Assembly: GCA_026224825.1 (NCBI GenBank)
Contig: JAMFRO010000007.1
Location: 62,001-126,000, forward strand
From: a bacterium
GTDB lineage: Bacteria > Pseudomonadota > Alphaproteobacteria > Acetobacterales > Acetobacteraceae
Length of the DNA: 64,000 nucleotides
Direction of reading: 5' to 3'
In this document: positions 1 through 64,000 of the stretch, in pieces
How the letters are laid out: every line of letters begins with the position of its first letter
Numbering within the stretch: the first letter of the stretch is position 1
Position numbers and translations under genes: made by a program
Notes under the pieces: model-generated
The model's input: only the letters and a program-made list of their open reading frames with translations
The model's database searches: none
Told to the model about the DNA's origin: nothing

Positions 1-1
1 C

Positions 2-772
2 GGTGCGGCCATCGGCGGCTACAAGGTCGTGGCCGAGATCATGCTGATGAACTTCACCACCGTGGCGATGGACATGATCGTGAACCACGCCGCCAAGCTG
101 CGCTTCATGTCCGGCGGCCAGACCGGCGTGCCCATCGTCATCCGCATGATGACCGGCGCCGGCATCTCCTCCGGCGGCCAGCATTCGGACTTCCTGGAAG
201 CCTGGTTCGCCCACACCCCCGGCCTGAAAGTCGTGCTGCCGTCCAACCCGGAAGATGCCAAGGGCCTGATGCTCTCCGCCATCGCCGACCCGGACCCGGT
301 CATCTTCGTGGAATGCACCCGCGCCTATTTCACCCCGTATGAAACCCCGGTGAACGTCGCGCCCATTCCGCTCGGCAAGGCCAAGGTCACGCAGCAAGGC
401 ACGGATGTCACCATCATCAGCTATTCCGAGATCTTCCTCCGCGCGACGGCCGCTGCCGCCGAGCTGGCGAAAGACGGCATCTCGGTCGAGCTGATCGACC
501 TGCGCACCATCTCCCCCTGGGACCGCGAAACCGTCATCGCCTCGGTGAAGAAGACCGGCCGTGCCGTCATCGCGCATGAGGCGGTGAAGCAGTTCGGCGT
601 GGGTGCGGAAATCGCCGCCACGCTGCAGGATGAGCTGTTCGGCCAGTTGAAAGCGCCGATCAAGCGCCTCGGCGCGCCTTTCACCTCCGTGCCCTTCAGC
701 GGCGTGCTGGAACAGGCCTTCATCGTCAGCGTGGCGGACATCGTGGCCGCCGCGAAATCCACCCTCGCGTAA
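2..772 (+). CDS. 2-oxo acid dehydrogenase E1 beta subunit (partial, 5' end outside window)
   Basis: Thiamine-diphosphate-dependent transketolase-like beta subunit of a pyruvate/acetoin-type 2-oxo acid dehydrogenase. The frame is open from base 2 and reads GAAIGGYKVVAEIMLMNF before the first internal start, so the true start lies upstream of the window. Family features seen are the RFMSGGQTGVPIVIRM stretch, the SQH-type region GGQHSDFLEAWFAHTPGLKV, and a C-terminal transketolase domain ending in DIVAAAKSTLA. With the stand-alone lipoyl protein that follows and the E2 core at 9210-9920 it could form one complex; the E1 alpha gene is presumably just upstream. Substrate cannot be told from sequence. 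Confidence 0.9.
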   Translation, partial: GAAIGGYKVVAEIMLMNFTTVAMDMIVNHAAKLRFMSGGQTGVPIVIRMMTGAGISSGGQHSDFLEAWFAHTPGLKVVLPSNPEDAKGLMLSAIADPDPVIFVECTRAYFTPYETPVNVAPIPLGKAKVTQQGTDVTIISYSEIFLRATAAAAELAKDGISVELIDLRTISPWDRETVIASVKKTGRAVIAHEAVKQFGVGAEIAATLQDELFGQLKAPIKRLGAPFTSVPFSGVLEQAFIVSVADIVAAAKSTLA

Positions 773-781
773 GCACGCATG

Positions 782-806
782 CCGTCATCCCCGCGAAAGC
801 GGGGAT
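782..806. repeat. Short palindrome of the GTCATCCCCGCGAAAGCGGGGAT type
   Basis: Between the E1-beta stop and the lipoyl gene lies a stem with arms ATCCCCGC and GCGGGGAT around a short GAAA-like loop. Near-identical stems are widely dispersed in proteobacterial genomes. It probably acts as an mRNA-stabilising or attenuating stem inside the operon. Only one copy is visible in this window. Confidence 0.6.
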
Positions 807-914
807 CTCGTCGCGCCCGCGTATGTGGCGGCATGCTTGGGAGATTGACTGAGGATGCACTTAAAGGGCATCCATCGCAGAGCGGACTGGCCCGCAAGAC
901 AATAGAGGTATTCA

Positions 915-1145
915 ATGGCGACCGACATCATCCTTCCCAAAATCGGCTTCTCGATGACCGAGGGCGTGCTGGCCGAATGGCTGGTGGCCGACGGCGCCAC
1001 CGTGACCGAAGGTCAGCCGATCTTCTCGCTCGAGAGCGACAAATCCACCAATGAAGTCGAATCCCCCGCCGCCGGCGTGATCAAGATCACCGGCGTGGCG
1101 GGTGACACATACGAAGTCGGCGCGATCATCGGCACGATTGAGTAA
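915..1145 (+). CDS. Stand-alone lipoyl-domain protein
   Basis: A 76-residue protein that is a single biotinyl/lipoyl domain. The lipoylation Lys is K43 in ESDKSTNEV, at the tip of the expected beta-hairpin, and the N-terminus ILPKIGFSMTEG is typical of 2-oxo acid dehydrogenase lipoyl domains. There is no peripheral-subunit-binding or catalytic domain, so it must serve as a free swinging arm for a separate E2 core; the 236-residue lipoyl-less E2 at 9210-9920 is the obvious partner. It lies 142 nt downstream of the E1-beta gene on the same strand. A biotin carrier role is possible but less likely because the DKS/DKA motif fits lipoylation. Confidence 0.9.
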   Translation: MATDIILPKIGFSMTEGVLAEWLVADGATVTEGQPIFSLESDKSTNEVESPAAGVIKITGVAGDTYEVGAIIGTIE

Positions 1146-1155
1146 GAAAAAGAAT

Positions 1156-1275
1156 CCAGCTTTTTGAAAAAAGCTGGACCAAAAACTTTTGCTCCTGGGG
1201 GCTGAAGCCGCTCAGCGGCTTCAGCCCCCAGGCGCAAAAGTTTTTTTGGGTACCTTTTTGTTCACAAAAAGGTAC
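1156..1275. repeat. Triple-hairpin repeat, family A copy 1 (putative terminator)
   Basis: Three stems follow each other. The first is CCAGCTTTTT/AAAAAGCTGG (1156-1177). The middle is a long palindrome whose GC-rich centre (GGGGGCTGAAGCCGC and its complement) is flanked by A/T-rich arms CCAAAAACTTTTG and CAAAAGTTTTTTTGG. The third is GTACCTTTTTG/CAAAAAGGTAC (1250-1275). It lies between two codirectional genes. The same outer stems recur at 9068-9201 and, half-sized and inverted, at 55471-55549, with unrelated GC-rich centres. Probably a bidirectional terminator; it could also be a MITE-like element. Confidence 0.75.
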
Positions 1276-1308
1276 TGCTATAACCAATAAAAAATCGGGA
1301 GCGGTCCA

Positions 1309-2997
1309 ATGAGCAATTTCGACGAGACCTTCGACTTCGTGGTTGTCGGCAGCGGCGGTGGTTCCATGGCCGCCGCCCTGATGATGCGCAAACTCGGCAA
1401 AAGCGTTGTCATCCTCGAAAAATCCAACCTCATCGGCGGCACCACGGCCCGCTCCGGCGGCGTCATGTGGATCCCCAACAACCGCTTCATGAAGGCGGAT
1501 GGCGTGGAGGACAGCTACGAGAAGGCCTCGACCTATCTCGACTCCACCAGCGGCCAGGACGATTTACCCGCAGCCTCGCCTGAGCGCCGCGCCACGTATC
1601 TGCGCGAAGCCCCGAAAATGCTCGAATTCCTCATCGAGCAAGGCATCAAACTGCGCCGCATCCCGCATTACCCGGACTACCATGACCATTTGCCAGGCGG
1701 TTCCGCCCCCGGCCGCACCGTCGTGGCCGAGTTGTTCAACGTGAATGAGCTGCCGAAAGCCTGGGCCGAAAAACTCCGCCCCAGCGCCATCCCCTTCCCG
1801 GCGCATCTGGACGAGCTCTACTGGCTCCCAACCCTGACCCGCTCCGCCAAAGGCAAGCTGAACCTCGCCAAAATCCTGCTGCGCGGCCTGGTTGCCAAAC
1901 TCACCGGCAAATCCATCGCTCCCGCCGGCCGTGCGCTACAGGGCCGCATGCTGCAGGCCGCGCTTAAGGCCGGAGCAGACATCCGCGTCAGCACCGGCGT
2001 CGCCTCTCTCATCACGGAGAACGATGCGGTCAAAGGTGTGGTCACCGAAGCGGGCCAGCGCATCGGCGCCACGCTCGGCGTGCTCATCAACGCCGGCGGT
2101 TTCGGCCAGAACCAGGAGATGCGCGACAAATACATGCCCGGCACCTCCACCAAATGGACCGGCACCGTCGCGGAAGATACCGGCGCCATGATCCAGGAGA
2201 TGATCGCCAAAGGTGCCGCCGTGGACCAGATGGACACAGCCGTCGGCTGCCAGATGGCCTTGCCCCCGGGGCGCGAAAACCCCGGCGATGGTGTCATCTT
2301 CGGCACTTTCGGCGGCCAGATGGACATCGCCAAGCCGCATTCCATCATCGTGGACCAGACCGGCGTGCGCTATATGAACGAGGGCAGCTCCTATACGGAA
2401 TTCTGCGCCACCCAGCGCAAACGCAACGAGATTGTCCCGGCCATCCCCAGCCTGTGGATCGTCGATGAGCAGTACATGAAGACCTTCATGTTCGTGGGCA
2501 CCATGCCGGGCAAGCCGAAAAAGCAGGAATGGTACGATTCCGGCTGGCTGAAAAAGGCCGACACCATCGAGGAGCTGGCAACCCTCCTCAACATCCCCCC
2601 CGCCACGCTCAAAGCCACGGTGGATAATTTCAACGCCGACGTCCGCACCGGCGTGGACCGCCAGTTCCACCGCGGCGAACGCGCGTTCGACAAATGGCTG
2701 GGCGATGCCGTCGCCAAAGGCCACCCCTCGCTCGGTACCATCGAGCAAGGCCCGTTCTACGCCATCCAGGTGGTCCCGGGCGATGTCAGCACCACCGGCG
2801 GCGTGGTTACCGACAGCAACGCCCGTGTGCTGCGTGCGGACGGCACCCCCATCCCCGGCCTCTACGCCACCGGCACCTCCGCCGCCTCGGTCTTCGGCCG
2901 CTTCGCCGTGGGGGCGGGCTCCAACATCGGCCCGTCCTTCACCTGGGGCTATGTCGCCGCCAAACACGCGGCCAACGCCAGCAACCTCGCCGGGTAA
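1309..2997 (+). CDS. FAD-dependent 3-ketosteroid dehydrogenase-like flavoprotein
   Basis: A 562-residue member of the FAD-binding-2 family (ketosteroid delta-1-dehydrogenase/fumarate reductase group). The N-terminal dinucleotide motif is VVVGSGGGS at residues 11-19, followed by the acidic E at the end of beta-2 (VVILEKSNLIGGTTARSGG), and the C-terminus has the FAD-closing stretch GAGSNIGPSFTWGY. Family enzymes introduce a double bond into ring A of 3-oxosteroids. The C-terminal position that carries the catalytic Tyr in Rhodococcus KstD (Y of YPGAG) is Ala533 here (FAVGAG), so true steroid desaturation is uncertain. It starts with ATG after GGAGCGGTCCA and is followed 47 nt later by a TetR regulator. 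Neighbouring Ltp2-like, DUF2889 and P450 genes support a steroid or terpenoid setting. Confidence 0.8.
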   Translation: MSNFDETFDFVVVGSGGGSMAAALMMRKLGKSVVILEKSNLIGGTTARSGGVMWIPNNRFMKADGVEDSYEKASTYLDSTSGQDDLPAASPERRATYLREAPKMLEFLIEQGIKLRRIPHYPDYHDHLPGGSAPGRTVVAELFNVNELPKAWAEKLRPSAIPFPAHLDELYWLPTLTRSAKGKLNLAKILLRGLVAKLTGKSIAPAGRALQGRMLQAALKAGADIRVSTGVASLITENDAVKGVVTEAGQRIGATLGVLINAGGFGQNQEMRDKYMPGTSTKWTGTVAEDTGAMIQEMIAKGAAVDQMDTAVGCQMALPPGRENPGDGVIFGTFGGQMDIAKPHSIIVDQTGVRYMNEGSSYTEFCATQRKRNEIVPAIPSLWIVDEQYMKTFMFVGTMPGKPKKQEWYDSGWLKKADTIEELATLLNIPPATLKATVDNFNADVRTGVDRQFHRGERAFDKWLGDAVAKGHPSLGTIEQGPFYAIQVVPGDVSTTGGVVTDSNARVLRADGTPIPGLYATGTSAASVFGRFAVGAGSNIGPSFTWGYVAAKHAANASNLAG

Positions 2998-3044
2998 AAT
3001 CCGGCCTTGCAGGACTCCTGGCGATCCTGCAACCATCGTTTGTC

Positions 3045-3701
3045 ATGCACAGTACCAACAAAGAAAATACCAACAAGGATGGGCAGGCGATCGGCCGCAA
3101 AGGTGCGGAAAGCCGTGCCCGGCTGCTGGAGGCCACCTGCAAGCTCCTCGCGGAACTCCCCTCGGCCCGCAAGCTGACAGCCAGCTCCATCGCGCGCGCC
3201 GCCGGCCTCGCCAGCCAGACCTTCTATCTGTACTTCGACGATGTCGAGGAAATCCTCCTCTCCCTCTCCGCCGTGGCCTCCGAGGACACAACCGATGTCA
3301 TCGCCGCCCTCGATGCCCCCTGGGACCTGAGCGCCCCGCGCGACTACACCGCCCGCGTGGTGGAAACCTTCTACCAATACTGGGACCGCCACCGCGCCAT
3401 CCTCAACATCCGCAACTACATGGCAGACCGTGGCGACGAACCCTTCGCCAAACTCCGCAACGCCAGCGCCATCCCCATCATCACCAGAATCGCCGCGCGC
3501 ATCCGCACCGCCCAAGGCGAAGACCGCCTGACCGAACGCGACTCCCTGGCCCGCGCCATCATCTTCTTCTCCGCCACCGAACGCATGGCCGCCCGCTACG
3601 CCGCCAACACCGGCCAAACCCTCATGCCCGGCGGCGACGAACTGAAACGCGCCGAAGCCGATATCCTGGCCCTGCTGATCTCGCCGCCCACGTTGAGGTA
3701 A
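3045..3701 (+). CDS. TetR/AcrR-family transcriptional regulator
   Basis: A 218-residue DNA-binding repressor. The N-terminal helix-turn-helix is seen around residues 20-65 (RARLLEATCKLLAEL, then LTASSIARAAGLASQTFYLYFDD), the usual TetR layout, followed by an all-helical ligand domain. The ATG at 3045 is preferred; the reading frame extends far upstream only because it overlaps the flavoprotein gene in another frame. It lies directly downstream of the ketosteroid-dehydrogenase-like gene and converges on the GST gene, so it is a good candidate to control the surrounding catabolic genes. The ligand is unknown. Confidence 0.9.
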   Translation: MHSTNKENTNKDGQAIGRKGAESRARLLEATCKLLAELPSARKLTASSIARAAGLASQTFYLYFDDVEEILLSLSAVASEDTTDVIAALDAPWDLSAPRDYTARVVETFYQYWDRHRAILNIRNYMADRGDEPFAKLRNASAIPIITRIAARIRTAQGEDRLTERDSLARAIIFFSATERMAARYAANTGQTLMPGGDELKRAEADILALLISPPTLR

Positions 3702-3702
3702 A

Positions 3703-3762
3703 AAGGCCAGGGGCTCCGCCCCTGGACCCCGCTGGGGCCGTCGTGCGAAGCTCCTCGCCTTT
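3703..3762. repeat. Nested palindrome, family B copy 3 (short form, putative terminator)
   Basis: The interval between two convergent genes holds AAAAAGGCCAGGGGCTCCGC followed by CCCTGGACCCCGCTGGGGCC and a fragment GTCGTGCGAAGC. These are the outer arm of family B (see 10480-10690) plus a truncated copy of the small stem module found in both arms of the copy at 16109-16395. It probably terminates both genes; it abuts the TetR stop and the GST stop. Confidence 0.65.
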
Positions 3763-4380
3763 TTACTTCAACGTAGGCGGCGTGTTCGGCTCGGCTATGG
3801 CCATGGCTTTGCGGTAGGCGGGGCGCTCGCTGACGCGTTGCAGATAGGCGCGCAGGTTGGGCATGGTTGAGATATCTATGCCGGAGATCATACGGGCGCG
3901 GGTGAGGGGGAAGCCCATCATGATATCGGCGGCGGTGAATTCATCACCGGCGAACCATGTGGCTTTGCCGAGATGGTCTTCTATGAGTTTATAAGCGAGG
4001 TCGGTGCGGCCGGTCATGGGTGGAGCGCCGGCGCGTTTAGCCGTCATATCCATCATCAGAGCCGGCAGCACCGTGCCGTTGGCGTAGTGGTACCAGAACA
4101 GGAACTGGGCGAAATCCTTATGTTCCGGGCCGAGGAAGAGTTTGCCGTTGCCGTATTTCCGGACGATATATTCCGCCACGGCGCAGGTTTCGGCGAGGGT
4201 GAGGTCACCATCGGTGATGGTCGGCGCGGTGCCCAGCGGGTGCAGCGCTTTATAGGCGGGCGGGGCGGCCATGGTTGGTTCGCGCTCGTAGCGGACCAGT
4301 CCGTATGCCACGCCCAGCTCTTCGCAGAGCCAGATGATGCGTTCGGATTGTGAGAGGCCGAGATGGTGGATGGTCAGCAT
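3763..4380 (-). CDS. Glutathione S-transferase family protein
   Basis: A 205-residue protein with an N-terminal thioredoxin-fold domain (MLTIHHLGLSQSERIIWLCEEL, then the cis-Pro region PLGTAPTITDGDLTLAETCAV with the E-[ST]-x-A glutathione-binding turn) and an all-alpha C-terminal domain from about residue 90. Bacterial GSTs conjugate glutathione to electrophiles or act as isomerases and dehalogenases. Its place in the catabolic island suggests handling of a reactive intermediate, but no specific class can be assigned. It ends next to the convergent TetR gene. Confidence 0.88.
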   Translation of the reverse strand: MLTIHHLGLSQSERIIWLCEELGVAYGLVRYEREPTMAAPPAYKALHPLGTAPTITDGDLTLAETCAVAEYIVRKYGNGKLFLGPEHKDFAQFLFWYHYANGTVLPALMMDMTAKRAGAPPMTGRTDLAYKLIEDHLGKATWFAGDEFTAADIMMGFPLTRARMISGIDISTMPNLRAYLQRVSERPAYRKAMAIAEPNTPPTLK

Positions 4381-4418
4381 GTGCCGTCTCCCAAAGTCGA
4401 TATATTTTACCGATATGT

Positions 4419-5150
4419 TTACGAGGCGGGGTGAAAAGCCTCCGCCCGGTCCGCCATCGGCGCCGCACCGGGTTTGCTGAAATCGATATCCGCACCTGGG
4501 CGCCGGGTTGAGGTGGGGGCGCGTTCGGGCTGGAAATTATAGCAGGAGCCACCGGGGAATTCGGTGGCGGACATGCCGGCAGGCATGTCGCGGACGCGGC
4601 CATGCGCGACCATGCTGGCCCAGCGCAGGATGCGGATGGCCTCGGCGAGGGGCCTGTCCTGCGTGGCGATAAAGCCGTTGAGCTGGCTCATCGGCGTGCC
4701 CGCGAGTTCCTCGGGGGCGGTGAACATTTCACCTGTGGGCGGGCCCTCCAGCGTCCAGTCCAGCAGCGGCGCGCCGTTACGGGCCAGCGTGGCGCGGCGC
4801 GCGCCCTCCACCGCATCGGTCACCAGAATATCATAGGTGACCGCTGCAGCGTCATCCGCATGGGCGGCGGCGAAGAGCGCCAGGTCGTGCAGATGGGTGC
4901 AGTTGGCGGTTTTTTCGCCGCGTTTGGCGAAGCCGGCCAGCGGTACGCCGGTAAATGTCTGCGCAAGCTGGTTCATGGCACCGGGGCACATGGTCCATGG
5001 TGAGCGCTTCATCTCGCTGGCCACATGCGTCACCACCCCATCCGCATGGGTGAGGGACACCACCATGCGGTGGTAATCATCCTCCAGCTCCGCCGTCACC
5101 GCGCCCTGTGCGGGCTCGATGAGAATGCGGCGGCGGTAGCCTGATTTCAC
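4419..5150 (-). CDS. DUF2889 domain protein
   Basis: A 243-residue protein with the DUF2889 pattern: a basic N-terminus (SGYRRRILIEPAQG), ELEDDYHRMVVSLTH, and the RSPWTMCPGA element. Function is unknown; I recall DUF2889 genes often sitting in steroid-catabolic loci, which fits the adjacent thiolase-fold/Zn-ribbon/P450 genes. The GTG at 5150 is chosen as start because it lies 4 nt after the stop of the upstream thiolase-like gene; a TTG at 5186 would give a 36-nt overlap. It is the last gene of a minus-strand run 7992-4419. Confidence 0.75.
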   Translation of the reverse strand: MKSGYRRRILIEPAQGAVTAELEDDYHRMVVSLTHADGVVTHVASEMKRSPWTMCPGAMNQLAQTFTGVPLAGFAKRGEKTANCTHLHDLALFAAAHADDAAAVTYDILVTDAVEGARRATLARNGAPLLDWTLEGPPTGEMFTAPEELAGTPMSQLNGFIATQDRPLAEAIRILRWASMVAHGRVRDMPAGMSATEFPGGSCYNFQPERAPTSTRRPGADIDFSKPGAAPMADRAEAFHPAS

Positions 5151-5154
5151 CGGC

Positions 5155-6312
5155 TCAATCCCGCGCCAGCAGCAGCACGGAGGCAAGCGGCCCGCCGCCG
5201 GATGCGGCGACCGCGACCTTCGGATCGCCTTTTATCTGCCGCGCCCCGCCCTGGCCGCGCAACTGCACCACGGATTCATGGGCAAAGCCGAACCCATGCA
5301 GGCGCCCGGCGCCAATCTGCCCGCCAAACGTATTCAGCGGCAGCTCGCCATCCAGCGCGATGCGATGACCGCCCTCGATGAACTTGCCGCCCTCGCCGAT
5401 GCCGCAGAAGCCCAGCCCCTCCAGCCAGGTGATGGCGAGGAAGGCGAAGCCGTCATAAAGTTGAACGGTGTTCACGTCTTTCGGCTTGTAATCCGTGTGC
5501 TTCCACAATTCAGCGCCGGTGGGGTAGGAGGCCATCACCTCCGCCTGGTCCCAGCTATGCCTGCCGCCGGACTGGTAGGCCGAGGCGGCGATGCGGATCG
5601 GCGTGCATTTTACATCCCCCAGCGCGTCGCCGGCGGAGACGATCAGCACGGTCGAGGCATCAGAGAAACGATCGCAATCGAACAGGCACATCGGCTCGGC
5701 GATCATGCGCGCGGCCAGATACTGCTCCATGCTCAGCGGCTCGCGCACCAGCGCGCGCGGGTTGAGCAGCGCGTTGGCGCGGTCGGTGAGGGAAATCTGC
5801 GCCAGTTGCTCGCGCGTCATGCCGTATTTCTTCACATGGCGCATGGCGTATTGCGCCACCCAGGTTACGGCCGAGGTGGCGTTGAACGGTGCGGTCCATT
5901 GCGAGCTGGCCTCAACCCGCGCACTGCGGCTCATCGGGTAGTCCTGCGGCCGCGCCATGGCGGCGGCTTCGTACACCGTGCGGAAGCAGATGACATGCCG
6001 CGCCAGCCCGGCCTTCACCGCGGCAGCGGCGGTGGCGACGGCGCCAAGCTGCGCGGATGTTTCCATGCCGCCATTATACCAGCGCACTTTTAAATGCAGC
6101 GCATCGATGAGGTCTTCACAGCCCACCGGCGAGAAGCCGAGATAGCCGGATGCCTTGCCGGGATAGGTCGAGATGCCGTCGATATCCGCAAGCGAAAGCC
6201 CGGAATCAGCCAGCGCTTCGCGGATCGCATCGGTAGTGAGCAGCAAAGGGTGGCGGGTCAGTTTCTGGCCGACCTGCGACTGGCCGATGCCGGTGATATA
6301 AGCTTCAGCCAT
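5155..6312 (-). CDS. Thiolase-fold protein, Ltp2-like (putative retro-aldolase)
   Basis: A 385-residue SCP2-thiolase-fold protein. The N-terminal fold motif AYITGIGQSQVGQ is present, but the nucleophile position of real thiolases (a Cys in a CASG-like loop) reads RWYNGGMETSAQLG with no Cys. The C-terminus RLHGFGFAHESVVQLRGQGG resembles Ltp2 aldolases, which split the steroid side chain together with a Zn-ribbon/OB partner. The adjacent gene, 4 nt upstream, encodes just such a partner. I infer a carbon-carbon lyase on a CoA-thioester intermediate rather than a thiolase. The alternative is a sterol-carrier-like thiolase of unknown substrate. Confidence 0.8.
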   Translation of the reverse strand: MAEAYITGIGQSQVGQKLTRHPLLLTTDAIREALADSGLSLADIDGISTYPGKASGYLGFSPVGCEDLIDALHLKVRWYNGGMETSAQLGAVATAAAAVKAGLARHVICFRTVYEAAAMARPQDYPMSRSARVEASSQWTAPFNATSAVTWVAQYAMRHVKKYGMTREQLAQISLTDRANALLNPRALVREPLSMEQYLAARMIAEPMCLFDCDRFSDASTVLIVSAGDALGDVKCTPIRIAASAYQSGGRHSWDQAEVMASYPTGAELWKHTDYKPKDVNTVQLYDGFAFLAITWLEGLGFCGIGEGGKFIEGGHRIALDGELPLNTFGGQIGAGRLHGFGFAHESVVQLRGQGGARQIKGDPKVAVAASGGGPLASVLLLARD

Positions 6313-6316
6313 TGTT

Positions 6317-6721
6317 TTAGCCTACCTTCTTGAAGAACGGCAGAAACACGTCTTCCTGCTGCTCGAACACAACTTCTACTCTGTCGCCGAATTCCACCTC
6401 ATCCACCGGACTGCCGATGATGTTGGTGGTCAGGATCACCCCTGGTGCGCCATCGATGGCCACGCGCGCGATTACGAACGGAACCTCCATATTCGGGCTC
6501 CATTTCTGGTGGTTGATGGTGAACGTATCCACCACGCCGGTGCCCGGCACCACGGCGGGGGCGACGTTTTCCGACAGGCAGTTAAAACAGATCGGGCGTG
6601 GCGGATGCAGGAAGGTTGCGCAATCGCTGCATTGCAGGAAGCGCAGTTTGCCATCCTCACCGCTGGTCCAGAAAAACCGGTTATCCGGATCGAGCCGGGG
6701 TAGGGGCCGTGGTGCAGACAT
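6317..6721 (-). CDS. OB-fold/Zn-ribbon (DUF35) acyl-CoA-associated protein
   Basis: A 134-residue protein with an N-terminal rubredoxin-like zinc ribbon (Cys31, Cys34, Cys45, Cys48 in CSDC...CFNC) followed by an OB-fold ending in FLPFFKKVG. Such DUF35 proteins pair with thiolase-fold enzymes, for example ChsH2 with Ltp2, as a binding and activating subunit. The ATG at 6721 lies 2 nt after the P450 stop and 4 nt separate its stop from the thiolase-fold gene, so the three are translated as one operon. Confidence 0.87.
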   Translation of the reverse strand: MSAPRPLPRLDPDNRFFWTSGEDGKLRFLQCSDCATFLHPPRPICFNCLSENVAPAVVPGTGVVDTFTINHQKWSPNMEVPFVIARVAIDGAPGVILTTNIIGSPVDEVEFGDRVEVVFEQQEDVFLPFFKKVG

Positions 6722-6723
6722 AA

Positions 6724-7992
6724 TTAATCCCAACGAATAGAAAGTGAATCGATTGCAATGATATTGCCGCCATGGAATTTGGCGGGCTTGGTTTCATCGA
6801 GCCGGAATTCCGGCAGGCGCGCCAGCATCTGCTCATAGACCACCTGCAGCTCGATGCGTGCCAGATGTGAGCCGAGGCAGCGGTGCGGCCCGGCGCCAAA
6901 GGCGATATGCACATTATTCTCGCGCTTGATGTCGAACACTTCCGGGTTCGGGAATTCGCGCGGGTCGAGATCGGCGCCCGGCAGAAAGATCATCACCAGA
7001 TCATTAGCTTTCAACGCCTGGCCGCCCAGCTCGGTATCATGTGCCACACGGCGCACCGGCACGGTAAACGTATAACGGCGGAGCAGTTCTTCCGCGGCCT
7101 CCACGATCAGCTTCGGGTTGGCGCGCAGCTCATTTTGGAACGCGGGGTTCCGCGCCAGATGCCTGATCCCAAACCCCATGCCGTTGATGACGGTATCCAG
7201 CCCCGCGATGAACAGCAGAACGCCGAAATTCTCCATCATCTCCTTGGTCATCGGCTTGCCGTCGATCTCCTGGGCCCACAGCAGACTGATGAGATCGTCT
7301 TTCGGCTCCAGCCTGCGGGCATCGATGGTCTCGCCCATCGCATCCGCCACTTTACGCGAGCGGAACACGAAATCCAGGGGGCTCTTGGCCGGCGCCATAT
7401 GTTCCGTCACCAGCCGGCGGAATTCGGTGAGGCGCTCCACCGGCAGGCCGAGCATCTCCAGAAACACTTTTACGGGTAGCGGTTCGGCGATGGCGGGGAC
7501 GAAATCGCAATGCCCCTGGTCGATCACCGCGTCGATCAGCTCATTGGCAAGGGCGCGGATCTTCTCCTTGCGGGCGAGAATCGCCTTGGGCGAGAACGCG
7601 GCCTGCAGCGGGGCGCGGTAGATGCCGTGCGCCGGGGGGTCGAGCTGGATGGGAAAGGCGATGGGCACATGGCCGAAATCCGGCGGCAGATGCTGCAGGA
7701 ACATGGCGGATTGCGCTTCGGTCATCACTTCCGAGGTAAAATTCACCGTATCGCGCGAGAGCGTGTAGTTCTCCACATGCCCGGTGACCAGCCAATGGCC
7801 ACGGTTGCGCGGGGTCCAGAACACCGGCGGTGCCACGCGCAGCAGCTCGCGCACGCGCTCATGCGGGTCGCGCAGTAGCGCCGGGTCCAGATACATGTCG
7901 AAATCATACACCGCGGCATCGGGCACATGGTCCGGCTTGGGCACGGCGGGGCTCAGATTGTCAGTGCTCAGATTGTCAGTGATCGTGTCCAT
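6724..7992 (-). CDS. Cytochrome P450 (first of three)
   Basis: A 422-residue soluble bacterial P450. The I-helix reads FIAGLDTVINGM (acid-Thr pair present), the K-helix ExxR is EELLRRYT, and the haem-binding loop is FGAGPHRCLG with axial Cys372. It is expected to hydroxylate a hydrophobic substrate using ferredoxin electrons; the 2Fe-2S ferredoxin at 10152-10469 is a plausible donor. A strong Shine-Dalgarno (AAGGAGG) lies about 11 nt before the ATG. The N-terminus holds a perfect in-frame duplication (TDNLS twice), encoded by a 15-bp tandem repeat. It is the first gene of a run with the Zn-ribbon, thiolase-fold and DUF2889 genes. Confidence 0.95.
   Translation of the reverse strand: MDTITDNLSTDNLSPAVPKPDHVPDAAVYDFDMYLDPALLRDPHERVRELLRVAPPVFWTPRNRGHWLVTGHVENYTLSRDTVNFTSEVMTEAQSAMFLQHLPPDFGHVPIAFPIQLDPPAHGIYRAPLQAAFSPKAILARKEKIRALANELIDAVIDQGHCDFVPAIAEPLPVKVFLEMLGLPVERLTEFRRLVTEHMAPAKSPLDFVFRSRKVADAMGETIDARRLEPKDDLISLLWAQEIDGKPMTKEMMENFGVLLFIAGLDTVINGMGFGIRHLARNPAFQNELRANPKLIVEAAEELLRRYTFTVPVRRVAHDTELGGQALKANDLVMIFLPGADLDPREFPNPEVFDIKRENNVHIAFGAGPHRCLGSHLARIELQVVYEQMLARLPEFRLDETKPAKFHGGNIIAIDSLSIRWD
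7951..7980. repeat. 15-bp perfect tandem duplication inside P450 N-terminus
   Basis: Two identical 15-bp units GCTCAGATTGTCAGT lie head to tail in the sixth to fifteenth codons of the P450 gene, adding five residues. One of several short duplications at gene edges in this window. Confidence 0.9.
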
Positions 7993-8025
7993 CTTCCGTC
8001 AACCTCCTTGGAGTTTCATGCTGCC

Positions 8026-8077
8026 CAATCTTTTGCGCCAGTCTTTTTCGCCAGTCTTTTTCGCCCGTCTTTTCCGG
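8026..8077. repeat. Four 13-bp tandem units upstream of P450
   Basis: Units CAATCTTTTGCGC, CAGTCTTTTTCGC (twice, identical) and CCGTCTTTTCCGG stand head to tail, 34 nt upstream of the P450 start on the minus strand. They lie in the 208-nt gap between the SDR stop and the P450 start, where promoter or regulator sites are expected. Confidence 0.85.
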
Positions 8078-8200
8078 AAGCCTGGCGGGCCTGCTGACCA
8101 GTTCGATCCTTGTCTGACGTTCTGCGATGTCGTGACGGGGCCAAGCATGGCGGTGATGCGCCGCCGGTTCAACAAGCGCCGGCAAATACCGCCTCAGCGA

Positions 8201-9040
8201 TCACCCAATCCGCGCAGCACCCTGGCGAAAGGCGGCGACCGAACCGCCATCGACGAGCAGATCCGTGCCGGTGATGAAGCTGGCCGCATCGCTTGCCAGA
8301 TACTGCGCCGCGAGCGCGATATCCGCCGCCACCCCAGGCCGGCCCAGCGGAGCGGCATTCTGCATTGCGGCACCGCCCGGCGTGGCGGCCTCCTTGCGCC
8401 CCATCGGCGTCAATATCATACCCGGCGAGATGGAGGTGATGCGCGCGCCAAGCGGGCCCCAGACCAGAGCGCGTGTCTGCACCAGTTTCAGCACCGCCTG
8501 CTTGCTCAGCGAGTAGCTGATGCCGCCCTCCTTCGCCGCATCGCCCTGGCTCATGCCGGTGATGATCTGGCCGATCTTCTCAAGGAAGTCCGGCGCCAGA
8601 GGGGCAGCCAGGAGCGCCAGGGCGGCGGGGATTTCCGGGATCAGATGCCCGGCGCTGGAGGCGATGAGCACGGCGGCGGAGCCGGGGCGCAGCAGCGGCT
8701 CGATGGCATCCAGCAGCTTTACCGTGGCGATGAGGTTGACCGCCATGATGGGTGCCGCCCCCGCCAGCGAGGGCGACAAGCCCGCGGTATGGATCAGCGT
8801 CAGCGGCTCATTGCCGGCGATATCGGCCGTGATCGCGGTCAGTACCGCATCGCTGCCAAGGTCGCCGGCATGCGCGCCAAGCACGGTGTACCCCTCGGCC
8901 CGCAGCTCCTCGGCAAAACGCTCCAGCGCGGGTGCCGCCGCATCGGTCAGCACCAGATCCTGCGTTGTCCCGAGCAGCCGTGCACAGGCCCGGCCCATGC
9001 CGCCGGCAGCACCGGTGATAAGCGCTTTGCGTCTTGCCAT
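8201..9040 (-). CDS. SDR-family oxidoreductase
   Basis: A 279-residue short-chain dehydrogenase. The N-terminal nucleotide motif is TGAAGGMG (residues 9-16), the catalytic pair is in YSLSK, and the C-terminus has the DGG element (LLVDGGSVAAF). The fragment between strand 5 and the active site is longer than usual (about 30 residues, LIPEIPAALALLAAPLAPDF). This insert is typical of 3-alpha-hydroxysteroid-dehydrogenase-like SDRs, which supports a role on a steroid-like alcohol, but that is inference. A family A hairpin repeat separates it from the downstream E2 core gene. Confidence 0.9.
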   Translation of the reverse strand: MARRKALITGAAGGMGRACARLLGTTQDLVLTDAAAPALERFAEELRAEGYTVLGAHAGDLGSDAVLTAITADIAGNEPLTLIHTAGLSPSLAGAAPIMAVNLIATVKLLDAIEPLLRPGSAAVLIASSAGHLIPEIPAALALLAAPLAPDFLEKIGQIITGMSQGDAAKEGGISYSLSKQAVLKLVQTRALVWGPLGARITSISPGMILTPMGRKEAATPGGAAMQNAAPLGRPGVAADIALAAQYLASDAASFITGTDLLVDGGSVAAFRQGAARIG

Positions 9041-9067
9041 GTTTTTACTCCCTTATATTTTTAGTTA

Positions 9068-9201
9068 AGAAGCAGCTTTTTGAAAAAAGCTGCACCAAAA
9101 ACTTTTGCTCCTCGGGGCATGGGCTGTGGCTCCGCCAACGCCCATGCCCCGAGGTCATAAAGTTTTTTTGCTACTTTTTGTTCACAAAAAGCAGTGCTTC
9201 T
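9068..9201. repeat. Triple-hairpin repeat, family A copy 2 (putative terminator)
   Basis: Same outer architecture as 1156-1275: a left stem GCAGCTTTTT/AAAAAGCTGC, a middle palindrome with A/T-rich arms and a different GC-rich centre (CCTCGGGGCATGGGC and complement around a 15-nt loop), and a right stem with CTTTTTG/CAAAAAG around TTCA. An extra outer pair AGAAGC/GCTTCT encloses the whole. It lies between two codirectional minus-strand genes. Confidence 0.75.
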
Positions 9202-9209
9202 ACTGCGGC

Positions 9210-9920
9210 TTAAACCTCATCCCACTGCGTCAATGCCGAAGCGATCTTGCGCACGAACCGCGCCGCATCGGCCCCGTTAATCACGCGGTGGTCGTAGCTT
9301 AGCGACAGCGGCAATAGCTGGCGCGGCACGAACTCGTGCCCGTTCCACACCGGCTTGGTCTGGATGCCGGTCACACCCAGAATCGCCACTTCCGGCGCGT
9401 TGATGATCGGCGTGAAATACGTGCCCCCGATGCCGCCGAGCGAGGTGATGGCGAAGCACCCGCCCTGCATCTTATCCATCGGCAGGCCCTTGGTGCGGGC
9501 CAGGCCGGAAATCTCTTTCAGCTCGGCCGCCAGCGTGGGGATGTCCTTGCTGTCGGCATCGCGCAGCACCGGCACCAGCAGGCCCAGCGGGCCATCGACC
9601 GCGATGCCGATGTGGAAGAACTTCTTCAGCACCAGGCTCTCGCCATCCGGCGTGAGGGAGGAATTGAACTGGGGATAGGCCTGCAGCGCCTCCACCACCG
9701 CCTTGATCAGGTAGATCAGCGGTGAGGCTTTTATGCCCGACGATTTGCGGTAAAGCTCCAGCCCGGTCACATCGGCATCGTCCTGATGCGTCACATGCGG
9801 GATGGTGCTGGCGTTGTTAACCATGGTCTTCGCCACGATCTTCTGGAAGCGCGTGCGTTTTACCACCTCGATCTCGCCAAACTGCGCGAAATAGGCCTCG
9901 GGCGTGTTCTCGGTGCTCAC
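9210..9920 (-). CDS. 2-oxo acid dehydrogenase E2 catalytic core lacking lipoyl domain
   Basis: A 236-residue acyltransferase core of the CAT-like E2 family. It opens straight into the catalytic domain (VVKRTRFQKIVAKTMVNN) with no lipoyl or E1/E3-binding domain, and carries the active-site stretch SYDHRVINGADAARF near residue 210. Family members move the acyl group from lipoyl-Lys to CoA. Because the lipoyl domain is encoded separately at 915-1145, the complex appears to be split into free parts. It shares the catabolic island with E1 beta but lies on the other strand, 8 kb away. The substrate is unknown. Confidence 0.9.
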   Translation of the reverse strand: MSTENTPEAYFAQFGEIEVVKRTRFQKIVAKTMVNNASTIPHVTHQDDADVTGLELYRKSSGIKASPLIYLIKAVVEALQAYPQFNSSLTPDGESLVLKKFFHIGIAVDGPLGLLVPVLRDADSKDIPTLAAELKEISGLARTKGLPMDKMQGGCFAITSLGGIGGTYFTPIINAPEVAILGVTGIQTKPVWNGHEFVPRQLLPLSLSYDHRVINGADAARFVRKIASALTQWDEV

Positions 9921-10151
9921 TTAATCTCTCTCCCAGCAATCCAGTTCCGCGCAGAATGTCATCGCCTGGACGCTGAAACAAGCCCGCCGCCCCGGAACAT
10001 GCGGGAACATCGCCCAAAACACCGATTCTGGCATCGCACTGGCGATGATCGTATAGGCCGCTTGCCCTCGTCCTGCTGTGGCGCGAGGAGGTTGGCAGAA
10101 TGACACGCCGCCGGTAACCTCACATACATATATTCCACGGAGAAACGCTCT

Positions 10152-10469
10152 ATGCCTGAGATCACCATCACCACCCGCGAGGGCGAAACCTCATCCTTGA
10201 CCGTAAAAGCGGGCGTGACCCTGATGGAAGCCCTGCGCGACGGCGGCCATGACGAGCTGCTGGCCCTGTGCGGCGGCTGCTGCTCCTGCGCCACCTGCCA
10301 TGTGTATATAGACCCCGAATTCGCCGCCAAACTCCCCGCCATGAGCGAAGACGAAAACGAACTGCTGGACAGCACCTCCCACCGCAAAGAAACCTCGCGC
10401 CTGTCCTGCCAAATCAAACTAACCGACGCCCTGAACGGCCTGCGCACCACGATCGCGCCGGAGGACTGA
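10152..10469 (+). CDS. 2Fe-2S ferredoxin, adrenodoxin type
   Basis: A 105-residue plant/vertebrate-type ferredoxin. Cluster ligands are Cys40, Cys46, Cys49 and Cys86 (C-x5-C-x2-C ... C in [10 protein letters not shown] and LSCQI), with extra cysteines at 43 and 44. The acidic stretch SEDENELLD matches the partner-binding loop of adrenodoxin-like proteins. The likely role is electron transfer from a ferredoxin reductase to the P450s in this island. No reductase gene is in the window. The 230-nt upstream gap presumably carries its promoter; the palindromic repeat after the stop is likely its terminator. Confidence 0.93.
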
Positions 10470-10479
10470 GGCGGCGGCG

Positions 10480-10690
10480 TTCGCACGGAAAAAGGCCAGG
10501 GCTCTGCCCTGGACCCGCCAAGGGCCGAAAGGCCCTTGGATCCCACCCGGGTTATAAAAAGAGGGCCATCCCTACTCGTGCAACGCACGTGCTGGGATGG
10601 CCCTCTTTTTATAACCCGAAGTAGTGGGGGTCTGGGGCCTCAGGCCCCAGCGGGTCCAGGGCAGAGCCCTGGCCTTTTTCCGTGCAAACG
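10480..10690. repeat. Nested palindrome, family B copy 1 (composite, about 210 bp)
   Basis: A near-complete palindrome built of modules. The outer arms, about 39 bp, read GCACGGAAAAAGGCCAGGGC onward and return inverted at 10650-10690. Each arm holds its own stem (CCAGGG/CCCTGG). Inside are a stem CAAGGGCC/GGCCCTTG (10519-10539), a stem CTGGGGCC/GGCCCCAG (10632-10650), and a unique central palindrome with 25-bp arms (GGGTTATAAAAAGAGGGCCA and complement, 10549-10618). It fills the gap between convergent genes, so it can terminate both. Confidence 0.85.
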
Positions 10691-10699
10691 CCCTCGCCC

Positions 10700-11893
10700 T
10701 CACCCTCCGACCGCGAATACGCGGCGGGCGCGGGTGGCGACGATTTGGTGGAGTTCGGCTTGGGGCACGCCGGCGAAGTCGCGGGTGATGACGGCGTGGG
10801 AGTTGGGGAAGCTGGTTTCGGAGTGGGGGTAGTCGGAGGACCACATGATGTTTTTGCCGCCGGGTTCGTTGCGGCACATGATGCCGATGCGGTCGTTGAT
10901 GAAGGAGCCGTAGATATTTTGGTCCATGTAGAAGCTGGGTGGGTTCGTCAGGGTGTTTTCGGTCCAGAAGCGTTGTTTTTCCCATACGCGGTCCATGTAT
11001 TCCGCCATCCAGGCGAACCAGCCCACGCCGCTTTCGGCGCTGACGAAGCGCAAGGTGGGAAAGCGCTGGAACACGCCGCCGTAGATGAGGATGTTGATGG
11101 GTTCGGCCATGGCGAGCTTGCTCATGGACATATCGGGAAGGAAATGTTTTTTCTCGCCGAACCGGGGTATGCGGCCGCCGAGATGGATGGTGACGGTGAG
11201 GTCGTGTTCGGCAATCTCGGCCCAGAGCCTGTCGAAATCCGGATCGGCGTAGGAGCGGTCGCCGGCCGGGTTGCCGGTGAGTGCGGCGCCTTGGCCGGTG
11301 GCGATGGCGGCGACGCGGGCGGAGGTGCTGATGCCGTCTGAGGATTGCGGAAAGGCGGGGATGTTGACGTTGCGATAGCCGCGTTTGACGGCTTGGCGCA
11401 GGAGCAAAAGGGTTTCGTCGATATCGCGCATCGGCAGATAGGCGACGCCGGCGAAGCGTTTACGGTCGGCGGCGCAGAAATCCTGTAGCCAGCGGTTATA
11501 GGCTTCGAAACTGGCGATGTAGAGTTCGCTGTTTGTGGTGCCGAGCGGGCCGCCGCCGTATATTACCGCGGCTTCGATGCCGTCATGGTCCATATCATCC
11601 AGCCGGGCCTGTGGCTGCCAGGCGATGCGCAGTTCGGATAATTTGCCGGTCATCTTGAAGTCTTTACCCGTGCGGCCGGCCTGGTTGTTAATCATCCGCA
11701 ACGGGCGTTTCTTGCCCTCGAAGATGATCCAGTCATGCTCATCGCCTTCTTCGATATAAGGGGCGAGCTGGCGTAGATGTGCCGGCAGATATTCGCGCCA
11801 CATATCATGTGGCGGGTCGAGATGCGCATCGGCATCGACGAGGCGCAGCCGCTCCGGTAATTTTGTGGCGGTGAGGGAAATATCGTCGGGCAT
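10700..11893 (-). CDS. Amidohydrolase-2 family metal-dependent hydrolase
   Basis: A 397-residue TIM-barrel amidohydrolase. The N-terminal metal motif is VDADAHLD (residues 19-26), and further candidates are the TIHLGGR His near the middle and the C-terminal IMWSSDYPHSETSFPNS, a typical ACMSD/decarboxylase-like DxPH element. Members include decarboxylases and ring-cleavage hydrolases of aromatic and steroid catabolism. It lies upstream of the deazaflavin-type reductase on the minus strand's convergent side, next to family B copy 1. The substrate is unknown. Confidence 0.87.
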   Translation of the reverse strand: MPDDISLTATKLPERLRLVDADAHLDPPHDMWREYLPAHLRQLAPYIEEGDEHDWIIFEGKKRPLRMINNQAGRTGKDFKMTGKLSELRIAWQPQARLDDMDHDGIEAAVIYGGGPLGTTNSELYIASFEAYNRWLQDFCAADRKRFAGVAYLPMRDIDETLLLLRQAVKRGYRNVNIPAFPQSSDGISTSARVAAIATGQGAALTGNPAGDRSYADPDFDRLWAEIAEHDLTVTIHLGGRIPRFGEKKHFLPDMSMSKLAMAEPINILIYGGVFQRFPTLRFVSAESGVGWFAWMAEYMDRVWEKQRFWTENTLTNPPSFYMDQNIYGSFINDRIGIMCRNEPGGKNIMWSSDYPHSETSFPNSHAVITRDFAGVPQAELHQIVATRARRVFAVGG

Positions 11894-11936
11894 GTGAGGG
11901 CCTTTCAGTGCGAATATTGCGTGTTCGAAGTCCGGC

Positions 11937-12377
11937 TCAACCGGGTTTGCGTTCGATCACCACCACAGGAATCTGGCGTTCCGTGCGCGCCTGATATTCA
12001 GCATAGCGCGGCCAGGTTTTCAGCGCTTCGGCCCAGATGGTTTCGCGCTCCGGCGTTGCGGCCGTGCGCGCCACGGCGGCGAATTTATCGGCCTTCACCT
12101 GCAATTGCACATGCGGGTCGGCCAGGATGTTCAGATACCATTTGGGATGTGTCGGCGAGCCGCCGCGTGAGCCCATGATGACGTAAGATTCGTTATAACG
12201 GGAAAAAATAATGGGGATGGTGCGTGGCGCGCCGGAGCTGCGCCCCTTGGTGGTGAGCAATAGAATCGGTGCGCCGTTCCAAATATAACCGGTCTCGCCA
12301 TTTGTTTCGATGTAGGCGCGTACATGCGCTTCACCGAGCAAAGTGAGATCGACAGGGGCATCAACAGGTAGGGTCAT
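11937..12377 (-). CDS. Nitroreductase/deazaflavin-dependent (Ddn-like) oxidoreductase
   Basis: A 146-residue protein of the split-barrel Ddn family: ILLLTTKGRSSGAPRTIPII at the start of the barrel, GSRGGSPTHPKWYLNILADP in the centre, and the tail TPERETIWAEALKTWPRYAEYQART. Relatives use F420 or flavin. The ATG at 12377 is 13 nt after the P450 stop, so it is translated with the frameshifted P450. A longer frame upstream is only the shadow of that gene. Whether this organism makes F420 cannot be seen here. Confidence 0.88.
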   Translation of the reverse strand: MTLPVDAPVDLTLLGEAHVRAYIETNGETGYIWNGAPILLLTTKGRSSGAPRTIPIIFSRYNESYVIMGSRGGSPTHPKWYLNILADPHVQLQVKADKFAAVARTAATPERETIWAEALKTWPRYAEYQARTERQIPVVVIERKPG

Positions 12378-12390
12378 GGGGTTGTTTCCT

Positions 12391-13673
12391 TCAGCGGAGC
12401 AGAACAGGAACGCCGGACATGCCGCGCTGCTCCAGCCCACCGGTGAGGTAGGGGGAAGGCGCATCCGGGTCGAGCCGCAGATTCGGGAAGGCATCGAGCA
12501 GCGCGTTGATGCCGGCGTTGATCTCGCTGCGCGCCACATTTTGGCCCATGCATAAATGCGTGCCGAGGCCAAAGCCGAGATGCCCCTGGAATTTCCGGTG
12601 TAGATCGTAGGCATCGGGAGTCTCCCAACGGCTCGGGTCGCGATTGGCGGCGCCCAAGCAAATTTCCAGCACTGACCCGGCGGGGATGTGCGTGCCCTCA
12701 AGTTCCGCATCCTGCAGAACCAGCCTGCTGAAAACCGGATCTGTCGGGTTCCAGCGCACCGCTTCCTCGATCGCCGCATCCACCAGCGAACGATCCGCGC
12801 GCACCGCCTCCAACTGCTCGCGATGTGTGAGCAGTGCCCAGAGCGTAATGCCGAATTGGCGCCAGGAGGTACCGCCGCCGGCGAGCATGACCAGGCGGCA
12901 GTCGAGCATGATCTCGCGATCCGTGAGAGGGCGTTTCGAGCCATCGGGCAGCTCCAGCTCCGCCGCGATCAAGCCGGTTACGACATCATCGCCGGGCACC
13001 GCGCGGCGCTGGGCGATGAGGTCCAGCAGCATGCGCTCCACGGTTTTGGCGGCACGGCCGCGCGCCTCGGGGGTTACGCTATGTGCCGTGGTCTTCAGCA
13101 GCGCATTGCGGAATTCGAGCGAATCCGCGCCATCCATGCCGATGGCGCGGGTGATGGTATGCACCGGCACCCGCGCGCAGAGCTGGATGTTCAGCTCCGC
13201 GCGGTTGCGTTGTTTCAAGGCCTCCACAAGTGTGTTGACGATGTCATCGATCCAGCGGTGGCGCCACCAGCCGAGCGTGCGCGGGCGGATGAACATCGGT
13301 TGCATGGCGGCGCGATGGCTGCGGTGCTCGGGGTCGTCCATTTCCAGAAACGCCAGGCGCCGCTCGCCGTTTTCCGAAGGCGTCGACAATATGCTGGTCG
13401 AGAACCGCTCGCCATCGCGAAACGCCTGTTCGCAGGCCCGGAAACTGAAGCTGGTATAGGTGTCGCGCCCCGCCGCCGCGGCATGGCGGTGGTGCGCCGG
13501 CAGGCCCAGCAGGTCCCTGAGAGAGAGCCCTTATGCACAGGTGCTGCGTTGCGCAGCGCATTCATCGCCGGGTTCATATCCTCTTCCACGAGATTGCCGA
13601 TCTCCATGGCCTCGCGCCGGACATCGTACAGCTCCTCATACAGAGGGTCGTCGGAGATCAGTACGTCCGCCAT
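12391..13673 (-). pseudogene. Cytochrome P450 (second), interrupted by a frameshift at a GA tract
   Basis: The N-terminal part starts at 13673 (MADVLISDDPLYEELYDVRR, then AAPVHKGSL) and the rest runs in another frame down to 12391, with K-helix EEAVRW and haem loop FGLGTHLCMG. The break lies at a GA repeat (13519-13527). Removing one GA restores APVHKGSLRDLLGLPAHHRH and one 426-residue frame; the total of 1283 nt is 2 more than a multiple of 3. The I-helix reads MLAGGGTSW, so the usual acidic residue before the Thr is Gly. It may be a real pseudogene, a slippage-controlled gene or a sequencing error. It is upstream of the Ddn-like gene. Confidence 0.85.
13519..13527. repeat. GA dinucleotide tract at the P450 frameshift
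   Basis: Four GA units plus a G interrupt the P450 reading frame about 50 codons after the start. Such tracts expand and shrink by slippage; three units would restore the frame. Confidence 0.8.
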
Positions 13674-13758
13674 TGGTTCCCCACCAAAATTCTCTATTTA
13701 GAATAATATATCTAAATATCGACTTTTATGTCAAGCAACAACCCGGCGGCGGGGCGGG

Positions 13759-14211
13759 TTATGACCCGGTCAGGGCACCCAGCAGGCGTTGAATCTCCTG
13801 GTTCAGTTGGAGGAGATCCCCGCCTGACATGCCGGATTTTTCGAGCATGGCATGCCTCAGGCACTGCGTTTTGTCCCGCACCGCCCAACCTTTTTCCGTA
13901 AGCCGGACATGCACCTGGCGTTCATCGGCGGTATTGCGGTTGCGGGTGACGAAGCCGGCGGATTCCAGCCGCTTCACCAAAGGGGTGATGGTGCTGGGCT
14001 CAAGCGCCAGCCGCTCGCCGATGGCACCTATGCCCTGGCCATCCTCCTCCCACAGCGTACTGAGCACCAGATATTGCGGGTAGGTCAGCCCCAGCAGGTC
14101 CAGCATCGGCTTGTACAGCCGGTTGATGGCGATGGTGGTGGAATAGATGGAGAAGCAGAGTTGGTCCTTGAGTCCTGCTTTAGTGTCACCTGCTTTAGTT
14201 TCAGTGGTCAT
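13759..14211 (-). CDS. OhrR-like MarR-family regulator
   Basis: A 150-residue winged-helix regulator. The segment QLCFSIYSTTIAINRLYKPM followed by LGLTYPQYLVLSTLWEEDG is the OhrR signature, with the peroxide-sensing Cys at residue 19. The wing and recognition helix lie around LALEPSTITPLVKRLESAGF. OhrR proteins release DNA when an organic hydroperoxide oxidises this Cys. The ATG at 14211 is preferred; an upstream ATG at 14262 would start inside the operator. It is divergent from a small secreted protein rather than from an ohr peroxiredoxin, across a region with palindromic TTATCGCGATAA-like sites. Confidence 0.88.
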   Translation of the reverse strand: MTTETKAGDTKAGLKDQLCFSIYSTTIAINRLYKPMLDLLGLTYPQYLVLSTLWEEDGQGIGAIGERLALEPSTITPLVKRLESAGFVTRNRNTADERQVHVRLTEKGWAVRDKTQCLRHAMLEKSGMSGGDLLQLNQEIQRLLGALTGS

Positions 14212-14255
14212 GGCATTGTCCTCACCGGCGGAATACCGGCCTATTGAGATAATAT

Positions 14256-14267
14256 TTATCACGATAA
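14256..14267. promoter_or_regulatory. Operator candidate 1 for the OhrR-like regulator
   Basis: TTATCACGATAA, a 12-bp imperfect palindrome sharing its arms with the site at 14309. It lies 45 nt upstream of the regulator's ATG, where binding would give autoregulation. Confidence 0.65.
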
Positions 14268-14275
14268 AATAGCTG

Positions 14276-14304
14276 TTGACAACTAAATTGAATGGTCCTA
14301 GGTA
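14276..14304 (+). promoter_or_regulatory. Putative sigma-70 promoter for the small secreted protein
   Basis: TTGACA at 14276-14281, then a 17-bp spacer and TAGGTA at 14299-14304. The -35 box is perfect and the -10 box is weak. The promoter is bracketed by operator candidates. Confidence 0.5.
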
Positions 14305-14308
14305 ATGT

Positions 14309-14320
14309 TTATCGCGATAA
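14309..14320. promoter_or_regulatory. Operator candidate 2 for the OhrR-like regulator
   Basis: TTATCGCGATAA is a perfect 12-bp palindrome just after the putative -10 box, in the position for repression. A third, weaker relative (TTGTCGCGACTAA) begins at 14324, directly downstream. Confidence 0.7.
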
Positions 14321-14354
14321 TGGTTGTCGCGACTAAGTGAATAGGATCATTCCA

Positions 14355-14612
14355 ATGTCTACTCGTTCGAAATTCCTGCCCGCCCTGGTTTTAGCTGTGT
14401 CTTTGGCCCCGTTTGCCGCCAGCGCGCATGGTGACCGCGGCCCGGTTCAGGCCCCGGCGCAGCAGCAGCTCCTGGTGGGCGATTACAGCGACGGCCAGCC
14501 CTCCGCCGCGCCGCGCGGCCGTGCCGCCGAGCGCCAGACCGCCAGTAACCAGCTTTTCCTGGTAACCGCGGCCCAGTACGCCGCCATCAACGCCGTGCCG
14601 CAGGAAAACTAA
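14355..14612 (+). CDS. Small secreted protein of unknown function
   Basis: An 85-residue protein with a clear signal peptide (MSTRSKFLPALVLAVSLAPF then AASAHG, cleavage likely after ASA). The mature part is about 60 residues, rich in Ala, Gln and Arg, with a Gly-Asp-Tyr element and no Cys. I do not recognise the family. The ATG at 14355 is preferred over 14337 because it starts the signal peptide directly. It is divergent from the OhrR-like regulator with palindromic operators over its promoter, so peroxide- or stress-induced expression is a reasonable guess. Confidence 0.7.
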   Translation: MSTRSKFLPALVLAVSLAPFAASAHGDRGPVQAPAQQQLLVGDYSDGQPSAAPRGRAAERQTASNQLFLVTAAQYAAINAVPQEN

Positions 14613-14784
14613 ACCTGCCGCCTTTGAGGACGACGGGCGTTAAGCCCCTCAACCATCAGCCCAGCCACCGCGTGTGACTGAGTTGGTGGTTGTCCGCGTT
14701 TGCCCCCTTGGGAATGGAATTTCTTTACCTAAATAATAGGTAACATCAACTTATGCCGGCCACAGGGGCTGGGAAGGACAATTC

Positions 14785-16101
14785 GTGCCCAAGCAATTGC
14801 ATCTCGGCGCCTTCATGCGTCCCGTCGGCATTCATACCGGCTGGTGGCGTTATCCCGGCGCCTGGCCGGACGCTAATTTTAATCTCCAGCATCTCGTCCA
14901 TCTCATCCAAACACTCGAGCGCGGCCGGTTCGACGCGTTTTTCATGGCGGACCATCTGGCCTTGCTGAATATGGACATTGCCGCCCTGCGCCGCAGCGCC
15001 ACGGTCACCTCCTTCGAGCCGCTCACTTTGCTCTCGGCGCTGGCCATGGTCACCAGCCGCATCGGCCTGGTCGCCACCGCCTCCACCACTTTCGATGCGC
15101 CCTATCACATCGCCCGGCGCTTCTCCTCGCTCGACCATATCAGCAATGGCCGCTCGGGCTGGAACATCGTCACCACCAGCAACCCCGAGGCAGCGCTGAA
15201 CTTCGGCCTCGATGACCATGTGGAGCATGATGAGCGCTACCGCCGCGCCCGCGAGTTTTTCGATGTGGTCACCGGGCTTTGGGATAGTTTCGAGGATGAC
15301 GCCTGGCTGCGCGACCAGGAAAGCGGCATCTTCTTCGACCCCGAAAAAATGCACCGGCTCGACCATAAAGGCGAGTTTTTATCCGTGCGCGGCCCGCTGA
15401 ACATCGCCCGCCCGGTGCAGGGAAGGCCGGTGATCGTGCAGGCCGGCGCCTCCGAGCCTGGGCGGCAGTTGGCGGCGGAAACGGCGGAGGTGATCTTCGG
15501 CGCCTCCCGCGACATCGACGACGCCCGCGCCTTCCGCGCCGACATCCACGCCCGCATGAAAAAACTGGGGCGCGACCCGGAGAGTTTAAAAATCCTCCCG
15601 GCCTGCCTTGTCATCGTTGGCCGCGACAAAGCCGAGGCGAAGGAAAAGCAGAAGCTGCTGGACAGTCTGGTGCATACCGATAGCTCGCTGCCCAACCTCT
15701 CCATGCGGATCGGCGCCGATGCCTCGAAATTCGATCTGGACGGGCCACTCCCCGAACTGCCCCCCACCAACCAGAGCCGCAGTGGCCAGGCCTCCGTCAT
15801 CGCACTCGCCAAACGCGACAACCTCACCGTCCGCGACCTCGCCCGCATCGCCGGCGGCTACGGCGGCCTGACCATGACAGGCAGCCCGGCCGATATCGCC
15901 GATGAAATCCAGCTCTGGCTGGAAACCGGCGCCTCGGACGGCTTCAACATCATGTTCCACACCGTGCCCCAAGGCGTGGAAGAATTCGTCGACCAGGTGA
16001 TCCCCGAACTAACCCGCCGCGGCATCTTCCGCGAAGCCTACACCGGCACCACTTTGCGCGACCACCTAGGCCTCAAGCGGCCAGAGAACCGCTGGGCGTA
16101 G
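14785..16101 (+). CDS. LLM-class flavin-dependent monooxygenase (NtaA/SnaA/DszA family)
   Basis: A 438-residue FMNH2-dependent monooxygenase of the bacterial-luciferase fold. The family start MPKQLHLGAFMRPVGIHTGWWRYP, the AFFMADHLA region and the long insert NIVTTSNPEAALNFG are as in nitrilotriacetate and dibenzothiophene-sulfone monooxygenases. These need a separate flavin reductase, not seen here. The start is GTG, with Shine-Dalgarno GGGAAGGA 8 nt upstream. It is followed by a convergent bfr gene across family B copy 2. The substrate is unknown. Confidence 0.92.
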   Translation: MPKQLHLGAFMRPVGIHTGWWRYPGAWPDANFNLQHLVHLIQTLERGRFDAFFMADHLALLNMDIAALRRSATVTSFEPLTLLSALAMVTSRIGLVATASTTFDAPYHIARRFSSLDHISNGRSGWNIVTTSNPEAALNFGLDDHVEHDERYRRAREFFDVVTGLWDSFEDDAWLRDQESGIFFDPEKMHRLDHKGEFLSVRGPLNIARPVQGRPVIVQAGASEPGRQLAAETAEVIFGASRDIDDARAFRADIHARMKKLGRDPESLKILPACLVIVGRDKAEAKEKQKLLDSLVHTDSSLPNLSMRIGADASKFDLDGPLPELPPTNQSRSGQASVIALAKRDNLTVRDLARIAGGYGGLTMTGSPADIADEIQLWLETGASDGFNIMFHTVPQGVEEFVDQVIPELTRRGIFREAYTGTTLRDHLGLKRPENRWA

Positions 16102-16108
16102 GGGTTGC

Positions 16109-16395
16109 ATGGAAAAAAAGGCCAGGGCTCTGCCGTCGTGCGAAGCACGCCTCCGGCGTGACGACCCGCCAAGGGCCGAAAGGCCCTTGGATCCCGTAAC
16201 TTTAGGATTTGGAGGGTGGGGTAATGCGCCCGCACAGTTGGTGCCGTTTGGCCCCAGTGTGTGCGGGCGCATTACCCCACCCTCCAAATCCTAGAAAAGC
16301 TAATGGGGGTCTGGGGCCGTCACGCCGAAGGCGTGCTGCGCACGACGGCCCCAGCGGGGTCAGGGGCGGAGCCCTAGCCTTTTTTTCCGTGCAAC
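16109..16395. repeat. Nested palindrome, family B copy 2 (composite, about 287 bp)
   Basis: Same plan as 10480-10690: outer GGAAAAAAAGGCCAGGGCTC and its inverse near 16370-16390, an inner stem AAGGGCC/GGCCCTT, and a stem GGGGCC/GGCCCC. The unique central palindrome has 33-bp arms (TAGGATTTGGAGGGTGGGGT onward and complement). Both arms carry an extra small stem module GTCGTGCGAAGCACGCC..GTGACGA, inserted in opposite orientation. It fills the gap between convergent genes. Confidence 0.85.
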
Positions 16396-16403
16396 CACCA
16401 AGC

Positions 16404-16892
16404 TCAGCTTTCCTGGTCGCCTGCGGGCGAGGAGTTGAGCAGGATGTAGCGTTCGATGCCGACGAGTTTGATGAGGTCGAACTGGCGGTCGAGGAAGTCG
16501 ACGTGTTCTTCTTCGTTTTTCAGAATATGCGAGAATAATTCGCGTGAGACGAAATCCCGCACGCTTTCGGTGTAGACGATCGCTTCGCGCAGATCGGTGG
16601 CGGCTTTTTCTTCGAGGGCCAGATCGGCGCGCAGGATTTCTTCCACGGTTTCGCCGATGGCCACCTGGTTGAGGCGTTGCACATTGGGCAGGCCGCCCAG
16701 AAAGAGCACGCGCTGGATCAGCAGATCCGCGTGTTTCATTTCATCGATGGATTCGTGATATTCGAACTTGCCGAGCTTGGTTACGCCCCAATGCTGCAGG
16801 ATGCGCGCATGCAGAAAATACTGATTGATGGACGTTAGCTCGTTGGTGAGCGCGGTATTTAAATGTTCGATAACAACCGGGTCGCGCAGCAT
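16404..16892 (-). CDS. bfr: Bacterioferritin
   Basis: A 162-residue 24-mer iron-storage protein. Ferroxidase ligands E18, E51, H54 and the later E-x-x-H in NEEEHVDF are present, and Met52 in SIDEMKHAD matches the haem-bridging Met. It oxidises and stores Fe(II) and holds haem at the subunit interface. It is followed upstream (61 nt away, same strand) by bfd, whose product releases the stored iron. A perfect 9-bp inverted repeat lies just before the start codon. Confidence 0.97.
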   Translation of the reverse strand: MLRDPVVIEHLNTALTNELTSINQYFLHARILQHWGVTKLGKFEYHESIDEMKHADLLIQRVLFLGGLPNVQRLNQVAIGETVEEILRADLALEEKAATDLREAIVYTESVRDFVSRELFSHILKNEEEHVDFLDRQFDLIKLVGIERYILLNSSPAGDQES

Positions 16893-16905
16893 GTGAGCCT
16901 CCCAT

Positions 16906-16932
16906 TATGGTGCCCAACTATATGGCACCATA
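16906..16932. promoter_or_regulatory. Inverted repeat in front of bfr
   Basis: TATGGTGCC and GGCACCATA form a perfect 9-bp inverted repeat with a 9-bp spacer, 14 to 40 nt upstream of the bfr start. It could be an operator or a 5' leader stem. It does not look like the Fur-type palindromes further upstream. Confidence 0.6.
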
Positions 16933-16953
16933 GCGGCTCATGACAAGAACATG

Positions 16954-17163
16954 TCAGCCCAGGCAGTCCACTGCTTCGGGCAGCATGGCATTGGCGGCGC
17001 GGCCATGGTCGCGCAGCAGATCCTTCACCAGCTCCACGCATTTGCCGCATTTCGCCCGGCAGCCGCAGGCGGCGTACACTTGTCCTGGACTCTGGCTATC
17101 GCTCATGGCGATCGCCTCTTTCAGCTTCCGGTCGGTCAACGCATTGCAGATGCAGATATACAC
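16954..17163 (-). CDS. bfd: Bacterioferritin-associated ferredoxin
   Basis: A 69-residue 2Fe-2S protein with cysteines at 4, 6, 33, 35, 39 and 42 (CICN near the N-terminus, CGCRAKCGKC later), the BFD-like fold. In characterised systems Bfd binds bacterioferritin and passes electrons in to reduce and release iron. It sits immediately upstream of bfr on the same strand. Confidence 0.92.
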   Translation of the reverse strand: MYICICNALTDRKLKEAIAMSDSQSPGQVYAACGCRAKCGKCVELVKDLLRDHGRAANAMLPEAVDCLG

Positions 17164-17212
17164 GGGCCCGCTTCCTTTATGATGATCTTAACCTACTCTA
17201 AGTGAGATTAAC

Positions 17213-17224
17213 TCGCAATTGCGA
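17213..17224. promoter_or_regulatory. Palindrome upstream of bfd (iron-responsive site candidate)
   Basis: TCGCAATTGCGA is a perfect 12-bp palindrome between bfd and the next gene, in a locally A/T-rich gap. It resembles the TGCGA..TCGCA half-sites seen upstream of the next gene. Confidence 0.45.
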
Positions 17225-17263
17225 TTCGAAGCGAACAGCTATGAATTTTGTGTAGGTTGATAT

Positions 17264-17767
17264 CTAGCTGTGTGCGCGGCGCACATACTCAGCAGGCCAG
17301 GCGGGGCGGCTGATGCAAACCGTATCAGCCGGCAGGGGCAGAAAATGCCCGTGGGCCGCCAGCAAACCGCCGAGAGCGAGCGCCACCTGCGCCAGAACCG
17401 GCCGGTGCGCGGGTAGGGCAAGAAATTGTAAATGCGCGTCCACGCGCGCCGGGCCCGCATCTTCGGTGCATCTCTGTGCGGCGGCGAGCAGGGTGAGAAT
17501 CCGGTTTTCATCCCAGGTGACCGCCAATGTCCCTGGCGTGCCAATTTGCACTGGCCGGCGCGCCGCGCGCCCGAGCAGGCAGAGAAACAGGCACAAGGCG
17601 CGCATCGCCTCGTCCCCATCATTGCCGCAGGCGGCGTGGCATTCGTCGAGCAGCAGGCCGTCCGGCCCATGCTCCGTCACCACCCGGCGCAGGCCCCAGA
17701 CGATGAAATGCTCGCCATAGTTCAGCCCGACCATGGAGACGCGGCCGGTGGCAGAGGTCTCATCCAA
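17264..17767 (-). CDS. Conserved hypothetical protein next to bfd
   Basis: A 167-residue protein I do not recognise. It has a predicted soluble alpha/beta start (VSMVGLNYGEHFIVWGLRRV), a Cys-containing segment LLLDECHAACGNDGDEAMRA, and no signal peptide or clear membrane helix. Three Cys fall in the first 50 or so residues of that segment and near ALCLFLCLLG. Codon use matches the neighbours. It is on the same strand as bfr-bfd and is preceded by palindromic sites like those of iron regulators, so it may belong to iron homeostasis. Confidence 0.6.
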   Translation of the reverse strand: MDETSATGRVSMVGLNYGEHFIVWGLRRVVTEHGPDGLLLDECHAACGNDGDEAMRALCLFLCLLGRAARRPVQIGTPGTLAVTWDENRILTLLAAAQRCTEDAGPARVDAHLQFLALPAHRPVLAQVALALGGLLAAHGHFLPLPADTVCISRPAWPAEYVRRAHS

Positions 17768-17801
17768 GGTTTTGCTCCCTAAATTGCATGAGCTTCATTA
17801 T

Positions 17802-17826
17802 ATGCGAATAACTTGCATTTGCAAGT
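17802..17826. promoter_or_regulatory. Overlapping palindromes, candidate Fur/iron-regulator operator
   Basis: ATGCGAATAACTTGCAT (17802-17818) is an imperfect palindrome with TGC/GCA ends, overlapping a perfect pair ACTTGCA/TGCAAGT (17811-17826). It lies 35 nt upstream of the 17767 start. The layout resembles alphaproteobacterial Fur boxes; this is inference from pattern. Confidence 0.5.
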
Positions 17827-17870
17827 TGTAAACGCATAAGCATCCACGCAAGGGCGCAAAAGCCGGCGCT

Positions 17871-18782
17871 TTAATCCGGCCGGAAGGAGGCCAGTACGTC
17901 GCTGAGTGTGGTTTCGAAGGGGATTGCGGGGGCCCAGCCGAGGAGGCGTTGCGCCTTGGTGGCATTGCCTGAGGCGCGGGGGATATCCACCGGGCGCATG
18001 CGTTCGGCGTCGGGCTTTACCTCGATATTCAGGCCTGAAGCGGCGATCAGCATGGTCAGAATATCGCCCACCCGGCGCGTGGTGCCTGAGGCGAGGTTGA
18101 ACACCGCACCTGGTTCCAGCGTCTCGGCATGCGCAATCACGTTGGCAAAGGCGGCGGCGATATCCCGCACATCGAGGAAATCCCGCTCTGCTGTGAGATT
18201 GCCGACATTGATGACCGGCGGCTGGCGGCCTGCTTTGATGCTTGCAACCTGTGCTGCAAAGGCCGGGATGACATAAGCGTCGGATTGTCCTGGCCCGGTA
18301 TGGTTGAATGAGCGCAGCCGCACGAGCCGCAAGCCCCCCTCGGCCGCCAGCGCGCCGAGTGCGAGGTCTGCCGCCGCCTTGCTTGCGGCATAGGTATTGA
18401 GCGGCGCCAAGGCTGCTGTTTCATCCAGCGGCGTGCCGGTGCGAAAACTATCGCCATAGCAATCGGCGCTACCGGCATTGATGAGCAGTGCCTCGGGCCG
18501 CGACTCCAGCAGCGCATAGGCAAGATTGAGGGTGCCCGTAAAATTCACCGCAAAGGCGCGGTCCGGATCGCGCCGCGCCACCGGCACCGAGGCGATGCCG
18601 GCGAGATGGATCACCACATCGGGCCGCGTAACGGCGATCATCGTATTGACCGCCGCACGATCGGTGATATCCGCACTGGCCCCGACGATTTGCGTGCCGG
18701 CGAACGCCTGCGCACATGCCGCCTGCACATAGGGGCCGACAAACCCCGTAGCCCCGGTGATGAGAATCCGTGCGGGCGTCAT
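17871..18782 (-). CDS. rmd: GDP-6-deoxy-D-mannose reductase (Rmd-like)
   Basis: A 303-residue extended SDR. It has the Rossmann motif TGATGFVG (residues 10-17), catalytic YAASK, and HTGPGQ and RDFLDVRD elements typical of GDP-4-keto-6-deoxymannose reductases. It converts GDP-4-keto-6-deoxy-D-mannose to GDP-D-rhamnose. The directly upstream gene, 6 nt away, is gmd, which supplies its substrate. Another 4-reductase (for example toward GDP-talose) cannot be excluded. Confidence 0.85.
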   Translation of the reverse strand: MTPARILITGATGFVGPYVQAACAQAFAGTQIVGASADITDRAAVNTMIAVTRPDVVIHLAGIASVPVARRDPDRAFAVNFTGTLNLAYALLESRPEALLINAGSADCYGDSFRTGTPLDETAALAPLNTYAASKAAADLALGALAAEGGLRLVRLRSFNHTGPGQSDAYVIPAFAAQVASIKAGRQPPVINVGNLTAERDFLDVRDIAAAFANVIAHAETLEPGAVFNLASGTTRRVGDILTMLIAASGLNIEVKPDAERMRPVDIPRASGNATKAQRLLGWAPAIPFETTLSDVLASFRPD

Positions 18783-18788
18783 AAAATT

Positions 18789-19805
<1,017 letters not shown>

Positions 19806-20627
19806 CTAGCACGGCTTGCGGGCGATGATAAGCTGGCTCTTGGGCATCAGATCATCCAGCGCCTGCTTTACCGCATTGCCATTGGGCTGGTCGAGCAGGC
19901 TCTGCCAGGTGCGCAGCCAGTTGTCCAATACCGGTTGGCCGGGTAGCTGAAAGGCTTTTTCCGTGGCCTCTTCGAGAGACATTCCCGTGGTCCAGAAAAA
20001 TGCCAGCCAGATGGACCAGAAAAACCCGTAACTATGCCGGCTCTCGATCACGAGCCCGGCGGCTTCCACAGATGCTGCGAACTCCTCGCGGCCGATGATG
20101 CGGACATGGTGGGGCTGCACGAAATAGCTTGGCGACGCCACGTATTTTTGCAAGGCCTCGGCCTGCGGGTCTGGGCAGGTGAAGAGGTACAGCGCCCCCG
20201 GCTTGCCGATGCGCGCCATCTCGGACAGCAGCAGCGCCGGCGAGTCCACATGCTCGATCACCTCGGTGCACAGCACGCGGGTGGCCGTGCCGTCAGCCAC
20301 CGGCAGCGGGTCGCACAGCGACACATGCGCCTCGAACGCCGGGCTGCCGGGCAGCGCTTGCAGCCGCGCACTGGCCTGCGCCACACGTTTTGGATCGGCA
20401 TCCACCAGTATCACCCGCGCGCCGCGTTCCGCGCAGAATTGCGAATGCGCGCCGAGACCGCAGCCGACATCGACCAGCACATCTCCCGGCCCTACGGGGA
20501 AGCCCGTGAACAGCTCACCCGCGGCCTTGTTGAACCAGCCACGCAGCACGGCATCGCGCAGGCCTGTCATCTGGCTGGGTGGCTCCGGCCGGCGCAGCCG
20601 ATCACGCAATCTTCTGATCAGGCTCAT
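19806..20627 (-). CDS. Class I SAM-dependent methyltransferase
   Basis: A 273-residue methyltransferase. Motif I is VLVDVGCGLGAHSQF and motif II is the RVILVDADPKRV region, followed by the LCTEVIEHVDSPALLLSEMAR motif. It probably methylates a sugar of the nearby glycan, given its place in the glycan operon. The start codon overlaps the upstream acyltransferase stop by 4 nt. Confidence 0.88.
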   Translation of the reverse strand: MSLIRRLRDRLRRPEPPSQMTGLRDAVLRGWFNKAAGELFTGFPVGPGDVLVDVGCGLGAHSQFCAERGARVILVDADPKRVAQASARLQALPGSPAFEAHVSLCDPLPVADGTATRVLCTEVIEHVDSPALLLSEMARIGKPGALYLFTCPDPQAEALQKYVASPSYFVQPHHVRIIGREEFAASVEAAGLVIESRHSYGFFWSIWLAFFWTTGMSLEEATEKAFQLPGQPVLDNWLRTWQSLLDQPNGNAVKQALDDLMPKSQLIIARKPC

Positions 20628-21787
20628 ACCGTCTCCAATGCCGTTCTGGCGCGATACGCAGCCGCCAGATGTTTGCCATGTTCACGCAACGGTTTTTCCA
20701 GCAGCCGGTGGTTCAGCTCGGCCACGCCGGCGGTTGCCAGTAGTGTGAGCCCGACCAAGGCAATGGCCTGATGCCGGTTGGGGTTGGTCAGGGAATACAG
20801 CCTGAACCAGATTTCATGTGTTGCGAAATACACAGGGATATGCACGAGATACAGGCTGTAGGACCGCGCCGCGATCGCCTCCATCACCCGGCGGGTAAAA
20901 CCTTGCCGCCACAGATACCCGCCATCATAGGAGGCGATCCAGACCAGTATGGCGGAGATGAGTGCGACCGGCCCCTGGTAAAAACTGACGACATGCAGCG
21001 GGTCGATGCCGACGCTCAGCAGGCTGGCGAGCAATATGGCCAGGGTTGCCATCCGCGCGGCCCGGCTTCGGCCAAGCCCGGTAGGCGCGCATTCAGTATA
21101 ACTTTGTTGCGCGCTCCAAAGTGCCAGCAGCACGCCGAAGGCCACGGGCCATAGCCGCACCATGAAGGTGAGGGCAGTGTTGGGCACGAAAAACCCGGCG
21201 GCGGCGATCAGCAGCAGCGGTACAAAAAGCCTGCGCCTGCAGAAAAACGCGGCGAATGGCAGCAACAGATAAAACTGCTCCTCCAGCGACAGGCTCCATT
21301 GCACAAAAGCGGTGCCGAGCTTGCCGTCGATGTTGAGCGCCACGTGGAAATTCGCCAGATCGAGCATGCCGGCGACGAACATCGACCAGTTCTGCGGCAG
21401 TGTTCCATAGGCGCCGGCAGTGTTGAAAAACAAACACAGCGGCAGAGGCACGGTCAACCACAACCAGGCGGAGGGCAGCAGGCGCCAGGCCCGGGCGATC
21501 CAGAACGGCACGGCGATCCGGGTAAACGCCACCCAATCCGTCACCCCCGCCAGCCGAGGCAGCAGCGAGCGCGCGATGACAAAGCCCGAGATCACAAAAA
21601 ACAGATCGACGCCGCTCCACAGCCCGCTGTCGAAGAACAGAGCATGCGCGACATGCGACGGCCAGAAGATCAGATTGAACGGCAGATGATCCACCAGCAC
21701 CATCAATATGGCGATCGCCCGCAGCACCTCCACCTCGGCCAGCCGCGTGCTGCGTGGTGCAGCGGCCGGTATGCCGATATTGTTCAT
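20624..21787 (-). CDS. Acyltransferase-3 family membrane protein
   Basis: A 387-residue OafA/YrhL-type O-acyltransferase with about ten hydrophobic helices. The start shows LRAIAILMVLVDHLP (catalytic-type His) and VDLFFVISGFVIARSLLPRL. It probably acylates the glycan made by this cluster. It overlaps its neighbours by 4 nt on both sides, a translationally coupled operon. Confidence 0.9.
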   Translation of the reverse strand: MNNIGIPAAAPRSTRLAEVEVLRAIAILMVLVDHLPFNLIFWPSHVAHALFFDSGLWSGVDLFFVISGFVIARSLLPRLAGVTDWVAFTRIAVPFWIARAWRLLPSAWLWLTVPLPLCLFFNTAGAYGTLPQNWSMFVAGMLDLANFHVALNIDGKLGTAFVQWSLSLEEQFYLLLPFAAFFCRRRLFVPLLLIAAAGFFVPNTALTFMVRLWPVAFGVLLALWSAQQSYTECAPTGLGRSRAARMATLAILLASLLSVGIDPLHVVSFYQGPVALISAILVWIASYDGGYLWRQGFTRRVMEAIAARSYSLYLVHIPVYFATHEIWFRLYSLTNPNRHQAIALVGLTLLATAGVAELNHRLLEKPLREHGKHLAAAYRARTALETV

Positions 21788-23070
21788 GCCGCCGGCACCG
21801 GCTGGAGCTGGAGAAATTCCTGTAGTTTTTCACGGGTGACCTGGAGCGAACAATGCGCCTTCAGCCCATGATGCGCCGCCGCACCCATCTGTGCATAGCG
21901 CGCGGGGTCGTGCTTCGCCACGTCGTAGCTTTCCTTATAGGCGGCCATCAGCGTTTCAAAATCAATCCGGTGCCGCCTGGTCCGCATTGCCTCGCGCGGG
22001 TCATGCGGCCAGATTGCCGGTTCGCGCGTTGAGGTGAGGAGAAAAGCATTGGCCGGTGTTATGTAATCGGCCATCGCGGTGTGCGTCGGCGCGATGGCGG
22101 GTTTGCCGGCGCTCATATATTCCATCAGCGGCAGGCACTGGCCTTCGCCATGCGAGGTGTTCACGGTATAGCTGCTCAAACTGGTCAGCCGCATATAGGA
22201 AGCATCGGGCAGATAACCGTCGATCAGCACCACGCGGCAGCGGAAGGGCGGCAGCTTGGCGAGGTCGCCCAGCATCGCCAGTATCGCAAGTTCGCAGTCA
22301 TGATGCGTGAGTTTCAGCACCAAAGTGGCGTCTTCTCTGTCGCCCAGCGCCAGGCAGAAGCCGCATATCATATCGAACCAGTTCTTCCGCCCGTCCATTG
22401 GGCAGAAGACGGAGCTGTAGATCACGCCTTCCAGTATCAGTTCGTGCAGCGTCTCGCGTGTACCGGCTTCCGGCGGCAATGGCGGCGGCCCCATCAGCCG
22501 GCGCCCGGCTGAGCTATGCGGGGTGAGGTCCAGCGTGCGCGTATCGAACACCCGGCCGCGCACATTGATGCTGGCAGCTTGCGTCACCGCACTGGCATCG
22601 GCGTCATACAGCCCGGCATAGCCATCCCACACCGGCGCCGGCAGGCTGACCACGGGAAACGCCCGGCCCATAGCCGCCTTGGTTGTCTGCACGGCAAAAT
22701 TGGAATGGGTGATGGCCCGCCCGGCCTGGCGCAGCACAACCCGCCAGTCGTGCCGCGGATCGTCATTCCAGCTCTCCGTCGGCAGCGTATCGAATTCCCA
22801 TGCGAACACCGGGATCGCCGGGCAGCGCGCGGGGATAAAACTGCGATGCGGCGGCGAGAAGGTGAGAAACAAACAATCCTCGCCATGCCGCGCGGCATTA
22901 TCCCAGATACGGTCCGCCTCCTGCGCCGGGTCGCTCACCGCCACCACCAGGCCCATCTCCTCCAGCAGGGGGCGGAAGGCCTTGAGCACGAAATAATAAC
23001 TATATTCCGAGGCGCCGAGATTTTTGATGATATTGCCGGACTCGGTTTCGGAATGAACAAGAAACATCAT
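21784..23070 (-). CDS. Glycosyltransferase (GT-B type), paralogue of the next gene
   Basis: A 428-residue glycosyltransferase. Near the C-terminus it has NTSHGEGQCLPLMEYMSAGK and the loop PTHTAMADYI, a GT4-like donor-binding region. The N-terminus FLVHSETESGNIIKNLGASEY closely resembles that of the next gene, so the two are probably duplicates. The sugar and acceptor are unknown. Confidence 0.87.
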   Translation of the reverse strand: MMFLVHSETESGNIIKNLGASEYSYYFVLKAFRPLLEEMGLVVAVSDPAQEADRIWDNAARHGEDCLFLTFSPPHRSFIPARCPAIPVFAWEFDTLPTESWNDDPRHDWRVVLRQAGRAITHSNFAVQTTKAAMGRAFPVVSLPAPVWDGYAGLYDADASAVTQAASINVRGRVFDTRTLDLTPHSSAGRRLMGPPPLPPEAGTRETLHELILEGVIYSSVFCPMDGRKNWFDMICGFCLALGDREDATLVLKLTHHDCELAILAMLGDLAKLPPFRCRVVLIDGYLPDASYMRLTSLSSYTVNTSHGEGQCLPLMEYMSAGKPAIAPTHTAMADYITPANAFLLTSTREPAIWPHDPREAMRTRRHRIDFETLMAAYKESYDVAKHDPARYAQMGAAAHHGLKAHCSLQVTREKLQEFLQLQPVPAA

Positions 23071-24608
23071 GCCGCCACCATGCCGGCATGCGGCACCGCC
23101 AGGGCAGGGGCGGTTATGCCCAAAGCCTCGGAGAGTTTCGCCTGTACCAGCTCCAACGTGCAGAACCCGCGCATCGCATTTTGCGCGGCCTCGCTCATCG
23201 CCGCATAGGCGGCTGTACCGGCCAGCGCATAGCTCTGCTCAAAGCTTGTTACCAGCGACTCCCACTCCAGGCGGTAGCGCATGGTGGTGAACAGATCGCG
23301 CGGATCGAACGGCCACACATTATGCTCAAGGTTGGCCCGCAGCACGAAGGCGATATTGGTGTCGATATAATCGGCCATCGCGGTATGGTTGGGTGCCACG
23401 GCCGGGCGGCCGGCGCTCAAAAACTCCATCAGCGGCAGGCATAGCCCCTCGCCATGTGAGGTGTTCACGTAATAGGTCGAGCCCCGTACCAGCGCGTGAT
23501 ACTGGGTGTCATCGAGAAACCCCGCGAAAAACACGACGCGGCATTTGAACGGCGCGAACTGGGTCAATATGGAATGCAGGATCGGATACGCTTCCACCCC
23601 GCCCCGCACAGGCACTTTGAGGAACAGCGTGGCCCCCGGATTATCCCGGAACGCCCAGACGAAACCGCTCAGCAGATCCTGCCAGTTCTTGCGCCCATCC
23701 TGCGGCGCGAACACCGAGGTATAGACCACCCCGCGCAGTGCCACCTCGCAATCCGGCAGCACCGGCAGCACCGGTATCGGTGCAGGTACCGGCGGGGCTT
23801 TTTTGTTCCCCCGGAATTTGCGGTACAGATACCGGCCGCAGGCCGAGGCCAGGCGCTTCAGCGGGGCAGGCAGAATGTCGCGTACCACCTCGTGATACCA
23901 GGCCCGCAGGTAATAGATTGTGCGGGAAACACGCCCGCGCAGTGAAAGCCGGGCAGGGGCGGGCGCCGGCACGGAGACCGCCTCAACCTGGGGCTCGATC
24001 CGCACCTCCGCCGGTTGCGGCACGAAAGGCGCTGCCGGCACCGCCGGCCAGGGTGGGGTGCGGGCAAAGCGCTCATCCGCGGCGCTATCGAATAAATACC
24101 CGCGCAGGTGCAGAAGCTGCTCTTCATCCACCGGCCGCGCCGGGCCAATATCGGCAAAAGCCTCGTAACTGGCGGTGGGAATCGCAAACACCGGAAAATC
24201 CGGGCCCATCGCCGCGCGCACCAGAGCAGCGGTATGGTGCGAGAGCGCGATGACCCGCTTGCAATGCGCAAACACATTGCGCCAGTCGCTGCGCGGATCA
24301 TCGCTCCACATCTCGCAGGGGATGGTCGAGAATTCCCACGCCACCACCGGGATGGTTGGGCAGCGCAAGGTGATGGGCACGAAATGCGGCGGCGCGAAAC
24401 TCAGGAACACGCATGCCTCGCCTTTGGCTTTGGCCGCGTCATAGATCGCATCGGCCTCGGTTTCGGGGTCATCCACCGTCACCACCTCGCCCAGCCGCCG
24501 CAGCGCCGGCAGATACCCCGCCAGCACGAAATAATAGCTGTACTCAGCCTTGCCCAGATTGGCACCGATGGTCTGCGCGCTATAGGACGAATGGACGATT
24601 ATTTTCAT
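23067..24608 (-). CDS. Glycosyltransferase (GT-B type) with central insert
   Basis: A 513-residue glycosyltransferase with the same SHGEGLCLPLMEFLSAG and NHTAMADYI motifs as the downstream paralogue. It is longer by about 85 residues because of a proline-rich and basic insert in the middle (APAPARLSLRGRVSRT, LPAPLKRLASACGRYLYRKF, PPVPAPIPVLPVLP). It overlaps the downstream gene by 4 nt. It probably adds a sugar to the cluster's glycan. Confidence 0.87.
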   Translation of the reverse strand: MKIIVHSSYSAQTIGANLGKAEYSYYFVLAGYLPALRRLGEVVTVDDPETEADAIYDAAKAKGEACVFLSFAPPHFVPITLRCPTIPVVAWEFSTIPCEMWSDDPRSDWRNVFAHCKRVIALSHHTAALVRAAMGPDFPVFAIPTASYEAFADIGPARPVDEEQLLHLRGYLFDSAADERFARTPPWPAVPAAPFVPQPAEVRIEPQVEAVSVPAPAPARLSLRGRVSRTIYYLRAWYHEVVRDILPAPLKRLASACGRYLYRKFRGNKKAPPVPAPIPVLPVLPDCEVALRGVVYTSVFAPQDGRKNWQDLLSGFVWAFRDNPGATLFLKVPVRGGVEAYPILHSILTQFAPFKCRVVFFAGFLDDTQYHALVRGSTYYVNTSHGEGLCLPLMEFLSAGRPAVAPNHTAMADYIDTNIAFVLRANLEHNVWPFDPRDLFTTMRYRLEWESLVTSFEQSYALAGTAAYAAMSEAAQNAMRGFCTLELVQAKLSEALGITAPALAVPHAGMVAA

Positions 24609-24640
24609 TATGGCTCTGGTATACGGCTGGGAGGCATTGT

Positions 24641-24682
24641 GGTGTCAGTAGGGCGGTGTCAGTCGGGCGGTGTCAGTCAGCA
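24641..24682. repeat. Three 14-bp tandem units over the end of a glycosyltransferase gene
   Basis: Units GGTGTCAGTAGGGC, GGTGTCAGTCGGGC and GGTGTCAGTCAGCA stand head to tail. The last holds the stop codon of the 24673-26139 gene, and each unit carries a TCA (stop on the minus strand). They fall in the 64-nt gap before the next glycosyltransferase. Confidence 0.88.
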
Positions 24683-26139
24683 GGAACAAACACCGTGGCC
24701 TGCGGCTGCGCAACCCCTGTATTCCCCGCCTTCTGCAGATGCTCGATAATCGCCCGCGCCGAGTCGGTCCAGGCAATGGGCTGGAACTCAGCCGCCACGC
24801 GCGCGCGCCAGGCCTCCAGCGCCACGGGGTTCTCGATCACCTCGCGCACGATGCGCACGGCATCCTCCAGCCGGTCCGGGTCGAAATACACTGACAGATC
24901 GCCCCCCGCCTCGGGCAGCGAGGTGCGGTTGGAGGAGATGCACGGCGCGCCATGCGCCAGGCTTTCGGTTACCGGCAGGCCCCAGCCTTCGTAGAACGAG
25001 GGGTACAGGGTGAACAGGCAATCATCGTACAAGGTTTCCAGCTCCGCATCGCTCGGGCTGTCGACCAGCACGATCTTGCCGTTCAACCAATTGGTATTCT
25101 TCAACTGCTGCATCAGATCCTGCACCAGCCAGCCCACGCGCCCGGCAAACACCAGGGTTGGAATTTCATCGAGCGGCATGGTCTCGGTCAGCTCACGCCA
25201 GATACGGAACAGCAACAGATGGTTTTTGCGGATCTCGATGGTGGAGACGATGAGCGCGAAACTGCGGCGGGCGGGCAGGCGGTGGGTGCGCAACGGTGCG
25301 GGCGGGCTGCCGCCGCCGGTGCCCAGCGGAATGGCGCCGATGCGCCCAGGCAGGCGCAGCGATGTTTCCTGCGCGTATCGCTCCACATCCTGTGCCGTGG
25401 CATGCGAAATCGCGAGCACGGCATCGGCCAGCGGCATGACAGAATGAAACCAGCCCTGAAATGCGCGGCGCAAACCAAAATCCACCCATTCCGGGCGGCG
25501 CAGCGGAATGATGTCATACACCAGTACCGCGAAGCGCAGCCCGTACCGTTCGCAGAAATGCGCAACCCGCGCCGCATAGTCGGGCGATGACCATGGCGAG
25601 CCCAGCACCAGCAGCCAATCGCCATCCGCTACGGCGGGGGGTTTTCCCTGCCTGGTATCATCCATATGCGCTTCCACAACGGGAGGTAGCGCCTCGCCGC
25701 GCGCGCGCCAGGTATCGCGCCTGCAAATTGTCCGGATGAGACTGGCTGCCGCCAACGCTGTATCGGTAACACCCCGCCACAGCCGGCTCACCGGGGGGCG
25801 CAGGGCCTGCGGCAACGCGGCGAAAATGCGGCTGCGTAGCCGGCGGTACAGGCTGCGATGGCGGGCAGGATCTGCCGCCGGGCGGTCCCTGCCATCAAGC
25901 GTGGGCTGGCTGTCGCTGTGGGCTGGGGCGGACAGATCGTCAAACAGCGCCTGGATGTGCGCGAACGGCACGCTGACAAAACTATCGTTCTGCTTGCCGT
26001 GGCGGATGAATTCCACGCAATCCGGGGCGATTTCAACCAGGGCGGATTGCAACTCAAAGGCGACACGTTGAATACCGCTGGGGCGTTTGCAATGAAGAGC
26101 ATAATCAAAAATGTCTTCTACATCGACCCAGAGCTTCAT
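24673..26139 (-). CDS. Glycosyltransferase family 4 protein
   Basis: A 488-residue GT-B enzyme. The C-terminal donor domain has SFYEGWGLPVTESLAHGAP and ISSNRTSLPEAGGDLSVYFD, the usual E-x7-E type motif. A predicted basic segment lies near residues 100-150. It is the first gene of the glycan operon; an A/T-rich gap with a 16-bp palindrome (26209-26224) precedes it and likely holds the operon promoter. Confidence 0.9.
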   Translation of the reverse strand: MKLWVDVEDIFDYALHCKRPSGIQRVAFELQSALVEIAPDCVEFIRHGKQNDSFVSVPFAHIQALFDDLSAPAHSDSQPTLDGRDRPAADPARHRSLYRRLRSRIFAALPQALRPPVSRLWRGVTDTALAAASLIRTICRRDTWRARGEALPPVVEAHMDDTRQGKPPAVADGDWLLVLGSPWSSPDYAARVAHFCERYGLRFAVLVYDIIPLRRPEWVDFGLRRAFQGWFHSVMPLADAVLAISHATAQDVERYAQETSLRLPGRIGAIPLGTGGGSPPAPLRTHRLPARRSFALIVSTIEIRKNHLLLFRIWRELTETMPLDEIPTLVFAGRVGWLVQDLMQQLKNTNWLNGKIVLVDSPSDAELETLYDDCLFTLYPSFYEGWGLPVTESLAHGAPCISSNRTSLPEAGGDLSVYFDPDRLEDAVRIVREVIENPVALEAWRARVAAEFQPIAWTDSARAIIEHLQKAGNTGVAQPQATVFVPAD

Positions 26140-26208
26140 CGAGCCTCCTCAAACCTTGTGTATTTATCCAATAATATCAAGCGGATACTAGAGGGAGTTA
26201 GCTTTCGG

Positions 26209-26224
26209 TTAAGACTAGTCTTAA
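26209..26224. promoter_or_regulatory. 16-bp perfect palindrome upstream of the glycan operon
   Basis: TTAAGACTAGTCTTAA is a complete palindrome, 70 nt upstream of the first glycosyltransferase start, in the most A/T-rich stretch of the window (about 26150-26300). It is a candidate operator. Confidence 0.6.
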
Positions 26225-26253
26225 ATGATGACGCCTGTCAAAGTTACGCAATA

Positions 26254-27570
26254 TTAAATGCCATTAACATTAAGTGGTTGAGTTTCAGGGCATAAAATCT
26301 GTCCAATTTTGTCCGGCGCCAGCCTGGCATCGTTGCTGGTATGCGCGGCCCCCGATGGAATAGCAACGATCTGTGGTGTAAACGCGATGGGCAATTCCCG
26401 TAAGCCCCAGGCAGGCAGAAACTTCCGCCAGCCCACCGCCCCGGTACGGTGCGGCTGCGTCAGCCGTTGCGTGATGAGATGCAGCCCTTCCTCCAACTGC
26501 GCCCGGGCGATGAACATGCCGAGGCAGATATGCGCGCCGCGCCCGAATGCGATATGCCGGTTTGTATGTTCCCGGTCGGGGTCGAATGTCAGCGGCGCGT
26601 GGTATGCCGCCGGATCGCGCCCGGCCAGCGGTGTGGCAAACACCAGCAGCGTCCCTTTGGTAAATTTTACCCCGTCATAGGTAAACTCCCGTACCACGCT
26701 GCGGTAGAACGTCGCGATGGTGGAATGGCGTAGCATCTCCTCGATCACTCTTGCGCAATAGTCTTTCTCCACCGCGCAGCGCGCCCACATCTCCGGCCGG
26801 TCGATCAGCATGTTTATTGTGAGGGTCAGCAGATTTTTCGACGTATCATAGCCCGCCACCAGCAGCACCATGATCATGAAACGCAGTTCGGTCGCATCGA
26901 TCTGCCCGGCCGTCTGCGCCGCGATGAGCGCATCCAGCAGCCCGTCCTCATCTGAGCCCTCGCGCTCACGCACCATCCGGTCCGTAAATGCCCAGAGCTG
27001 GTCATGCCCTGCCAGAAATTCCGAGGTCCGGGCAGGGTCCAATGTGAGCGAGGTGATCTGCAACGCCAGCGCATGTCTTATGTCCGGGATGGTCGCGGCG
27101 GAAACACCCAGCAGCCCGCAGATGACCGCCACCGGAAAATCCGCCGCGAACACCGCAAAATCGAACGCGCCCTTGGGCGCCCATTCATCCAGCAGCGCGG
27201 TGATCACCTGGCGCATCAGCGGCCGCGCGTTATTGGCCCGCCGCGGCGTAAACGCCTGCGCCACGCTGGCCCGCAACCTAGCATGGGTAGGGCCCGATTG
27301 CCCCACCACCATCTCTTGCATGAAGCGCGCCCAATGCGTGCCCTGCAGCCCGTAATATTCCACGATTCCGCCAAGCCCCGGCTGCAGATTCTCATCCTGG
27401 ACCAGCAGATCCTTATGCGCCTGATAGCCATGCACGAGATAACCCGCCGCGAATTTCGCAAGCCACGGATGTTGCCGCCGCGCCGCCTCCACAAACGGCG
27501 TGGGGTCGGCACAAAATTCCGGGAGATCCAGTGGCAGGAACGGCAATTCCATTTCGTCCATGGTCTGCAT
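26254..27570 (-). CDS. Cytochrome P450 (third)
   Basis: A 438-residue soluble P450. The I-helix reads LLVAGYDTSKNLL, the K-helix ExxR is EEMLRH, and the haem loop is FGRGAHICLG with axial Cys349. The C-terminus is extended by about 40 residues beyond the usual end. It lies 10 nt downstream of an SDR gene on the same strand, and an aldehyde dehydrogenase is further upstream, which suggests oxidation of a terminal methyl or alcohol to an acid. It belongs to a different subfamily from the other two. Confidence 0.94.
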   Translation of the reverse strand: MQTMDEMELPFLPLDLPEFCADPTPFVEAARRQHPWLAKFAAGYLVHGYQAHKDLLVQDENLQPGLGGIVEYYGLQGTHWARFMQEMVVGQSGPTHARLRASVAQAFTPRRANNARPLMRQVITALLDEWAPKGAFDFAVFAADFPVAVICGLLGVSAATIPDIRHALALQITSLTLDPARTSEFLAGHDQLWAFTDRMVREREGSDEDGLLDALIAAQTAGQIDATELRFMIMVLLVAGYDTSKNLLTLTINMLIDRPEMWARCAVEKDYCARVIEEMLRHSTIATFYRSVVREFTYDGVKFTKGTLLVFATPLAGRDPAAYHAPLTFDPDREHTNRHIAFGRGAHICLGMFIARAQLEEGLHLITQRLTQPHRTGAVGWRKFLPAWGLRELPIAFTPQIVAIPSGAAHTSNDARLAPDKIGQILCPETQPLNVNGI

Positions 27571-27580
27571 CGTTACCTCC

Positions 27581-28324
27581 CTAAACCGTGGCGCCGCCGT
27601 TCACCCCCAGCGTCTGCGCGGTGATATATCCCGCCTCCTCGGAAGCAAAAAACGCCACCGCCGCCGCCACCTCCTCTGGTTTGCCGATGCGCGGTATCGG
27701 GAAGGACGCGGTGATCTGCTCATGCGGCACGGGAAATTTATTTCCCTCGATCGCGCGCCTTGCCATCGGTGTGAGAATAAACCCCGGTGCGATGGAATTC
27801 ACCGTAATCCCCTTTGGTCCCAGCTCGATTGCCAGCGAGCGCGTCATCGCGATAATCCCGCCTTTCGCCGCGGTATAATGCACCATATGTTGCGCGCCGG
27901 TCTGCGCTCCAAACGATGAAAAATTGACGATCCGCCCCCAGCCCGCCGCAAGCATATCCGGCAGCACCGTTTGCGTAACAATATAGGCGCCTTTGAGATT
28001 GACATTGATGACCTGGTCCCACTCCTCGTCGTCAATCTCGGCAAAGGCCGCAAACCGGTCGATCCCCGCATTATTCACCAGCACCGTCACCGGGCCGAGG
28101 TTGCTGCGCACCGCAGTCACGGCGGTTTCCACCTGCGCGCGATCAGAGATATCAGCCTTTACGGCAAACGCCTTGCCGCCTGCCGCAACAATCCGCCGGG
28201 CCACGCCATCCGCCGCCGCGCCATCGATATCCAGCACCCCCACAGCCAGCCCATCACGCGCCAGGCGCAGGCTCGTCGCCTCGCCCATCCCGGCCCCACC
28301 GCCTGTTACCAGCGCTGTCCTCAT
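27581..28324 (-). CDS. SDR-family oxidoreductase
   Basis: A 247-residue classical SDR. It has the TGGGAGMGE motif (residues 7-15), the NNAG motif, the YTAAK catalytic pair in HMVHYTAAKGGII, and LGVNGGATV at the C-terminus. It resembles FabG- and 3-hydroxyacyl/3-oxoacyl reductases. It is on the same strand as the P450 and the aldehyde dehydrogenase, consistent with a small oxidation operon. Confidence 0.9.
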   Translation of the reverse strand: MRTALVTGGGAGMGEATSLRLARDGLAVGVLDIDGAAADGVARRIVAAGGKAFAVKADISDRAQVETAVTAVRSNLGPVTVLVNNAGIDRFAAFAEIDDEEWDQVINVNLKGAYIVTQTVLPDMLAAGWGRIVNFSSFGAQTGAQHMVHYTAAKGGIIAMTRSLAIELGPKGITVNSIAPGFILTPMARRAIEGNKFPVPHEQITASFPIPRIGKPEEVAAAVAFFASEEAGYITAQTLGVNGGATV

Positions 28325-28450
28325 CCTCGCCCCCCTTTGCGGATTCTTATGCGACGCTGTGTATCATAGGGACTAGCCCCGGCCTTGGCCAGCCACATAA
28401 AAAAGGGCGGCGATGCCTCAGCACCGCCGCCCCTGATGGGTCGCGTAAAA

Positions 28451-29920
28451 TCAGCCCTCGCGCCAGCCGAGCAGCTTGGTCTCGAGATATTCCTCGATCC
28501 CCTCAACCCCCCAGGCGCGGCCAACGCCGCTCTGCTTATACCCACCGAACGGCAGCTCGCCGCTGATCGGCGCCCCGCCGTTCACGCTGATCGTGCCGGT
28601 GCGGATGCGCTTGGCGATGCGCAGGCTGCGCTGCAAATCCGCCGAGACCACGCTGCCGCACAGACCGTACGGGCTGTCATTGGCGATGCGGATCGCATCC
28701 TCATCATCTTCGAACGGAATGACGACCAGCACCGGCCCGAAAATCTCTTCCTGGGCGATGCGCATCTTATTATGCACATCCACAAAGCAGGTCGGCTCGA
28801 TGAACCAGCCCGTGCCCTTGTCGGGGCGCAGATTGCCACCGGCGATCAGCGTCGCACCCTCGGCCACGCCGATATCGATATAGGCCTTGATGCGGTCCAT
28901 CTGCTTCTTGGACACAACCGGCCCCATGGCGCAGGTGGGGTCGTCGAAATGTCCCCATTTGGTCGAATACGCCTCGTAGGTCGCCTTGAGGATCGCGGTT
29001 GCCTCGGCATAGCGGCTCTTGGGCACCAGCAAACGTGAGGTTACCGCACAGCCCTGGCCGGCATGGAACACGAGGATGGACTGCGCCACGGATTGCGCGA
29101 AATTCGGCGCATCCTCCAGGATGATGGCAGCCGACTTGCCGCCCAGCTCAAGGAACACCCGCTTCATCGTCTCCGCACCCTGGCGCATGATATGCTTGCC
29201 GATGCCGGTGGAGCCGGTGAAGGTGATGAGATCCACGCGCGGATCGGTCACCAGCAGCTCGCCGGCCAGTGCCGGGTCGGCCGCGGTGATGACGTTGATG
29301 ACACCCGCCGGGAACCCGGCCTCGGCCGCCAGCTCGCCGAAAATAACGCCGGCCAGAGGTGTGTCAGGGGCCGGCTTGAGAATAACCGTGCAGCCCGCCA
29401 GCAGCGCGGACACCACCTTCTCCGCATTCACATAAAGCGGGAAATTCCAGGGCGTGATCGCCGCCACCACGCCGATGGCCTCGTACACAGCCTTGCGATG
29501 CGTGGTGAAACCATAGGTCTCCTTGGTGCCGTAATCCTTCTCCCATTTCAGGTTCGGATACACATCCATCAACTGCTTCCAACTATCCAGGCAATTGGCC
29601 ACCTGGGCGCGGTTCACCGCAACCAGCGGGGCGCCTACCTCATGCCGGGCAATGTCCACCAGCCGGTCGGTATTGGCCACGAACAGCTCGTAGAGCCTGT
29701 GCACCAGCGCGAAGCGCTTCTCATGGTTGGTGGACCAATCGGTGGTATCAAACGCACGGCGCGCCGCCACAATCGCAGCCTCGACATCCGCTGCGGACGC
29801 ATCGGCGGATTTGCCGACGACCTCACCGGTCCAGGGGCCGATATTATCGTAGGTCTTGCCGCCTTCCGCCGGGCGCAGCGCGCCGTCGATGAATAGCTGG
29901 GACTCGGCGAATACGAGCAT
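28451..29920 (-). CDS. NAD(P)+-dependent aldehyde dehydrogenase
   Basis: A 489-residue ALDH-superfamily enzyme. The Rossmann motif is FTGSTGIGK, the catalytic Glu is in LELGGKSA, and the catalytic Cys is in FHAGQGCAV. It oxidises an aldehyde to the acid. Its start has Shine-Dalgarno GGAAGCTCCCC close upstream, and the adjacent divergent GbsR/MarR gene is likely its regulator. With the SDR and P450 downstream it may oxidise an alkyl chain. Confidence 0.93.
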   Translation of the reverse strand: MLVFAESQLFIDGALRPAEGGKTYDNIGPWTGEVVGKSADASAADVEAAIVAARRAFDTTDWSTNHEKRFALVHRLYELFVANTDRLVDIARHEVGAPLVAVNRAQVANCLDSWKQLMDVYPNLKWEKDYGTKETYGFTTHRKAVYEAIGVVAAITPWNFPLYVNAEKVVSALLAGCTVILKPAPDTPLAGVIFGELAAEAGFPAGVINVITAADPALAGELLVTDPRVDLITFTGSTGIGKHIMRQGAETMKRVFLELGGKSAAIILEDAPNFAQSVAQSILVFHAGQGCAVTSRLLVPKSRYAEATAILKATYEAYSTKWGHFDDPTCAMGPVVSKKQMDRIKAYIDIGVAEGATLIAGGNLRPDKGTGWFIEPTCFVDVHNKMRIAQEEIFGPVLVVIPFEDDEDAIRIANDSPYGLCGSVVSADLQRSLRIAKRIRTGTISVNGGAPISGELPFGGYKQSGVGRAWGVEGIEEYLETKLLGWREG

Positions 29921-29934
29921 GGGGAGCTTCCTTT

Positions 29935-29968
29935 CAGCAAAACGAATGGGTCAACAAAACGAATGGGC
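29935..29968. repeat. Two 17-bp tandem units in the ALDH/GbsR promoter region
   Basis: CAGCAAAACGAATGGGT and CAACAAAACGAATGGGC are adjacent, differing at two positions, directly upstream of the ALDH start and within the divergent promoter region. Confidence 0.8.
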
Positions 29969-30004
29969 TTGCTTCGGCCCGTCAATATGCGCTATATTCT
30001 GGTT

Positions 30005-30475
30005 ATGCAGAATTTGTCAAATGCAAATTTGTCCAAGCCGCAGCGCCAGTTCATCGATGAGCTGGCGATGCTGCTGGTCCCCTGGGGCATGCCCATCACG
30101 GCGGCCAGGCTGTACGGCTATCTGCATCTACAGGATGGGCCTGTCTCCCTGGATGAAATTTCAGCGGCTTTGGAGGTTAGCAAAAGCAACGCCTGTGCCG
30201 CAGCTAAAGTGCTTGAAACGCATGGCAATGCCAAGCGCCAAAGCGAACGCGGCAGCAAGCGCGTGCTCTACGTTATCGGCGACGACCCCGGCACCACTCT
30301 GCGCCGGCAGACCGAACTGCTGGGCATGATGTCCGACCTGATCGCCGAGCGGAAGGATGAGGTGGCCGAAGGTGCCGCCCGCAAGCGTCTGGCCCGGCTC
30401 TCGGCCTTTCACAGGGATCTGCGCAACGCCATGCTCGGCGCCATTCAGGTGTTCCGGGAAAACCAGAGGGGGTGA
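30005..30475 (+). CDS. GbsR/MarR-family transcriptional regulator
   Basis: A 156-residue winged-helix regulator of the GbsR type: RQFIDELAMLLVPWGMPITA then LDEISAALEVSKSNACAAAKVLETHGNA, and RKRLARLSAFHRDLRN at the end. The ATG at 30005 is chosen; an upstream ATG at 29987 is possible, but TATATT in that stretch looks more like a -10 box. It is divergent from the aldehyde dehydrogenase and is its probable regulator. Confidence 0.83.
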   Translation: MQNLSNANLSKPQRQFIDELAMLLVPWGMPITAARLYGYLHLQDGPVSLDEISAALEVSKSNACAAAKVLETHGNAKRQSERGSKRVLYVIGDDPGTTLRRQTELLGMMSDLIAERKDEVAEGAARKRLARLSAFHRDLRNAMLGAIQVFRENQRG

Positions 30476-30510
30476 GCCTCGACCTGTTGGCAGGCTGACC
30501 AAGACCGAGG

Positions 30511-31710
30511 CTAAGCCTGCTCCCCTACATGCGGCAAAAACGCCGCCGCCAACCCAATCAACGGCAGGAACGAGCACACGCTGTAAACATACTCAATGCT
30601 CGTATGGTCGGCGAGCACGCCCAGCACCGCCGCCCCTATGCCGCCCATGCCGAATGCCAGCCCGAAGAACAGCCCTGAGACCATGCCGGTGCGCCCTGGC
30701 ATCAGCTCCTGCGCATACACCACGATGGCGGAGAAGGCCGAGGACAGCACCAGCCCGATGATCACGCTGAGCCCAATCGTCGCCCCGAGTCCGGCATAGG
30801 GCAGCGCCAGCGTAAACGGCACCACACCGGCAATGGAGCCACAGATTACCCGCTTGCGCCCGATCCGGTCGCCAATCGGCCCGCCCGCCACCGTGCCCAC
30901 GGCCGAGGCGGCCATGAAGATGAACAGGTCGATCTGCGCCGTCTGCACGCCCAGATGAAACCGGTGCATCAGATAGAAGGCATAGTAGGAGGTAAAACTC
31001 GCCAGATAGAAGAACTTAGAGAAGATCAGCGCCACCAGCACGGAAAGTGCGGCGATAACGCGGTTGCGCGAGAGGGTGGGGTGCCCCGCCACCGCCCCGC
31101 GCGGCTTACGGCGCGTATGCCCATTGGCCTGGTACCAGCGCCCGATGGCGCCCAATATCCCCATGCCCGCCAGTGCCACGAAGGCGAACCAGGCGATGCT
31201 GCTGCGCCCGTGCGACAGCACGAAGAACGCCGCCAGCAACGGCCCCAGCGACTGCCCGAAATTGCCACCCACCTGGAACACCGACTGCGCCAGCCCGTGT
31301 TTTCCGCCCGAAGCGAGCCTGGCGATGCGCGAGGACTCGGGGTGGAAAATGGAAGACCCCAGGCCCAGCAGTGCTGCCCCCGCCAGCAGCACGGCGTAGG
31401 ACGGCGCAAACGCCAAAGTCACCAGCCCGAGGAGAGAAAACCCCATGCCGATAGGGAGCGAAAAGGGCTGCGGCCGTTTATCCGTATAAGCGCCGATCAC
31501 CGGCTGCAGCAGCGAAGCGGTGATCTGATAGGTCAATGTCAGCATGCCAATTTGCGTAAAACTCAGGTTAAACCCGCCCTTGAGGATGGGATACACCGCC
31601 GGCAGCAGCGATTGCAGCATGTCGTTGAGCAGATGGCAGACGCTGATGGCGCCCAGCACAGTACCGGCCGTGGCACCGGCGCGCGCGGGAGCGGAGAGTG
31701 TTTGACCCAT
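30511..31710 (-). CDS. MFS efflux transporter, fosmidomycin-resistance (Fsr) type
   Basis: A 399-residue inner-membrane exporter with about 12 helices. The N-terminus SVCHLLNDMLQSLLPAVYPI is the Fsr signature, with DKRPQPF after helix 2, GSSIFHPESSRIARLASGG, and a central loop near residues 205-225. It likely exports a hydrophobic or antibiotic-like compound with protons. It is divergent from the AraC regulator at 31845. Confidence 0.9.
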   Translation of the reverse strand: MGQTLSAPARAGATAGTVLGAISVCHLLNDMLQSLLPAVYPILKGGFNLSFTQIGMLTLTYQITASLLQPVIGAYTDKRPQPFSLPIGMGFSLLGLVTLAFAPSYAVLLAGAALLGLGSSIFHPESSRIARLASGGKHGLAQSVFQVGGNFGQSLGPLLAAFFVLSHGRSSIAWFAFVALAGMGILGAIGRWYQANGHTRRKPRGAVAGHPTLSRNRVIAALSVLVALIFSKFFYLASFTSYYAFYLMHRFHLGVQTAQIDLFIFMAASAVGTVAGGPIGDRIGRKRVICGSIAGVVPFTLALPYAGLGATIGLSVIIGLVLSSAFSAIVVYAQELMPGRTGMVSGLFFGLAFGMGGIGAAVLGVLADHTSIEYVYSVCSFLPLIGLAAAFLPHVGEQA

Positions 31711-31844
31711 GGGAGCAGAAGTCCTTTTCCGGCGGCAGCCGGCTTATTGCGTGTGACAGGCGCATAAATTAAAGGGGAGGTGCGCGGCCTGCCACCGCAA
31801 TTAGGCCGAAAACTTACGGGAGTGGGCCGTGGTCTGGAATAGTT

Positions 31845-32618
31845 ATGGTCCGGAATAGCAAGGTCGAATTTTTCGACGACGTCCAGCGCCCGCTGATCGC
31901 CCTCGGCAATGACTTCCCCGATGGCCATACCGTGCTGCCGCACCGTCACCGCCGCCATCAACTGCTCTACGGCGCTTCCGGCTCGGTCATCGTCAGCACC
32001 GCGGATGGCAGTTGGGTCATCCCCCCTGAGCGCGGCATATGGATCCCCGCCGGGGTGGAGCATGAGGTGAAAATGCTGGGGGATGTAAACCTGCGCAGCC
32101 TGTACCTTGAGCCCGGCGCCATCGACATGCCCGCCCATTGCGAGGTTGTCGGCATCTCGCCCTTCATGCGCAGCCTGATGCTCGAAGCGGTAGACCTGCC
32201 CGTGGAATACGACCCCGAAAGCCGCGCCGGCGCGCTGATGACGCTGATCCAGCACGAGCTGCGGCAACTCCCCGTGCAGCCTTTGGCCCTGCCCATGCCG
32301 GCCCACCCCGCTCTGGCCGCCCGCTGCCGCGCCTTCCTCGCCCACCCCACCCCGCATGAGACGATCGGCGACTGGGCAAATGCTTTGGGCATGAGCCGGC
32401 GCGCCTTCACACGCCTCTTCCGCCACGAGACCGGCACCAGCTTTGCCGCCTGGCGCCAGCAGGCCTGCCTGCTCGCGGCACTGCCCCGTCTCGTCGCCGG
32501 CGCGCCGGTCACCCTGGTTGCCCTCGACCTTGGCTATGACAACCCCGCCGCCTTCACCGCCATGTTCAAACGCAGCCTCGGCCTCTCGCCACGAAATTAC
32601 CTTAAACAGAATGGATAA
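31845..32618 (+). CDS. AraC-family regulator with cupin-like sensor
   Basis: A 257-residue regulator. An N-terminal cupin-type ligand domain (LPHRHRRHQLLYG and WVIPPERGIWIPAGVEHEV) is followed by two C-terminal helix-turn-helices (IGDWANALGMSRRAFTRLF and PVTLVALDLGYDNPAAFTAMFKR). It most likely controls the divergent Fsr-type transporter, with 134 nt between their starts. It lies before the aryl-polyene cluster but is not obviously part of it. Confidence 0.9.
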   Translation: MVRNSKVEFFDDVQRPLIALGNDFPDGHTVLPHRHRRHQLLYGASGSVIVSTADGSWVIPPERGIWIPAGVEHEVKMLGDVNLRSLYLEPGAIDMPAHCEVVGISPFMRSLMLEAVDLPVEYDPESRAGALMTLIQHELRQLPVQPLALPMPAHPALAARCRAFLAHPTPHETIGDWANALGMSRRAFTRLFRHETGTSFAAWRQQACLLAALPRLVAGAPVTLVALDLGYDNPAAFTAMFKRSLGLSPRNYLKQNG

Positions 32619-32793
32619 TTGCAGGGCCTTCACCAAGCCGTAACCGGTGGCGCCTTGCAACGAAAGGCTTAGCTGCTACATCATTACAAAGCCTGAAAGG
32701 ACCCTACGTGATTGTTACCGCCACAAGAGTTTTGGCCATGTTTATTGTCCGATTAGGCTTGGTTCAGTTAATGTTGCCCGGTAAGGTGGCGGT

Positions 32794-33075
32794 ATGACGA
32801 CCCAGAGCACCACCCAGACCTCCACCGAAGCCGAACTGGCGCAGCTCATCGTCACCACGCTCAATCTCGACCAGATTGTGGATGAGATCGACCCCGAAGC
32901 GCCTTTGTACGGCGATGCCGGTCTGGGGCTGGATTCCATCGACATGCTGGAAATCTCCCTCACCGTCTCGCAGCGCTACGGTGTGAAGTTGCGGGCGGAT
33001 GCCGGGAATAATGCCGAGATCTTTGCCTCGCTGCGCAGCCTGAATGCGTATATTCAGGGACAGCGCGAGCCATAA
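32794..33075 (+). CDS. Acyl carrier protein of the aryl-polyene-type cluster
   Basis: A 93-residue ACP. The phosphopantetheine attachment motif is GLGLDSIDMLEI with Ser at residue 49, and the three-helix bundle is complete. It carries the growing polyene chain. It is the first gene of the cluster; its stop directly abuts the next ATG. Shine-Dalgarno AAGGTGG lies just upstream. Typical aryl-polyene clusters have two ACPs; only this one is seen. Confidence 0.88.
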   Translation: MTTQSTTQTSTEAELAQLIVTTLNLDQIVDEIDPEAPLYGDAGLGLDSIDMLEISLTVSQRYGVKLRADAGNNAEIFASLRSLNAYIQGQREP

Positions 33076-33654
33076 ATGCGGGCGACCCCCGCTGCCCGTC
33101 CACCCCATCTGGCCTTAACGGCCATCGTCATCGTGCCGGTGCTGTCACACTGCATCATCCTGGCCACGCGGCATATCCCGCTCGGCCTGCACCCGAGCTT
33201 TGGCGGGCTGTTCAAGCTCAGCTTCGTCACCGTCTCGGCGCTTACCCATTGGGGTATCTACGTCGGCCTGCTGGCAGGTTTCGCCCTCACTTTGCGCCCG
33301 GGGCATGAACCGCTGATCACCGCCATGGCCCGGCGTATGCATGGCCCCCTCACGGCCGAGATGCTCAGCTATACGCGCAAGGTCACCATCGCCTGGTCGC
33401 TGTTCTTCGCCGTGCAGCTCAGCATCTCCATAGGGCTGTTCTGTGCCGCCCCGCTGGTGTGGTGGTCCTTCTTCGTCAATATTCTGGACATTCCTCTGGT
33501 CGCGCTGATGTTCGCGGCGGAATACGCCATCCGCCTGCGCGTGCTGGATGATCCGCCGCGCCATTCGCTGAGGGCCATCGTCGGCATGATCACCGAATGT
33601 TTCCCCGCCCCGGAGAAGGCCATGCCGGAGCACGCGGTTAGTCCCGAGCCATGA
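33076..33654 (+). CDS. Membrane protein of the aryl-polyene-type cluster (COG4648-like)
   Basis: A 192-residue integral membrane protein with about four hydrophobic segments (LALTAIVIVPVLSHCIILA, FVTVSALTHWGIYVGLLAGF, FFAVQLSISIGLFCAAPLVW, and NILDIPLVALMFAAEY). Homologues sit beside the ACP and ligase in aryl-polyene clusters. The function is unknown. Its ATG immediately follows the ACP stop, and its stop overlaps the ligase start. Confidence 0.75.
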   Translation: MRATPAARPPHLALTAIVIVPVLSHCIILATRHIPLGLHPSFGGLFKLSFVTVSALTHWGIYVGLLAGFALTLRPGHEPLITAMARRMHGPLTAEMLSYTRKVTIAWSLFFAVQLSISIGLFCAAPLVWWSFFVNILDIPLVALMFAAEYAIRLRVLDDPPRHSLRAIVGMITECFPAPEKAMPEHAVSPEP

Positions 33655-34952
33655 GCCTGGTCGGCGCCCGGCTGCAAGCCGCCGCCATGCGCGCCGGCGT
33701 GCCCGTCAGCCCGGCGGCATTCGCGCGCGATGTATCGGCTTTGGCTGCCCGCCTGCCGGACCACGCCTATGTCATCAACCTCTGCACCGACCGTTACCGC
33801 TTCATGGTGGGCTTCGCCGCCGCCTTGCAGCGCCGCCAGATCAGCCTGCTGCCCTCCGCCAACGTGCCCGCCGCCATCGCCGCTCTGGCCGAGGATTACC
33901 CGGACATTTACGCGCTCACCGATGGCACCCGCCCGGCAATCCCCTGCATGGACTACCCGGCGGATCTCACGGGCGGGACCGAAGCCGATCCGTTCGACTT
34001 GCCCGATGACCAGACGGCCGCGATCCTCTTCACCTCCGGCTCCACCGGCCGCCCCAAACCCGCCGCCAAATCCTGGTCCGTTTTGCGCCAGAGTGCGCGC
34101 GCGGCGGCGCTGCGGCTCGGCATCACCCAGCTCGCCGGGGCCACAATCATCGGCACCGTGCCGCATCATCATAGCTATGGGCTCGAATCCGTCATCCTGC
34201 TCGGCCTGCTGCACGGCGTTACCATCGACGCCGGCTGGCCGCTCTACCCCGCGGACATCCGCGCCGCTCTGGCCCGCGCGCCCCGCCCGCGCATCCTCGT
34301 TACCACGCCTGTGCATTTGCGCGCTCTGCTGGCTGAGCCGGAGGGCATGCCGCAGGTCGATCTGCTCCTCTCCGCCACCGCACCGTTGCCCGCCGAGCTG
34401 GCGGTGGCGGCCGAAACAGCTTTCGGCGCGCCGCTCATCGAAATCTACGGCTGCACCGAGGCTGGGCAGATCGCTACCCGCCGCACCGCGTTGGACTCGC
34501 AATGGCAGTGCCTCGATGGCGCGGCTCTGCATCAGGACGCGCGCGGCACCTGGGTCAGCGGCCCCAGCGTCGCCGGGCCGCAGCTTCTGCACGACACAAT
34601 CGAGCTGACCGGTGCAGCGCATTTTACCCTCGGCGCCCGCGCGGCGGATCTCGTTGATGTCGCCGGTAAGCGCACCTCTCTGGCGCATTTGAACCACCAG
34701 CTTCTCGGCATCGCAGGTGTTGAGGATGGCGTCTTCATCATGGGCGAGGCCCCCAATGGCGGCATCGCCCGCCTTGCCGCCGTGGTGGTGGCGCCAACCC
34801 TCAGCCAACGCAGCCTGCAAGCAGCACTTCGCCAGCGCATAGACGCCGCCTTTCTGCCCCGCCCGCTACTGCTGGTGGAGGCATTGCCACGCAACGCTTT
34901 GGGCAAACTCCCGCGCGCGGACTTGCTGCGCCTGCTGGGCCAAACCCCATGA
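33651..34952 (+). CDS. Acyl/aryl-ACP ligase (AMP-forming)
   Basis: A 433-residue ANL-superfamily adenylating enzyme. The P-loop is FTSGSTGRPKPAAKSW (about residues 127-142), the YGCTEAGQ motif is present, and the C-terminal Lys lies in LPRNALGKLPRADL. It activates the aryl or acyl starter (probably a hydroxybenzoate) and loads it on the ACP. It overlaps the preceding gene by 4 nt. The stop codon lies in the first of three 14-bp tandem units (34939-34980). Confidence 0.88.
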   Translation: MSLVGARLQAAAMRAGVPVSPAAFARDVSALAARLPDHAYVINLCTDRYRFMVGFAAALQRRQISLLPSANVPAAIAALAEDYPDIYALTDGTRPAIPCMDYPADLTGGTEADPFDLPDDQTAAILFTSGSTGRPKPAAKSWSVLRQSARAAALRLGITQLAGATIIGTVPHHHSYGLESVILLGLLHGVTIDAGWPLYPADIRAALARAPRPRILVTTPVHLRALLAEPEGMPQVDLLLSATAPLPAELAVAAETAFGAPLIEIYGCTEAGQIATRRTALDSQWQCLDGAALHQDARGTWVSGPSVAGPQLLHDTIELTGAAHFTLGARAADLVDVAGKRTSLAHLNHQLLGIAGVEDGVFIMGEAPNGGIARLAAVVVAPTLSQRSLQAALRQRIDAAFLPRPLLLVEALPRNALGKLPRADLLRLLGQTP

Positions 34953-34980
34953 GTCAAACCCCATGAGTCAAACCCCATGA
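34939..34980. repeat. Three 14-bp tandem units at a stop/start junction
   Basis: GCCAAACCCCATGA and two copies of GTCAAACCCCATGA stand head to tail. Each contains ATGA, so a stop overlapping a start is repeated three times. The ligase stops in unit 1 and the dehydratase ATG is in unit 3. Confidence 0.92.
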
Positions 34981-35264
34981 GTACGTGGCAGGAGCAGGAT
35001 CTTTTCATCCCCGCCGATCACCCGAGTGCGGCCGGGCATTTCCCCGGCAACCCCATCATCCCCGGCGCCTTGCTGCTGGATGCGGTCGTCGCCGCAATAG
35101 GACTTAGCAACATCACCATCCATAACGCCAAATTTTTGATCCCCATCCCGCACGGCACCAAGCTGCAACTGCGCTGGCAAGGGGAGGGGGGCAAAAACCG
35201 TTTCGAATGCCGGACCGGTGACGATGCGCTGGTGATGACCGGCATTCTGGCGGCCGCACCATGA
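34977..35264 (+). CDS. 3-hydroxyacyl-ACP dehydratase (short, ApeI/FabZ-like)
   Basis: A 95-residue hot-dog-fold dehydratase. The active-site region is AAGHFPGNPIIPGALLLD with catalytic His21. It dehydrates 3-hydroxyacyl-ACP during polyene extension. It is shorter than FabZ (about 150), as usual for ApeI-type proteins. Its stop overlaps the start of the acyltransferase by 4 nt. Confidence 0.85.
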   Translation: MSTWQEQDLFIPADHPSAAGHFPGNPIIPGALLLDAVVAAIGLSNITIHNAKFLIPIPHGTKLQLRWQGEGGKNRFECRTGDDALVMTGILAAAP

Positions 35265-36166
35265 CCGAAACATCGCGAGCACAGCCATGGGCCACACAGC
35301 CCGAGCGCGGTTCCGCCTCCGTGCTCAAACTCGGCGTGTGGGCGGCGCGCAGCCTCGGCCGCCCGCTGGCCAGGCTGCTGCTCTACCCGCTGTGCCTGTA
35401 TTTCCTGGTTTCATCCCCTACCGCCGCCCGTGCCTCTTCCGGCTACCTGCGCCGCGCCCTTGGCCGCGCCCCGCGCCTTGCCGACCGCTTCGCCCATTTT
35501 CTCAACTTCGCCCGCTGCCTGTTGGACCGCGTCTTCCTTCTCAACGATGAATCGGATGATTTCGAAGTCACCGTGCACGGTGAGGAGATTTTGCAGGAGA
35601 TCGAGCGCCAGGGCGGTGGTTGCATTCTCTTCGGCGCGCATTTCGGCAGTTTCGAGGTAGCCCGTGCCATCGGCCGTAGGCGCCGGCGCGACCTGCCCAT
35701 CAGCCTGCTGATGTATGAGGAGAACGCGCAGAAAATCAGAGCCGCCCTGGCCGCCATCAACCCCAATCTCGCGACTGAGGTCATCGGCCTTGGCCGCGCG
35801 GATTCGCTCATCGCCGTGGCTGAGCGCCTGCGCAGCGGCCACTTCATCGGCGTGCTGGCGGACCGCAATGTCGATGGCCGCGACCTGGTGCGTTACGACT
35901 TCCTCGGTGCCCCGGCCTCTTTCCCGCAAGGCCCGTTCCGCGTCGCCCTTATGCTGCAGCGCCCTGCCGTGCTGATGGTCGGCATCTATCGCGGTGGCCG
36001 GCGCTACGAGGTGCATTTTGAAACCCTGGCCGAGGCCACCACCACTCGGCCGGCGGATTCCGCTGCATGGCTCGACGATTTTATGAAACGCTATGTTTCC
36101 AGGATAGAGCATTACTGCCGTGAGGCGCCGCATAATTGGTTCAACTTCTATGATTTCTGGGCTTAA
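35261..36166 (+). CDS. LpxL/HtrB-like lysophospholipid-type acyltransferase
   Basis: A 301-residue acyltransferase with the FGAHFGSFE motif (catalytic H-x4-E), LADRNVDGRDLV, and the C-terminal EHYCREAPHNWFNFYDFW. Such proteins in aryl-polyene clusters are thought to attach the polyene to a lipid. The N-terminal region has one hydrophobic helix (LLLYPLCLYFLVSS). It overlaps the next gene by 17 nt. Confidence 0.87.
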   Translation: MTETSRAQPWATQPERGSASVLKLGVWAARSLGRPLARLLLYPLCLYFLVSSPTAARASSGYLRRALGRAPRLADRFAHFLNFARCLLDRVFLLNDESDDFEVTVHGEEILQEIERQGGGCILFGAHFGSFEVARAIGRRRRRDLPISLLMYEENAQKIRAALAAINPNLATEVIGLGRADSLIAVAERLRSGHFIGVLADRNVDGRDLVRYDFLGAPASFPQGPFRVALMLQRPAVLMVGIYRGGRRYEVHFETLAEATTTRPADSAAWLDDFMKRYVSRIEHYCREAPHNWFNFYDFWA

Positions 36167-36737
36167 GTTGCGCCGCGTTTTTGTGGTCCTGTGCCTTCTC
36201 GCCGCCAGCCCCGCCCAAGCGCAAACCGCCTGGGGCTTGCCGCAGCTTATGCAAAGCCTGGCGCAAACGCCGAGCGGCAGCGCCAATTTTACGGAACGCC
36301 AAACCTCGCCCGTGCTCAGCGCCCCGCTCACCAGCACGGGTACGCTCAGTTTTATCGCCCCCAATTACCTGCGCAAAACCACCAACGCTCCGGCGCAGGA
36401 GGTTTTTACGCTCGACCATGACCAGGTCACCCTCACTGGCGGCAGCGGCACGCATGTCTTCCAGATCAACCAGGACCCGCGCATCGCCGGCATGGTCGAA
36501 GCCATACGCTCCACCCTCACCGGCGATCTGCCCACGCTCCAGCAATATTACACCGTCACCCTGAGTGGCGATTCTTCCAATTGGCAGTTGCATCTTCTGC
36601 CAAAAGGCGATGCCCTTACGCGTTTCCTGCGCGCTGTCACCATCACTGGCGTGGCAAACCACATCACCAGCATAGACACCGCCAGCGCCGATGGCAGCGA
36701 CTCCCGCATGAACATCACCCCCGCCGATGCGCCGTAA
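36150..36737 (+). CDS. LolA-like periplasmic carrier protein
   Basis: A 195-residue secreted protein with signal peptide MISGLKLRRVFVVLCLLAAS, cleavage after AQA. The mature part resembles LolA-type lipoprotein carriers (GSANFTERQTSPVLSAPLTS, GTLSFIAPNYLRKTT). It likely ferries the polyene or its lipid through the periplasm. It starts at ATG 36150, overlapping the preceding acyltransferase by 17 nt; a GTG at 36120 in frame is less likely. Confidence 0.8.
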   Translation: MISGLKLRRVFVVLCLLAASPAQAQTAWGLPQLMQSLAQTPSGSANFTERQTSPVLSAPLTSTGTLSFIAPNYLRKTTNAPAQEVFTLDHDQVTLTGGSGTHVFQINQDPRIAGMVEAIRSTLTGDLPTLQQYYTVTLSGDSSNWQLHLLPKGDALTRFLRAVTITGVANHITSIDTASADGSDSRMNITPADAP

Positions 36738-39018
36738 ACCCCTTGCCATATGGCTGGCATTGCTGGCGTTGTGCGGCCTCATCGCCGCGCGCAGCAGCTA
36801 CCGCACGGATATGGGCGATTTTCTCCCCCATTCCGCCTCTCTCGCGCAGCAGGTTCTGGCCGGCCAGGTGAATGGCGGGGCCGCTTCGCACATCGTCCTC
36901 GTCGCCATCAAAGGCGCGCCCACGCCGGTGCTTGCCACATTGAGCCAGAGCCTCGCCACACAACTGCGTCAGCAGCCGGAATTCCTGGACGTGTTGAATG
37001 GCGATGAGGACTCTTTCAAAGCTGTGCAAAACTACGTCTGGACCAACCGCTACCTGCTAAGCCCGCAGGTCAGCGCGGCAGAGTTTTCAACCACCGGCCT
37101 GCACAGCGCCTTACAAAGCGATCTTTCGCTCCTGGGCTCCGAATTAGGCATGGCGCTGGGCGCCAGCCTGCCCAGCGATCCTACCGGCGAGATATTCCCG
37201 CTCACCAAGCAACTCGCCAGCGGCCCCGGCCCCACCACACAAAACGGCGCCTGGGTCTCCGCCGATGGCACCGCCGCGCTGCTCCTGGTGCATACAAAAG
37301 CCGCCGGATTTGATCTCGACTCGCAACAACAAGCCTTGGTTGAAATCCGCGCGCAATTCGCAAAAGCCCGTACCGCCTCACCAGGGGCAGGGGGCGCAAT
37401 TCTGGAAATGAGCGGCCCCGGCGTCTTCGCCGTCACCACCCGCGACACCACCAAGCAGGATGTCTCCCGCCTCTCCATGCTCGCTTTGCTCGGCGCCGCC
37501 GGATTGCTCGCCTTCGCCTACCGCTCCCCGCGCGTATTGCTGCTGGGGCTGCTCCCCATCGCCAGTGGCGCGTTCGCCGCCATCGCCGCCGTCTCGCTGG
37601 CCTTTGGTTTCGTGCACGGCATCACGCTCGGCTTCGGCGTTACCCTCATCGGCGAATCGTTGGACTACGCCATCTATCTTTTCACCCAGACCGGGCGCGG
37701 CGAGCAGGGCAGCGACACACTCTCGCGCATCTGGCCCACTTTGCGCCTGGGTGCACTCACCTCCATCGCCGGCTTCTGCGCCATGCTGGGCTCCAGTTTT
37801 ACCGGCTTCGCCCAGCTCGGCCTGTTCTCCATCGCCGGGCTGGTGGCTGCCGCCGCCACCACCCGCTTTGTCCTGCCCAACCTCATGCCGCAAGGGTTTT
37901 TCGCCCCCGGCGCCGAGCCCCTGGCCCGGCCGGTGCAATTTCTGCTCCGCCACAAACACGGCGCCCGCGCCGCACTGGTCACCGCCTTCCTCGCCGCCAT
38001 CATCGCCCTCCTTCTGCACCGCGGCGGCATGTGGGACACCAACCTGCTCAACCTCTCCCCCATCCCCACCGCCCAGCAGCAGCTCGACAACACCCTCCGC
38101 CGGCAGCTAGGCGTGTCCGACCAGCGCTATTTCGCCGTCTTCAAAGCGCCGGACGAGCAGCGGGCGTTACAGATGAGCGAAGCCCTTGCCCCCAAACTCA
38201 ACGCCCTCGTCACCGCGCAAGTTCTCTCCGGCTTCGACCTCCCCAGCGCCATCCTGCCCAGCGACCAAACCCAGCGCGCGCGCCAGGCCGCCTTGCCCGA
38301 GGCCACCACGCTGCAGGCGAACTTCGCAGCCGCCGTCAAAGGGCTTCCCTTCAACCCCCAAGCCTTCGTTCCGTTCTTCCGTGATGTCGCGGCACAAAAA
38401 TCCGCCCCGCTGCTCACCCAAGCCAGCCTGTCCCCAGCACTGGCCCTGCAATTCGATTCACTGCTAACCCGTAACGGCCCCGATTGGGTCGTCATCATCC
38501 CCCTGCACAACGTCACCAACCCCGCCGCCATCACCCAGGCAGGCATTTCGTTCGTCGATCTCAACCAGCAATCAGACCGCCTGCTCGCCACTTTCCAGAA
38601 TCAGGCCGTCACACTTGCCGTTGCCGGCAGTCTCGCCATCCTGCTCATCCTCGGCTTCGGCCTGCGCAGCATCCGCCGCGTCGCCGCCATCGCCGCCCCG
38701 CTCGCCATCGCCGTCACCATCACCGCCGCACTTCTCACGCTGGGCGATGCAAAACTCTCCATCTTCATGGTCGCCGGCTTCCTGCTTATCATCGCCATCG
38801 GCTCCAACTACTGCCTGTTTTTCGAGCGCTCCGCCCCCGATCAGCCGCGCGCCGCCGCCTCCATCGTGCTCGCCAATCTCTGCACCGTCGCCGCTTACGG
38901 GCTGCTGTCCTTCTCCCGCATCCCGGTCCTGCACGACATCGGCCTCACCGTCGCCACCGGCACGTTTTTATCCCTCATCTGCGGCGCTATCCTCAGCACG
39001 CCCAAAGCCGCAGCATGA
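36727..39018 (+). CDS. MMPL/RND-type exporter
   Basis: A 763-residue inner-membrane transporter with two blocks of membrane helices separated by large periplasmic loops. The first block includes LLGAAGLLAFAYRSPRVLLL and ESLDYAIYLFTQTGRGEQG, and the second KLSIFMVAGFLLIIAIGSNYCLF. It probably moves the acylated polyene across the inner membrane, handing it to the LolA-like carrier encoded just before. It overlaps that gene by 11 nt and the next by 4 nt. Confidence 0.88.
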   Translation: MRRKPLAIWLALLALCGLIAARSSYRTDMGDFLPHSASLAQQVLAGQVNGGAASHIVLVAIKGAPTPVLATLSQSLATQLRQQPEFLDVLNGDEDSFKAVQNYVWTNRYLLSPQVSAAEFSTTGLHSALQSDLSLLGSELGMALGASLPSDPTGEIFPLTKQLASGPGPTTQNGAWVSADGTAALLLVHTKAAGFDLDSQQQALVEIRAQFAKARTASPGAGGAILEMSGPGVFAVTTRDTTKQDVSRLSMLALLGAAGLLAFAYRSPRVLLLGLLPIASGAFAAIAAVSLAFGFVHGITLGFGVTLIGESLDYAIYLFTQTGRGEQGSDTLSRIWPTLRLGALTSIAGFCAMLGSSFTGFAQLGLFSIAGLVAAAATTRFVLPNLMPQGFFAPGAEPLARPVQFLLRHKHGARAALVTAFLAAIIALLLHRGGMWDTNLLNLSPIPTAQQQLDNTLRRQLGVSDQRYFAVFKAPDEQRALQMSEALAPKLNALVTAQVLSGFDLPSAILPSDQTQRARQAALPEATTLQANFAAAVKGLPFNPQAFVPFFRDVAAQKSAPLLTQASLSPALALQFDSLLTRNGPDWVVIIPLHNVTNPAAITQAGISFVDLNQQSDRLLATFQNQAVTLAVAGSLAILLILGFGLRSIRRVAAIAAPLAIAVTITAALLTLGDAKLSIFMVAGFLLIIAIGSNYCLFFERSAPDQPRAAASIVLANLCTVAAYGLLSFSRIPVLHDIGLTVATGTFLSLICGAILSTPKAAA

Positions 39019-39668
39019 TCAACTGTCTGCACTACCCGGCCCCCTCGGGCGGCGCGGAGATTCTCCTTATCATGCTGCCCGGTGCCGGCATCGAGGCCGC
39101 GGCTTTCGCCACCAACGGCATGATCGCCATCGCCCATGAGCACGCCGTGGTGGACATCATCGTCGCCCACCCAGACATGGGCCTCTACCTCGAAGACGGC
39201 GTGACAGACATACTCCACAGCACCGTCATCGCCCCCGCACTGGCGCGCGGCGTTACCCGCATCTGGCTGCTTGGCATCTCGCTCGGCGGCATGGGCGCCC
39301 TGCTTTATGCCAGTGCTTACCAGCAGAATATCGAAGGTATTTTTCTCCTCGCCCCCTTCCTCGGTACCCGCGGCACCACCGCCGAAATCCTGCGCGCCGG
39401 CGGGCTTGCCGCCTGGAGCCCGGCCAATTCCACCGCAACGGAGCCGGAACAACGCCTGCTCGCCTGGCTGCAAACCCACCTCACCACAGAGTGCGCTCCC
39501 GTCATCCACCTCGGCTACGGCGTAAAAGACCGTTTCGCCCCCGCCCACCAGCTCCTGGCCCAGCACCTGGAACACGTCACCACCACCCCAGGCGGGCACG
39601 ATTGGCCAAGCTGGCGCGCCCTGTGGCAGCAACTCGCCCCCGTGCTTGGACGCTGCCATGCGCGATGA
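39015..39668 (+). CDS. Alpha/beta-hydrolase (putative thioesterase of the cluster)
   Basis: A 217-residue alpha/beta-hydrolase. It has the nucleophile elbow GISLGG, the region GYGVKDRFAPAHQLL (Asp candidate) and PGGHDWPSW (His candidate). It may release the chain or edit it, replacing the usual ApeK-type thioesterase which I do not find. The ATG is at 39015, 4 nt before the MMPL stop. The function is inferred from context. Confidence 0.7.
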   Translation: MINCLHYPAPSGGAEILLIMLPGAGIEAAAFATNGMIAIAHEHAVVDIIVAHPDMGLYLEDGVTDILHSTVIAPALARGVTRIWLLGISLGGMGALLYASAYQQNIEGIFLLAPFLGTRGTTAEILRAGGLAAWSPANSTATEPEQRLLAWLQTHLTTECAPVIHLGYGVKDRFAPAHQLLAQHLEHVTTTPGGHDWPSWRALWQQLAPVLGRCHAR

Positions 39669-40830
39669 TATACTGAGGCCAATGGTCTACGAGGATCTCT
39701 ACCCCTATTACGCCGAGTTCTGCGCCCTCTCGGAAATACGCAAAAAACCGGGCTTCGGTCCGGTGCTGGCCAGCGGCGTCGGCGGGCATTCGCTGCTGTA
39801 TCTCAACGGCGTCCGGCTGGACCGCACCGCCGGCTACCCGGTATTGCGCCTTTGCACACCGGACGAACCTCCGGCAAAATACGGCGTCGGTGTCTGCGTT
39901 AATTCACACTATAGCAACGCCAACTGGATCGGCATCGAGGGAAGGGACTTCCTCTGGCGCGGTGCGCTCGCCCCCGGCGAGCGCGTCACCCGCGACGCCT
40001 ACTTCCGCACGCAGGAGCAAGCCAAAGCCCAAGGCATTCTCGACGGCGTGGAGTTCCACAAAGAATTCATGGCCGATAAACCCGCGGGCGTAAGCAAGCG
40101 CGACCATATGTACGAACTCTCCATCGCCACCGATTACGGCGCGCAATTCGGCCGCGAGAGTTTTCGCGCCCGCGTCCCTCTGGACCGCGCCCGCATCGGC
40201 GCCATGGTCGATTACCTCAACACCATCAATGCGCCGTACCGCGCCGGCAAAACCTATCACTGGCGCATTTTCAACGATAACTGCGTCCATGCGGCGCATA
40301 ACGCACTTGCCGCCGCCGGCTTTTGGGCCCCCTGGCCAACAGGCCAGCTCGTGCCTCTCGCCTGCTGGCGCTTCCCCGTGCCCAAAAACGCCTTTGTCGA
40401 TGTTCTGCGCCGCGCCAACGACCTGCCGCTCGAAGATTCACAGGCCTTGTACGAGGACGAAACTGCCCGCCGCAGCCTGCTTGAAACCGGCATTTTGCCA
40501 ACCGCACCGGGCGCCTTGGCCAGCATCGGCGCCCCCATGGCCAATAATGACATTTACGATGTCGACAAGCTTCGCCTCATCTTTTTCGATAATTTTGCCT
40601 GGGGCCCCTACCGCTTCGACTTCAAGCGCTTTTTTGCGTCCCCGCATTACACCGATCTGCGCGCAAATCTTCGTCACTTCGCCGCCCGCTACGCCGCCGC
40701 GCAAGCCCGGCCAAAACCCCGGCACCTGCGCGGCGGTGCAAAAATATTTCAATCCCATTATGAGGAACATCTCGCCCGTCAGCTCGATGCCACCAACCAG
40801 CATCTGGCCATTCTGGAACAAGCGGCATGA
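39658..40830 (+). CDS. Unrecognised protein conserved in position in the aryl-polyene-type cluster
   Basis: A 390-residue soluble protein I do not recognise. The middle has IFNDNCVHAAHNALAAAG (Cys followed by His), which looks like a papain-like or NlpC-type nucleophile, and the sequence is Tyr/Phe/Arg-rich overall (FFASPHYTDLRANLRHFAARY). No signal peptide. The ATG at 39658 overlaps the hydrolase stop by 11 nt. It is translated with the ketosynthase downstream (4-nt overlap), so it works in the pigment pathway. I do not assign a reaction. Confidence 0.55.
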   Translation: MRDDILRPMVYEDLYPYYAEFCALSEIRKKPGFGPVLASGVGGHSLLYLNGVRLDRTAGYPVLRLCTPDEPPAKYGVGVCVNSHYSNANWIGIEGRDFLWRGALAPGERVTRDAYFRTQEQAKAQGILDGVEFHKEFMADKPAGVSKRDHMYELSIATDYGAQFGRESFRARVPLDRARIGAMVDYLNTINAPYRAGKTYHWRIFNDNCVHAAHNALAAAGFWAPWPTGQLVPLACWRFPVPKNAFVDVLRRANDLPLEDSQALYEDETARRSLLETGILPTAPGALASIGAPMANNDIYDVDKLRLIFFDNFAWGPYRFDFKRFFASPHYTDLRANLRHFAARYAAAQARPKPRHLRGGAKIFQSHYEEHLARQLDATNQHLAILEQAA

Positions 40831-42011
40831 CCCCACTCGCCCTCAGCGATTTTGCCCTCGTCACCAGCCTGGGCGCCGGACAGCAAGCCACCATCGAGGC
40901 CTTGCTTGCCGGCCGCAGCGGCCTGACCCCATGCCAGTTCGATACGCTGCCGATCGACGCCTATGCCGGCGAAGTCCCGAACCTCGACACGCCGCTGGCC
41001 GGCGCCTGGTCCGCCTTCGACTGCCGCAACAACCGCCTCGCTGCTTTGGCCCTGGCGCAGGATGGTTTCCTGGACATAGTCGCGGCCGCCAAATCGCGTT
41101 ACGGTGCCGCGCGCATCGGCGTGTTCCTCGGCACCAGCACCTCCGGCATATTGCACACGGAAACCGCCTACCGCCAGCGCATGCCCGATGGCGAGCTCCC
41201 GCCCTGCTTCGACTACGCCCGCACCCATAACACCTATGCCCTCGCGCATTTCGTGCGCGATTTTCTGCGTCTCGCAGGCCCCGCCTTCGTGGTTTCCACC
41301 GCCTGCGCCGCCACCTCCAAAATCTTCGCCAGCGCCGCGCGCATGATCGCCGCCGGCATTTGCGATGCCGCCATCATCGGCGGTGCCGACACGCTCTGCG
41401 CCACCACTTTGCTCGGTTTCCACGCGCTGGGTGTGATGGCGGAGGGCCCCTGCCGTCCCTTCGATGCCGCGCGCAACGGCATCTCCATAGGTGAGGCCGC
41501 CGGTTTTTCGCTCCTGGAGCGCCCCGGCCCGTACCACACGCCTGAAACGATTATGCTCCTCGGCACCGGGGAAAGTTCGGACGCCTACCACATGTCCTCG
41601 CCGCATCCGGAAGGTGCCGGTGCCAGACGGGCCATGCAGCTCGCCCTCGCGGATGCCGCCCTCACCCCGGAGGCCATCGGCTATATCAACCTGCACGGCA
41701 CCGCCACTTTGGCCGGCGATTCAGCGGAGGATTGTGCCGTCTCCAGCCTGTTCGGCAGCGTGCCCTGCAGCTCCAGCAAGGGTTTTACCGGCCATACGCT
41801 GGGTGCCTCCGGCGTGGTTGGTGCCGCCATCTGCGCTTTGGCCATCCAGCATAATTTCCTGCCCGGCAGCCCGCACACAAACAGCATCGATCCCGATTTC
41901 CACAGCAATTATCTACGTACAGGCCATTCAGCCCACATCACCCATGCCGTCAGCAACGCCTTCGGTTTCGGCGGCGTCAATTGCAGCCTCGTGCTCGGGC
42001 GGGCTTCCTGA
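40827..42011 (+). CDS. Beta-ketoacyl-ACP synthase (KS) of the polyene pathway
   Basis: A 394-residue KAS II-like enzyme with a complete Cys-His-His triad: Cys160 in VSTACAAT, His290 in NLHGTAT and His323 in KGFTGHTLGASG. It extends the aryl primer with malonyl-ACP. It overlaps the next gene by 1 nt and the previous by 4 nt. It should pair with the short KS-like protein encoded next. Confidence 0.9.
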   Translation: MTPLALSDFALVTSLGAGQQATIEALLAGRSGLTPCQFDTLPIDAYAGEVPNLDTPLAGAWSAFDCRNNRLAALALAQDGFLDIVAAAKSRYGAARIGVFLGTSTSGILHTETAYRQRMPDGELPPCFDYARTHNTYALAHFVRDFLRLAGPAFVVSTACAATSKIFASAARMIAAGICDAAIIGGADTLCATTLLGFHALGVMAEGPCRPFDAARNGISIGEAAGFSLLERPGPYHTPETIMLLGTGESSDAYHMSSPHPEGAGARRAMQLALADAALTPEAIGYINLHGTATLAGDSAEDCAVSSLFGSVPCSSSKGFTGHTLGASGVVGAAICALAIQHNFLPGSPHTNSIDPDFHSNYLRTGHSAHITHAVSNAFGFGGVNCSLVLGRAS

Positions 42012-42817
42012 TGCACGCCTATATCGAAGGCATCGGCCTGTGCGGCCCGGGGCTTGATGCCTGGGCGCAAAGCACAGCCATACTCGCGGGCCACGCGGCC
42101 TACACACAAGCTCCCGCCAAACCACCAGCCCTCACTCTGCTTCCCACCGCCGAGCGCCGCCGCGCCCCGCAAACCGTCAAACTCGCTTTGGCCGTCGGCA
42201 CGGAAGCATTCACAGCCGCTGGGCGCGATCCCGTAACCACCCCCACCGTCTTCGCCTCCTCCGGCGGCGACGGCGATACGATCCACGACATATTGAGCGT
42301 GCTGGCCTCGGCGCAACGCGAGCTCTCCCCCACACGCTTCCACAACTCAGTGCACAATGCCGCCGCTGGCTACTGGAGCATCGCCACCGGCGCCACCGCC
42401 GCCTCCACCAGCCTCTGCGCGCATGACGATAGTTTTGCCGCCGGCCTGCTCGAAGCCCTCGCGCAAACCACCACAGGCCAGGCGGTCGCTCTCATCGCCT
42501 ACGACGTGCCCTATCCCGGCCCGCTCTTCGCCGTGCGCCCGGTAAGTGCGACCTTCGGCGTGGCGCTGGTGCTTTCCCCCACGCCCACCCAGGCCAGCTT
42601 TGCGCGGCTGGACCTAGCCTTGCAGCCCGGCCCGGCCCCCTCCACCCAGGCCGCCCCGGCCCTGGAGGAGCTGCGCCACACCACCCCCGCCGCCCGCTGC
42701 CTGCCGCTGCTGGAAGCGCTGGCAAAGGGCGTGGCTACGACGCTGTCGTTGAGCTATCTCACCGATATGCATCTGCACCTTACCGTCACGCCCCACTTTC
42801 AGGGGCAACCGGCATGA
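42011..42817 (+). CDS. KS-like chain-length-factor protein, short
   Basis: A 268-residue KS-fold homologue resembling the ApeC-type chain-length factor. It starts MHAYIEGIGLCGPGLDAWAQ and has HNSVHNAAAGYWSIATG and SLCAHDDSFAAGLLEA. No triad Cys/His arrangement is present, as expected for a non-catalytic partner. It is much shorter than a full KS (about 400), so the C-terminal lobe may be missing. It overlaps the ketosynthase (TGATG) and the next dehydratase (4 nt). Confidence 0.75.
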   Translation: MHAYIEGIGLCGPGLDAWAQSTAILAGHAAYTQAPAKPPALTLLPTAERRRAPQTVKLALAVGTEAFTAAGRDPVTTPTVFASSGGDGDTIHDILSVLASAQRELSPTRFHNSVHNAAAGYWSIATGATAASTSLCAHDDSFAAGLLEALAQTTTGQAVALIAYDVPYPGPLFAVRPVSATFGVALVLSPTPTQASFARLDLALQPGPAPSTQAAPALEELRHTTPAARCLPLLEALAKGVATTLSLSYLTDMHLHLTVTPHFQGQPA

Positions 42818-43242
42818 AGCGCGACGAGATTCTGACAAAAATCCCGCACGCCGGCGCGATGTGCCTGCTCGACGAAGTCCTTGACTGGGACAGTGAAAAA
42901 ATAAATTGTCTGTCGCATCGTTTTGCGCAAGCAGACAACCCTTTGCGCCGCCCGGACGGCACTCTGGGCACAGCCAGCGGCATAGAGATCGCCGCGCAAG
43001 CCATGGCCCTGCACGGCCGCCTCACCGCCCCAGTGGATGGCGGCCCCATCCCCGGCTACCTCGTAGCCTTGCGCGGCGTAAACCTCACCGCCCCCAGCCT
43101 CGACATCCCCGGCCCTCTCACCATTACCGCCATCAGGCTGCTGGGTGACACCTCAGGCGCCACCTACAGTTTTTCCGTCGTAAGCCCGCAAACGGAATGT
43201 CTCACCGGCCGCGCCACAGTGCTGTTCGGTGCAGGGCTATGA
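42814..43242 (+). CDS. 3-hydroxyacyl-ACP dehydratase (ApeP-like)
   Basis: A 142-residue hot-dog dehydratase. The N-terminal IPHAGAMCLLDEVLDWD holds His12, and GIEIAAQAMALHG continues the fold. It likely works with the shorter dehydratase at 34977 on the growing chain. It ends in a 4-nt overlap with the ketoreductase. Confidence 0.83.
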   Translation: MKRDEILTKIPHAGAMCLLDEVLDWDSEKINCLSHRFAQADNPLRRPDGTLGTASGIEIAAQAMALHGRLTAPVDGGPIPGYLVALRGVNLTAPSLDIPGPLTITAIRLLGDTSGATYSFSVVSPQTECLTGRATVLFGAGL

Positions 43243-43946
43243 GCCGCGCTCTCGTCACCGGCGGCAGCGGAATCATCGGCGGCGCCATCGCCCGCGCCCT
43301 TGCGGCAGAGGGTCATCATGTCTACATCCACGCTCACGGCCAGATCGAAAAAGCGCAAGCGCTGGCGGCGGAAATCGGCACCGCCGAAGCCGTGAGCTTC
43401 GACCTTACCGACGCTGCCCAGACCCAGACGGCACTCACGAAAATCCTCGAACAAGGCCCCATCCAGATCCTCATCAACAACGCCGGCATCCATGACGACG
43501 CCGTGCTCCCCGGCATGCGCCCCGAGCAATGGTCGCGCGTCATCGATGTCTCCCTCAACGGTTTCTTCAACGTCACCCAGCCGCTGCTCATGCCGATGAT
43601 CCGCACCCGCTGGGGCCGCATCATCAACATCTCCTCGGTGGCAGCGGTCATGGGCAATCGCGGCCAGGCCAATTACGCTGCCGCCAAAGCCGGGTTGCAC
43701 GGCGCCACACGCTCGCTCTCGCTGGAACTCGCCAGCCGCGGCATCACGGTGAACACCGTCGCGCCCGGCATCATCGCTTCGCCCTCAACCGAAACGATTT
43801 TTCCGAAAGAAACCATCAAGCAACTCGTGCCGATGCAACGCGCCGGCCAGCCGCAGGAGGTCGCCGACCTCGTCGCCTTCCTCGCCTCCGTGCGCGCCGG
43901 CTATATCTCCGGCCAGCTCATCTCCATCAACGGCGGCATGGCCTGA
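43239..43946 (+). CDS. 3-ketoacyl-ACP reductase (FabG-like, ApeQ type)
   Basis: A 235-residue SDR with TGGSGIIGG (residues 7-15), NNAG, and the catalytic YAAAK in QANYAAAKAG, ending ISINGGMA. It reduces the 3-keto intermediates of polyene extension. It is the last gene of the plus-strand operon 32794-43946; the 114 nt that follow contain no gene. Confidence 0.92.
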   Translation: MSRALVTGGSGIIGGAIARALAAEGHHVYIHAHGQIEKAQALAAEIGTAEAVSFDLTDAAQTQTALTKILEQGPIQILINNAGIHDDAVLPGMRPEQWSRVIDVSLNGFFNVTQPLLMPMIRTRWGRIINISSVAAVMGNRGQANYAAAKAGLHGATRSLSLELASRGITVNTVAPGIIASPSTETIFPKETIKQLVPMQRAGQPQEVADLVAFLASVRAGYISGQLISINGGMA

Positions 43947-44060
43947 ACTTCATTTGCAAATCCGTTCTGGCGGCCATGTGGCGGCGTTCGGCTGCGCGCC
44001 GGTGCTCGCCGAACACCGCCAACTGACTCGCCATAACGAATTTCCAAACGAAGTTTCGCC

Positions 44061-44771
44061 TCAGAGGAGACGGCGCAAAGCCGCCGCCATCAGCCATAAA
44101 TGCATCCCCGCGAGGCGCAGATTATCCCGCCCATAGCGAAAATGTGAGACCCCGCCTTCCTCTTTGCTAAAATACCGTACCGGCACAGCCCGGTTGATTA
44201 CCGGCACGCCGCGCCAGCACAAGCGCACCGCCGCCGCCGTATCAAAATCATAACGCCGCATATCCCGCCGCTCTTGCATCACCGCCAGCAGCGCTGCCAG
44301 CGGATACACCCGGAACCCAAACAGCGCGTCGCCGATATTCCGCCCCGTCTCCCACCGCGCCAGCACATTGGAAATGCGCCGCCCCATCACCCGCACCAGC
44401 GGCGCGCTCGCATCGAACACCGGCACCCCGAGGATCATCGCCTCCTGATTCTGCTCCGAAATTTCCATGAAATTCGCAATCTCATCGGCCGGATGCTGCC
44501 CATCCGCATCCATCACCAGCACATGGCTGAAACCTTCGGCACTGGCAGCCTCCAGCCCCGCCAGCACCGCCGCTCCCTTGCCGCCATTGCGCGCACGCCG
44601 TATCACCCGCAACCCTGGCCCATCCGTCAGCCCCGCATCGCTGCCATCATCGCTGCCATCCACCACCACCCACACCGGCTGCCAAACCGCCAGCGCCGCC
44701 GCCACGGTCTGCGCCAGCCGCGCCCCGGTATTATAACTCGGTATCAGAACAAGATGCGTCGCGGAATCCAC
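44061..44771 (-). CDS. Family 2 glycosyltransferase
   Basis: A 236-residue GT-A enzyme. It has VLIPSYNTGARLAQTVAAAL, VVVDGSDDGSD, and the DXD-type region VMDADGQHPADEI, followed by the KGAAVLAGL segment. It may glycosylate the pigment or transfer a sugar to its lipid. The start is set at GTG 44771, since the upstream flavoprotein stops at 44777; a longer frame upstream is a shadow. Homologues are frequent in aryl-polyene clusters. Confidence 0.83.
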   Translation of the reverse strand: MDSATHLVLIPSYNTGARLAQTVAAALAVWQPVWVVVDGSDDGSDAGLTDGPGLRVIRRARNGGKGAAVLAGLEAASAEGFSHVLVMDADGQHPADEIANFMEISEQNQEAMILGVPVFDASAPLVRVMGRRISNVLARWETGRNIGDALFGFRVYPLAALLAVMQERRDMRRYDFDTAAAVRLCWRGVPVINRAVPVRYFSKEEGGVSHFRYGRDNLRLAGMHLWLMAAALRRLL

Positions 44772-44776
44772 GACGC

Positions 44777-46075
44777 TTAAGAGCGCGCCTCTTGCGGCGC
44801 GGCGCTCACGGGCTCGCCCGTTACTTTGAAGCGCATCTGCGCCAGCTTGGTGAGATAATAAAAAAACCGGAACACATACAGCCGCGACTTGACCGGCCAG
44901 CCGTCGTAAATCCCGCCCGCGAGCAGCGACAGCACCGCCTCTTCCATACGGAACCAGTTGCGTGGCGACATGAACAAATTGCGCATCGCCGGCTCGCGGA
45001 TGCGATAGATGAACCAGGTGAACGACCTCAATATATGCCGCGCCGAAGCATCGTAACGCCGCAAAGCCCGCGCTGCTTTCGCCGGTTTCGCCAGGCATTC
45101 GTCCACGGCATCCGCCGCCCAGAAGCCCATCTTCATCGCCACATACACGCCGGTGGAAAACACAGGGTCGATGAAGGCGCAGGCATCCCCCGCCATCAGA
45201 TAATTCCGTCCGCTCTTTATTTTTGTTTCGTAGGAGAAATTTCCCGTCGCCGTCACATTGCCCACCAGCGTGGCATCCTTCAACCGGTCCGCCAGCTCCG
45301 GGCTCGATGCAATCAGCCCCATGAGGAAACTTGTGAGATCCGTGCCGCGATTCTTGAACGCCTCCGCAGGTGCCACCGCCCCGACGCTGGTGGTGCCGTC
45401 AGACAGCGGGATGAACCAGAACCAGCCCAGGTCGAACCAGACGATGGAGATATTCCCCTCCGCCTGGCCTTCCAGCCGCCTTGCCCCGGTAAAATGCCCG
45501 AAAACCGCGGCGGTGTTATTATGCGGGTTGCGCGTCTTGCCGCCCAGTTTGCTGGCCAGCACCGTATCGCGCCCCGAGGCATCCACCACAAACTTCGCGC
45601 GCCACTGCCGCTCCACCCCATCATCGCCCTGCGCCATCACCAACGGATCAGCATCGTCGGGCAATTCCACGGCGGTCACGCGGCATTCCTCGAACACTTC
45701 CGCGCCCTTGGCCTTGGCATTTTTAAGCAGAATATGGTCGAACACCGAGCGCCTTACCTGAAACGCATACGGAAACCTTTTGTCCCACGCGCGGGCAAAC
45801 TCATAGCGCATGGTCTTGCCATGAAACGGCGAGACGAACTCAATCCCATGCTTACGCTGCGCGCTCGTCTCAATCTGCGCGCGTACGCCCAGCCGGTCCA
45901 GCATCGGCAGGTTATGCGGCAGCAGCGATTCGCCGATGTGGAAGCGCGGGTGGCGCTCTTTCTCCACCAGCACCACATGCCGTCCCCGCTCGGCCAGCAG
46001 CGCCGCCACGGTGGAGCCCGCCGGGCCGCCGCCGATCACCAGCACATCACAATCGCAAGCCTGTATCTGTGCCAT
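44777..46075 (-). CDS. FAD-dependent enzyme with halogenase hallmarks
   Basis: A 432-residue FAD protein. The dinucleotide motif is VLVIGGGPAGSTVAALL (GGGPAG at 15-20). WFWFIP at 218-223 matches the WxWxIP motif of flavin-dependent halogenases. Lys75 in RKHGIEFVSP falls where the catalytic Lys of PrnA-like halogenases is (K79 by my memory). Xanthomonadins are brominated aryl polyenes, so a halogenase in this cluster is plausible; a plain FAD monooxygenase is the alternative. A separate flavin reductase is not seen here. ATG at 46075; the longer upstream frame lacks support. Confidence 0.8.
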   Translation of the reverse strand: MAQIQACDCDVLVIGGGPAGSTVAALLAERGRHVVLVEKERHPRFHIGESLLPHNLPMLDRLGVRAQIETSAQRKHGIEFVSPFHGKTMRYEFARAWDKRFPYAFQVRRSVFDHILLKNAKAKGAEVFEECRVTAVELPDDADPLVMAQGDDGVERQWRAKFVVDASGRDTVLASKLGGKTRNPHNNTAAVFGHFTGARRLEGQAEGNISIVWFDLGWFWFIPLSDGTTSVGAVAPAEAFKNRGTDLTSFLMGLIASSPELADRLKDATLVGNVTATGNFSYETKIKSGRNYLMAGDACAFIDPVFSTGVYVAMKMGFWAADAVDECLAKPAKAARALRRYDASARHILRSFTWFIYRIREPAMRNLFMSPRNWFRMEEAVLSLLAGGIYDGWPVKSRLYVFRFFYYLTKLAQMRFKVTGEPVSAAPQEARS

Positions 46076-46167
46076 CTGGAAACTCCTTGTGCGGAGGCAA
46101 GGCGTTGACCCGCCTGCCATATCCGCCGATGAATGGTTCAGCCGAAATAAGCCACAGGTCCGCCTTC

Positions 46168-46950
46168 ATGTCCAACGCCGACGACCATACGGAAGAGGGG
46201 CGCGCCCAGGCGCGCGTCGCGGCATATTATGCGGATCCGGCACGGCGCCTGACTTTGATGCGCGATCTCTTCAACCGCTCTGCACGATATTACGATTTGG
46301 TAAACCTTCTCGTCTCGCTCGGCTCCGGCGCCTGGTACCGCCGCTTCTGCCTGCGCCGCGCCGGCTTGGGCTCCGGCAAAACATTAGTGGACATCTGCAC
46401 CGGCACCGGACTGCTGGCGCGCGAGGCCGTCCGCCTCACCGGCAAAACCGGGCTGGTCATCGGTGTGGATGTCAGTGAGGCCATGCTCGCCATCGCCCAG
46501 CGCAACCTCGGTATTCCCCTCATCCAGGCCAGCGCCGAGGCCCTGCCGCTTGCCGATGGCATCGCCGATTTCGTGACCATGAGCTACGCTTTGCGCCATG
46601 TCGCGGATCTGCAAACCGCCTTCGCCGAAGCCCGCCGAACCTTGCGCCCCGGCGGCACCATGCTGCTGCTGGAGGTGAGCGCCCCGCGCAACCGAATCCT
46701 GCGCGCGCTGGTGGGCAGCTTCATCGGCTTTCTCATCCCGCGCCTCTCGCAACTCGCCACGCGCGATGCCCGCGCTCGCGCCCTGATGCAATATCACTGG
46801 CAGACGATATTGAGCTACATGCCGCCGGATGTGGTATTGCGCGTGATGCGCGAGAGCGGTTTCGAGAGCGTCACCTGCACCAGCTATATCGATTTGTTTC
46901 ACTATTACATCGGCCACAAACCCTCGGAGCCCGAATGCCCCCCGCCATGA
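46168..46950 (+). CDS. Class I SAM-dependent methyltransferase (UbiE/COQ5-like)
   Basis: A 260-residue methyltransferase. It has the TLVDICTGTGLLAREAVRL motif I, VIGVDVSEAML, and the UbiE-like ADFVTMSYALRHV with a conserved RTLRPGGTM. A role on a polyprenyl-like or polyene/aryl acceptor is possible, for example O- or C-methylation of the pigment. ATG 46168 is preferred over 46129. Its 3' end overlaps the antiporter start by 16 nt, so the two are translated together. Confidence 0.85.
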   Translation: MSNADDHTEEGRAQARVAAYYADPARRLTLMRDLFNRSARYYDLVNLLVSLGSGAWYRRFCLRRAGLGSGKTLVDICTGTGLLAREAVRLTGKTGLVIGVDVSEAMLAIAQRNLGIPLIQASAEALPLADGIADFVTMSYALRHVADLQTAFAEARRTLRPGGTMLLLEVSAPRNRILRALVGSFIGFLIPRLSQLATRDARARALMQYHWQTILSYMPPDVVLRVMRESGFESVTCTSYIDLFHYYIGHKPSEPECPPP

Positions 46951-48224
46951 CCGCGCAGCAGCAAACCGAAACCCTGCTGTTCTCCATCCTCATCCAATTG
47001 GTCGTCATGATCGGCGCCGCGCGCATCATGAACATTCTGTTCCGCCGCTTTGGCCAGCCAGGCGTCATCGGCGAAATCGTCGCCGGGCTGCTGCTCGGGC
47101 CTTCGCTGCTCGGGCATTTCTGCCCCGGCATTTCCGCCGCCATTTTCGGCATCAAACCCGCACCCACGGTGGCCATATTATCGCAGGTCGGACTCATTCT
47201 GTTGATGTTCCAAATCGGCATGGGCTTCGAGTTCGGCCAGTTGCGCGAGGCCCGCGCCAAGCGCGCGCTGCTCCCTTTGGCGGTCGTTTCTGTACTGGTC
47301 CCATTCGCGGCGGGCATCTGGCTCGGCCATGTTTCCGCACCCATCTTCGCCGGGCAAATTTCCGTGCCCGTCTATGCCCTGTTCTGCGGCGTCGCCATGG
47401 CCATCACCGCCGTGCCGGTGCTGGGGCGCATCCTCGCCGGCTACGGCATGGAGCGCCATGAGCTTGGCGTGCTCGCCATCTCTGCCGCGGCGTTCAACGA
47501 TGTCACCGGCTGGCTGCTGCTGGCCGCTGTCGGTGCCATCGCCACCGCCAGTTTCGCGCCCTCGCATACCATTCTGCAGCTCGCTGAACTATTCGGCTTC
47601 GCCCTCATCTGTATTTTCATCCTCCGCCCCGCCACCGACAAATTGCTGAAGTCATTCCCTGTCAGCAATGGTGAAGTCTCCCCCACACTGGTCGCCATCG
47701 TGCTGGTCTGCGTCTTCATCCTCGGCATGTGCACCTACAAACTCGGCATTTTCGGCATTTTCGGCGGCTTCGTCGGTGGCCTGCTGGTGCATCACGATCA
47801 GGAATTCACCGCCGCCTGGCGCCGCCAGGTCGGCGGCTTCGTCCTCGTCTTCTTCCTGCCTATCTTCTTCACCTATACCGGCTTGCACACCAACCTGCTC
47901 GGCCTCACCACCGGCACAGACTGGCTCTGGCTCCTTATCTTCGTTGCGGTCTCGGTGCTCGCCAAAATCGTGCCGGTCGCCCTCGTCAGCCGCTTCGCCG
48001 GCTACGAAACCAAAGCCGCCATATTGCTTGGTGTACTGATGAACACCCGCGGCCTGATGGAGCTGATCGTCCTCAACATCGGCCTGGAAACCGGCTTTTT
48101 ACCACAGAAGATTTTTACGATGCTGGTACTGATGGCGGTGGTGACAACGCTGATGGCAGGCCCGGCGTTAAAATATCTAATGCCCCGCCTAGGTCTGGAA
48201 ATTCCCACCAGCACGGAAGCCTGA
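46935..48224 (+). CDS. CPA2-type cation:proton antiporter
   Basis: A 429-residue membrane protein with about 12 helices. The N-terminal segment IMNILFRRFGQPGVIGEIVAG is typical of Kef/NapA-like CPA2 antiporters, and FNDVTGWLLLAAVGAIATAS and NTRGLMELIVLNIG are signature segments. It exchanges K+ or Na+ for protons across the inner membrane. Its overlap with the methyltransferase gene is unusual for a housekeeping antiporter and suggests co-expression with the cluster. Confidence 0.87.
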   Translation: MPPAMTAQQQTETLLFSILIQLVVMIGAARIMNILFRRFGQPGVIGEIVAGLLLGPSLLGHFCPGISAAIFGIKPAPTVAILSQVGLILLMFQIGMGFEFGQLREARAKRALLPLAVVSVLVPFAAGIWLGHVSAPIFAGQISVPVYALFCGVAMAITAVPVLGRILAGYGMERHELGVLAISAAAFNDVTGWLLLAAVGAIATASFAPSHTILQLAELFGFALICIFILRPATDKLLKSFPVSNGEVSPTLVAIVLVCVFILGMCTYKLGIFGIFGGFVGGLLVHHDQEFTAAWRRQVGGFVLVFFLPIFFTYTGLHTNLLGLTTGTDWLWLLIFVAVSVLAKIVPVALVSRFAGYETKAAILLGVLMNTRGLMELIVLNIGLETGFLPQKIFTMLVLMAVVTTLMAGPALKYLMPRLGLEIPTSTEA

Positions 48225-48235
48225 AGTATAAAAAT

Positions 48236-49237
48236 TTACGGCCTATAATACGCCTCGATCTCAATAAGCAGATCCGGCCGGCACACCTCACCATGCAGAT
48301 AGAGAAGCTGCGCCGCCATGCCAAACATCGCGACCAGCGCCGGCTCCACCAGCGCCCGCGCCAGAGGGTCGTGCAGATAGATCTTCAAGGCCCAGCCTTG
48401 CGAGTCTGCCAGTGCGGCGGTTTGCCCGGCATTGTTGATCACGGCGCGCAGGTTTTCCAGTGTCTCTTCGGTCTGTGCGGGCAGGTCGCCTTTGTGGCGC
48501 GTCTCATGCCCCACGATGCTGGCGGTGCCGGAGATGAACAATGCCTCGCCATATATGCCGGCGCGGGAAAAACTGGGGGAGCGTGGCCCGTATTGCTGCG
48601 GGTATTCATAGGCACTCACCTGGCGCGGATTCTCAACCGGCTGTGCGGCTTCGCGCGCGGCCAGAAAATACACAGCGGAAGTTCCTTCATGCCCGCCCAC
48701 GCCGCTCGCCGCCGGCGGCACCGCCTGGTGCAGCCGCGCAAGGTAGGCCCGGTGCCGGCCGATGTTGAAGCGCCGGTAGCGCTCCATCCCCCGGTCATCA
48801 CCCAGGATCGCGGTCAGATAATTCCAGAACCGTATCGGCTCGGCAAACCCGCTCCCGGATAAAAAATCGAATATGGCGAGATAGGCCTGCTCGACCACTT
48901 CCTCCAGCGTCCGCCCCGGTACCTCTTCCAGCCGCACGCAGCCAAAGGCCAGATCATCGCTATACGCCCCTTGCACCGGCCCGGCGGCAAACGGCCTCAC
49001 GGCGGTCTCGGCGGTCCACAGCTCGTAAGCCGGGACACCGTCCACGGGCGCCAGTGGTGCTGCGATGAACGGGCAGCCGGGTGGCAGCGCCTCCGGCCGT
49101 GCTGCGCCGTAGCCCACCACCCCAAGCATATGGCTGAAATCCGCCGGCAGAGCGCGCGCGTAGGCTAGACTCGGCAAACCCAGCGTGGGCAAACCCAGCG
49201 TCTGCTGCGCAACCTGCGGCGATAGAGAGGATGGCAC
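48236..49237 (-). CDS. Chorismatase (Hyg5/FkbO/XanB2 family), probable hydroxybenzoate source
   Basis: A 333-residue chorismate hydrolase/lyase-like enzyme. The C-terminus EVCRPDLLIEIEAYYRP has Cys319 and Glu326 spaced seven apart, which fits my memory of Hyg5 (C327, E334), the type that makes 3-hydroxybenzoate. FISGTASIVGHETRHKGDLP and RFWNYLTAI are family segments. XanB2 makes hydroxybenzoate starters for xanthomonadin. The start is GTG with Shine-Dalgarno AAGGAG. The N-terminus has an in-frame tandem duplication (LGLPTLGLPS). It faces the antiporter, at the 3' edge of the cluster. Confidence 0.85.
   Translation of the reverse strand: MPSSLSPQVAQQTLGLPTLGLPSLAYARALPADFSHMLGVVGYGAARPEALPPGCPFIAAPLAPVDGVPAYELWTAETAVRPFAAGPVQGAYSDDLAFGCVRLEEVPGRTLEEVVEQAYLAIFDFLSGSGFAEPIRFWNYLTAILGDDRGMERYRRFNIGRHRAYLARLHQAVPPAASGVGGHEGTSAVYFLAAREAAQPVENPRQVSAYEYPQQYGPRSPSFSRAGIYGEALFISGTASIVGHETRHKGDLPAQTEETLENLRAVINNAGQTAALADSQGWALKIYLHDPLARALVEPALVAMFGMAAQLLYLHGEVCRPDLLIEIEAYYRP
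49172..49201. repeat. 15-bp tandem duplication in the chorismatase N-terminus
   Basis: CGGCAAACCCAGCGT and GGGCAAACCCAGCGT adjoin, in frame, giving the LGLPTLGLPS stretch near residues 14-23. Confidence 0.88.
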
Positions 49238-49351
49238 GGCAACTCCTTCAACTGTTGCTTCACTTGGCCAACACGGCCAAGTGATTCAAGGCGCAACTGT
49301 CCAATCCGGAGTCTCGTGGCTTTTCAGCAACCGGGCAAGAGCTTCCTGCTA

Positions 49352-52300
49352 TTACGCGGCTTTGCTCTCTCGCAGCGCATGCACGAAGGGCACGGCCGCG
49401 CCATCGGCGGCGCGGCGCACGGTGATGCTACCCACTGTCAGCCCCTGCGGTCCGGCAAAGCTGAAGCTGCAATGCCCCTGCCCATGCCCGGCCGCGCGCA
49501 GATCCTGGCGCGGGTCGCAGGCCAGTATCGTGCCCAGCACTTGCGCGCCGCACAGAACCTCCAGCAGCACCGGCAGTTCGGGCTGGGCCGTATCCACCGC
49601 CCAGCCTTGCACTTGCCCGTCCGCAACCCGTTCCACCCAGCCCAGCAGCGCTCCAGGTGCCTGGCCCGCCGCCGCCTGTGCCACCACCGGCGCCAGTGCC
49701 GCCGCCAGCGCCGGCCCGAACTCCGGCCGGGGCAGGCACAGGCTCAGCGCCCGCGGCTCCACATAATCCGGATAAAGTGCCGCGAATTCCGCCGCATTGT
49801 GGAACTGCGCCCGCAACCCAGGTGCATCGGCATAGCTCTCGGCCCAGCAGCCTTCGGCCAGCACGCAGTCATGTGCCTCCAGCTCGATATTGTAGTAATG
49901 CACCTCTCCGGCCGGCTCACCTTGCGTAATGGTCAGGCCATTCACCAGATTACGCGCCAGGATTAAAATCTCGCCCATCAGCATGGAATGCCCCGGCGAG
50001 ACGAACAGATCGCGCAACGGCAGCCCGCCGCCCAAGGCGCCCGCCTTGATGCACACCGGCAGCTTCTCGCGGTTATTGCGCACGAAGCGCGGGTCAAAAC
50101 TCTGCCGCCCGATCCATTTGACCCGCTGCAGCCCGCGGCCGCGCGTGGCCAGCACATCGCCAATGGCAAGGGCCTCCACAGGCTGCTCTCCCGCGGCTGT
50201 GAGAATGCGGGTACCGCGCAGGTAACACACCGCCACCACATCGCTGAAACCGAAATTCCCCACCCCGGTGGCATCGGCCACCTCATACCCGATGGTGCGC
50301 GTCGCATCCGCCCCGCCATCGCTGGGGTCGGCGTTCAGGCTGGCAATGTTAACCGAGGCGAGTGCCGCCTGGTAATCCGCCGCACTGGCATTGCCCGAAA
50401 GGCTGAGCGTGCCCGTGCCTGCATCATAGCTGCCGGTGATGCCGTTCTGGTTGACAAAATTCAGCTCATCGCCCGCCTCGAACCCGCTGACGATGGCCAC
50501 CACGGCGCTGGTCACCGGATCATTATCGAGATCGCTGATCGCAATGCCGCTATCCACCGGCACGCTGCCGCCCGACGTCAGCGTCACGGTCCCGCCGGCG
50601 CTCAGCGTCAGCGCGCGGTCGATGGTGATGCTGCTCGTCTGCGTCGCCGAGACCAGCGTGCCCTCATTCACGTTCCAATCCAGCGTCCGCACCGGATGGC
50701 CCGAGGTGACCGTATCGGTCCCGCCATCCTGATACGTCACAAAGCCCAGCACCGTTTCGTAATCGGCGAGCGAGGCGCTGCCGCTCAAGCTCAAACTGTC
50801 GCCCGAGAAATCAAAGCTGATGCCGTCCAGCGAGCCGCTGGTGGCACCGTTGACCCCCAGCACATCGCCGGTCTGCGCATTGGCGATCACGACGCTCGCC
50901 CCTGTCAGCGTGCCGGTGCCATCGGGATCGCTGATCGTAGGCGCTGCGCTCAGCGCCGAAATGCTGCCCCCGCCCTGCAGCGCATCGACGCTGTTGCTGC
51001 TCACACTCAGGCCCGGCGGCGTGGTATCCACGCTCAACCCGGCAAAACTACCCGTCACGCCGTTGCTGATCGTCGCGCCATCATTATCCGTCACCGTGCC
51101 GCTCAGCCCGATCACCCCCAGTGTCGCGGTATCCTGCCCGCTGCTGGGCGCGTAGGTGAACAGCAGCACATCGGTACCGTTGCCCGAGGCATAGCTCGCC
51201 GTGCCGCCATCATTCAGCGTGAGCACCGGCGTGCCGCTCACAGTGCCGCCCTTGCTCAGCGTCACCGCGATCGTCACCGTATCGCCGCTGCCGACCACAC
51301 CCGTGGTCTCGCCGCCATTGCCGTCAATGGCGAGCACGGTGGCCGAGACGAACGACGGACCGGCATCCACCACCACGTTACTGCTGCCGGTATTGCTGGC
51401 CCCTACGGCATCGCCCACCACATAGCTGATGCCGCGCGTTCCCCCGCCGGCACTGGTGTCTGAAAACCTGATCGAGGCCAGGGCCGCCTGGTAATTGGCG
51501 GCGCTGGACGAGCCGGACAAAGTGAGCACCCCGGTGCCCGCGTTATAACTGCCGGAAATGCCATTCTGCGCGGTGAAATTCAGCACATCGCCGCTGGTCA
51601 ACCCGGCGGTGATGCTGATCGTGGCGCTGGTGACCGCCGCCGCATCGAGATCGGTGATGGCGATGCCGCTGTCCAGCACCACGCCGCTGCCGCCCACAAG
51701 CGCCGTCACGGTTCCGCCGGCGCTTAGCGCCAGCGCCCGCTCGATGGTGATGCTGGTCGCATGCGTCGTCGAGACCAGACCGCCCTCTTGCACGCTCCAA
51801 TCCAGCGTGCGCACCGGATGGCCCGAGGTGACGATATCCGTCCCGCCGTCCTTATACGTTACATCGCCCAGCACCGCCTCGTAATTGGTGAGCGAGGCGC
51901 TGCCGCTCAGCGTCAGCACCGTGCCGGAGGAACTAAAGCTGATGCCGTCGAGCGTACCGCTGGTGGAGCCGTTGATCCCCAGCACATCGCCGGTCTGCGC
52001 ATTGGCGATGGCGACGGTCGCCCCGGTGAGCGTACCGGTGCCGGAGGTATCGGTGATCGTGGGGGCACCGCTCAGCGCCGAAATGCTGGTCCCGCCCTGC
52101 AGTGCATCGCTGCTGGTGCTGGTCAGCGTCAGGGTCGGCGGGGCATTATCCACGCTGAGCCCGGCAAAACTGGCCGTGATGGTGTCGTCGAACCCGGCCC
52201 CGAAAGCATCGGTCACGGTCCCGGTCATCCCGGTCACACTGAGCGTCCCCGCACTCTGCCCGCTGGTGGGGGTGTAGGTGAACAGCAGCACATTGCTGCC

Positions 52301-53491
52301 GCTGCCCGAGGCATATGTCGCCGTGCCGCCATCGTTCAGCGAGAGCGAAGGCGTACCGCTGACGGTGACATTGCCATTCAGCGTCACCGCCAGCGTCACC
52401 GTATCGGCGGTGGTCAGCGCGCCCGTGGTGCTCCCGGTATTGCCGTCTATGGCATGCACCGAAGTGCCGGACAGCAGCGGGCCGCCATCGATCGCAAGAT
52501 CGATCGCCGTTTGGCCGCCGGTGGCGTCCGAGGTGAGCGTTGCCGGCGCAGTGTTTATATTGTTGACATTGCCGTCAAAGATAATGCTGCCGCCACCGAC
52601 CTGCGTCTCGGTAATGTAATATTCGCCGGTCTGCGAATCGACGGAAAGCGAGCCCAGCAATCCGCTGAAACCGGCCCCGAAGGCGCCGCTGCCGGTCGTC
52701 TGGGTGTAAACCGCGAAGGGGGTTGAGCTACCGCTCAGCGACAGGCCCCAAAGCCCGATCGTCTCGCCGCTGGCGCCTGGCACCTCGTGGGTGGTGAAAT
52801 ACAACGTGTCGGTGGCGGTATCGAGCGCCATACCGGAGACGAGGCCATCGCCCGGCACCTTCGCCTTCTCGGTGTCGCTGGTGAAGCTGTTGCTGCTGCC
52901 GCTCAACCCGCTGACCTTGTAAATATATCCGGTGTCCGCGGTGCCGCTGCCGAGCGGTGAGCCGCTGATGGTAGCGAAATTGCCGGTCTGGCCTGCGACA
53001 TAAACCGCATTCTCGGCCTGGTCGAAAGCCATGACGCTGCTCGCGGTAAAACCGCCGGTACTCATATTGCCGAGATTCACCGTCTGCGTCACGGCGCCGA
53101 AACCGCTGCTGAACCGTGAGACGTAAAGCGATGAATTATCGGTGAAATAAAGTGCGTTATTGACCGTATCGACGTTGAGTGATTCGGGAGCAATCCCCTC
53201 GCCGAAGTTCTCGGTCACGACGGCGGAGGTAAAGCTCGGTGTTTGGCCGGCGTGCTCCTCATAAATGGAGGAGATCGAGCTGTTGTTGGGCATACCGGAG
53301 ATGAAATATATGCCGTCCTGCGGCACCAAAGCGATGTTATAGACGAATGGCGAGTTTGCCGCCGCCGTAAAGGTCACGCCAGACGTATCAATCGTCCCGT
53401 TTGTTACGGTAATCGTGTCGATCGTGTCGACGAACACGTTAGAGGCGTTCTCGCCCTCGGCGATGTACAGCAGCTTTGTGGTCTCGGACAT
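49352..53491 (-). CDS. Giant repeat protein with C-terminal Hint domain
   Basis: A 1379-residue protein. Residues 1-340 resemble a beta-propeller (SLNVDTVNNALYFTDNSS, AFDQAENAVYVAG). Two very similar units of about 373 residues begin near residue 345 (VHAIDGNTGSTTG) and 718 (VLAIDGNGGETTG), rich in Thr, Ser and Gly. At residue 1089 a Hint domain starts (CYLRGTRILTAAGEQPVEAL; HSMLMGEIL; HDCVLAEGCW), ending near 1280, followed by a last domain with GWAVDTAQPELPVLLEV. No signal peptide, so type I-like or other export would be needed. The Cys at the Hint start allows self-processing. The role is unknown; Shine-Dalgarno GGGGAGAA precedes the ATG. Confidence 0.85.
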   Translation of the reverse strand: MSETTKLLYIAEGENASNVFVDTIDTITVTNGTIDTSGVTFTAAANSPFVYNIALVPQDGIYFISGMPNNSSISSIYEEHAGQTPSFTSAVVTENFGEGIAPESLNVDTVNNALYFTDNSSLYVSRFSSGFGAVTQTVNLGNMSTGGFTASSVMAFDQAENAVYVAGQTGNFATISGSPLGSGTADTGYIYKVSGLSGSSNSFTSDTEKAKVPGDGLVSGMALDTATDTLYFTTHEVPGASGETIGLWGLSLSGSSTPFAVYTQTTGSGAFGAGFSGLLGSLSVDSQTGEYYITETQVGGGSIIFDGNVNNINTAPATLTSDATGGQTAIDLAIDGGPLLSGTSVHAIDGNTGSTTGALTTADTVTLAVTLNGNVTVSGTPSLSLNDGGTATYASGSGSNVLLFTYTPTSGQSAGTLSVTGMTGTVTDAFGAGFDDTITASFAGLSVDNAPPTLTLTSTSSDALQGGTSISALSGAPTITDTSGTGTLTGATVAIANAQTGDVLGINGSTSGTLDGISFSSSGTVLTLSGSASLTNYEAVLGDVTYKDGGTDIVTSGHPVRTLDWSVQEGGLVSTTHATSITIERALALSAGGTVTALVGGSGVVLDSGIAITDLDAAAVTSATISITAGLTSGDVLNFTAQNGISGSYNAGTGVLTLSGSSSAANYQAALASIRFSDTSAGGGTRGISYVVGDAVGASNTGSSNVVVDAGPSFVSATVLAIDGNGGETTGVVGSGDTVTIAVTLSKGGTVSGTPVLTLNDGGTASYASGNGTDVLLFTYAPSSGQDTATLGVIGLSGTVTDNDGATISNGVTGSFAGLSVDTTPPGLSVSSNSVDALQGGGSISALSAAPTISDPDGTGTLTGASVVIANAQTGDVLGVNGATSGSLDGISFDFSGDSLSLSGSASLADYETVLGFVTYQDGGTDTVTSGHPVRTLDWNVNEGTLVSATQTSSITIDRALTLSAGGTVTLTSGGSVPVDSGIAISDLDNDPVTSAVVAIVSGFEAGDELNFVNQNGITGSYDAGTGTLSLSGNASAADYQAALASVNIASLNADPSDGGADATRTIGYEVADATGVGNFGFSDVVAVCYLRGTRILTAAGEQPVEALAIGDVLATRGRGLQRVKWIGRQSFDPRFVRNNREKLPVCIKAGALGGGLPLRDLFVSPGHSMLMGEILILARNLVNGLTITQGEPAGEVHYYNIELEAHDCVLAEGCWAESYADAPGLRAQFHNAAEFAALYPDYVEPRALSLCLPRPEFGPALAAALAPVVAQAAAGQAPGALLGWVERVADGQVQGWAVDTAQPELPVLLEVLCGAQVLGTILACDPRQDLRAAGHGQGHCSFSFAGPQGLTVGSITVRRAADGAAVPFVHALRESKAA

Positions 53492-53774
53492 GAATTCTCC
53501 CCGCGGCGGTGTGCCGGCGATTTATTGCAATCTGGTTCCGGCCAGTCTCGCCCCGGACGCCGGGAGCATAACAGTACGATTGGCAAACGGCAACCAATAA
53601 GGGTAATTTGTAACGGACCGCGCGGCGGAATTAGGTCGGCCTCCTATGAAATTATGTCCATTTTGTTAATTTTATTCAATTGCACGTTCATCAGGACTTG
53701 CACGGGCTGGTTGATCGCGTAACGTGGGGCCGGGCATTATGTAACGACACCATAAACATTACAGTGGAGCGTCC

Positions 53775-54314
53775 ATGTCAGCACCTTATGTCGGCGAGAT
53801 CAGGCTGTTCGCGGGTAATTTTGCGCCGGTGGGCTGGGCCTTTTGCAATGGCCAACTGCTGTCGATCAGCGACTACCAGACACTCTTCGTCCTCATCGGC
53901 ACCACCTATGGCGGCGATGGTGTGAGCACCTTCGGCGTGCCCAGCCTGGCCTCGCGCGTGCCGGTGCATCAGGGCGTCGCCACCTTCGGCACCTTCGTCA
54001 TCGGGCAATTGGCGGGGGCGGAGAGCGTTACCATTACCGAGCAGACCATGCCCGTGCATACCCACCCGCTTTTGTCCGGCACCGGTGCCACCCAGGTTAG
54101 CCCGTTGAACGCATTGCCCGGCGCTGCGAGCGGCGCGCCAACGCCGCCCGCCAAGATCTACGGCACCCCTCCCGGCACATCTCCCAAGCCGACCACACTG
54201 GCGCCGAGGTCGATCCAACCGGCCGGCGGCAGCCTGCCGCATGAAAATATTCAGCCCTATGTCGCCGCCACCTTCATCATCTCGCTCTTCGGCATCTTCC
54301 CCTCGCAGAGCTGA
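53775..54314 (+). CDS. Tail-collar (MdpB-like) protein 1
   Basis: A 179-residue protein of the phage tail-collar/microcystin-dependent family. The family start is EIRLFAGNFAPVGWAFCNGQLL, then LIGTTYGGDGVSTFGVPSLA, and the C-terminus ends HENIQPYVAATFIISLFGIF. In phages such domains form tail fibre bases; stand-alone tandem sets like this occur in non-phage genomes, with unknown role. First of three. Shine-Dalgarno GTGGAG precedes the ATG. The 283 nt before it, up to the Hint gene's divergent start, hold no gene and must contain both promoters. Confidence 0.85.
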   Translation: MSAPYVGEIRLFAGNFAPVGWAFCNGQLLSISDYQTLFVLIGTTYGGDGVSTFGVPSLASRVPVHQGVATFGTFVIGQLAGAESVTITEQTMPVHTHPLLSGTGATQVSPLNALPGAASGAPTPPAKIYGTPPGTSPKPTTLAPRSIQPAGGSLPHENIQPYVAATFIISLFGIFPSQS

Positions 54315-54356
54315 GTTCCGGCGGCGTGCCGCGCAAACATTCAGGAAAGGCTTCGC

Positions 54357-54908
54357 ATGTCGGACCAGTTTCTCGCCGAAATCAGGATATTCCCCTTCAA
54401 CTTCGCCCCCGTTGGCTGGGCGCAATGCAACGGGCAGATCTTGTCGATTCAGCAATATTCCGCTTTGTTCTCCTTGCTTGGGACCAATTATGGCGGCAAT
54501 GGCACCTCCAATTTCGCCCTGCCCAATTTCCAGGGGGCTGTGCCCATCAACCAGGGCCAGGGGCCCGGCCTGTCCCCCTATTCTGTGGGCCAGAGCGGCG
54601 GCTCAACCAATGTCACTTTGCTGTCCAACGAGATCGCCTTGCACACCCATCTGGTCAATGCCGACCAGGACCTTGCGTCCTCAAGCAGTCCGGGCGGGCA
54701 GATCTATCAGCGCGGCAATTGGACCCAGGGCACGACGGCGGAGGGGATTGCCCTTTATTCCACCCTGGCCGCTGGCGACACGCTGAGCAGTTTCAGCCCG
54801 TTGGCGATAGGGCCGGCCGGTGGCACCCAGCCGCATAATAACCTCATGCCCTATCTCGCGCTGAATTTCTGCATCGCCCTGAGCGGCATCTTTCCCCCGC
54901 GGAGCTGA
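54357..54908 (+). CDS. Tail-collar (MdpB-like) protein 2
   Basis: A 183-residue homologue of the preceding protein, with the same start EIRIFPFNFAPVGWAQCNGQ and the same ending NFCIALSGIFPPRS. It lies 42 nt after copy 1. Shine-Dalgarno AGGAAAGG precedes the ATG. It likely arose by tandem duplication and divergence. Confidence 0.85.
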   Translation: MSDQFLAEIRIFPFNFAPVGWAQCNGQILSIQQYSALFSLLGTNYGGNGTSNFALPNFQGAVPINQGQGPGLSPYSVGQSGGSTNVTLLSNEIALHTHLVNADQDLASSSSPGGQIYQRGNWTQGTTAEGIALYSTLAAGDTLSSFSPLAIGPAGGTQPHNNLMPYLALNFCIALSGIFPPRS

Positions 54909-54911
54909 GCC

Positions 54912-55466
54912 ATGACCCAACAATATCTCTCCGAAGTCCGCATGATGTCGTTCAACTTCGCCCCCAAGGGCTGGGCCTTCTGCAACGGCCAGCTCATGGC
55001 CATCCAGCAGAACGCGGCACTCTTCTCCTTGCTGGGCACCACCTATGGCGGCGACGGCATCAGAACCTTCGGCCTGCCCAATCTGCAGGGCCGTGTGCCG
55101 CTGAGCTACGGCACCGCCACCGATGGCACGCCATACGCGCTCGGCCAGACCGCCGGCGAGGCAACCCATACGCTGCTCCTGCAGGAAATCGCCCAGCATA
55201 CGCATATCCTGCAGGGCAAAGCCGCCAACGCCATTCTCGGTGGTGGTAACCCCAACACGGCCGTGGTCCTGGCCCAGGGGCAGATTTTAACAGGACCGAA
55301 CATTACCGGCCCCGCGACGATTTACAGCAGCGCCCCGGCCGGCCCGGCCATGGCACCCAATGCCATCGCCAACGAGGGCGGCAGCCAGCCGCATGCCAAT
55401 CAGCAGCCCTATCAGGTCATCAATTTCTGCATCGCCCTCACCGGGATCTTTCCTTCGCGGAGTTAA
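54912..55466 (+). CDS. Tail-collar (MdpB-like) protein 3
   Basis: A 184-residue third copy with EVRMMSFNFAPKGWAFCNGQ and GTTYGGDGIRTFGLPNLQGR, closest to copy 2 in its ending (NFCIALTGIFPSRS). It starts 3 nt after copy 2, so the two are coupled. It ends before a terminator-like palindrome. Confidence 0.85.
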   Translation: MTQQYLSEVRMMSFNFAPKGWAFCNGQLMAIQQNAALFSLLGTTYGGDGIRTFGLPNLQGRVPLSYGTATDGTPYALGQTAGEATHTLLLQEIAQHTHILQGKAANAILGGGNPNTAVVLAQGQILTGPNITGPATIYSSAPAGPAMAPNAIANEGGSQPHANQQPYQVINFCIALTGIFPSRS

Positions 55467-55470
55467 GTGA

Positions 55471-55549
55471 TTTTACTCCTGTGGGCGTTAGCTAGCTAAC
55501 GCCCACAGGAGTAAAAGTTTTTTGCGCCGCTTTTTTTCAAAAAAGCGGC
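55471..55549. terminator. Palindrome plus stem, family A copy 3 (inverted half)
   Basis: A perfect 46-bp palindrome without loop (TTTTACTCCTGTGGGCGTTA and onward, 55471-55516) is followed by GTTTTTTGCGCC and a stem GCCGCTTTTTT/AAAAAAGCGGC (55526-55549). Read on the other strand, the order matches the left half of 1156-1275. It lies between convergent genes and should terminate both. Confidence 0.8.
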
Positions 55550-55556
55550 TGCTGCC

Positions 55557-55826
55557 TCAATTAAAAACCGCCTGATAATCCTGATGCCCCGGCATCGGCG
55601 TATGGATCGGCATGATATGGAAAATATGGGCGGTGCCATCCTCCACGGCGAACTCATACATCCCCTCGGGCAGCACCGGCCTGGCCGGCCCCTGGAACAG
55701 CAGGATGAACCCGATCGGCTGTGGCTCCACCTTGACCAGCGCCACCGCGGGGGCAGCGCCTTGCGGTTGAAACGTAAGGCCAAGCTGGCGTTTGAATTGT
55801 TCCGATGCCGTGGCGTCCATACCCAT
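55557..55826 (-). CDS. Small DUF6916-like protein
   Basis: An 89-residue protein (MGMDATASEQFKRQLGLTFQ to HQDYQAVFN) of the kind I recall next to tail-collar genes. It has a compact alpha/beta look with PIGFILLFQGPARPVLPEGMY in the centre, no signal peptide and no Cys. The ATG at 55826 is chosen; a larger frame upstream is a shadow of the acetyltransferase gene. Function unknown; the position suggests a link with the tail-collar proteins. Confidence 0.7.
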   Translation of the reverse strand: MGMDATASEQFKRQLGLTFQPQGAAPAVALVKVEPQPIGFILLFQGPARPVLPEGMYEFAVEDGTAHIFHIMPIHTPMPGHQDYQAVFN

Positions 55827-55883
55827 CTCCTCTTCGCGGCTGCGCGGCCGTGCGTTAACAGCAATGTACGAGGAGCGGCATAA

Positions 55884-56393
55884 ATGGCAAGAATCGAGTT
55901 GCCCGAAATCATCCAAACCGCAACGGGTTTTTTGCGCCTGCGCCCGGAACAGCCCGATGACGCAACATTTTTGCGCGCGCTCTTCGATGCTTCGCGACCT
56001 TTGGCGGCACAGCTCGCGCATCTGCCGGCGGAAATGCGCGATATGGTGCTGCGCGGCCAGTTCCAGGCGCAGGCCCAGGCCTTGCGCGGGCAATACCGCC
56101 AAGGCCAGGCGCTGATCATTCTGCATGGTAATGAACCGGCGGGCAGGCTGTTCTTCGATGCCGCCGGCCCCACCGCACACATCGCCGATATCGCGCTGCT
56201 GCCCGCCAGCCAGGGCCAGGGCCTCGGCACAGCGCTGCTGCTGGCCCTGGCGGATGCCGCCGCCCCGCGCGGCCTCAGCCTGGAGGTGGCGGATGACAAT
56301 GTTTCCGCCCAGCGTTTTTACGCCCGGCTCGGTTTCATCCTCGCGGGGCAGACCCCGGGATTTCTGCAACTGGCCCGTCCAGCCGCTGGCTGA
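55884..56393 (+). CDS. GNAT-family N-acetyltransferase
   Basis: A 169-residue acetyltransferase. It has ADIALLPASQGQGLGTALLLALADAA (motif A, R/Q-x-x-G-x-G/A), and LEVADDNVSAQRFYARLGF (motif B). The substrate is unknown. Starts of this and the DUF6916-like gene diverge across 57 nt. Its 3' end overlaps the convergent TDT gene by 59 nt. Confidence 0.88.
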   Translation: MARIELPEIIQTATGFLRLRPEQPDDATFLRALFDASRPLAAQLAHLPAEMRDMVLRGQFQAQAQALRGQYRQGQALIILHGNEPAGRLFFDAAGPTAHIADIALLPASQGQGLGTALLLALADAAAPRGLSLEVADDNVSAQRFYARLGFILAGQTPGFLQLARPAAG

Positions 56394-57429
56394 GGCAAGG
56401 CGCGTAAAACAGCGCGCCGCTCAGGGCGCCTGCCAGGGTGCGTAGGCTCACCACCAGCCACAGCAAGCCCACGAGCGCGGTCATCACCACGGCCATCTGC
56501 CCGAACAGCGCCACCCCGGTTTGAACCCCCAGGGCAAGACTGGCGGCGGCATAAACCCCCAGCGGGAAGATGAACCCCCACCAACCCAGATTGAACGGCA
56601 GGCCGCGTGGCAGATAGCTCAGCGTCATGGCCACGGCGATAAGAAGCCACCACCCGCCATAGCCCCAGAGCAGCAACCCGCCGATCAGCCCCAGCCCCTG
56701 CGCCACCTGTGCCTCGGCTGCCGGCAGGATGCCGAGCGACGCATGCCCCAGCAGCAGCAGCGCCAGTGCCCCGGTGCCGAGTGGCCCCAGCGCCAGCCAG
56801 GCGGAGGCCGCCATATCCCGGTGCGGCAGTTTGTGCAGCACCAGGCGGAGCAGCAGAATCACCAGCACCGAAAGCGCCAGCGGCACGGAGAGGGCCCACA
56901 GCACATAGCCCGCCAGCAGCACATCCAGCGCCACTGGCCCCGCCAGATGCGGCGCCAGCAGCCCGGCACTGGCCGCCGCCACCTCCGCCGCTACAATCGG
57001 CAGCAGCCACACCGCCGTCATGCTCTCCAGCCGGTGCGTCTGGCTGGTGAACATGGCGAACGGCACGCCCAGCCCCACCAGAACCGCGAGTGCGGCATCG
57101 GCGCACCACAATGCCGGATGGTAATCATGCGCGAAGACGATCTCGCCGTTCACGATGGTCGCCAGCCCCATGGGGATGGCGCCGAGAAACATCGGCATCA
57201 CCGGATGGCTGAAAATCCGCGCTGCCTCGCGCGGGTACAGCACCCAGCGCGCGGCATAGAGGAGCGTGAAAACCGCGAACTGAACGATGTTCACACGCCA
57301 CAGTGCCGCCCCGGCGCCTTGCAGCCCAAGTTGGCCGAGCAGGAGCGAAAAAATGCCGGTGCCCATGGTGGCGGTGAACCAGTTGGGGGTGAATTGGCGG
57401 ATGATGAACATGGGAGAGGCCTCGAACAT
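56335..57429 (-). CDS. TDT-family transporter (TehA/SLAC1/Ssu1-like)
   Basis: A 364-residue membrane protein with about ten helices of the tellurite-resistance/dicarboxylate transporter family. It has NWFTATMGTGIFSLLLGQLG at the start and GLPFNLGWWGFIFPLGVYAAA in the second half. Relatives export sulfite or malate. A LysR gene diverges from it, and a sulfur gene set follows, so sulfite export is a reasonable idea. Confidence 0.87.
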   Translation of the reverse strand: MFEASPMFIIRQFTPNWFTATMGTGIFSLLLGQLGLQGAGAALWRVNIVQFAVFTLLYAARWVLYPREAARIFSHPVMPMFLGAIPMGLATIVNGEIVFAHDYHPALWCADAALAVLVGLGVPFAMFTSQTHRLESMTAVWLLPIVAAEVAAASAGLLAPHLAGPVALDVLLAGYVLWALSVPLALSVLVILLLRLVLHKLPHRDMAASAWLALGPLGTGALALLLLGHASLGILPAAEAQVAQGLGLIGGLLLWGYGGWWLLIAVAMTLSYLPRGLPFNLGWWGFIFPLGVYAAASLALGVQTGVALFGQMAVVMTALVGLLWLVVSLRTLAGALSGALFYAPCLSQRLDGPVAEIPGSAPRG

Positions 57430-57513
57430 TGCCCGGTTCGATTAGGCGCAAAAAATCAACAGATAAAACTGATTGTTATTGTGGTTTCAACAAATAAAAT
57501 CTATGATTCAGCT

Positions 57514-58425
57514 ATGACATTGGAACAATTGCGTATTTTTGTGGCCGTGGCGGCGCGTGAGCATGTGACGCAGGCGGCGGGGGTGCTGAACCTCACCCAG
57601 GCGGCGGTCTCGGCCTCCATCGCCGCACTTGAGACGCAGCACGGGGTGAAACTCTTCGACCGGGTGGGGCGGGGGGTGGCGCTGACCACGGCGGGACGGC
57701 AGTTTCTGCCCGAGGCGCAGGCGCTGCTGGCCCGCGCCGCGGCGGCGGAGGCAGCGCTGGGGGATTTTGCCGGGCTCAAGCGCGGGCGGGTGAAAATTCA
57801 CGCCAGCCAGACCATGGCCGGGTATTTTCTGCCCGCCGTGCTGGCGGGGTTCCGTAAAGCGCATCCGGGGGTGGAGGTGGAACTGGCCATCGGCAATACC
57901 GCGCAAGTGGCGCAGGCTTTGCGCGCGGGCGACGCGGAGCTGGGGTTTGTGGAAGGGCCGCTCGACGCGCCGGATCTGGTGGTGGAGGAGGTGGCCGGAG
58001 AGCGCATGGGGCTGTTCGCGCCGGCCGGGCACGCCTGGGGGCGTGGCGGCGGGGAGATGACGAATAGCGATCTGCGCCGGGCTGAATGGGTGTTTCGTGA
58101 GGAGGGCTCGGGCACGCGGGCCGCGTTTCTGGCAGCACTTGGGGAGCGTGGGGTTGATGTAGCGGCGTTGAATATCGTGCTGACCTTGCCCTCCAACGAG
58201 GCGGTGCGCGAGGCGGTGGTGGCGGGGGCCGGGGTGACGTGCCTCTCGCCCATGGTATGCGCCAGCGCGCTGCGGGCCGGACTGCTGTGCCAGGGGAATT
58301 TGCTGCTGGGCTTGCGGCGGTTCAACGCGGTGCGGCAAAAAGAGCGCTATGCCAGCCAGAGTGCGGCGGCGTTTCTGGCCGCCGCCAAATCGCGTCCCGG
58401 TTTGCTGTCAGCGGGTTTGCTGTGA
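57514..58425 (+). CDS. LysR-family regulator
   Basis: A 303-residue regulator. The N-terminal winged helix is MTLEQLRIFVAVAAREHVTQ and AAGVLNLTQAAVSASIAALE, and the effector domain spans residues 90-300 (GRVKIHASQTMAGYFLPAVL). It is CysB/YeiE-like in layout. It is divergent from the TDT transporter and likely controls it. ATG 57514; the larger frame to 56521 is a shadow. The stop overlaps the next start. Confidence 0.9.
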   Translation: MTLEQLRIFVAVAAREHVTQAAGVLNLTQAAVSASIAALETQHGVKLFDRVGRGVALTTAGRQFLPEAQALLARAAAAEAALGDFAGLKRGRVKIHASQTMAGYFLPAVLAGFRKAHPGVEVELAIGNTAQVAQALRAGDAELGFVEGPLDAPDLVVEEVAGERMGLFAPAGHAWGRGGGEMTNSDLRRAEWVFREEGSGTRAAFLAALGERGVDVAALNIVLTLPSNEAVREAVVAGAGVTCLSPMVCASALRAGLLCQGNLLLGLRRFNAVRQKERYASQSAAAFLAAAKSRPGLLSAGLL

Positions 58426-58441
58426 GCGGGGTTGAAGTGAG
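58397..58441. repeat. Three 15-bp tandem units at the LysR stop/GntR start
   Basis: CCGGTTTGCTGTCAG, CGGGTTTGCTGTGAG and CGGGGTTGAAGTGAG stand head to tail. The second contains both the LysR stop (TGA) and the first candidate GTG of the next gene. Confidence 0.88.
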
Positions 58442-59138
58442 CGGCAAAAAACAGCCGCTGGTGCAGGCCAGTGCCGATGCCTTGCGCAGGATGGTGCTGG
58501 CGAGCGAGCCCGGCACCCAGATAGGCGGGTTGCGCGAGCTGGCGGCGGCGCTGGGCGTGGGCGTGGTGACGGTACAGCAGGCGGCGCGCGTGCTGGAGCA
58601 TGAGGGGCTGCTGGTGGCCAGGCGCGGCCCCGGCGGCGGCTATTACGGCGCGCGGCCGGATGATGCCGCATTGGAGCGCGCCTTCGCCGCCTGGCTCTCG
58701 GTGCATGGCTCCGGCAACCACGAAATTCTGGAGATGCGCACGCTGCTGGAGACCGAGCTGATCGCCGGTGCCGCCGAATGCACCGATGATGCGCTGTTCG
58801 AGGAAGTGCGCGCGCAGCTCGGCCGGGTGGACGCTTGCGATACGGCGGCGCAGCGCATCGCCTTCGAAGGTGAGCTCAACGATCTGATGTTCCGCATGAC
58901 CAAACGCCCGCTGGTGGAACTGCTATCCCGCGTGACCCTGCGGCATTACGGCAGCATGCAGAATATTCCGGCACTGTTCCCCGGTGCTGATGGTTTGCGG
59001 GCCTGGAAGGATGGAAGGCGGCGGATACTGGATGCGATTTTACGCCGCGACGAAGAACTGGCCCGGTTCGAGGCGGTACGGCACCGCAATGACACGCTGC
59101 GGCGGTTGCGGCTGGCGCTGGCGAAGATGCAGTATTAG
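58422..59138 (+). CDS. GntR-family (FCD) regulator
   Basis: A 238-residue regulator with an N-terminal winged helix (IGGLRELAAALGVGVVTVQQ, AARVLEHEGLLVARRGPGG) and an FCD-like C-terminal domain (LEMRTLLETELIAGAAECTD). GTG 58422 overlaps the LysR stop; a second GTG at 58437 after AGCGGGG is also possible. Its regulated genes and ligand are unknown; perhaps the sulfur/amidase set downstream. Confidence 0.83.
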   Translation: MSGVEVSGKKQPLVQASADALRRMVLASEPGTQIGGLRELAAALGVGVVTVQQAARVLEHEGLLVARRGPGGGYYGARPDDAALERAFAAWLSVHGSGNHEILEMRTLLETELIAGAAECTDDALFEEVRAQLGRVDACDTAAQRIAFEGELNDLMFRMTKRPLVELLSRVTLRHYGSMQNIPALFPGADGLRAWKDGRRRILDAILRRDEELARFEAVRHRNDTLRRLRLALAKMQY

Positions 59139-59192
59139 GGCTGTACGCTTGCTTTAATCTTTCGAATCAGGAAGCGGTTTCTCCAGGCTGGT

Positions 59193-59603
59193 TTACCCCT
59201 GCTTCCAAGGTAGCCCATCGGCTTTCCACCCCGCCACACCGCCGCGGTGGCCGCGGGCGTCGGCGGGGCCTTCGAAACCGTCTTTTACGTTGTAGACATG
59301 CTTGAAGCCGGCGGCTTTGGCGGCTTGGGCGGCGGCCATGGAGCGGGCGCCGGAGCGGCAGATGAAGTAGATGTGGTCGTCTGGGTTGACGTGCCCGGCT
59401 GCCAGCCCGTCCAGGAATTTGGGGTTGGGTTGCATGGCGGGGAAGCTTTGCCATTGGACCAGGATGGGCTGTTTGCCGGTTTGGCTTAGTTCGGGCAGGC
59501 CGACGAAGTTCCACTCGGCGTTTGTGCGGACATCGCACAGCACGGCGGAGGGATTGCTCATTAATGCTTCCCAGACCTGTCGCGGCGGAACATCTTCGAT
59601 CAT
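59193..59603 (-). CDS. Rhodanese-domain protein
   Basis: A 136-residue rhodanese-like protein with VLCDVRTNAEW and the active-site loop CRSGARSMAAA, plus GFKHVYNVKDGFEGP. It handles sulfane sulfur or acts as a sulfur carrier. It is divergent from the cysteine synthase gene, with 48 nt between starts, consistent with a sulfur function. Confidence 0.88.
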   Translation of the reverse strand: MIEDVPPRQVWEALMSNPSAVLCDVRTNAEWNFVGLPELSQTGKQPILVQWQSFPAMQPNPKFLDGLAAGHVNPDDHIYFICRSGARSMAAAQAAKAAGFKHVYNVKDGFEGPADARGHRGGVAGWKADGLPWKQG

Positions 59604-59651
59604 AATATCCTCCGGAATACTTCTTGAGCAGCATAGCGGGGACCTGAGGCA

Positions 59652-60635
59652 ATGGAAACAGTGGCGGATGGGTTGTTGGGGGCGATTGGTAATACGCCGC
59701 TTATCCGGCTGAAGCGGGCCTCGGCCGCCACGGGTTGCGAGATTTTGGGCAAGGCGGAGTTCTGCTCGCCGGGGGGGTCTGTGAAGGACCGGGCGGCGCT
59801 GGCGATTATCCGCGATGCGGAGGCGCGGGGGGTGCTGAAGCCGGGCGGGTTTATTGTGGAGGGGACGGCGGGGAATACCGGGATTGGGCTGACTTTGGTG
59901 GCCAATGCGCTGGGATATAGAAGTGTTGTGGTGATGCCGGAGACGCAGGCCCAGGAAAAGATTGATTTTTTACGGATGATCGGGGCGGATTTGCGGCTGG
60001 TGCCGGCGAAACCGTACAAGGATCCGGGGAATTATGTGCATGTGAGCCGGCGGCTGGCGGAGGAGCTGGGGGCGGTTTGGGCCAATCAGTTTGATAATCT
60101 GGCGAACCGGGAGGGGCACCGGGCCACGACGGGGCGGGAGATTTGGGAGCAAACCGGCGGGAAGATTGATGCTTTTACCTGTGCCTGCGGTACTGGCGGC
60201 ACGTTGGCGGGGGTGGCGCTGGCGTTGAAGGCGCAAAAGCCGGGGGTGCGGATTGTGCTGGCGGACCCGGAGGGGAGTGGGTTGTATGGCTGGGTGAAGA
60301 GCAATGATCTCAGCATTGAGGGGTCTTCGATTACCGAGGGGATTGGGCAGTCTCGTGTGCCGGGGAATTTGGAGGGGGCGCCGATTGATGATGCGGTGCG
60401 GATACCTGACGCCGAGGCGCTGGAGTTGATTTTTGATCTGCTGATTCGTGAGGGGATTTCTGTGGGCGGGTCGTCCGGGATTAATGTGGCGGCGGCGATA
60501 CGCGTGGCGCGGGATTTGGGGCCGGGGCATACGGTGGTGACGGTGCTGTGCGATGGCGGGTCCAGGTATCAGAGTAAGCTGTTTAATCCTGAGTTTTTGC
60601 GGAGCAAAGGGCTGCCGGTGCCGTCGTGGATGTGA
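59652..60635 (+). CDS. cysK: Cysteine synthase A-like (O-acetylserine sulfhydrylase)
   Basis: A 327-residue PLP fold-II enzyme. The PLP Lys is K45 in GGSVKDRAA, with TAGNTGIGL and CACGTGGTLAG (phosphate loop) and the C-terminal GGSSGIN. It makes cysteine (or a related product) from O-acetylserine and sulfide. Third positions are G-rich, unlike the C-rich genes before 57 kb. Its stop overlaps the amidase start by 10 nt. Confidence 0.9.
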   Translation: METVADGLLGAIGNTPLIRLKRASAATGCEILGKAEFCSPGGSVKDRAALAIIRDAEARGVLKPGGFIVEGTAGNTGIGLTLVANALGYRSVVVMPETQAQEKIDFLRMIGADLRLVPAKPYKDPGNYVHVSRRLAEELGAVWANQFDNLANREGHRATTGREIWEQTGGKIDAFTCACGTGGTLAGVALALKAQKPGVRIVLADPEGSGLYGWVKSNDLSIEGSSITEGIGQSRVPGNLEGAPIDDAVRIPDAEALELIFDLLIREGISVGGSSGINVAAAIRVARDLGPGHTVVTVLCDGGSRYQSKLFNPEFLRSKGLPVPSWM

Positions 60636-61993
60636 CTGATCCGGCCGCACTTGATGCGGAGGAGTTGCTTGCCGCCTATGCCGCGAAGAAGCTCAATCCG
60701 CTGGAGGCGCTGCAGGCGGTTACCGAGCGGATTGCCAGGCGGAACCCGGAGATTAATGCGTTTGCCGTGATGAATCCGCAGGCGTTGCAGGCGGCGCGGG
60801 AGAGTGCGCGGCGGTGGAGCTGGGGCGAGGCACACGGGAGCCTGGATGGCGTGCCGGTGACGGTGAAGGATCTGGTGGATGTGGCGGGGCTGCCGACCAG
60901 GCGGGGGAGTAAGGCTACCGATGCCACGCCGGTGGCGGAGGACGCGCCGCTGGTGAAGGCTTTGCGGGCGGCGGGGGCGGTGATTATCGGCAAGACGACG
61001 ACGACGGAGTTTGGCTGGAAAAGCCCGGGGGATTGCCCGTTGCATGGGATTACCCGGAACCCTTGGAATTTGGCGCATACACCGGGGGGGTCTTCCTCTG
61101 GGGCGGCGGCGGCGGCGTCTTCGTTTTTTGGGCCGTTGCATGTGGGGACTGATGCTGGGGGGTCGATACGGATACCGGCGGCTTGGTCTGGGGTGGTGGG
61201 GCTGAAGCCGAGTTTTGGGCGCGTGCCGCAATGGCCGCTGGGGGCGTTTGGGCATGTGGCCGTGGCCGGGCCCATGGCGCGCTCGGTGCGGGATGCGGCG
61301 CTGATGCTGTCTGTGATGGCGGGGTATGATGCGGCGGATCCGTTCTCGCTGCCGGAGCCGAGGCGGGATTTTCTGGATGGCATCGAGGATGGGGTGGCGG
61401 GGTTGCGCATTGGGGTGCTGCGGCATCCTGGGTTTGCAGCACCTGTGGATGAGGATGGGTTGGTGGCGTTGGAGGCGGCGCGGGTTAGCTTGGCCGGGCA
61501 GGGCGCTAAGGTTACGGATTTGAGTGTGGCGCTGCCGGATATTTCGGCGGTGTTTTCGCAGATTTGGGGTGTGGCGCTGGCCCGTGCGGTGGAGACGGTG
61601 GCGGAGCAAAAACGCGAGCTGATCGATGCCGGGTTGCGCGGTGTGGCGGAGCGGTTTCGGGGCACATCAGGCGTGGAGGTGATGCGCGCTGAGGCGATGC
61701 GGGTGCAGGCGGCGCATGTGATGGCGGGGTTGGAGGTGGATGCGATACTCTGCCCGGCTGTGCCGCATTGTGCGCCTTTGGCTGAGGCGGCGTTGGGGGA
61801 CCCGGTGGCGGCGTTGTGGCAGGATTGGGCGCCCTGGACGTTTTTGTTCAATTTGACGCGGCAGCCGGCGATTTCCGTGCCTATGGGGGTTAATGCGGCG
61901 GGGTTGCCGGTGGCGGTGCAGGTGGCGGCTGGGATTTACCGGGATGATGTGGTGTTGAGGGTGGCGCGGGCGGTGGAGCGGGGGTTGGGGTGA
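60626..61993 (+). CDS. Amidase-signature enzyme
   Basis: A 455-residue amidase. The catalytic triad is Lys81 in VTVKDL, Ser156 in TPGGSSSGA, and Ser180 in DAGGSIRIPA, 24 apart as in the family. It hydrolyses an amide to the acid. Starts at GTG 60626, overlapping the cysteine synthase gene. The substrate is unknown; the overlap suggests a shared pathway. Confidence 0.9.
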   Translation: MDVTDPAALDAEELLAAYAAKKLNPLEALQAVTERIARRNPEINAFAVMNPQALQAARESARRWSWGEAHGSLDGVPVTVKDLVDVAGLPTRRGSKATDATPVAEDAPLVKALRAAGAVIIGKTTTTEFGWKSPGDCPLHGITRNPWNLAHTPGGSSSGAAAAASSFFGPLHVGTDAGGSIRIPAAWSGVVGLKPSFGRVPQWPLGAFGHVAVAGPMARSVRDAALMLSVMAGYDAADPFSLPEPRRDFLDGIEDGVAGLRIGVLRHPGFAAPVDEDGLVALEAARVSLAGQGAKVTDLSVALPDISAVFSQIWGVALARAVETVAEQKRELIDAGLRGVAERFRGTSGVEVMRAEAMRVQAAHVMAGLEVDAILCPAVPHCAPLAEAALGDPVAALWQDWAPWTFLFNLTRQPAISVPMGVNAAGLPVAVQVAAGIYRDDVVLRVARAVERGLG

Positions 61994-61997
61994 TTTG

Positions 61998-63071
61998 TTA
62001 CGGGGCTAGCGTTGCGGCGGGTTGGCGGGCTCGGCCGTGGGTCAGGGTGATGGCTTGTTTCTCGATGATCAGCCAGCTGGCGGTGCCGCAGAGATAGGCC
62101 AAAGGCAGGGTGAGGAGTACGAGGGCTGGTGCGGAAATTTTGTGGTGCAGGCAGATGAGAACGGAGGCGATGGGCCAGCCGTAGAGATAGGTGCCGTAGC
62201 TGATGTCCCATTTATTGTTGAGTTTCTGCAAGATTCCGAGATTGCTTTTGAAAGCCAGCCAGTAGAGTGCCAGCCCGCCGAAGATGTTGAGCCCGGCTTC
62301 CGCGCTGGGCTGGTAGAAGAGGCAGGGCAGCATGAGGAGGGTGCAGAGAAGGGCTGTTTTGCCGGTCATCCAGCGGGTGAGTGTTGTTTTGTTCTGGTGC
62401 CAGAGAACGCCGAGCATGAATGCCGAGACGAAACGGATATTGTCTGACAGTGTGCCGCAAAAGGCGAAAAACAGCGAGGAGCTGGCCAGAGCGTTGAACT
62501 GGGTTTTGAGATCGGGAAAAGAGAGGCAGATGTTTGCCGCGATGAGCAAGGCGGCGAAGCTCCAGAGCAAAAGTTTGCTGTTGAGCAGGCCGAGCCTGTG
62601 CAGGCAGGCGATGAGAATATAGCAGCGGAATTCATAGGGAATTGTCCATATGGCGCCGTTGAGCCCGGGATGGTGCAGGAAGGGCAAAGCGCAATTGCCG
62701 GGCGGCAGCATGGTGGTGAGGCGGATGGTCAGGTTGGAGGTATTTTCGCAGGAGACGCCGAGGGCGGGTTCGAGAATGAAGAAGGTGATGAGCATGACGG
62801 CGAGATAGCCGGGGTAAATGCGTAAGACCCGCTTGGTGAAATAGAGTTTGAGTGAGCCCGTGTTGAGGAGGCTGGCGGTGATGAGATAGCCGCTGAGCAG
62901 GAAAAAACCATTTACGGCAATGCCGGCGAGGGTGAGTGTGTGGAAGAGCATCGTCAGCGGTTCGTGCTGGCGGTTGCCGTCGATTAATTCAGGCGCGTGG
63001 CCGATGATGACGAGGCTCGCCAGCAGCAGCCGCAAGAAGCCGATGTTGTTGTTGTGCTGCAAATTAATCAC
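61998..63071 (-). CDS. Acyltransferase-3 family membrane protein
   Basis: A 357-residue O-acyltransferase with about ten membrane helices. It starts NIGFLRLLLASLVIIGHAPE, where the His is the likely catalytic residue, with FFLLSGYLITASLL and KRVLRIYPGYLAVMLITFF. It likely modifies a surface sugar or lipid. The start is GTG 63071, overlapping the TAA of the upstream gene by 8 nt; the longer frame to 63113 is unlikely. Confidence 0.87.
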   Translation of the reverse strand: MINLQHNNNIGFLRLLLASLVIIGHAPELIDGNRQHEPLTMLFHTLTLAGIAVNGFFLLSGYLITASLLNTGSLKLYFTKRVLRIYPGYLAVMLITFFILEPALGVSCENTSNLTIRLTTMLPPGNCALPFLHHPGLNGAIWTIPYEFRCYILIACLHRLGLLNSKLLLWSFAALLIAANICLSFPDLKTQFNALASSSLFFAFCGTLSDNIRFVSAFMLGVLWHQNKTTLTRWMTGKTALLCTLLMLPCLFYQPSAEAGLNIFGGLALYWLAFKSNLGILQKLNNKWDISYGTYLYGWPIASVLICLHHKISAPALVLLTLPLAYLCGTASWLIIEKQAITLTHGRARQPAATLAP

Positions 63072-64000
63072 CGGTCTCTCGCGCGACTCTGACGCGTTCC
63101 ACCCGCCGCCCATCCATCTCCAGCACCTCGAATTTCCAGCCGCCGAAGACGATGGCGTCGCCTTTGCGGGCGGGGCGGAGGAGGAGGGCTAGGATGAGGC
63201 CGCCCAGGGTGTGGTAGCTGCCTTCGTTGGGGAGGTTGGGTAAGTGGAGGCGGGCTTTTGTTTCGTCTACGGGGGTCATGCCGTCCAGTTCGTAGATGCT
63301 GTCGGCGGGTTCGGGGGTGTGGGCGGAGGGGCCGGTGTCGCCGGCGTCGCCTACTATGGCTTCCAGTACGTCTGCCGCGGTGATGATGCCTTCGAAGCTG
63401 CCGTATTCGTCCAGCACCAGGGCCATGCCGAGGGTGTCGAATTTCAGGCGTTCCAGGGCTTCCAGGGCTGTTACGGAATCCGGGATGGCGAGGGGATGGC
63501 GCAGGCAGGCGGCGAGGTTGAATTCTTTGCCGCCCAGGGCGCGGTCCAGCAGGTCTTTGGCCTGGACCACGCCGGCGACGTTGTCGACTGTGCGGTCGCA
63601 GACGACGAAGCGGGAGTGGGGGGCGGTGTGGACGGTGGCGATGATGTCGGCTTTGGCGGCTGTGCGGTCGATCCAGACGATTTCCGTGCGCGGGGTCATG
63701 ATGGCGCGGACGGGTTTGTCGGCGAGACGCAATACGCGTTCGATGATGTCGCGCTCCTCGGTTTCCAGCACGCCGGTTTCGGCACCTTCCACCAGCATGG
63801 CTTTCAGCTCTTCCTCGCTTACCGCGCGGCGGTCTTCCGGTTCGGGGCCGAATAGGCGCAGGACCAACTTCGTGCTGGCGCCCAGCAGCCAGACCACGGG
63901 GGCGACGGCCGTTGCCAGTATGGATAGAGGCCTGGCGATGATGGTGGCGAGACGTTCCGGGTGGCGCAGAGCGAGCTGTTTGGGCACTAATTCGCCGAAC
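63064..64000 (-). CDS. CNNM/CorC-type CBS-domain protein (partial, 5' end beyond window)
   Basis: A gene cut by the right edge. The frame is open beyond the first Met and reads FGELVPKQLALRHPERLATI, the end of a CNNM transmembrane domain. Two CBS repeats follow (PVRAIMTPRTEIVWIDRTA; HPLAIPDSVTALEALERLKF, DEYGSFEGIITAADVLEAIV) and then a C-terminal CorC_HlyC domain (YELDGMTPVDETKARLHLPN, HTLGGLILALLLRPARKGD). Relatives move Mg2+ or Co2+. It overlaps the acyltransferase start by 8 nt. Confidence 0.9.
   Translation of the reverse strand, partial: FGELVPKQLALRHPERLATIIARPLSILATAVAPVVWLLGASTKLVLRLFGPEPEDRRAVSEEELKAMLVEGAETGVLETEERDIIERVLRLADKPVRAIMTPRTEIVWIDRTAAKADIIATVHTAPHSRFVVCDRTVDNVAGVVQAKDLLDRALGGKEFNLAACLRHPLAIPDSVTALEALERLKFDTLGMALVLDEYGSFEGIITAADVLEAIVGDAGDTGPSAHTPEPADSIYELDGMTPVDETKARLHLPNLPNEGSYHTLGGLILALLLRPARKGDAIVFGGWKFEVLEMDGRRVERVRVARETGD

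What the first reader, a model, noticed from the sequence alone, without database searches (positions are those of the whole stretch)
32794..49237. Aryl-polyene/xanthomonadin-type pigment cluster with its own hydroxybenzoate source
The plus-strand operon has ACP, aryl/acyl ligase, two dehydratases, ketosynthase, chain-length-factor-like protein, ketoreductase, LpxL-like acyltransferase, LolA-like carrier, MMPL exporter, an alpha/beta-hydrolase and one unrecognised protein. Beside it lie GT2, a halogenase-like flavoprotein, a methyltransferase, an antiporter and a chorismatase. This is the part list expected for a xanthomonadin-like brominated polyene, with a plausible starter supplier and halogenase. 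Compared with typical clusters, a second ACP, a third ketosynthase, a phosphopantetheinyl transferase and a separate thioesterase are missing from this window.
Basis: partly seen in the sequence, partly recalled or inferred. Interest (0 to 1): 0.85.

Follow-up and report, generated by a model that had tools for sequence, protein, structure and literature searches.

The report
Xanthomonadin-type pigment cluster with extra acyltransferase-like enzyme
A bacterium of the vinegar-bacteria family carries a complete-looking gene set for a yellow xanthomonadin-type membrane pigment, including its own maker of the aromatic starter and a halogenase-like enzyme, plus an unplaced protein that looks like a fatty-acid-transferring enzyme and has apparently moved from outside the inner membrane to inside.

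Summary
KS, CLF, dehydratases, KR, ACP, ligase, ApeG, LolA and MMPL match the E. coli CFT073 aryl-polyene cluster or solved relatives; GT2 and the LpxL-like protein are the two halves of ApeJ. One ACP, one KS, half-size CLF, antiporter, halogenase and chorismatase make it Azoarcus/Xanthomonas-type; the second ACP, third KS and thioesterase it 'lacks' are E. coli-type parts. The chorismatase has the four 3-hydroxybenzoate-type (CH-II) residues and tracks the pigment KS in 150 genomes. Bromination is untested. Such clusters in Acetobacteraceae are already listed in silico (PMC8776678). The unexpected part is the 'unrecognised protein' (39658-40830): found in 13 of 150 genomes, all with the pigment KS; modelled fold permuted NlpC/P60; distantly related to Lnb lipoprotein N-acyltransferase. 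In 43 of 48 related loci it carries a lipoprotein signal; the window's clade has lost that leader and conserved cysteines but keeps His/Cys and purifying selection. I propose an acyl-transfer step in anchoring the pigment lipid (about 0.4).

The parts
31845..32618 (+). AraC-type regulator, possible cluster regulator
   Evidence: HTH_18 and cupin hits; also upstream of ACP in L085 and L086. Regulation not tested.
32794..33075 (+). acyl carrier protein (ApeE-like)
   Evidence: NF006617 112.3 bits, cut-off 70; 48% to E. coli ApeE
33076..33654 (+). ApeG/COG4648 membrane protein
   Evidence: 31% to E. coli ApeG, E 3.6e-8; no Pfam or NCBIfam hit
33651..34952 (+). AMP-dependent aryl ligase (ApeH-like), proposed to load the aromatic starter
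   Evidence: PF00501 E 1.9e-23; 29% to ApeH, E 5e-25; best NCBIfam model (4-coumarate ligase) far below its cut-off
34977..35264 (+). FabZ-like dehydratase (ApeI-like)
   Evidence: PF07977 25.8 bits, cut-off 23; 44% to ApeI over 57 aa
35261..36166 (+). LpxL-like acyltransferase = C-terminal half of ApeJ
   Evidence: PF03279; matches ApeJ 250-549, E 1e-35
36147..36737 (+). LolA-like periplasmic carrier (ApeL-like)
   Evidence: PF19574 59.8 bits; ApeL E 2.7e-4
36727..39018 (+). MMPL/RND exporter (ApeM-like)
   Evidence: PF03176; 26% to ApeM, E 4e-21
39015..39668 (+). alpha/beta-hydrolase with GISLG nucleophile motif; candidate release enzyme in place of ApeK
   Evidence: PF00756 24.6 bits, cut-off 22; GxSxG at residue 87; role inferred
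39658..40830 (+). unrecognised protein (UNK): permuted NlpC/P60-like, Lnb-related candidate thiol acyltransferase; leaderless here, lipoprotein in most relatives
40827..42011 (+). ketosynthase (ApeO-like)
   Evidence: NF006618 489 bits, cut-off 407; 44% to ApeO; best solved match 6qsp_A; STACAA at the active-site Cys
42011..42817 (+). half-size chain-length factor (ApeC-like)
   Evidence: PF13723 E 3.6e-30; ApeC E 2e-12; solved matches 7f28_A and 6qsp_B
42814..43242 (+). second dehydratase (ApeP-like)
   Evidence: profile of 16 homologues hits 6qsr_B (FabA/FabZ dehydratase) E 6.8e-11; PF22817 ApeP-like in 3 of 16, best E 0.022, window copy none; no BLAST match to E. coli ApeP at E<1
43239..43946 (+). 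ketoreductase (ApeQ-like)
   Evidence: NF004200 340 bits, cut-off 273; 46% to ApeQ
44061..44780 (-). GT2 glycosyltransferase = N-terminal half of ApeJ
   Evidence: PF00535; 40% to ApeJ 9-238, E 4e-47
44777..46078 (-). FAD-dependent halogenase-like protein
   Evidence: PF04820 E 1e-30; nearest solved chains named halogenase 8zop, 3e1t; Lys76 in 27 of 27 and WxWxIP in 28 of 28 homologues
46162..46950 (+). UbiE/COQ5-like methyltransferase, candidate head-group methylation
   Evidence: PF01209 E 4e-33; homologues beside other clusters
46935..48224 (+). CPA2-type cation/proton antiporter
   Evidence: PF00999 E 1e-48; an Na+/H+ antiporter (arcG) is in the Azoarcus cluster table
48236..49237 (-). FkbO/Hyg5-family chorismatase, 3-hydroxybenzoate-forming type by residues G179, G237, C319, E326
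   Evidence: PF21168 99.6 bits, cut-off 27; TIGR04444 201 bits, below its cut-off of 325; alignment to 5ag3, 5a3k, 4bps; residue meaning from PMC7170507 passages

Best explanation
This is a xanthomonadin/arcuflavin-type aryl-polyene cluster of an Acidocella-like member of the Acetobacteraceae. Proposed course: the chorismatase turns chorismate into 3-hydroxybenzoate; the ligase loads it on the ACP; KS plus half-CLF, KR and two dehydratases build an aryl polyene; the methyltransferase and halogenase-like enzyme decorate the head; GT2 and the LpxL-like acyltransferase (split ApeJ) join it to a glycolipid; MMPL and LolA carry the lipid outwards. Shown here: gene identities, key motifs, conserved order and co-occurrence. 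Inferred: each catalytic step and the product. Within it, UNK is a family of its own with a modelled permuted NlpC/P60 (papain-like) fold and invariant His44/Cys209, distantly related to Lnb lipoprotein N-acyltransferase; I propose that it makes or remodels the acyl linkage that anchors the pigment lipid (about 0.4 for acyl transfer; about 0.7 that it acts on the pigment lipid or its anchor in some way). In most relatives it is an exported lipoprotein; in the window's clade it has lost leader and conserved cysteines and would work in the cytoplasm.
For: Family hits over curated cut-off for ACP, KS, KR; BLAST to the E. coli cluster; solved relatives for KS, CLF, ApeP. Same order in L085 and, ACP to KR, in L086. 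Chorismatase: all four CH-II residues; 15 of 16 strong hits (E<1e-25) in genomes with the KS (E<=1e-70), 11 of those 15 within 10 kb of it (Fisher p 8e-8). UNK: 13 of 150 genomes, all 13 among the 48 with the KS (p 1e-7); of 48 loci from genome contigs 35 have 3 or more core cluster genes in the held stretch. Fold: domain model pLDDT 90.6, pTM 0.89 with H44 opening a strand and C209 opening a helix; VIA Z 9.4 to TseH (146 of 183 residues, 3.5 A) and 7.7 to the RID effector domain, next row 3.5. Lnb_N: 10 of 41 members at E up to 1, one (L087, 23.6 bits) over Pfam's cut-off of 22.2; profile-profile E 1.2e-4 with the two cysteines aligned. Leader loss: 43 of 48 loci have a lipobox-like motif and all 43 keep Cys at 22, 53, 66 and 170; the window, L085, L086 and L090 have no leader and have each lost two or three of those four, yet keep H44, H84, C209; they form one group, 100/100 (46 of 48 loci plus window); omega for UNK between window and L085 is 0.19, seven other cluster genes 0.11-0.25.
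Against: No product, expression or activity is known. The chorismatase stays below NCBIfam's cut-off for the FkbO/Hyg5 subfamily (201 of 325 bits). UNK is not universal: 35 of 48 KS-positive genomes lack it and in 13 of 14 UNK-negative cluster loci read MMPL is followed by KS within about 100 bases. UNK occurs without the pigment KS (E<=1e-50) in 3 of 12 searched genomes among the 13 loci with fewer than 3 core genes nearby, all MAGs, and in Acetobacter okinawensis JCM 25146 (L118). The window copy itself reaches Lnb_N only at E 0.07, 31 of 41 members not at all, and the profile-profile probability is 55% over 71 columns without the His region. Foldseek gave no significant match. TseH shows phospholipase activity in one of two assays, so the fold does not decide transfer versus hydrolysis. 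Related genomes are not independent, so the Fisher values are too small (strong chorismatase hits fall in 5 genera, nine of 16 in one; UNK in 8 genera). L090 is a draft with broken genes. dS is near saturation (0.9-1.25). A cytoplasmic and a periplasmic enzyme cannot share the same access to substrate.
Confidence: 0.78

Rival explanations
1. A general aryl-polyene cluster started from 4-hydroxybenzoate as in E. coli; the chorismatase mainly feeds ubiquinone and merely sits nearby.
For: No UbiC (PF04345) in the host; XanB2 of Xanthomonas supplies both pathways (PMC3949708 passages); 33 of 48 KS-positive genomes lack a strong chorismatase hit; TIGR04444 cut-off not reached.
Against: UbiC is rare in the order sample (8 of 150, one genus), so its absence here says little; 15 of 16 strong chorismatase hits are in KS-positive genomes; CH-II residues all present.
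Confidence: 0.15
2. UNK is a hydrolase (phospholipase or thioesterase/esterase releasing or recycling acyl chains) and not an acyltransferase.
For: Best structural match TseH, and Tox-Act1 of the same superfamily, show phospholipase activity (PMC12994826 passages); the cluster has no ApeK.
Against: Closest sequence family is Lnb, a transferase; RID is an acyltransferase (recalled); the alpha/beta-hydrolase is a simpler ApeK substitute.
Confidence: 0.3
3. The leaderless UNK of the window is a decaying remnant.
For: It lost its leader and two conserved cysteines; long branch for L090.
Against: Omega 0.19 against L085, in the range of seven other cluster genes (0.11-0.25); His44, His84 and Cys209 kept in all four leaderless copies; the gene stays open and overlaps both neighbours.
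Confidence: 0.1
4. The halogenase-like flavoprotein does not halogenate; it is a hydroxylase or reductase and the pigment carries no bromine.
For: All 25 NCBIfam hits shown (of 96) are below cut-off, the second best being the monooxygenase QhpG; Azoarcus has a gene annotated as halogenase (arcA) and the passages seen on arcuflavin mention no halogen; that arcuflavin carries none is recalled.
Against: Lys76 in 27 of 27 and WxWxIP in 28 of 28 homologues; nearest solved chains are mostly named halogenases. That these motifs mark halogenases is recalled.
Confidence: 0.4

Closest known systems
Arcuflavin clusters of Azoarcus sp. BH72 (arcA-arcX; PMC3949708)
   Same: One KS, one half KS-like protein, one ACP in the arc loci, two dehydratases, KR, ligase, LolA, exporter, GT, acyltransferase, methyltransferase, Na+/H+ antiporter, chorismatase, halogenase
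   Different: Azoarcus has two unlinked loci, DAR genes, a second acyltransferase, a MipA-like and a deacetylase gene; no UNK-type gene is recognisable by name in its table (names only compared)
Xanthomonadin-like cluster of Lysobacter enzymogenes OH11 (PMC3691225) and xanthomonadin clusters of Xanthomonas
   Same: KS plus half-CLF, ACP, two DH, KR, chorismatase homologue, separate GT-type ORF15 and acyltransferase; Xanthomonas also a halogenase
   Different: Lysobacter lacks the halogenase; sequences of these clusters were not compared here
Aryl-polyene cluster of E. coli CFT073 (apeA-apeR)
   Same: Homologues of ApeC, E, G, H, I, J, L, M, O, Q by BLAST and an ApeP counterpart by position and profile
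   Different: No ApeR, ApeK, ApeD, ApeN, ApeA, ApeB or second ACP; ApeJ split; chorismatase, halogenase, antiporter and UNK added
Aryl-polyene clusters of Acetobacteraceae listed by antiSMASH (PMC8776678)
   Same: Same family of bacteria; a probable halogenase beside the KS is mentioned
   Different: In the passages seen the other genes are named only broadly or as hypothetical; no Lnb-like protein or chorismatase is mentioned there
Lnb (DUF4105) lipoprotein N-acyltransferases and other permuted NlpC/P60 enzymes (TseH, Tox-Act1, LRAT, YiiX; PMC12994826)
   Same: His-first, Cys-later order with NC motif, modelled fold, link to lipids
   Different: Own family without a Pfam or NCBIfam model of its own, tied to pigment clusters, extra C-terminal helical region, leaderless in the window clade

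Membership tests
Aryl-polyene biosynthetic cluster | ApeO-type KS with ApeC-type partner | tested here: met
Aryl-polyene biosynthetic cluster | dedicated ACP, aryl ligase, two DH, KR | tested here: met
   second DH by profile and position only
Aryl-polyene biosynthetic cluster | LolA-like carrier, MMPL exporter, COG4648 protein, GT/acyltransferase | tested here: met
Aryl-polyene biosynthetic cluster | ApeN (DUF3261) OM component | tested here: inconclusive
   no window protein matches; the genome search was silent but so were all controls
Aryl-polyene biosynthetic cluster | aryl polyene product | not testable with these tools
   needs extraction and mass spectrometry
Xanthomonadin-type cluster | chorismatase of the 3-hydroxybenzoate-forming type | tested here: met
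   by residues only: G179, G237, C319, E326; CH-II against CH-III not resolved; activity untested
FkbO/Hyg5 chorismatase | PF21168 over cut-off | tested here: met
   99.6 bits, cut-off 27
FkbO/Hyg5 chorismatase | NCBIfam subfamily TIGR04444 over cut-off | tested here: not met
   201.4 bits, cut-off 325, best model by far; filed as FkbO/Hyg5-like
Xanthomonadin-type cluster | halogenase-like gene in the cluster | tested here: met
   absent from the pigmented Lysobacter cluster, so not obligatory
Xanthomonadin-type cluster | brominated 3-hydroxyphenyl polyene | not testable with these tools
   product unknown
Permuted NlpC/P60 superfamily (UNK) | fold with His before Cys, Cys at helix start | tested here: met
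   (model, not a solved structure)
Lnb (DUF4105) family (UNK) | match to PF13387 over its cut-off | tested here: inconclusive
   window copy 13.1 bits, cut-off 22.2; 10 of 41 members at E up to 1, L087 23.6 bits; NF051878 in 1 of 41 at E 0.037
Lnb (DUF4105) family (UNK) | lipoprotein N-acyltransferase activity | not testable with these tools
   no assay; host also carries a separate strong PF13387 protein on C54
Flavin-dependent halogenase | GxGxxG, active-site Lys, WxWxIP | tested here: met
   all three in the window copy; meaning of motifs recalled
Flavin-dependent halogenase | curated NCBIfam halogenase model over cut-off | tested here: not met
   NF033113 205 bits, cut-off 900; so filed as halogenase-like only

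The most novel reading that the evidence does not exclude
UNK founds a new enzyme family: a Lnb-like cysteine acyltransferase dedicated to aryl-polyene lipids that anchors the pigment or adds its fatty chain, normally as a lipoprotein outside the inner membrane, and that in the Acidocella-type clade was moved into the cytoplasm in a single event by loss of its leader, followed by loss of its disulfide cysteines, while staying active. The step at which the pigment lipid is finished would then differ in side of membrane between relatives.
Probability: 0.3. Interest if true: 0.7.

Novelty: new variant of a known kind. Interest (0 to 1): 0.5.

Why it matters
How aryl polyenes are fixed to the outer membrane is only partly known: the E. 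coli study proposes ApeD and ApeJ for anchoring and says the anchoring molecule in E. coli is not known, while noting that the lipid of X. doucetiae had been solved (PMC8253772, section 4 part 1 and passages). A pigment-linked relative of Lnb gives a defined candidate for such a step, with a named catalytic cysteine to test. The natural pair of exported and leaderless forms would allow a test of which side of the membrane the step needs. For the cluster itself, the genes predict a 3-hydroxybenzoate-started and possibly halogenated pigment in the Acidocella branch of the Acetobacteraceae, a family for which the paper seen says none of the listed metabolites had been purified (PMC8776678).

Tried and rejected
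UNK as the E. coli lipoprotein ApeA or as ApeN (DUF3261): no BLAST match to either at E<1, so rejected as a simple homologue. UNK as a stand-in for some other gene in UNK-negative clusters: MMPL and KS hits lie within about 100 bases of each other in 13 of 14 of them, the 14th (L178) having no MMPL hit. Plain Foldseek gave no significant hit for either UNK model; the fold claim rests on VIA-align, Lnb_N and hhalign. The first, whole-length model gave the same two top rows with lower scores (Z 8.3 and 6.8), with helical CorA-type rows at up to 5.6 below. PDB sequence search with the UNK profile: best E 1.3. ApeN in the genome: silent also in all controls, so it shows nothing. UbiC as evidence for a dual role of the chorismatase: uninformative, since only 8 of 150 genomes have it. 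Ten open frames near five stand-alone UNK genes (L103, L105, L109, L110, L125) gave no common theme, and several are probably not genes. The CLF glutamine reported as essential in Lysobacter was not checked in the window. Third ketosynthase: the genome has one other full-length match (C3) and three short matches to PF00109, not identified further. Paper searches that bear on an absence: 'aryl polyene' with 'NlpC', none; 'aryl polyene' with 'Acetobacteraceae', five, one seen in passages; 'aryl polyene' with 'lipoprotein' and two more terms, four, two seen in part. The 12 relatives and the 48 loci overlap in part (same contigs, e.g. L024 and L104), so they are not added together. The alignment of 41 took 39 of the 48 loci, L025 and the window; left out were L090, L102, L104, L114, L117, L118, L122, L123 and L131 (broken, truncated or near-copies). 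The tree left out L117 and L131.

Full report
What is there. The window is G000:C102:62001-126000 of a 4.27 Mb, 108-contig genome. The nearest relative by cluster sequence is L085, a MAG titled Acidocella sp. (63-84% identity per gene for ACP to chorismatase, AraC 91%, full order); L086, an unplaced MAG, has the operon from ACP to KR (57-81%), with no hit to GT2, HAL, MT, antiporter or CHOR in the 7 kb after it.

Aryl-polyene identity. ACP, KS and KR pass curated NCBIfam cut-offs (NF006617, NF006618, NF004200). Against the 18 translated ape genes of E. coli CFT073 (fetched) the window proteins match ApeE, G, H, I, J, L, M, O, C and Q. GT2 matches ApeJ 9-238 at 40% and the LpxL-like protein ApeJ 250-549 at 29%: ApeJ is split here. 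The second dehydratase has no BLAST match to ApeP at E<1, but a profile of 16 homologues matches chain 6qsr_B, a FabA/FabZ-type dehydratase, at 6.8e-11, and it lies between CLF and KR, as ApeP lies between ApeO and ApeQ in E. coli. KS finds 6qsp_A and then 7f28_B, CLF finds 7f28_A and 6qsp_B as nearest solved chains; that 6qsp is an ApeO-ApeC complex is recalled.

Type. The Azoarcus arc table (section read) lists one KS, an N-terminal KS-like protein, one ACP, two dehydratases, KR, ligase, LolA, exporter, GT, two acyltransferases, methyltransferase, Na+/H+ antiporter, chorismatase and halogenase. The window has all of these but the second acyltransferase. In Lysobacter the KS partner is a half-size CLF, and deleting the chorismatase homologue cut pigment by about 90%, restored by 3-hydroxybenzoate (PMC3691225, passages). 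The host has two ACPS-domain hits elsewhere.

Starter. The chorismatase passes Pfam PF21168 (99.6 bits, cut-off 27) but not NCBIfam TIGR04444 (201 bits, cut-off 325). It has G179, G237, C319 and E326 at the positions that PMC7170507 gives as CH-II residues and active-site Glu (passages; positions; that chains 5ag3 and 5a3k are Hyg5 is recalled). FkbO has Ala at the Cys position in the printed alignment. In 150 genomes of the order, 19 have a hit at E<=1e-8, of which 16 are strong (E<1e-25; I set this line after seeing the list); 15 of the 16 have the pigment KS (48 of 150 have it at E<=1e-70), the exception being G016; of the three weak ones G065 has the KS and G090 and G113 do not. In 11 of the 15 the two genes are within 10 kb, the window included. 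Kinship inflates this: nine of the 16 strong hits are one genus. CH-II against CH-III (XanB2, mixed products) is not resolved.

Halogenase. Pfam Trp_halogenase E 1e-30; of 15 solved chains listed the nearest are mostly named halogenases, with a flavoprotein/dehydrogenase (3nix) and a lipid reductase (3oz2) further down. In an alignment of 28 sequences (window and 27 of 48 loci with a hit over 150 bits) Lys76 is kept in 27 of 27 with a residue there and WxWxIP in 28 of 28. No NCBIfam model shown reaches its cut-off. Halogenation is possible, not shown.

The unrecognised protein (UNK, 39658-40830; residue numbers from M at 39658). No Pfam or NCBIfam hit for the window copy at E<=0.01. It occurs in 13 of 150 genomes of the order (8 of 41 genera), all 13 KS-positive; the three same-genus genomes in the sample have neither. 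Of 12 relatives whose surroundings I read, 9 have it beside the pigment genes and 3, one genus, have it beside an ACP; in the one of these three whose KS locus I read, that locus showed no ACP in 19.9 kb (L190). A scan of the genome-contig collection gave 48 loci; 35 hold 3 or more of 11 core cluster genes, 31 KS and CLF. Of the 13 others 12 genomes could be searched and 9 have the KS (two of them, G349 and G353, only a more distant one at 45-47% identity); the 3 without are MAGs. One titled Myxococcales (L125) and one titled Gammaproteobacteria (L130) are MAG contigs that may be misbinned.

Fold. An alignment of 41 sequences gives invariant H44, H84, W90, D159, N208-C209. The domain model (residues 1-256) has pLDDT 90.6 and pTM 0.89; H44 opens a strand, C209 opens a helix. 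VIA-align puts TseH first (Z 9.4, 146 aligned, 3.5 A) and RID second (Z 7.7), the next row at 3.5; Foldseek alone finds nothing significant. Independently, 10 of 41 members touch Pfam Lnb_N at E up to 1, L087 over the cut-off at 23.6 bits. hhalign against 25 Lnb_N sequences gives 55% probability, E 1.2e-4, with UNK C209 on the Lnb cysteine; the His part is not aligned. TseH, DUF4105/Lnb and Tox-Act1 are described as clades of permuted NlpC/P60 enzymes, with conserved His and Cys and activity on lipids for Tox-Act1 and TseH (PMC12994826, passages). That RID is an N-fatty-acyltransferase is recalled.

Change of side. In 43 of 48 loci a lipobox-like motif precedes the domain (regular expression plus reading). 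All 43 have cysteines at 22, 53, 66 and 170. L126 has a signal-like stretch without lipobox and keeps all four; L131 is truncated. L085, L086 and L090 have no leader, nor has the window copy: its 44 in-frame codons upstream lie within the hydrolase gene, hold no long hydrophobic stretch and offer only a TTG start four codons before the ATG. They have lost, of the four cysteines: window 53 and 170; L085 22, 53 and 170; L086 22, 53 and 66; L090 53 and 170, and 22 if its reading, which starts there, is right. H44, H84 and C209 remain in all four. The four form one group with 100/100 support in an unrooted tree, so one loss of export is enough. Between window and L085 omega is 0.19 for UNK, against 0.11-0.25 for seven other cluster genes, with dS near saturation. 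That the four cysteines form disulfides outside the cytoplasm is inferred. L090 is a draft with broken genes, so its missing leader alone would be weak.

Role. UNK is not needed for every such pigment: 35 of 48 KS-positive genomes lack it, and in 13 of 14 UNK-negative loci read MMPL is directly followed by KS (L178 showed no MMPL hit). It is best seen as an added step. The window lacks ApeD, one of the two acyltransferases proposed for anchoring in E. coli (PMC8253772), and lacks ApeK. With an Lnb-like active site, transfer of an acyl chain onto the pigment lipid or its anchor is my first choice (0.4), hydrolysis second (0.3). The alpha/beta-hydrolase with GISLG motif is the better candidate for release from the ACP.

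Verdict. The addition is UNK, which I met in none of the passages seen; the only direct search for it was 'aryl polyene' with 'NlpC', no papers.

Noticed in passing
49352-53491 (-): 1379-aa protein with a C-terminal Hint_2 domain (PF13403 E 1e-39) and a repetitive Thr/Ser-rich body, right beside the chorismatase; looks like a large surface or secreted protein.
   Followed up: no
L163 (G000:C54): The host also carries a clear PF13387 (Lnb/DUF4105) protein elsewhere, E 1.1e-37, so UNK is not its only relative of that superfamily.
   Followed up: partly
L025-L027, L190, L191: One genus with single-contig 2.7 Mb genomes has the pathway scattered over three loci: KS cluster, ACP with UNK, and chorismatase, each about 0.5 Mb apart in G028.
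   Followed up: partly
L118: Acetobacter okinawensis JCM 25146 keeps UNK, halogenase (in two pieces), KR, ApeP and ACP hits but no pigment KS was found in its genome at E<=1e-50: decaying cluster or assembly gap; strain DsW_060 (L119) has the KS.
   Followed up: partly
L094: Acidisphaera sp. S103: UNK stands beside a more distant aryl-polyene-like cluster with an ApeN homologue.
   Followed up: no
L090: Asaia astilbis JCM 15831 draft: ligase and second dehydratase appear in pieces, suggesting frameshifts or sequencing errors.
   Followed up: no
L177, L182, L188: Three of 14 UNK-negative Acetobacteraceae cluster loci carry a homologue of the E. coli lipoprotein ApeA (34-44%); none was seen at E<=1e-3 in the UNK-positive loci searched.
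   Followed up: no
G000:C62: A large open frame with a PP-binding domain (1506 aa) lies about 3 kb from the second ACPS-type PPTase candidate; possible NRPS/PKS locus.
   Followed up: no
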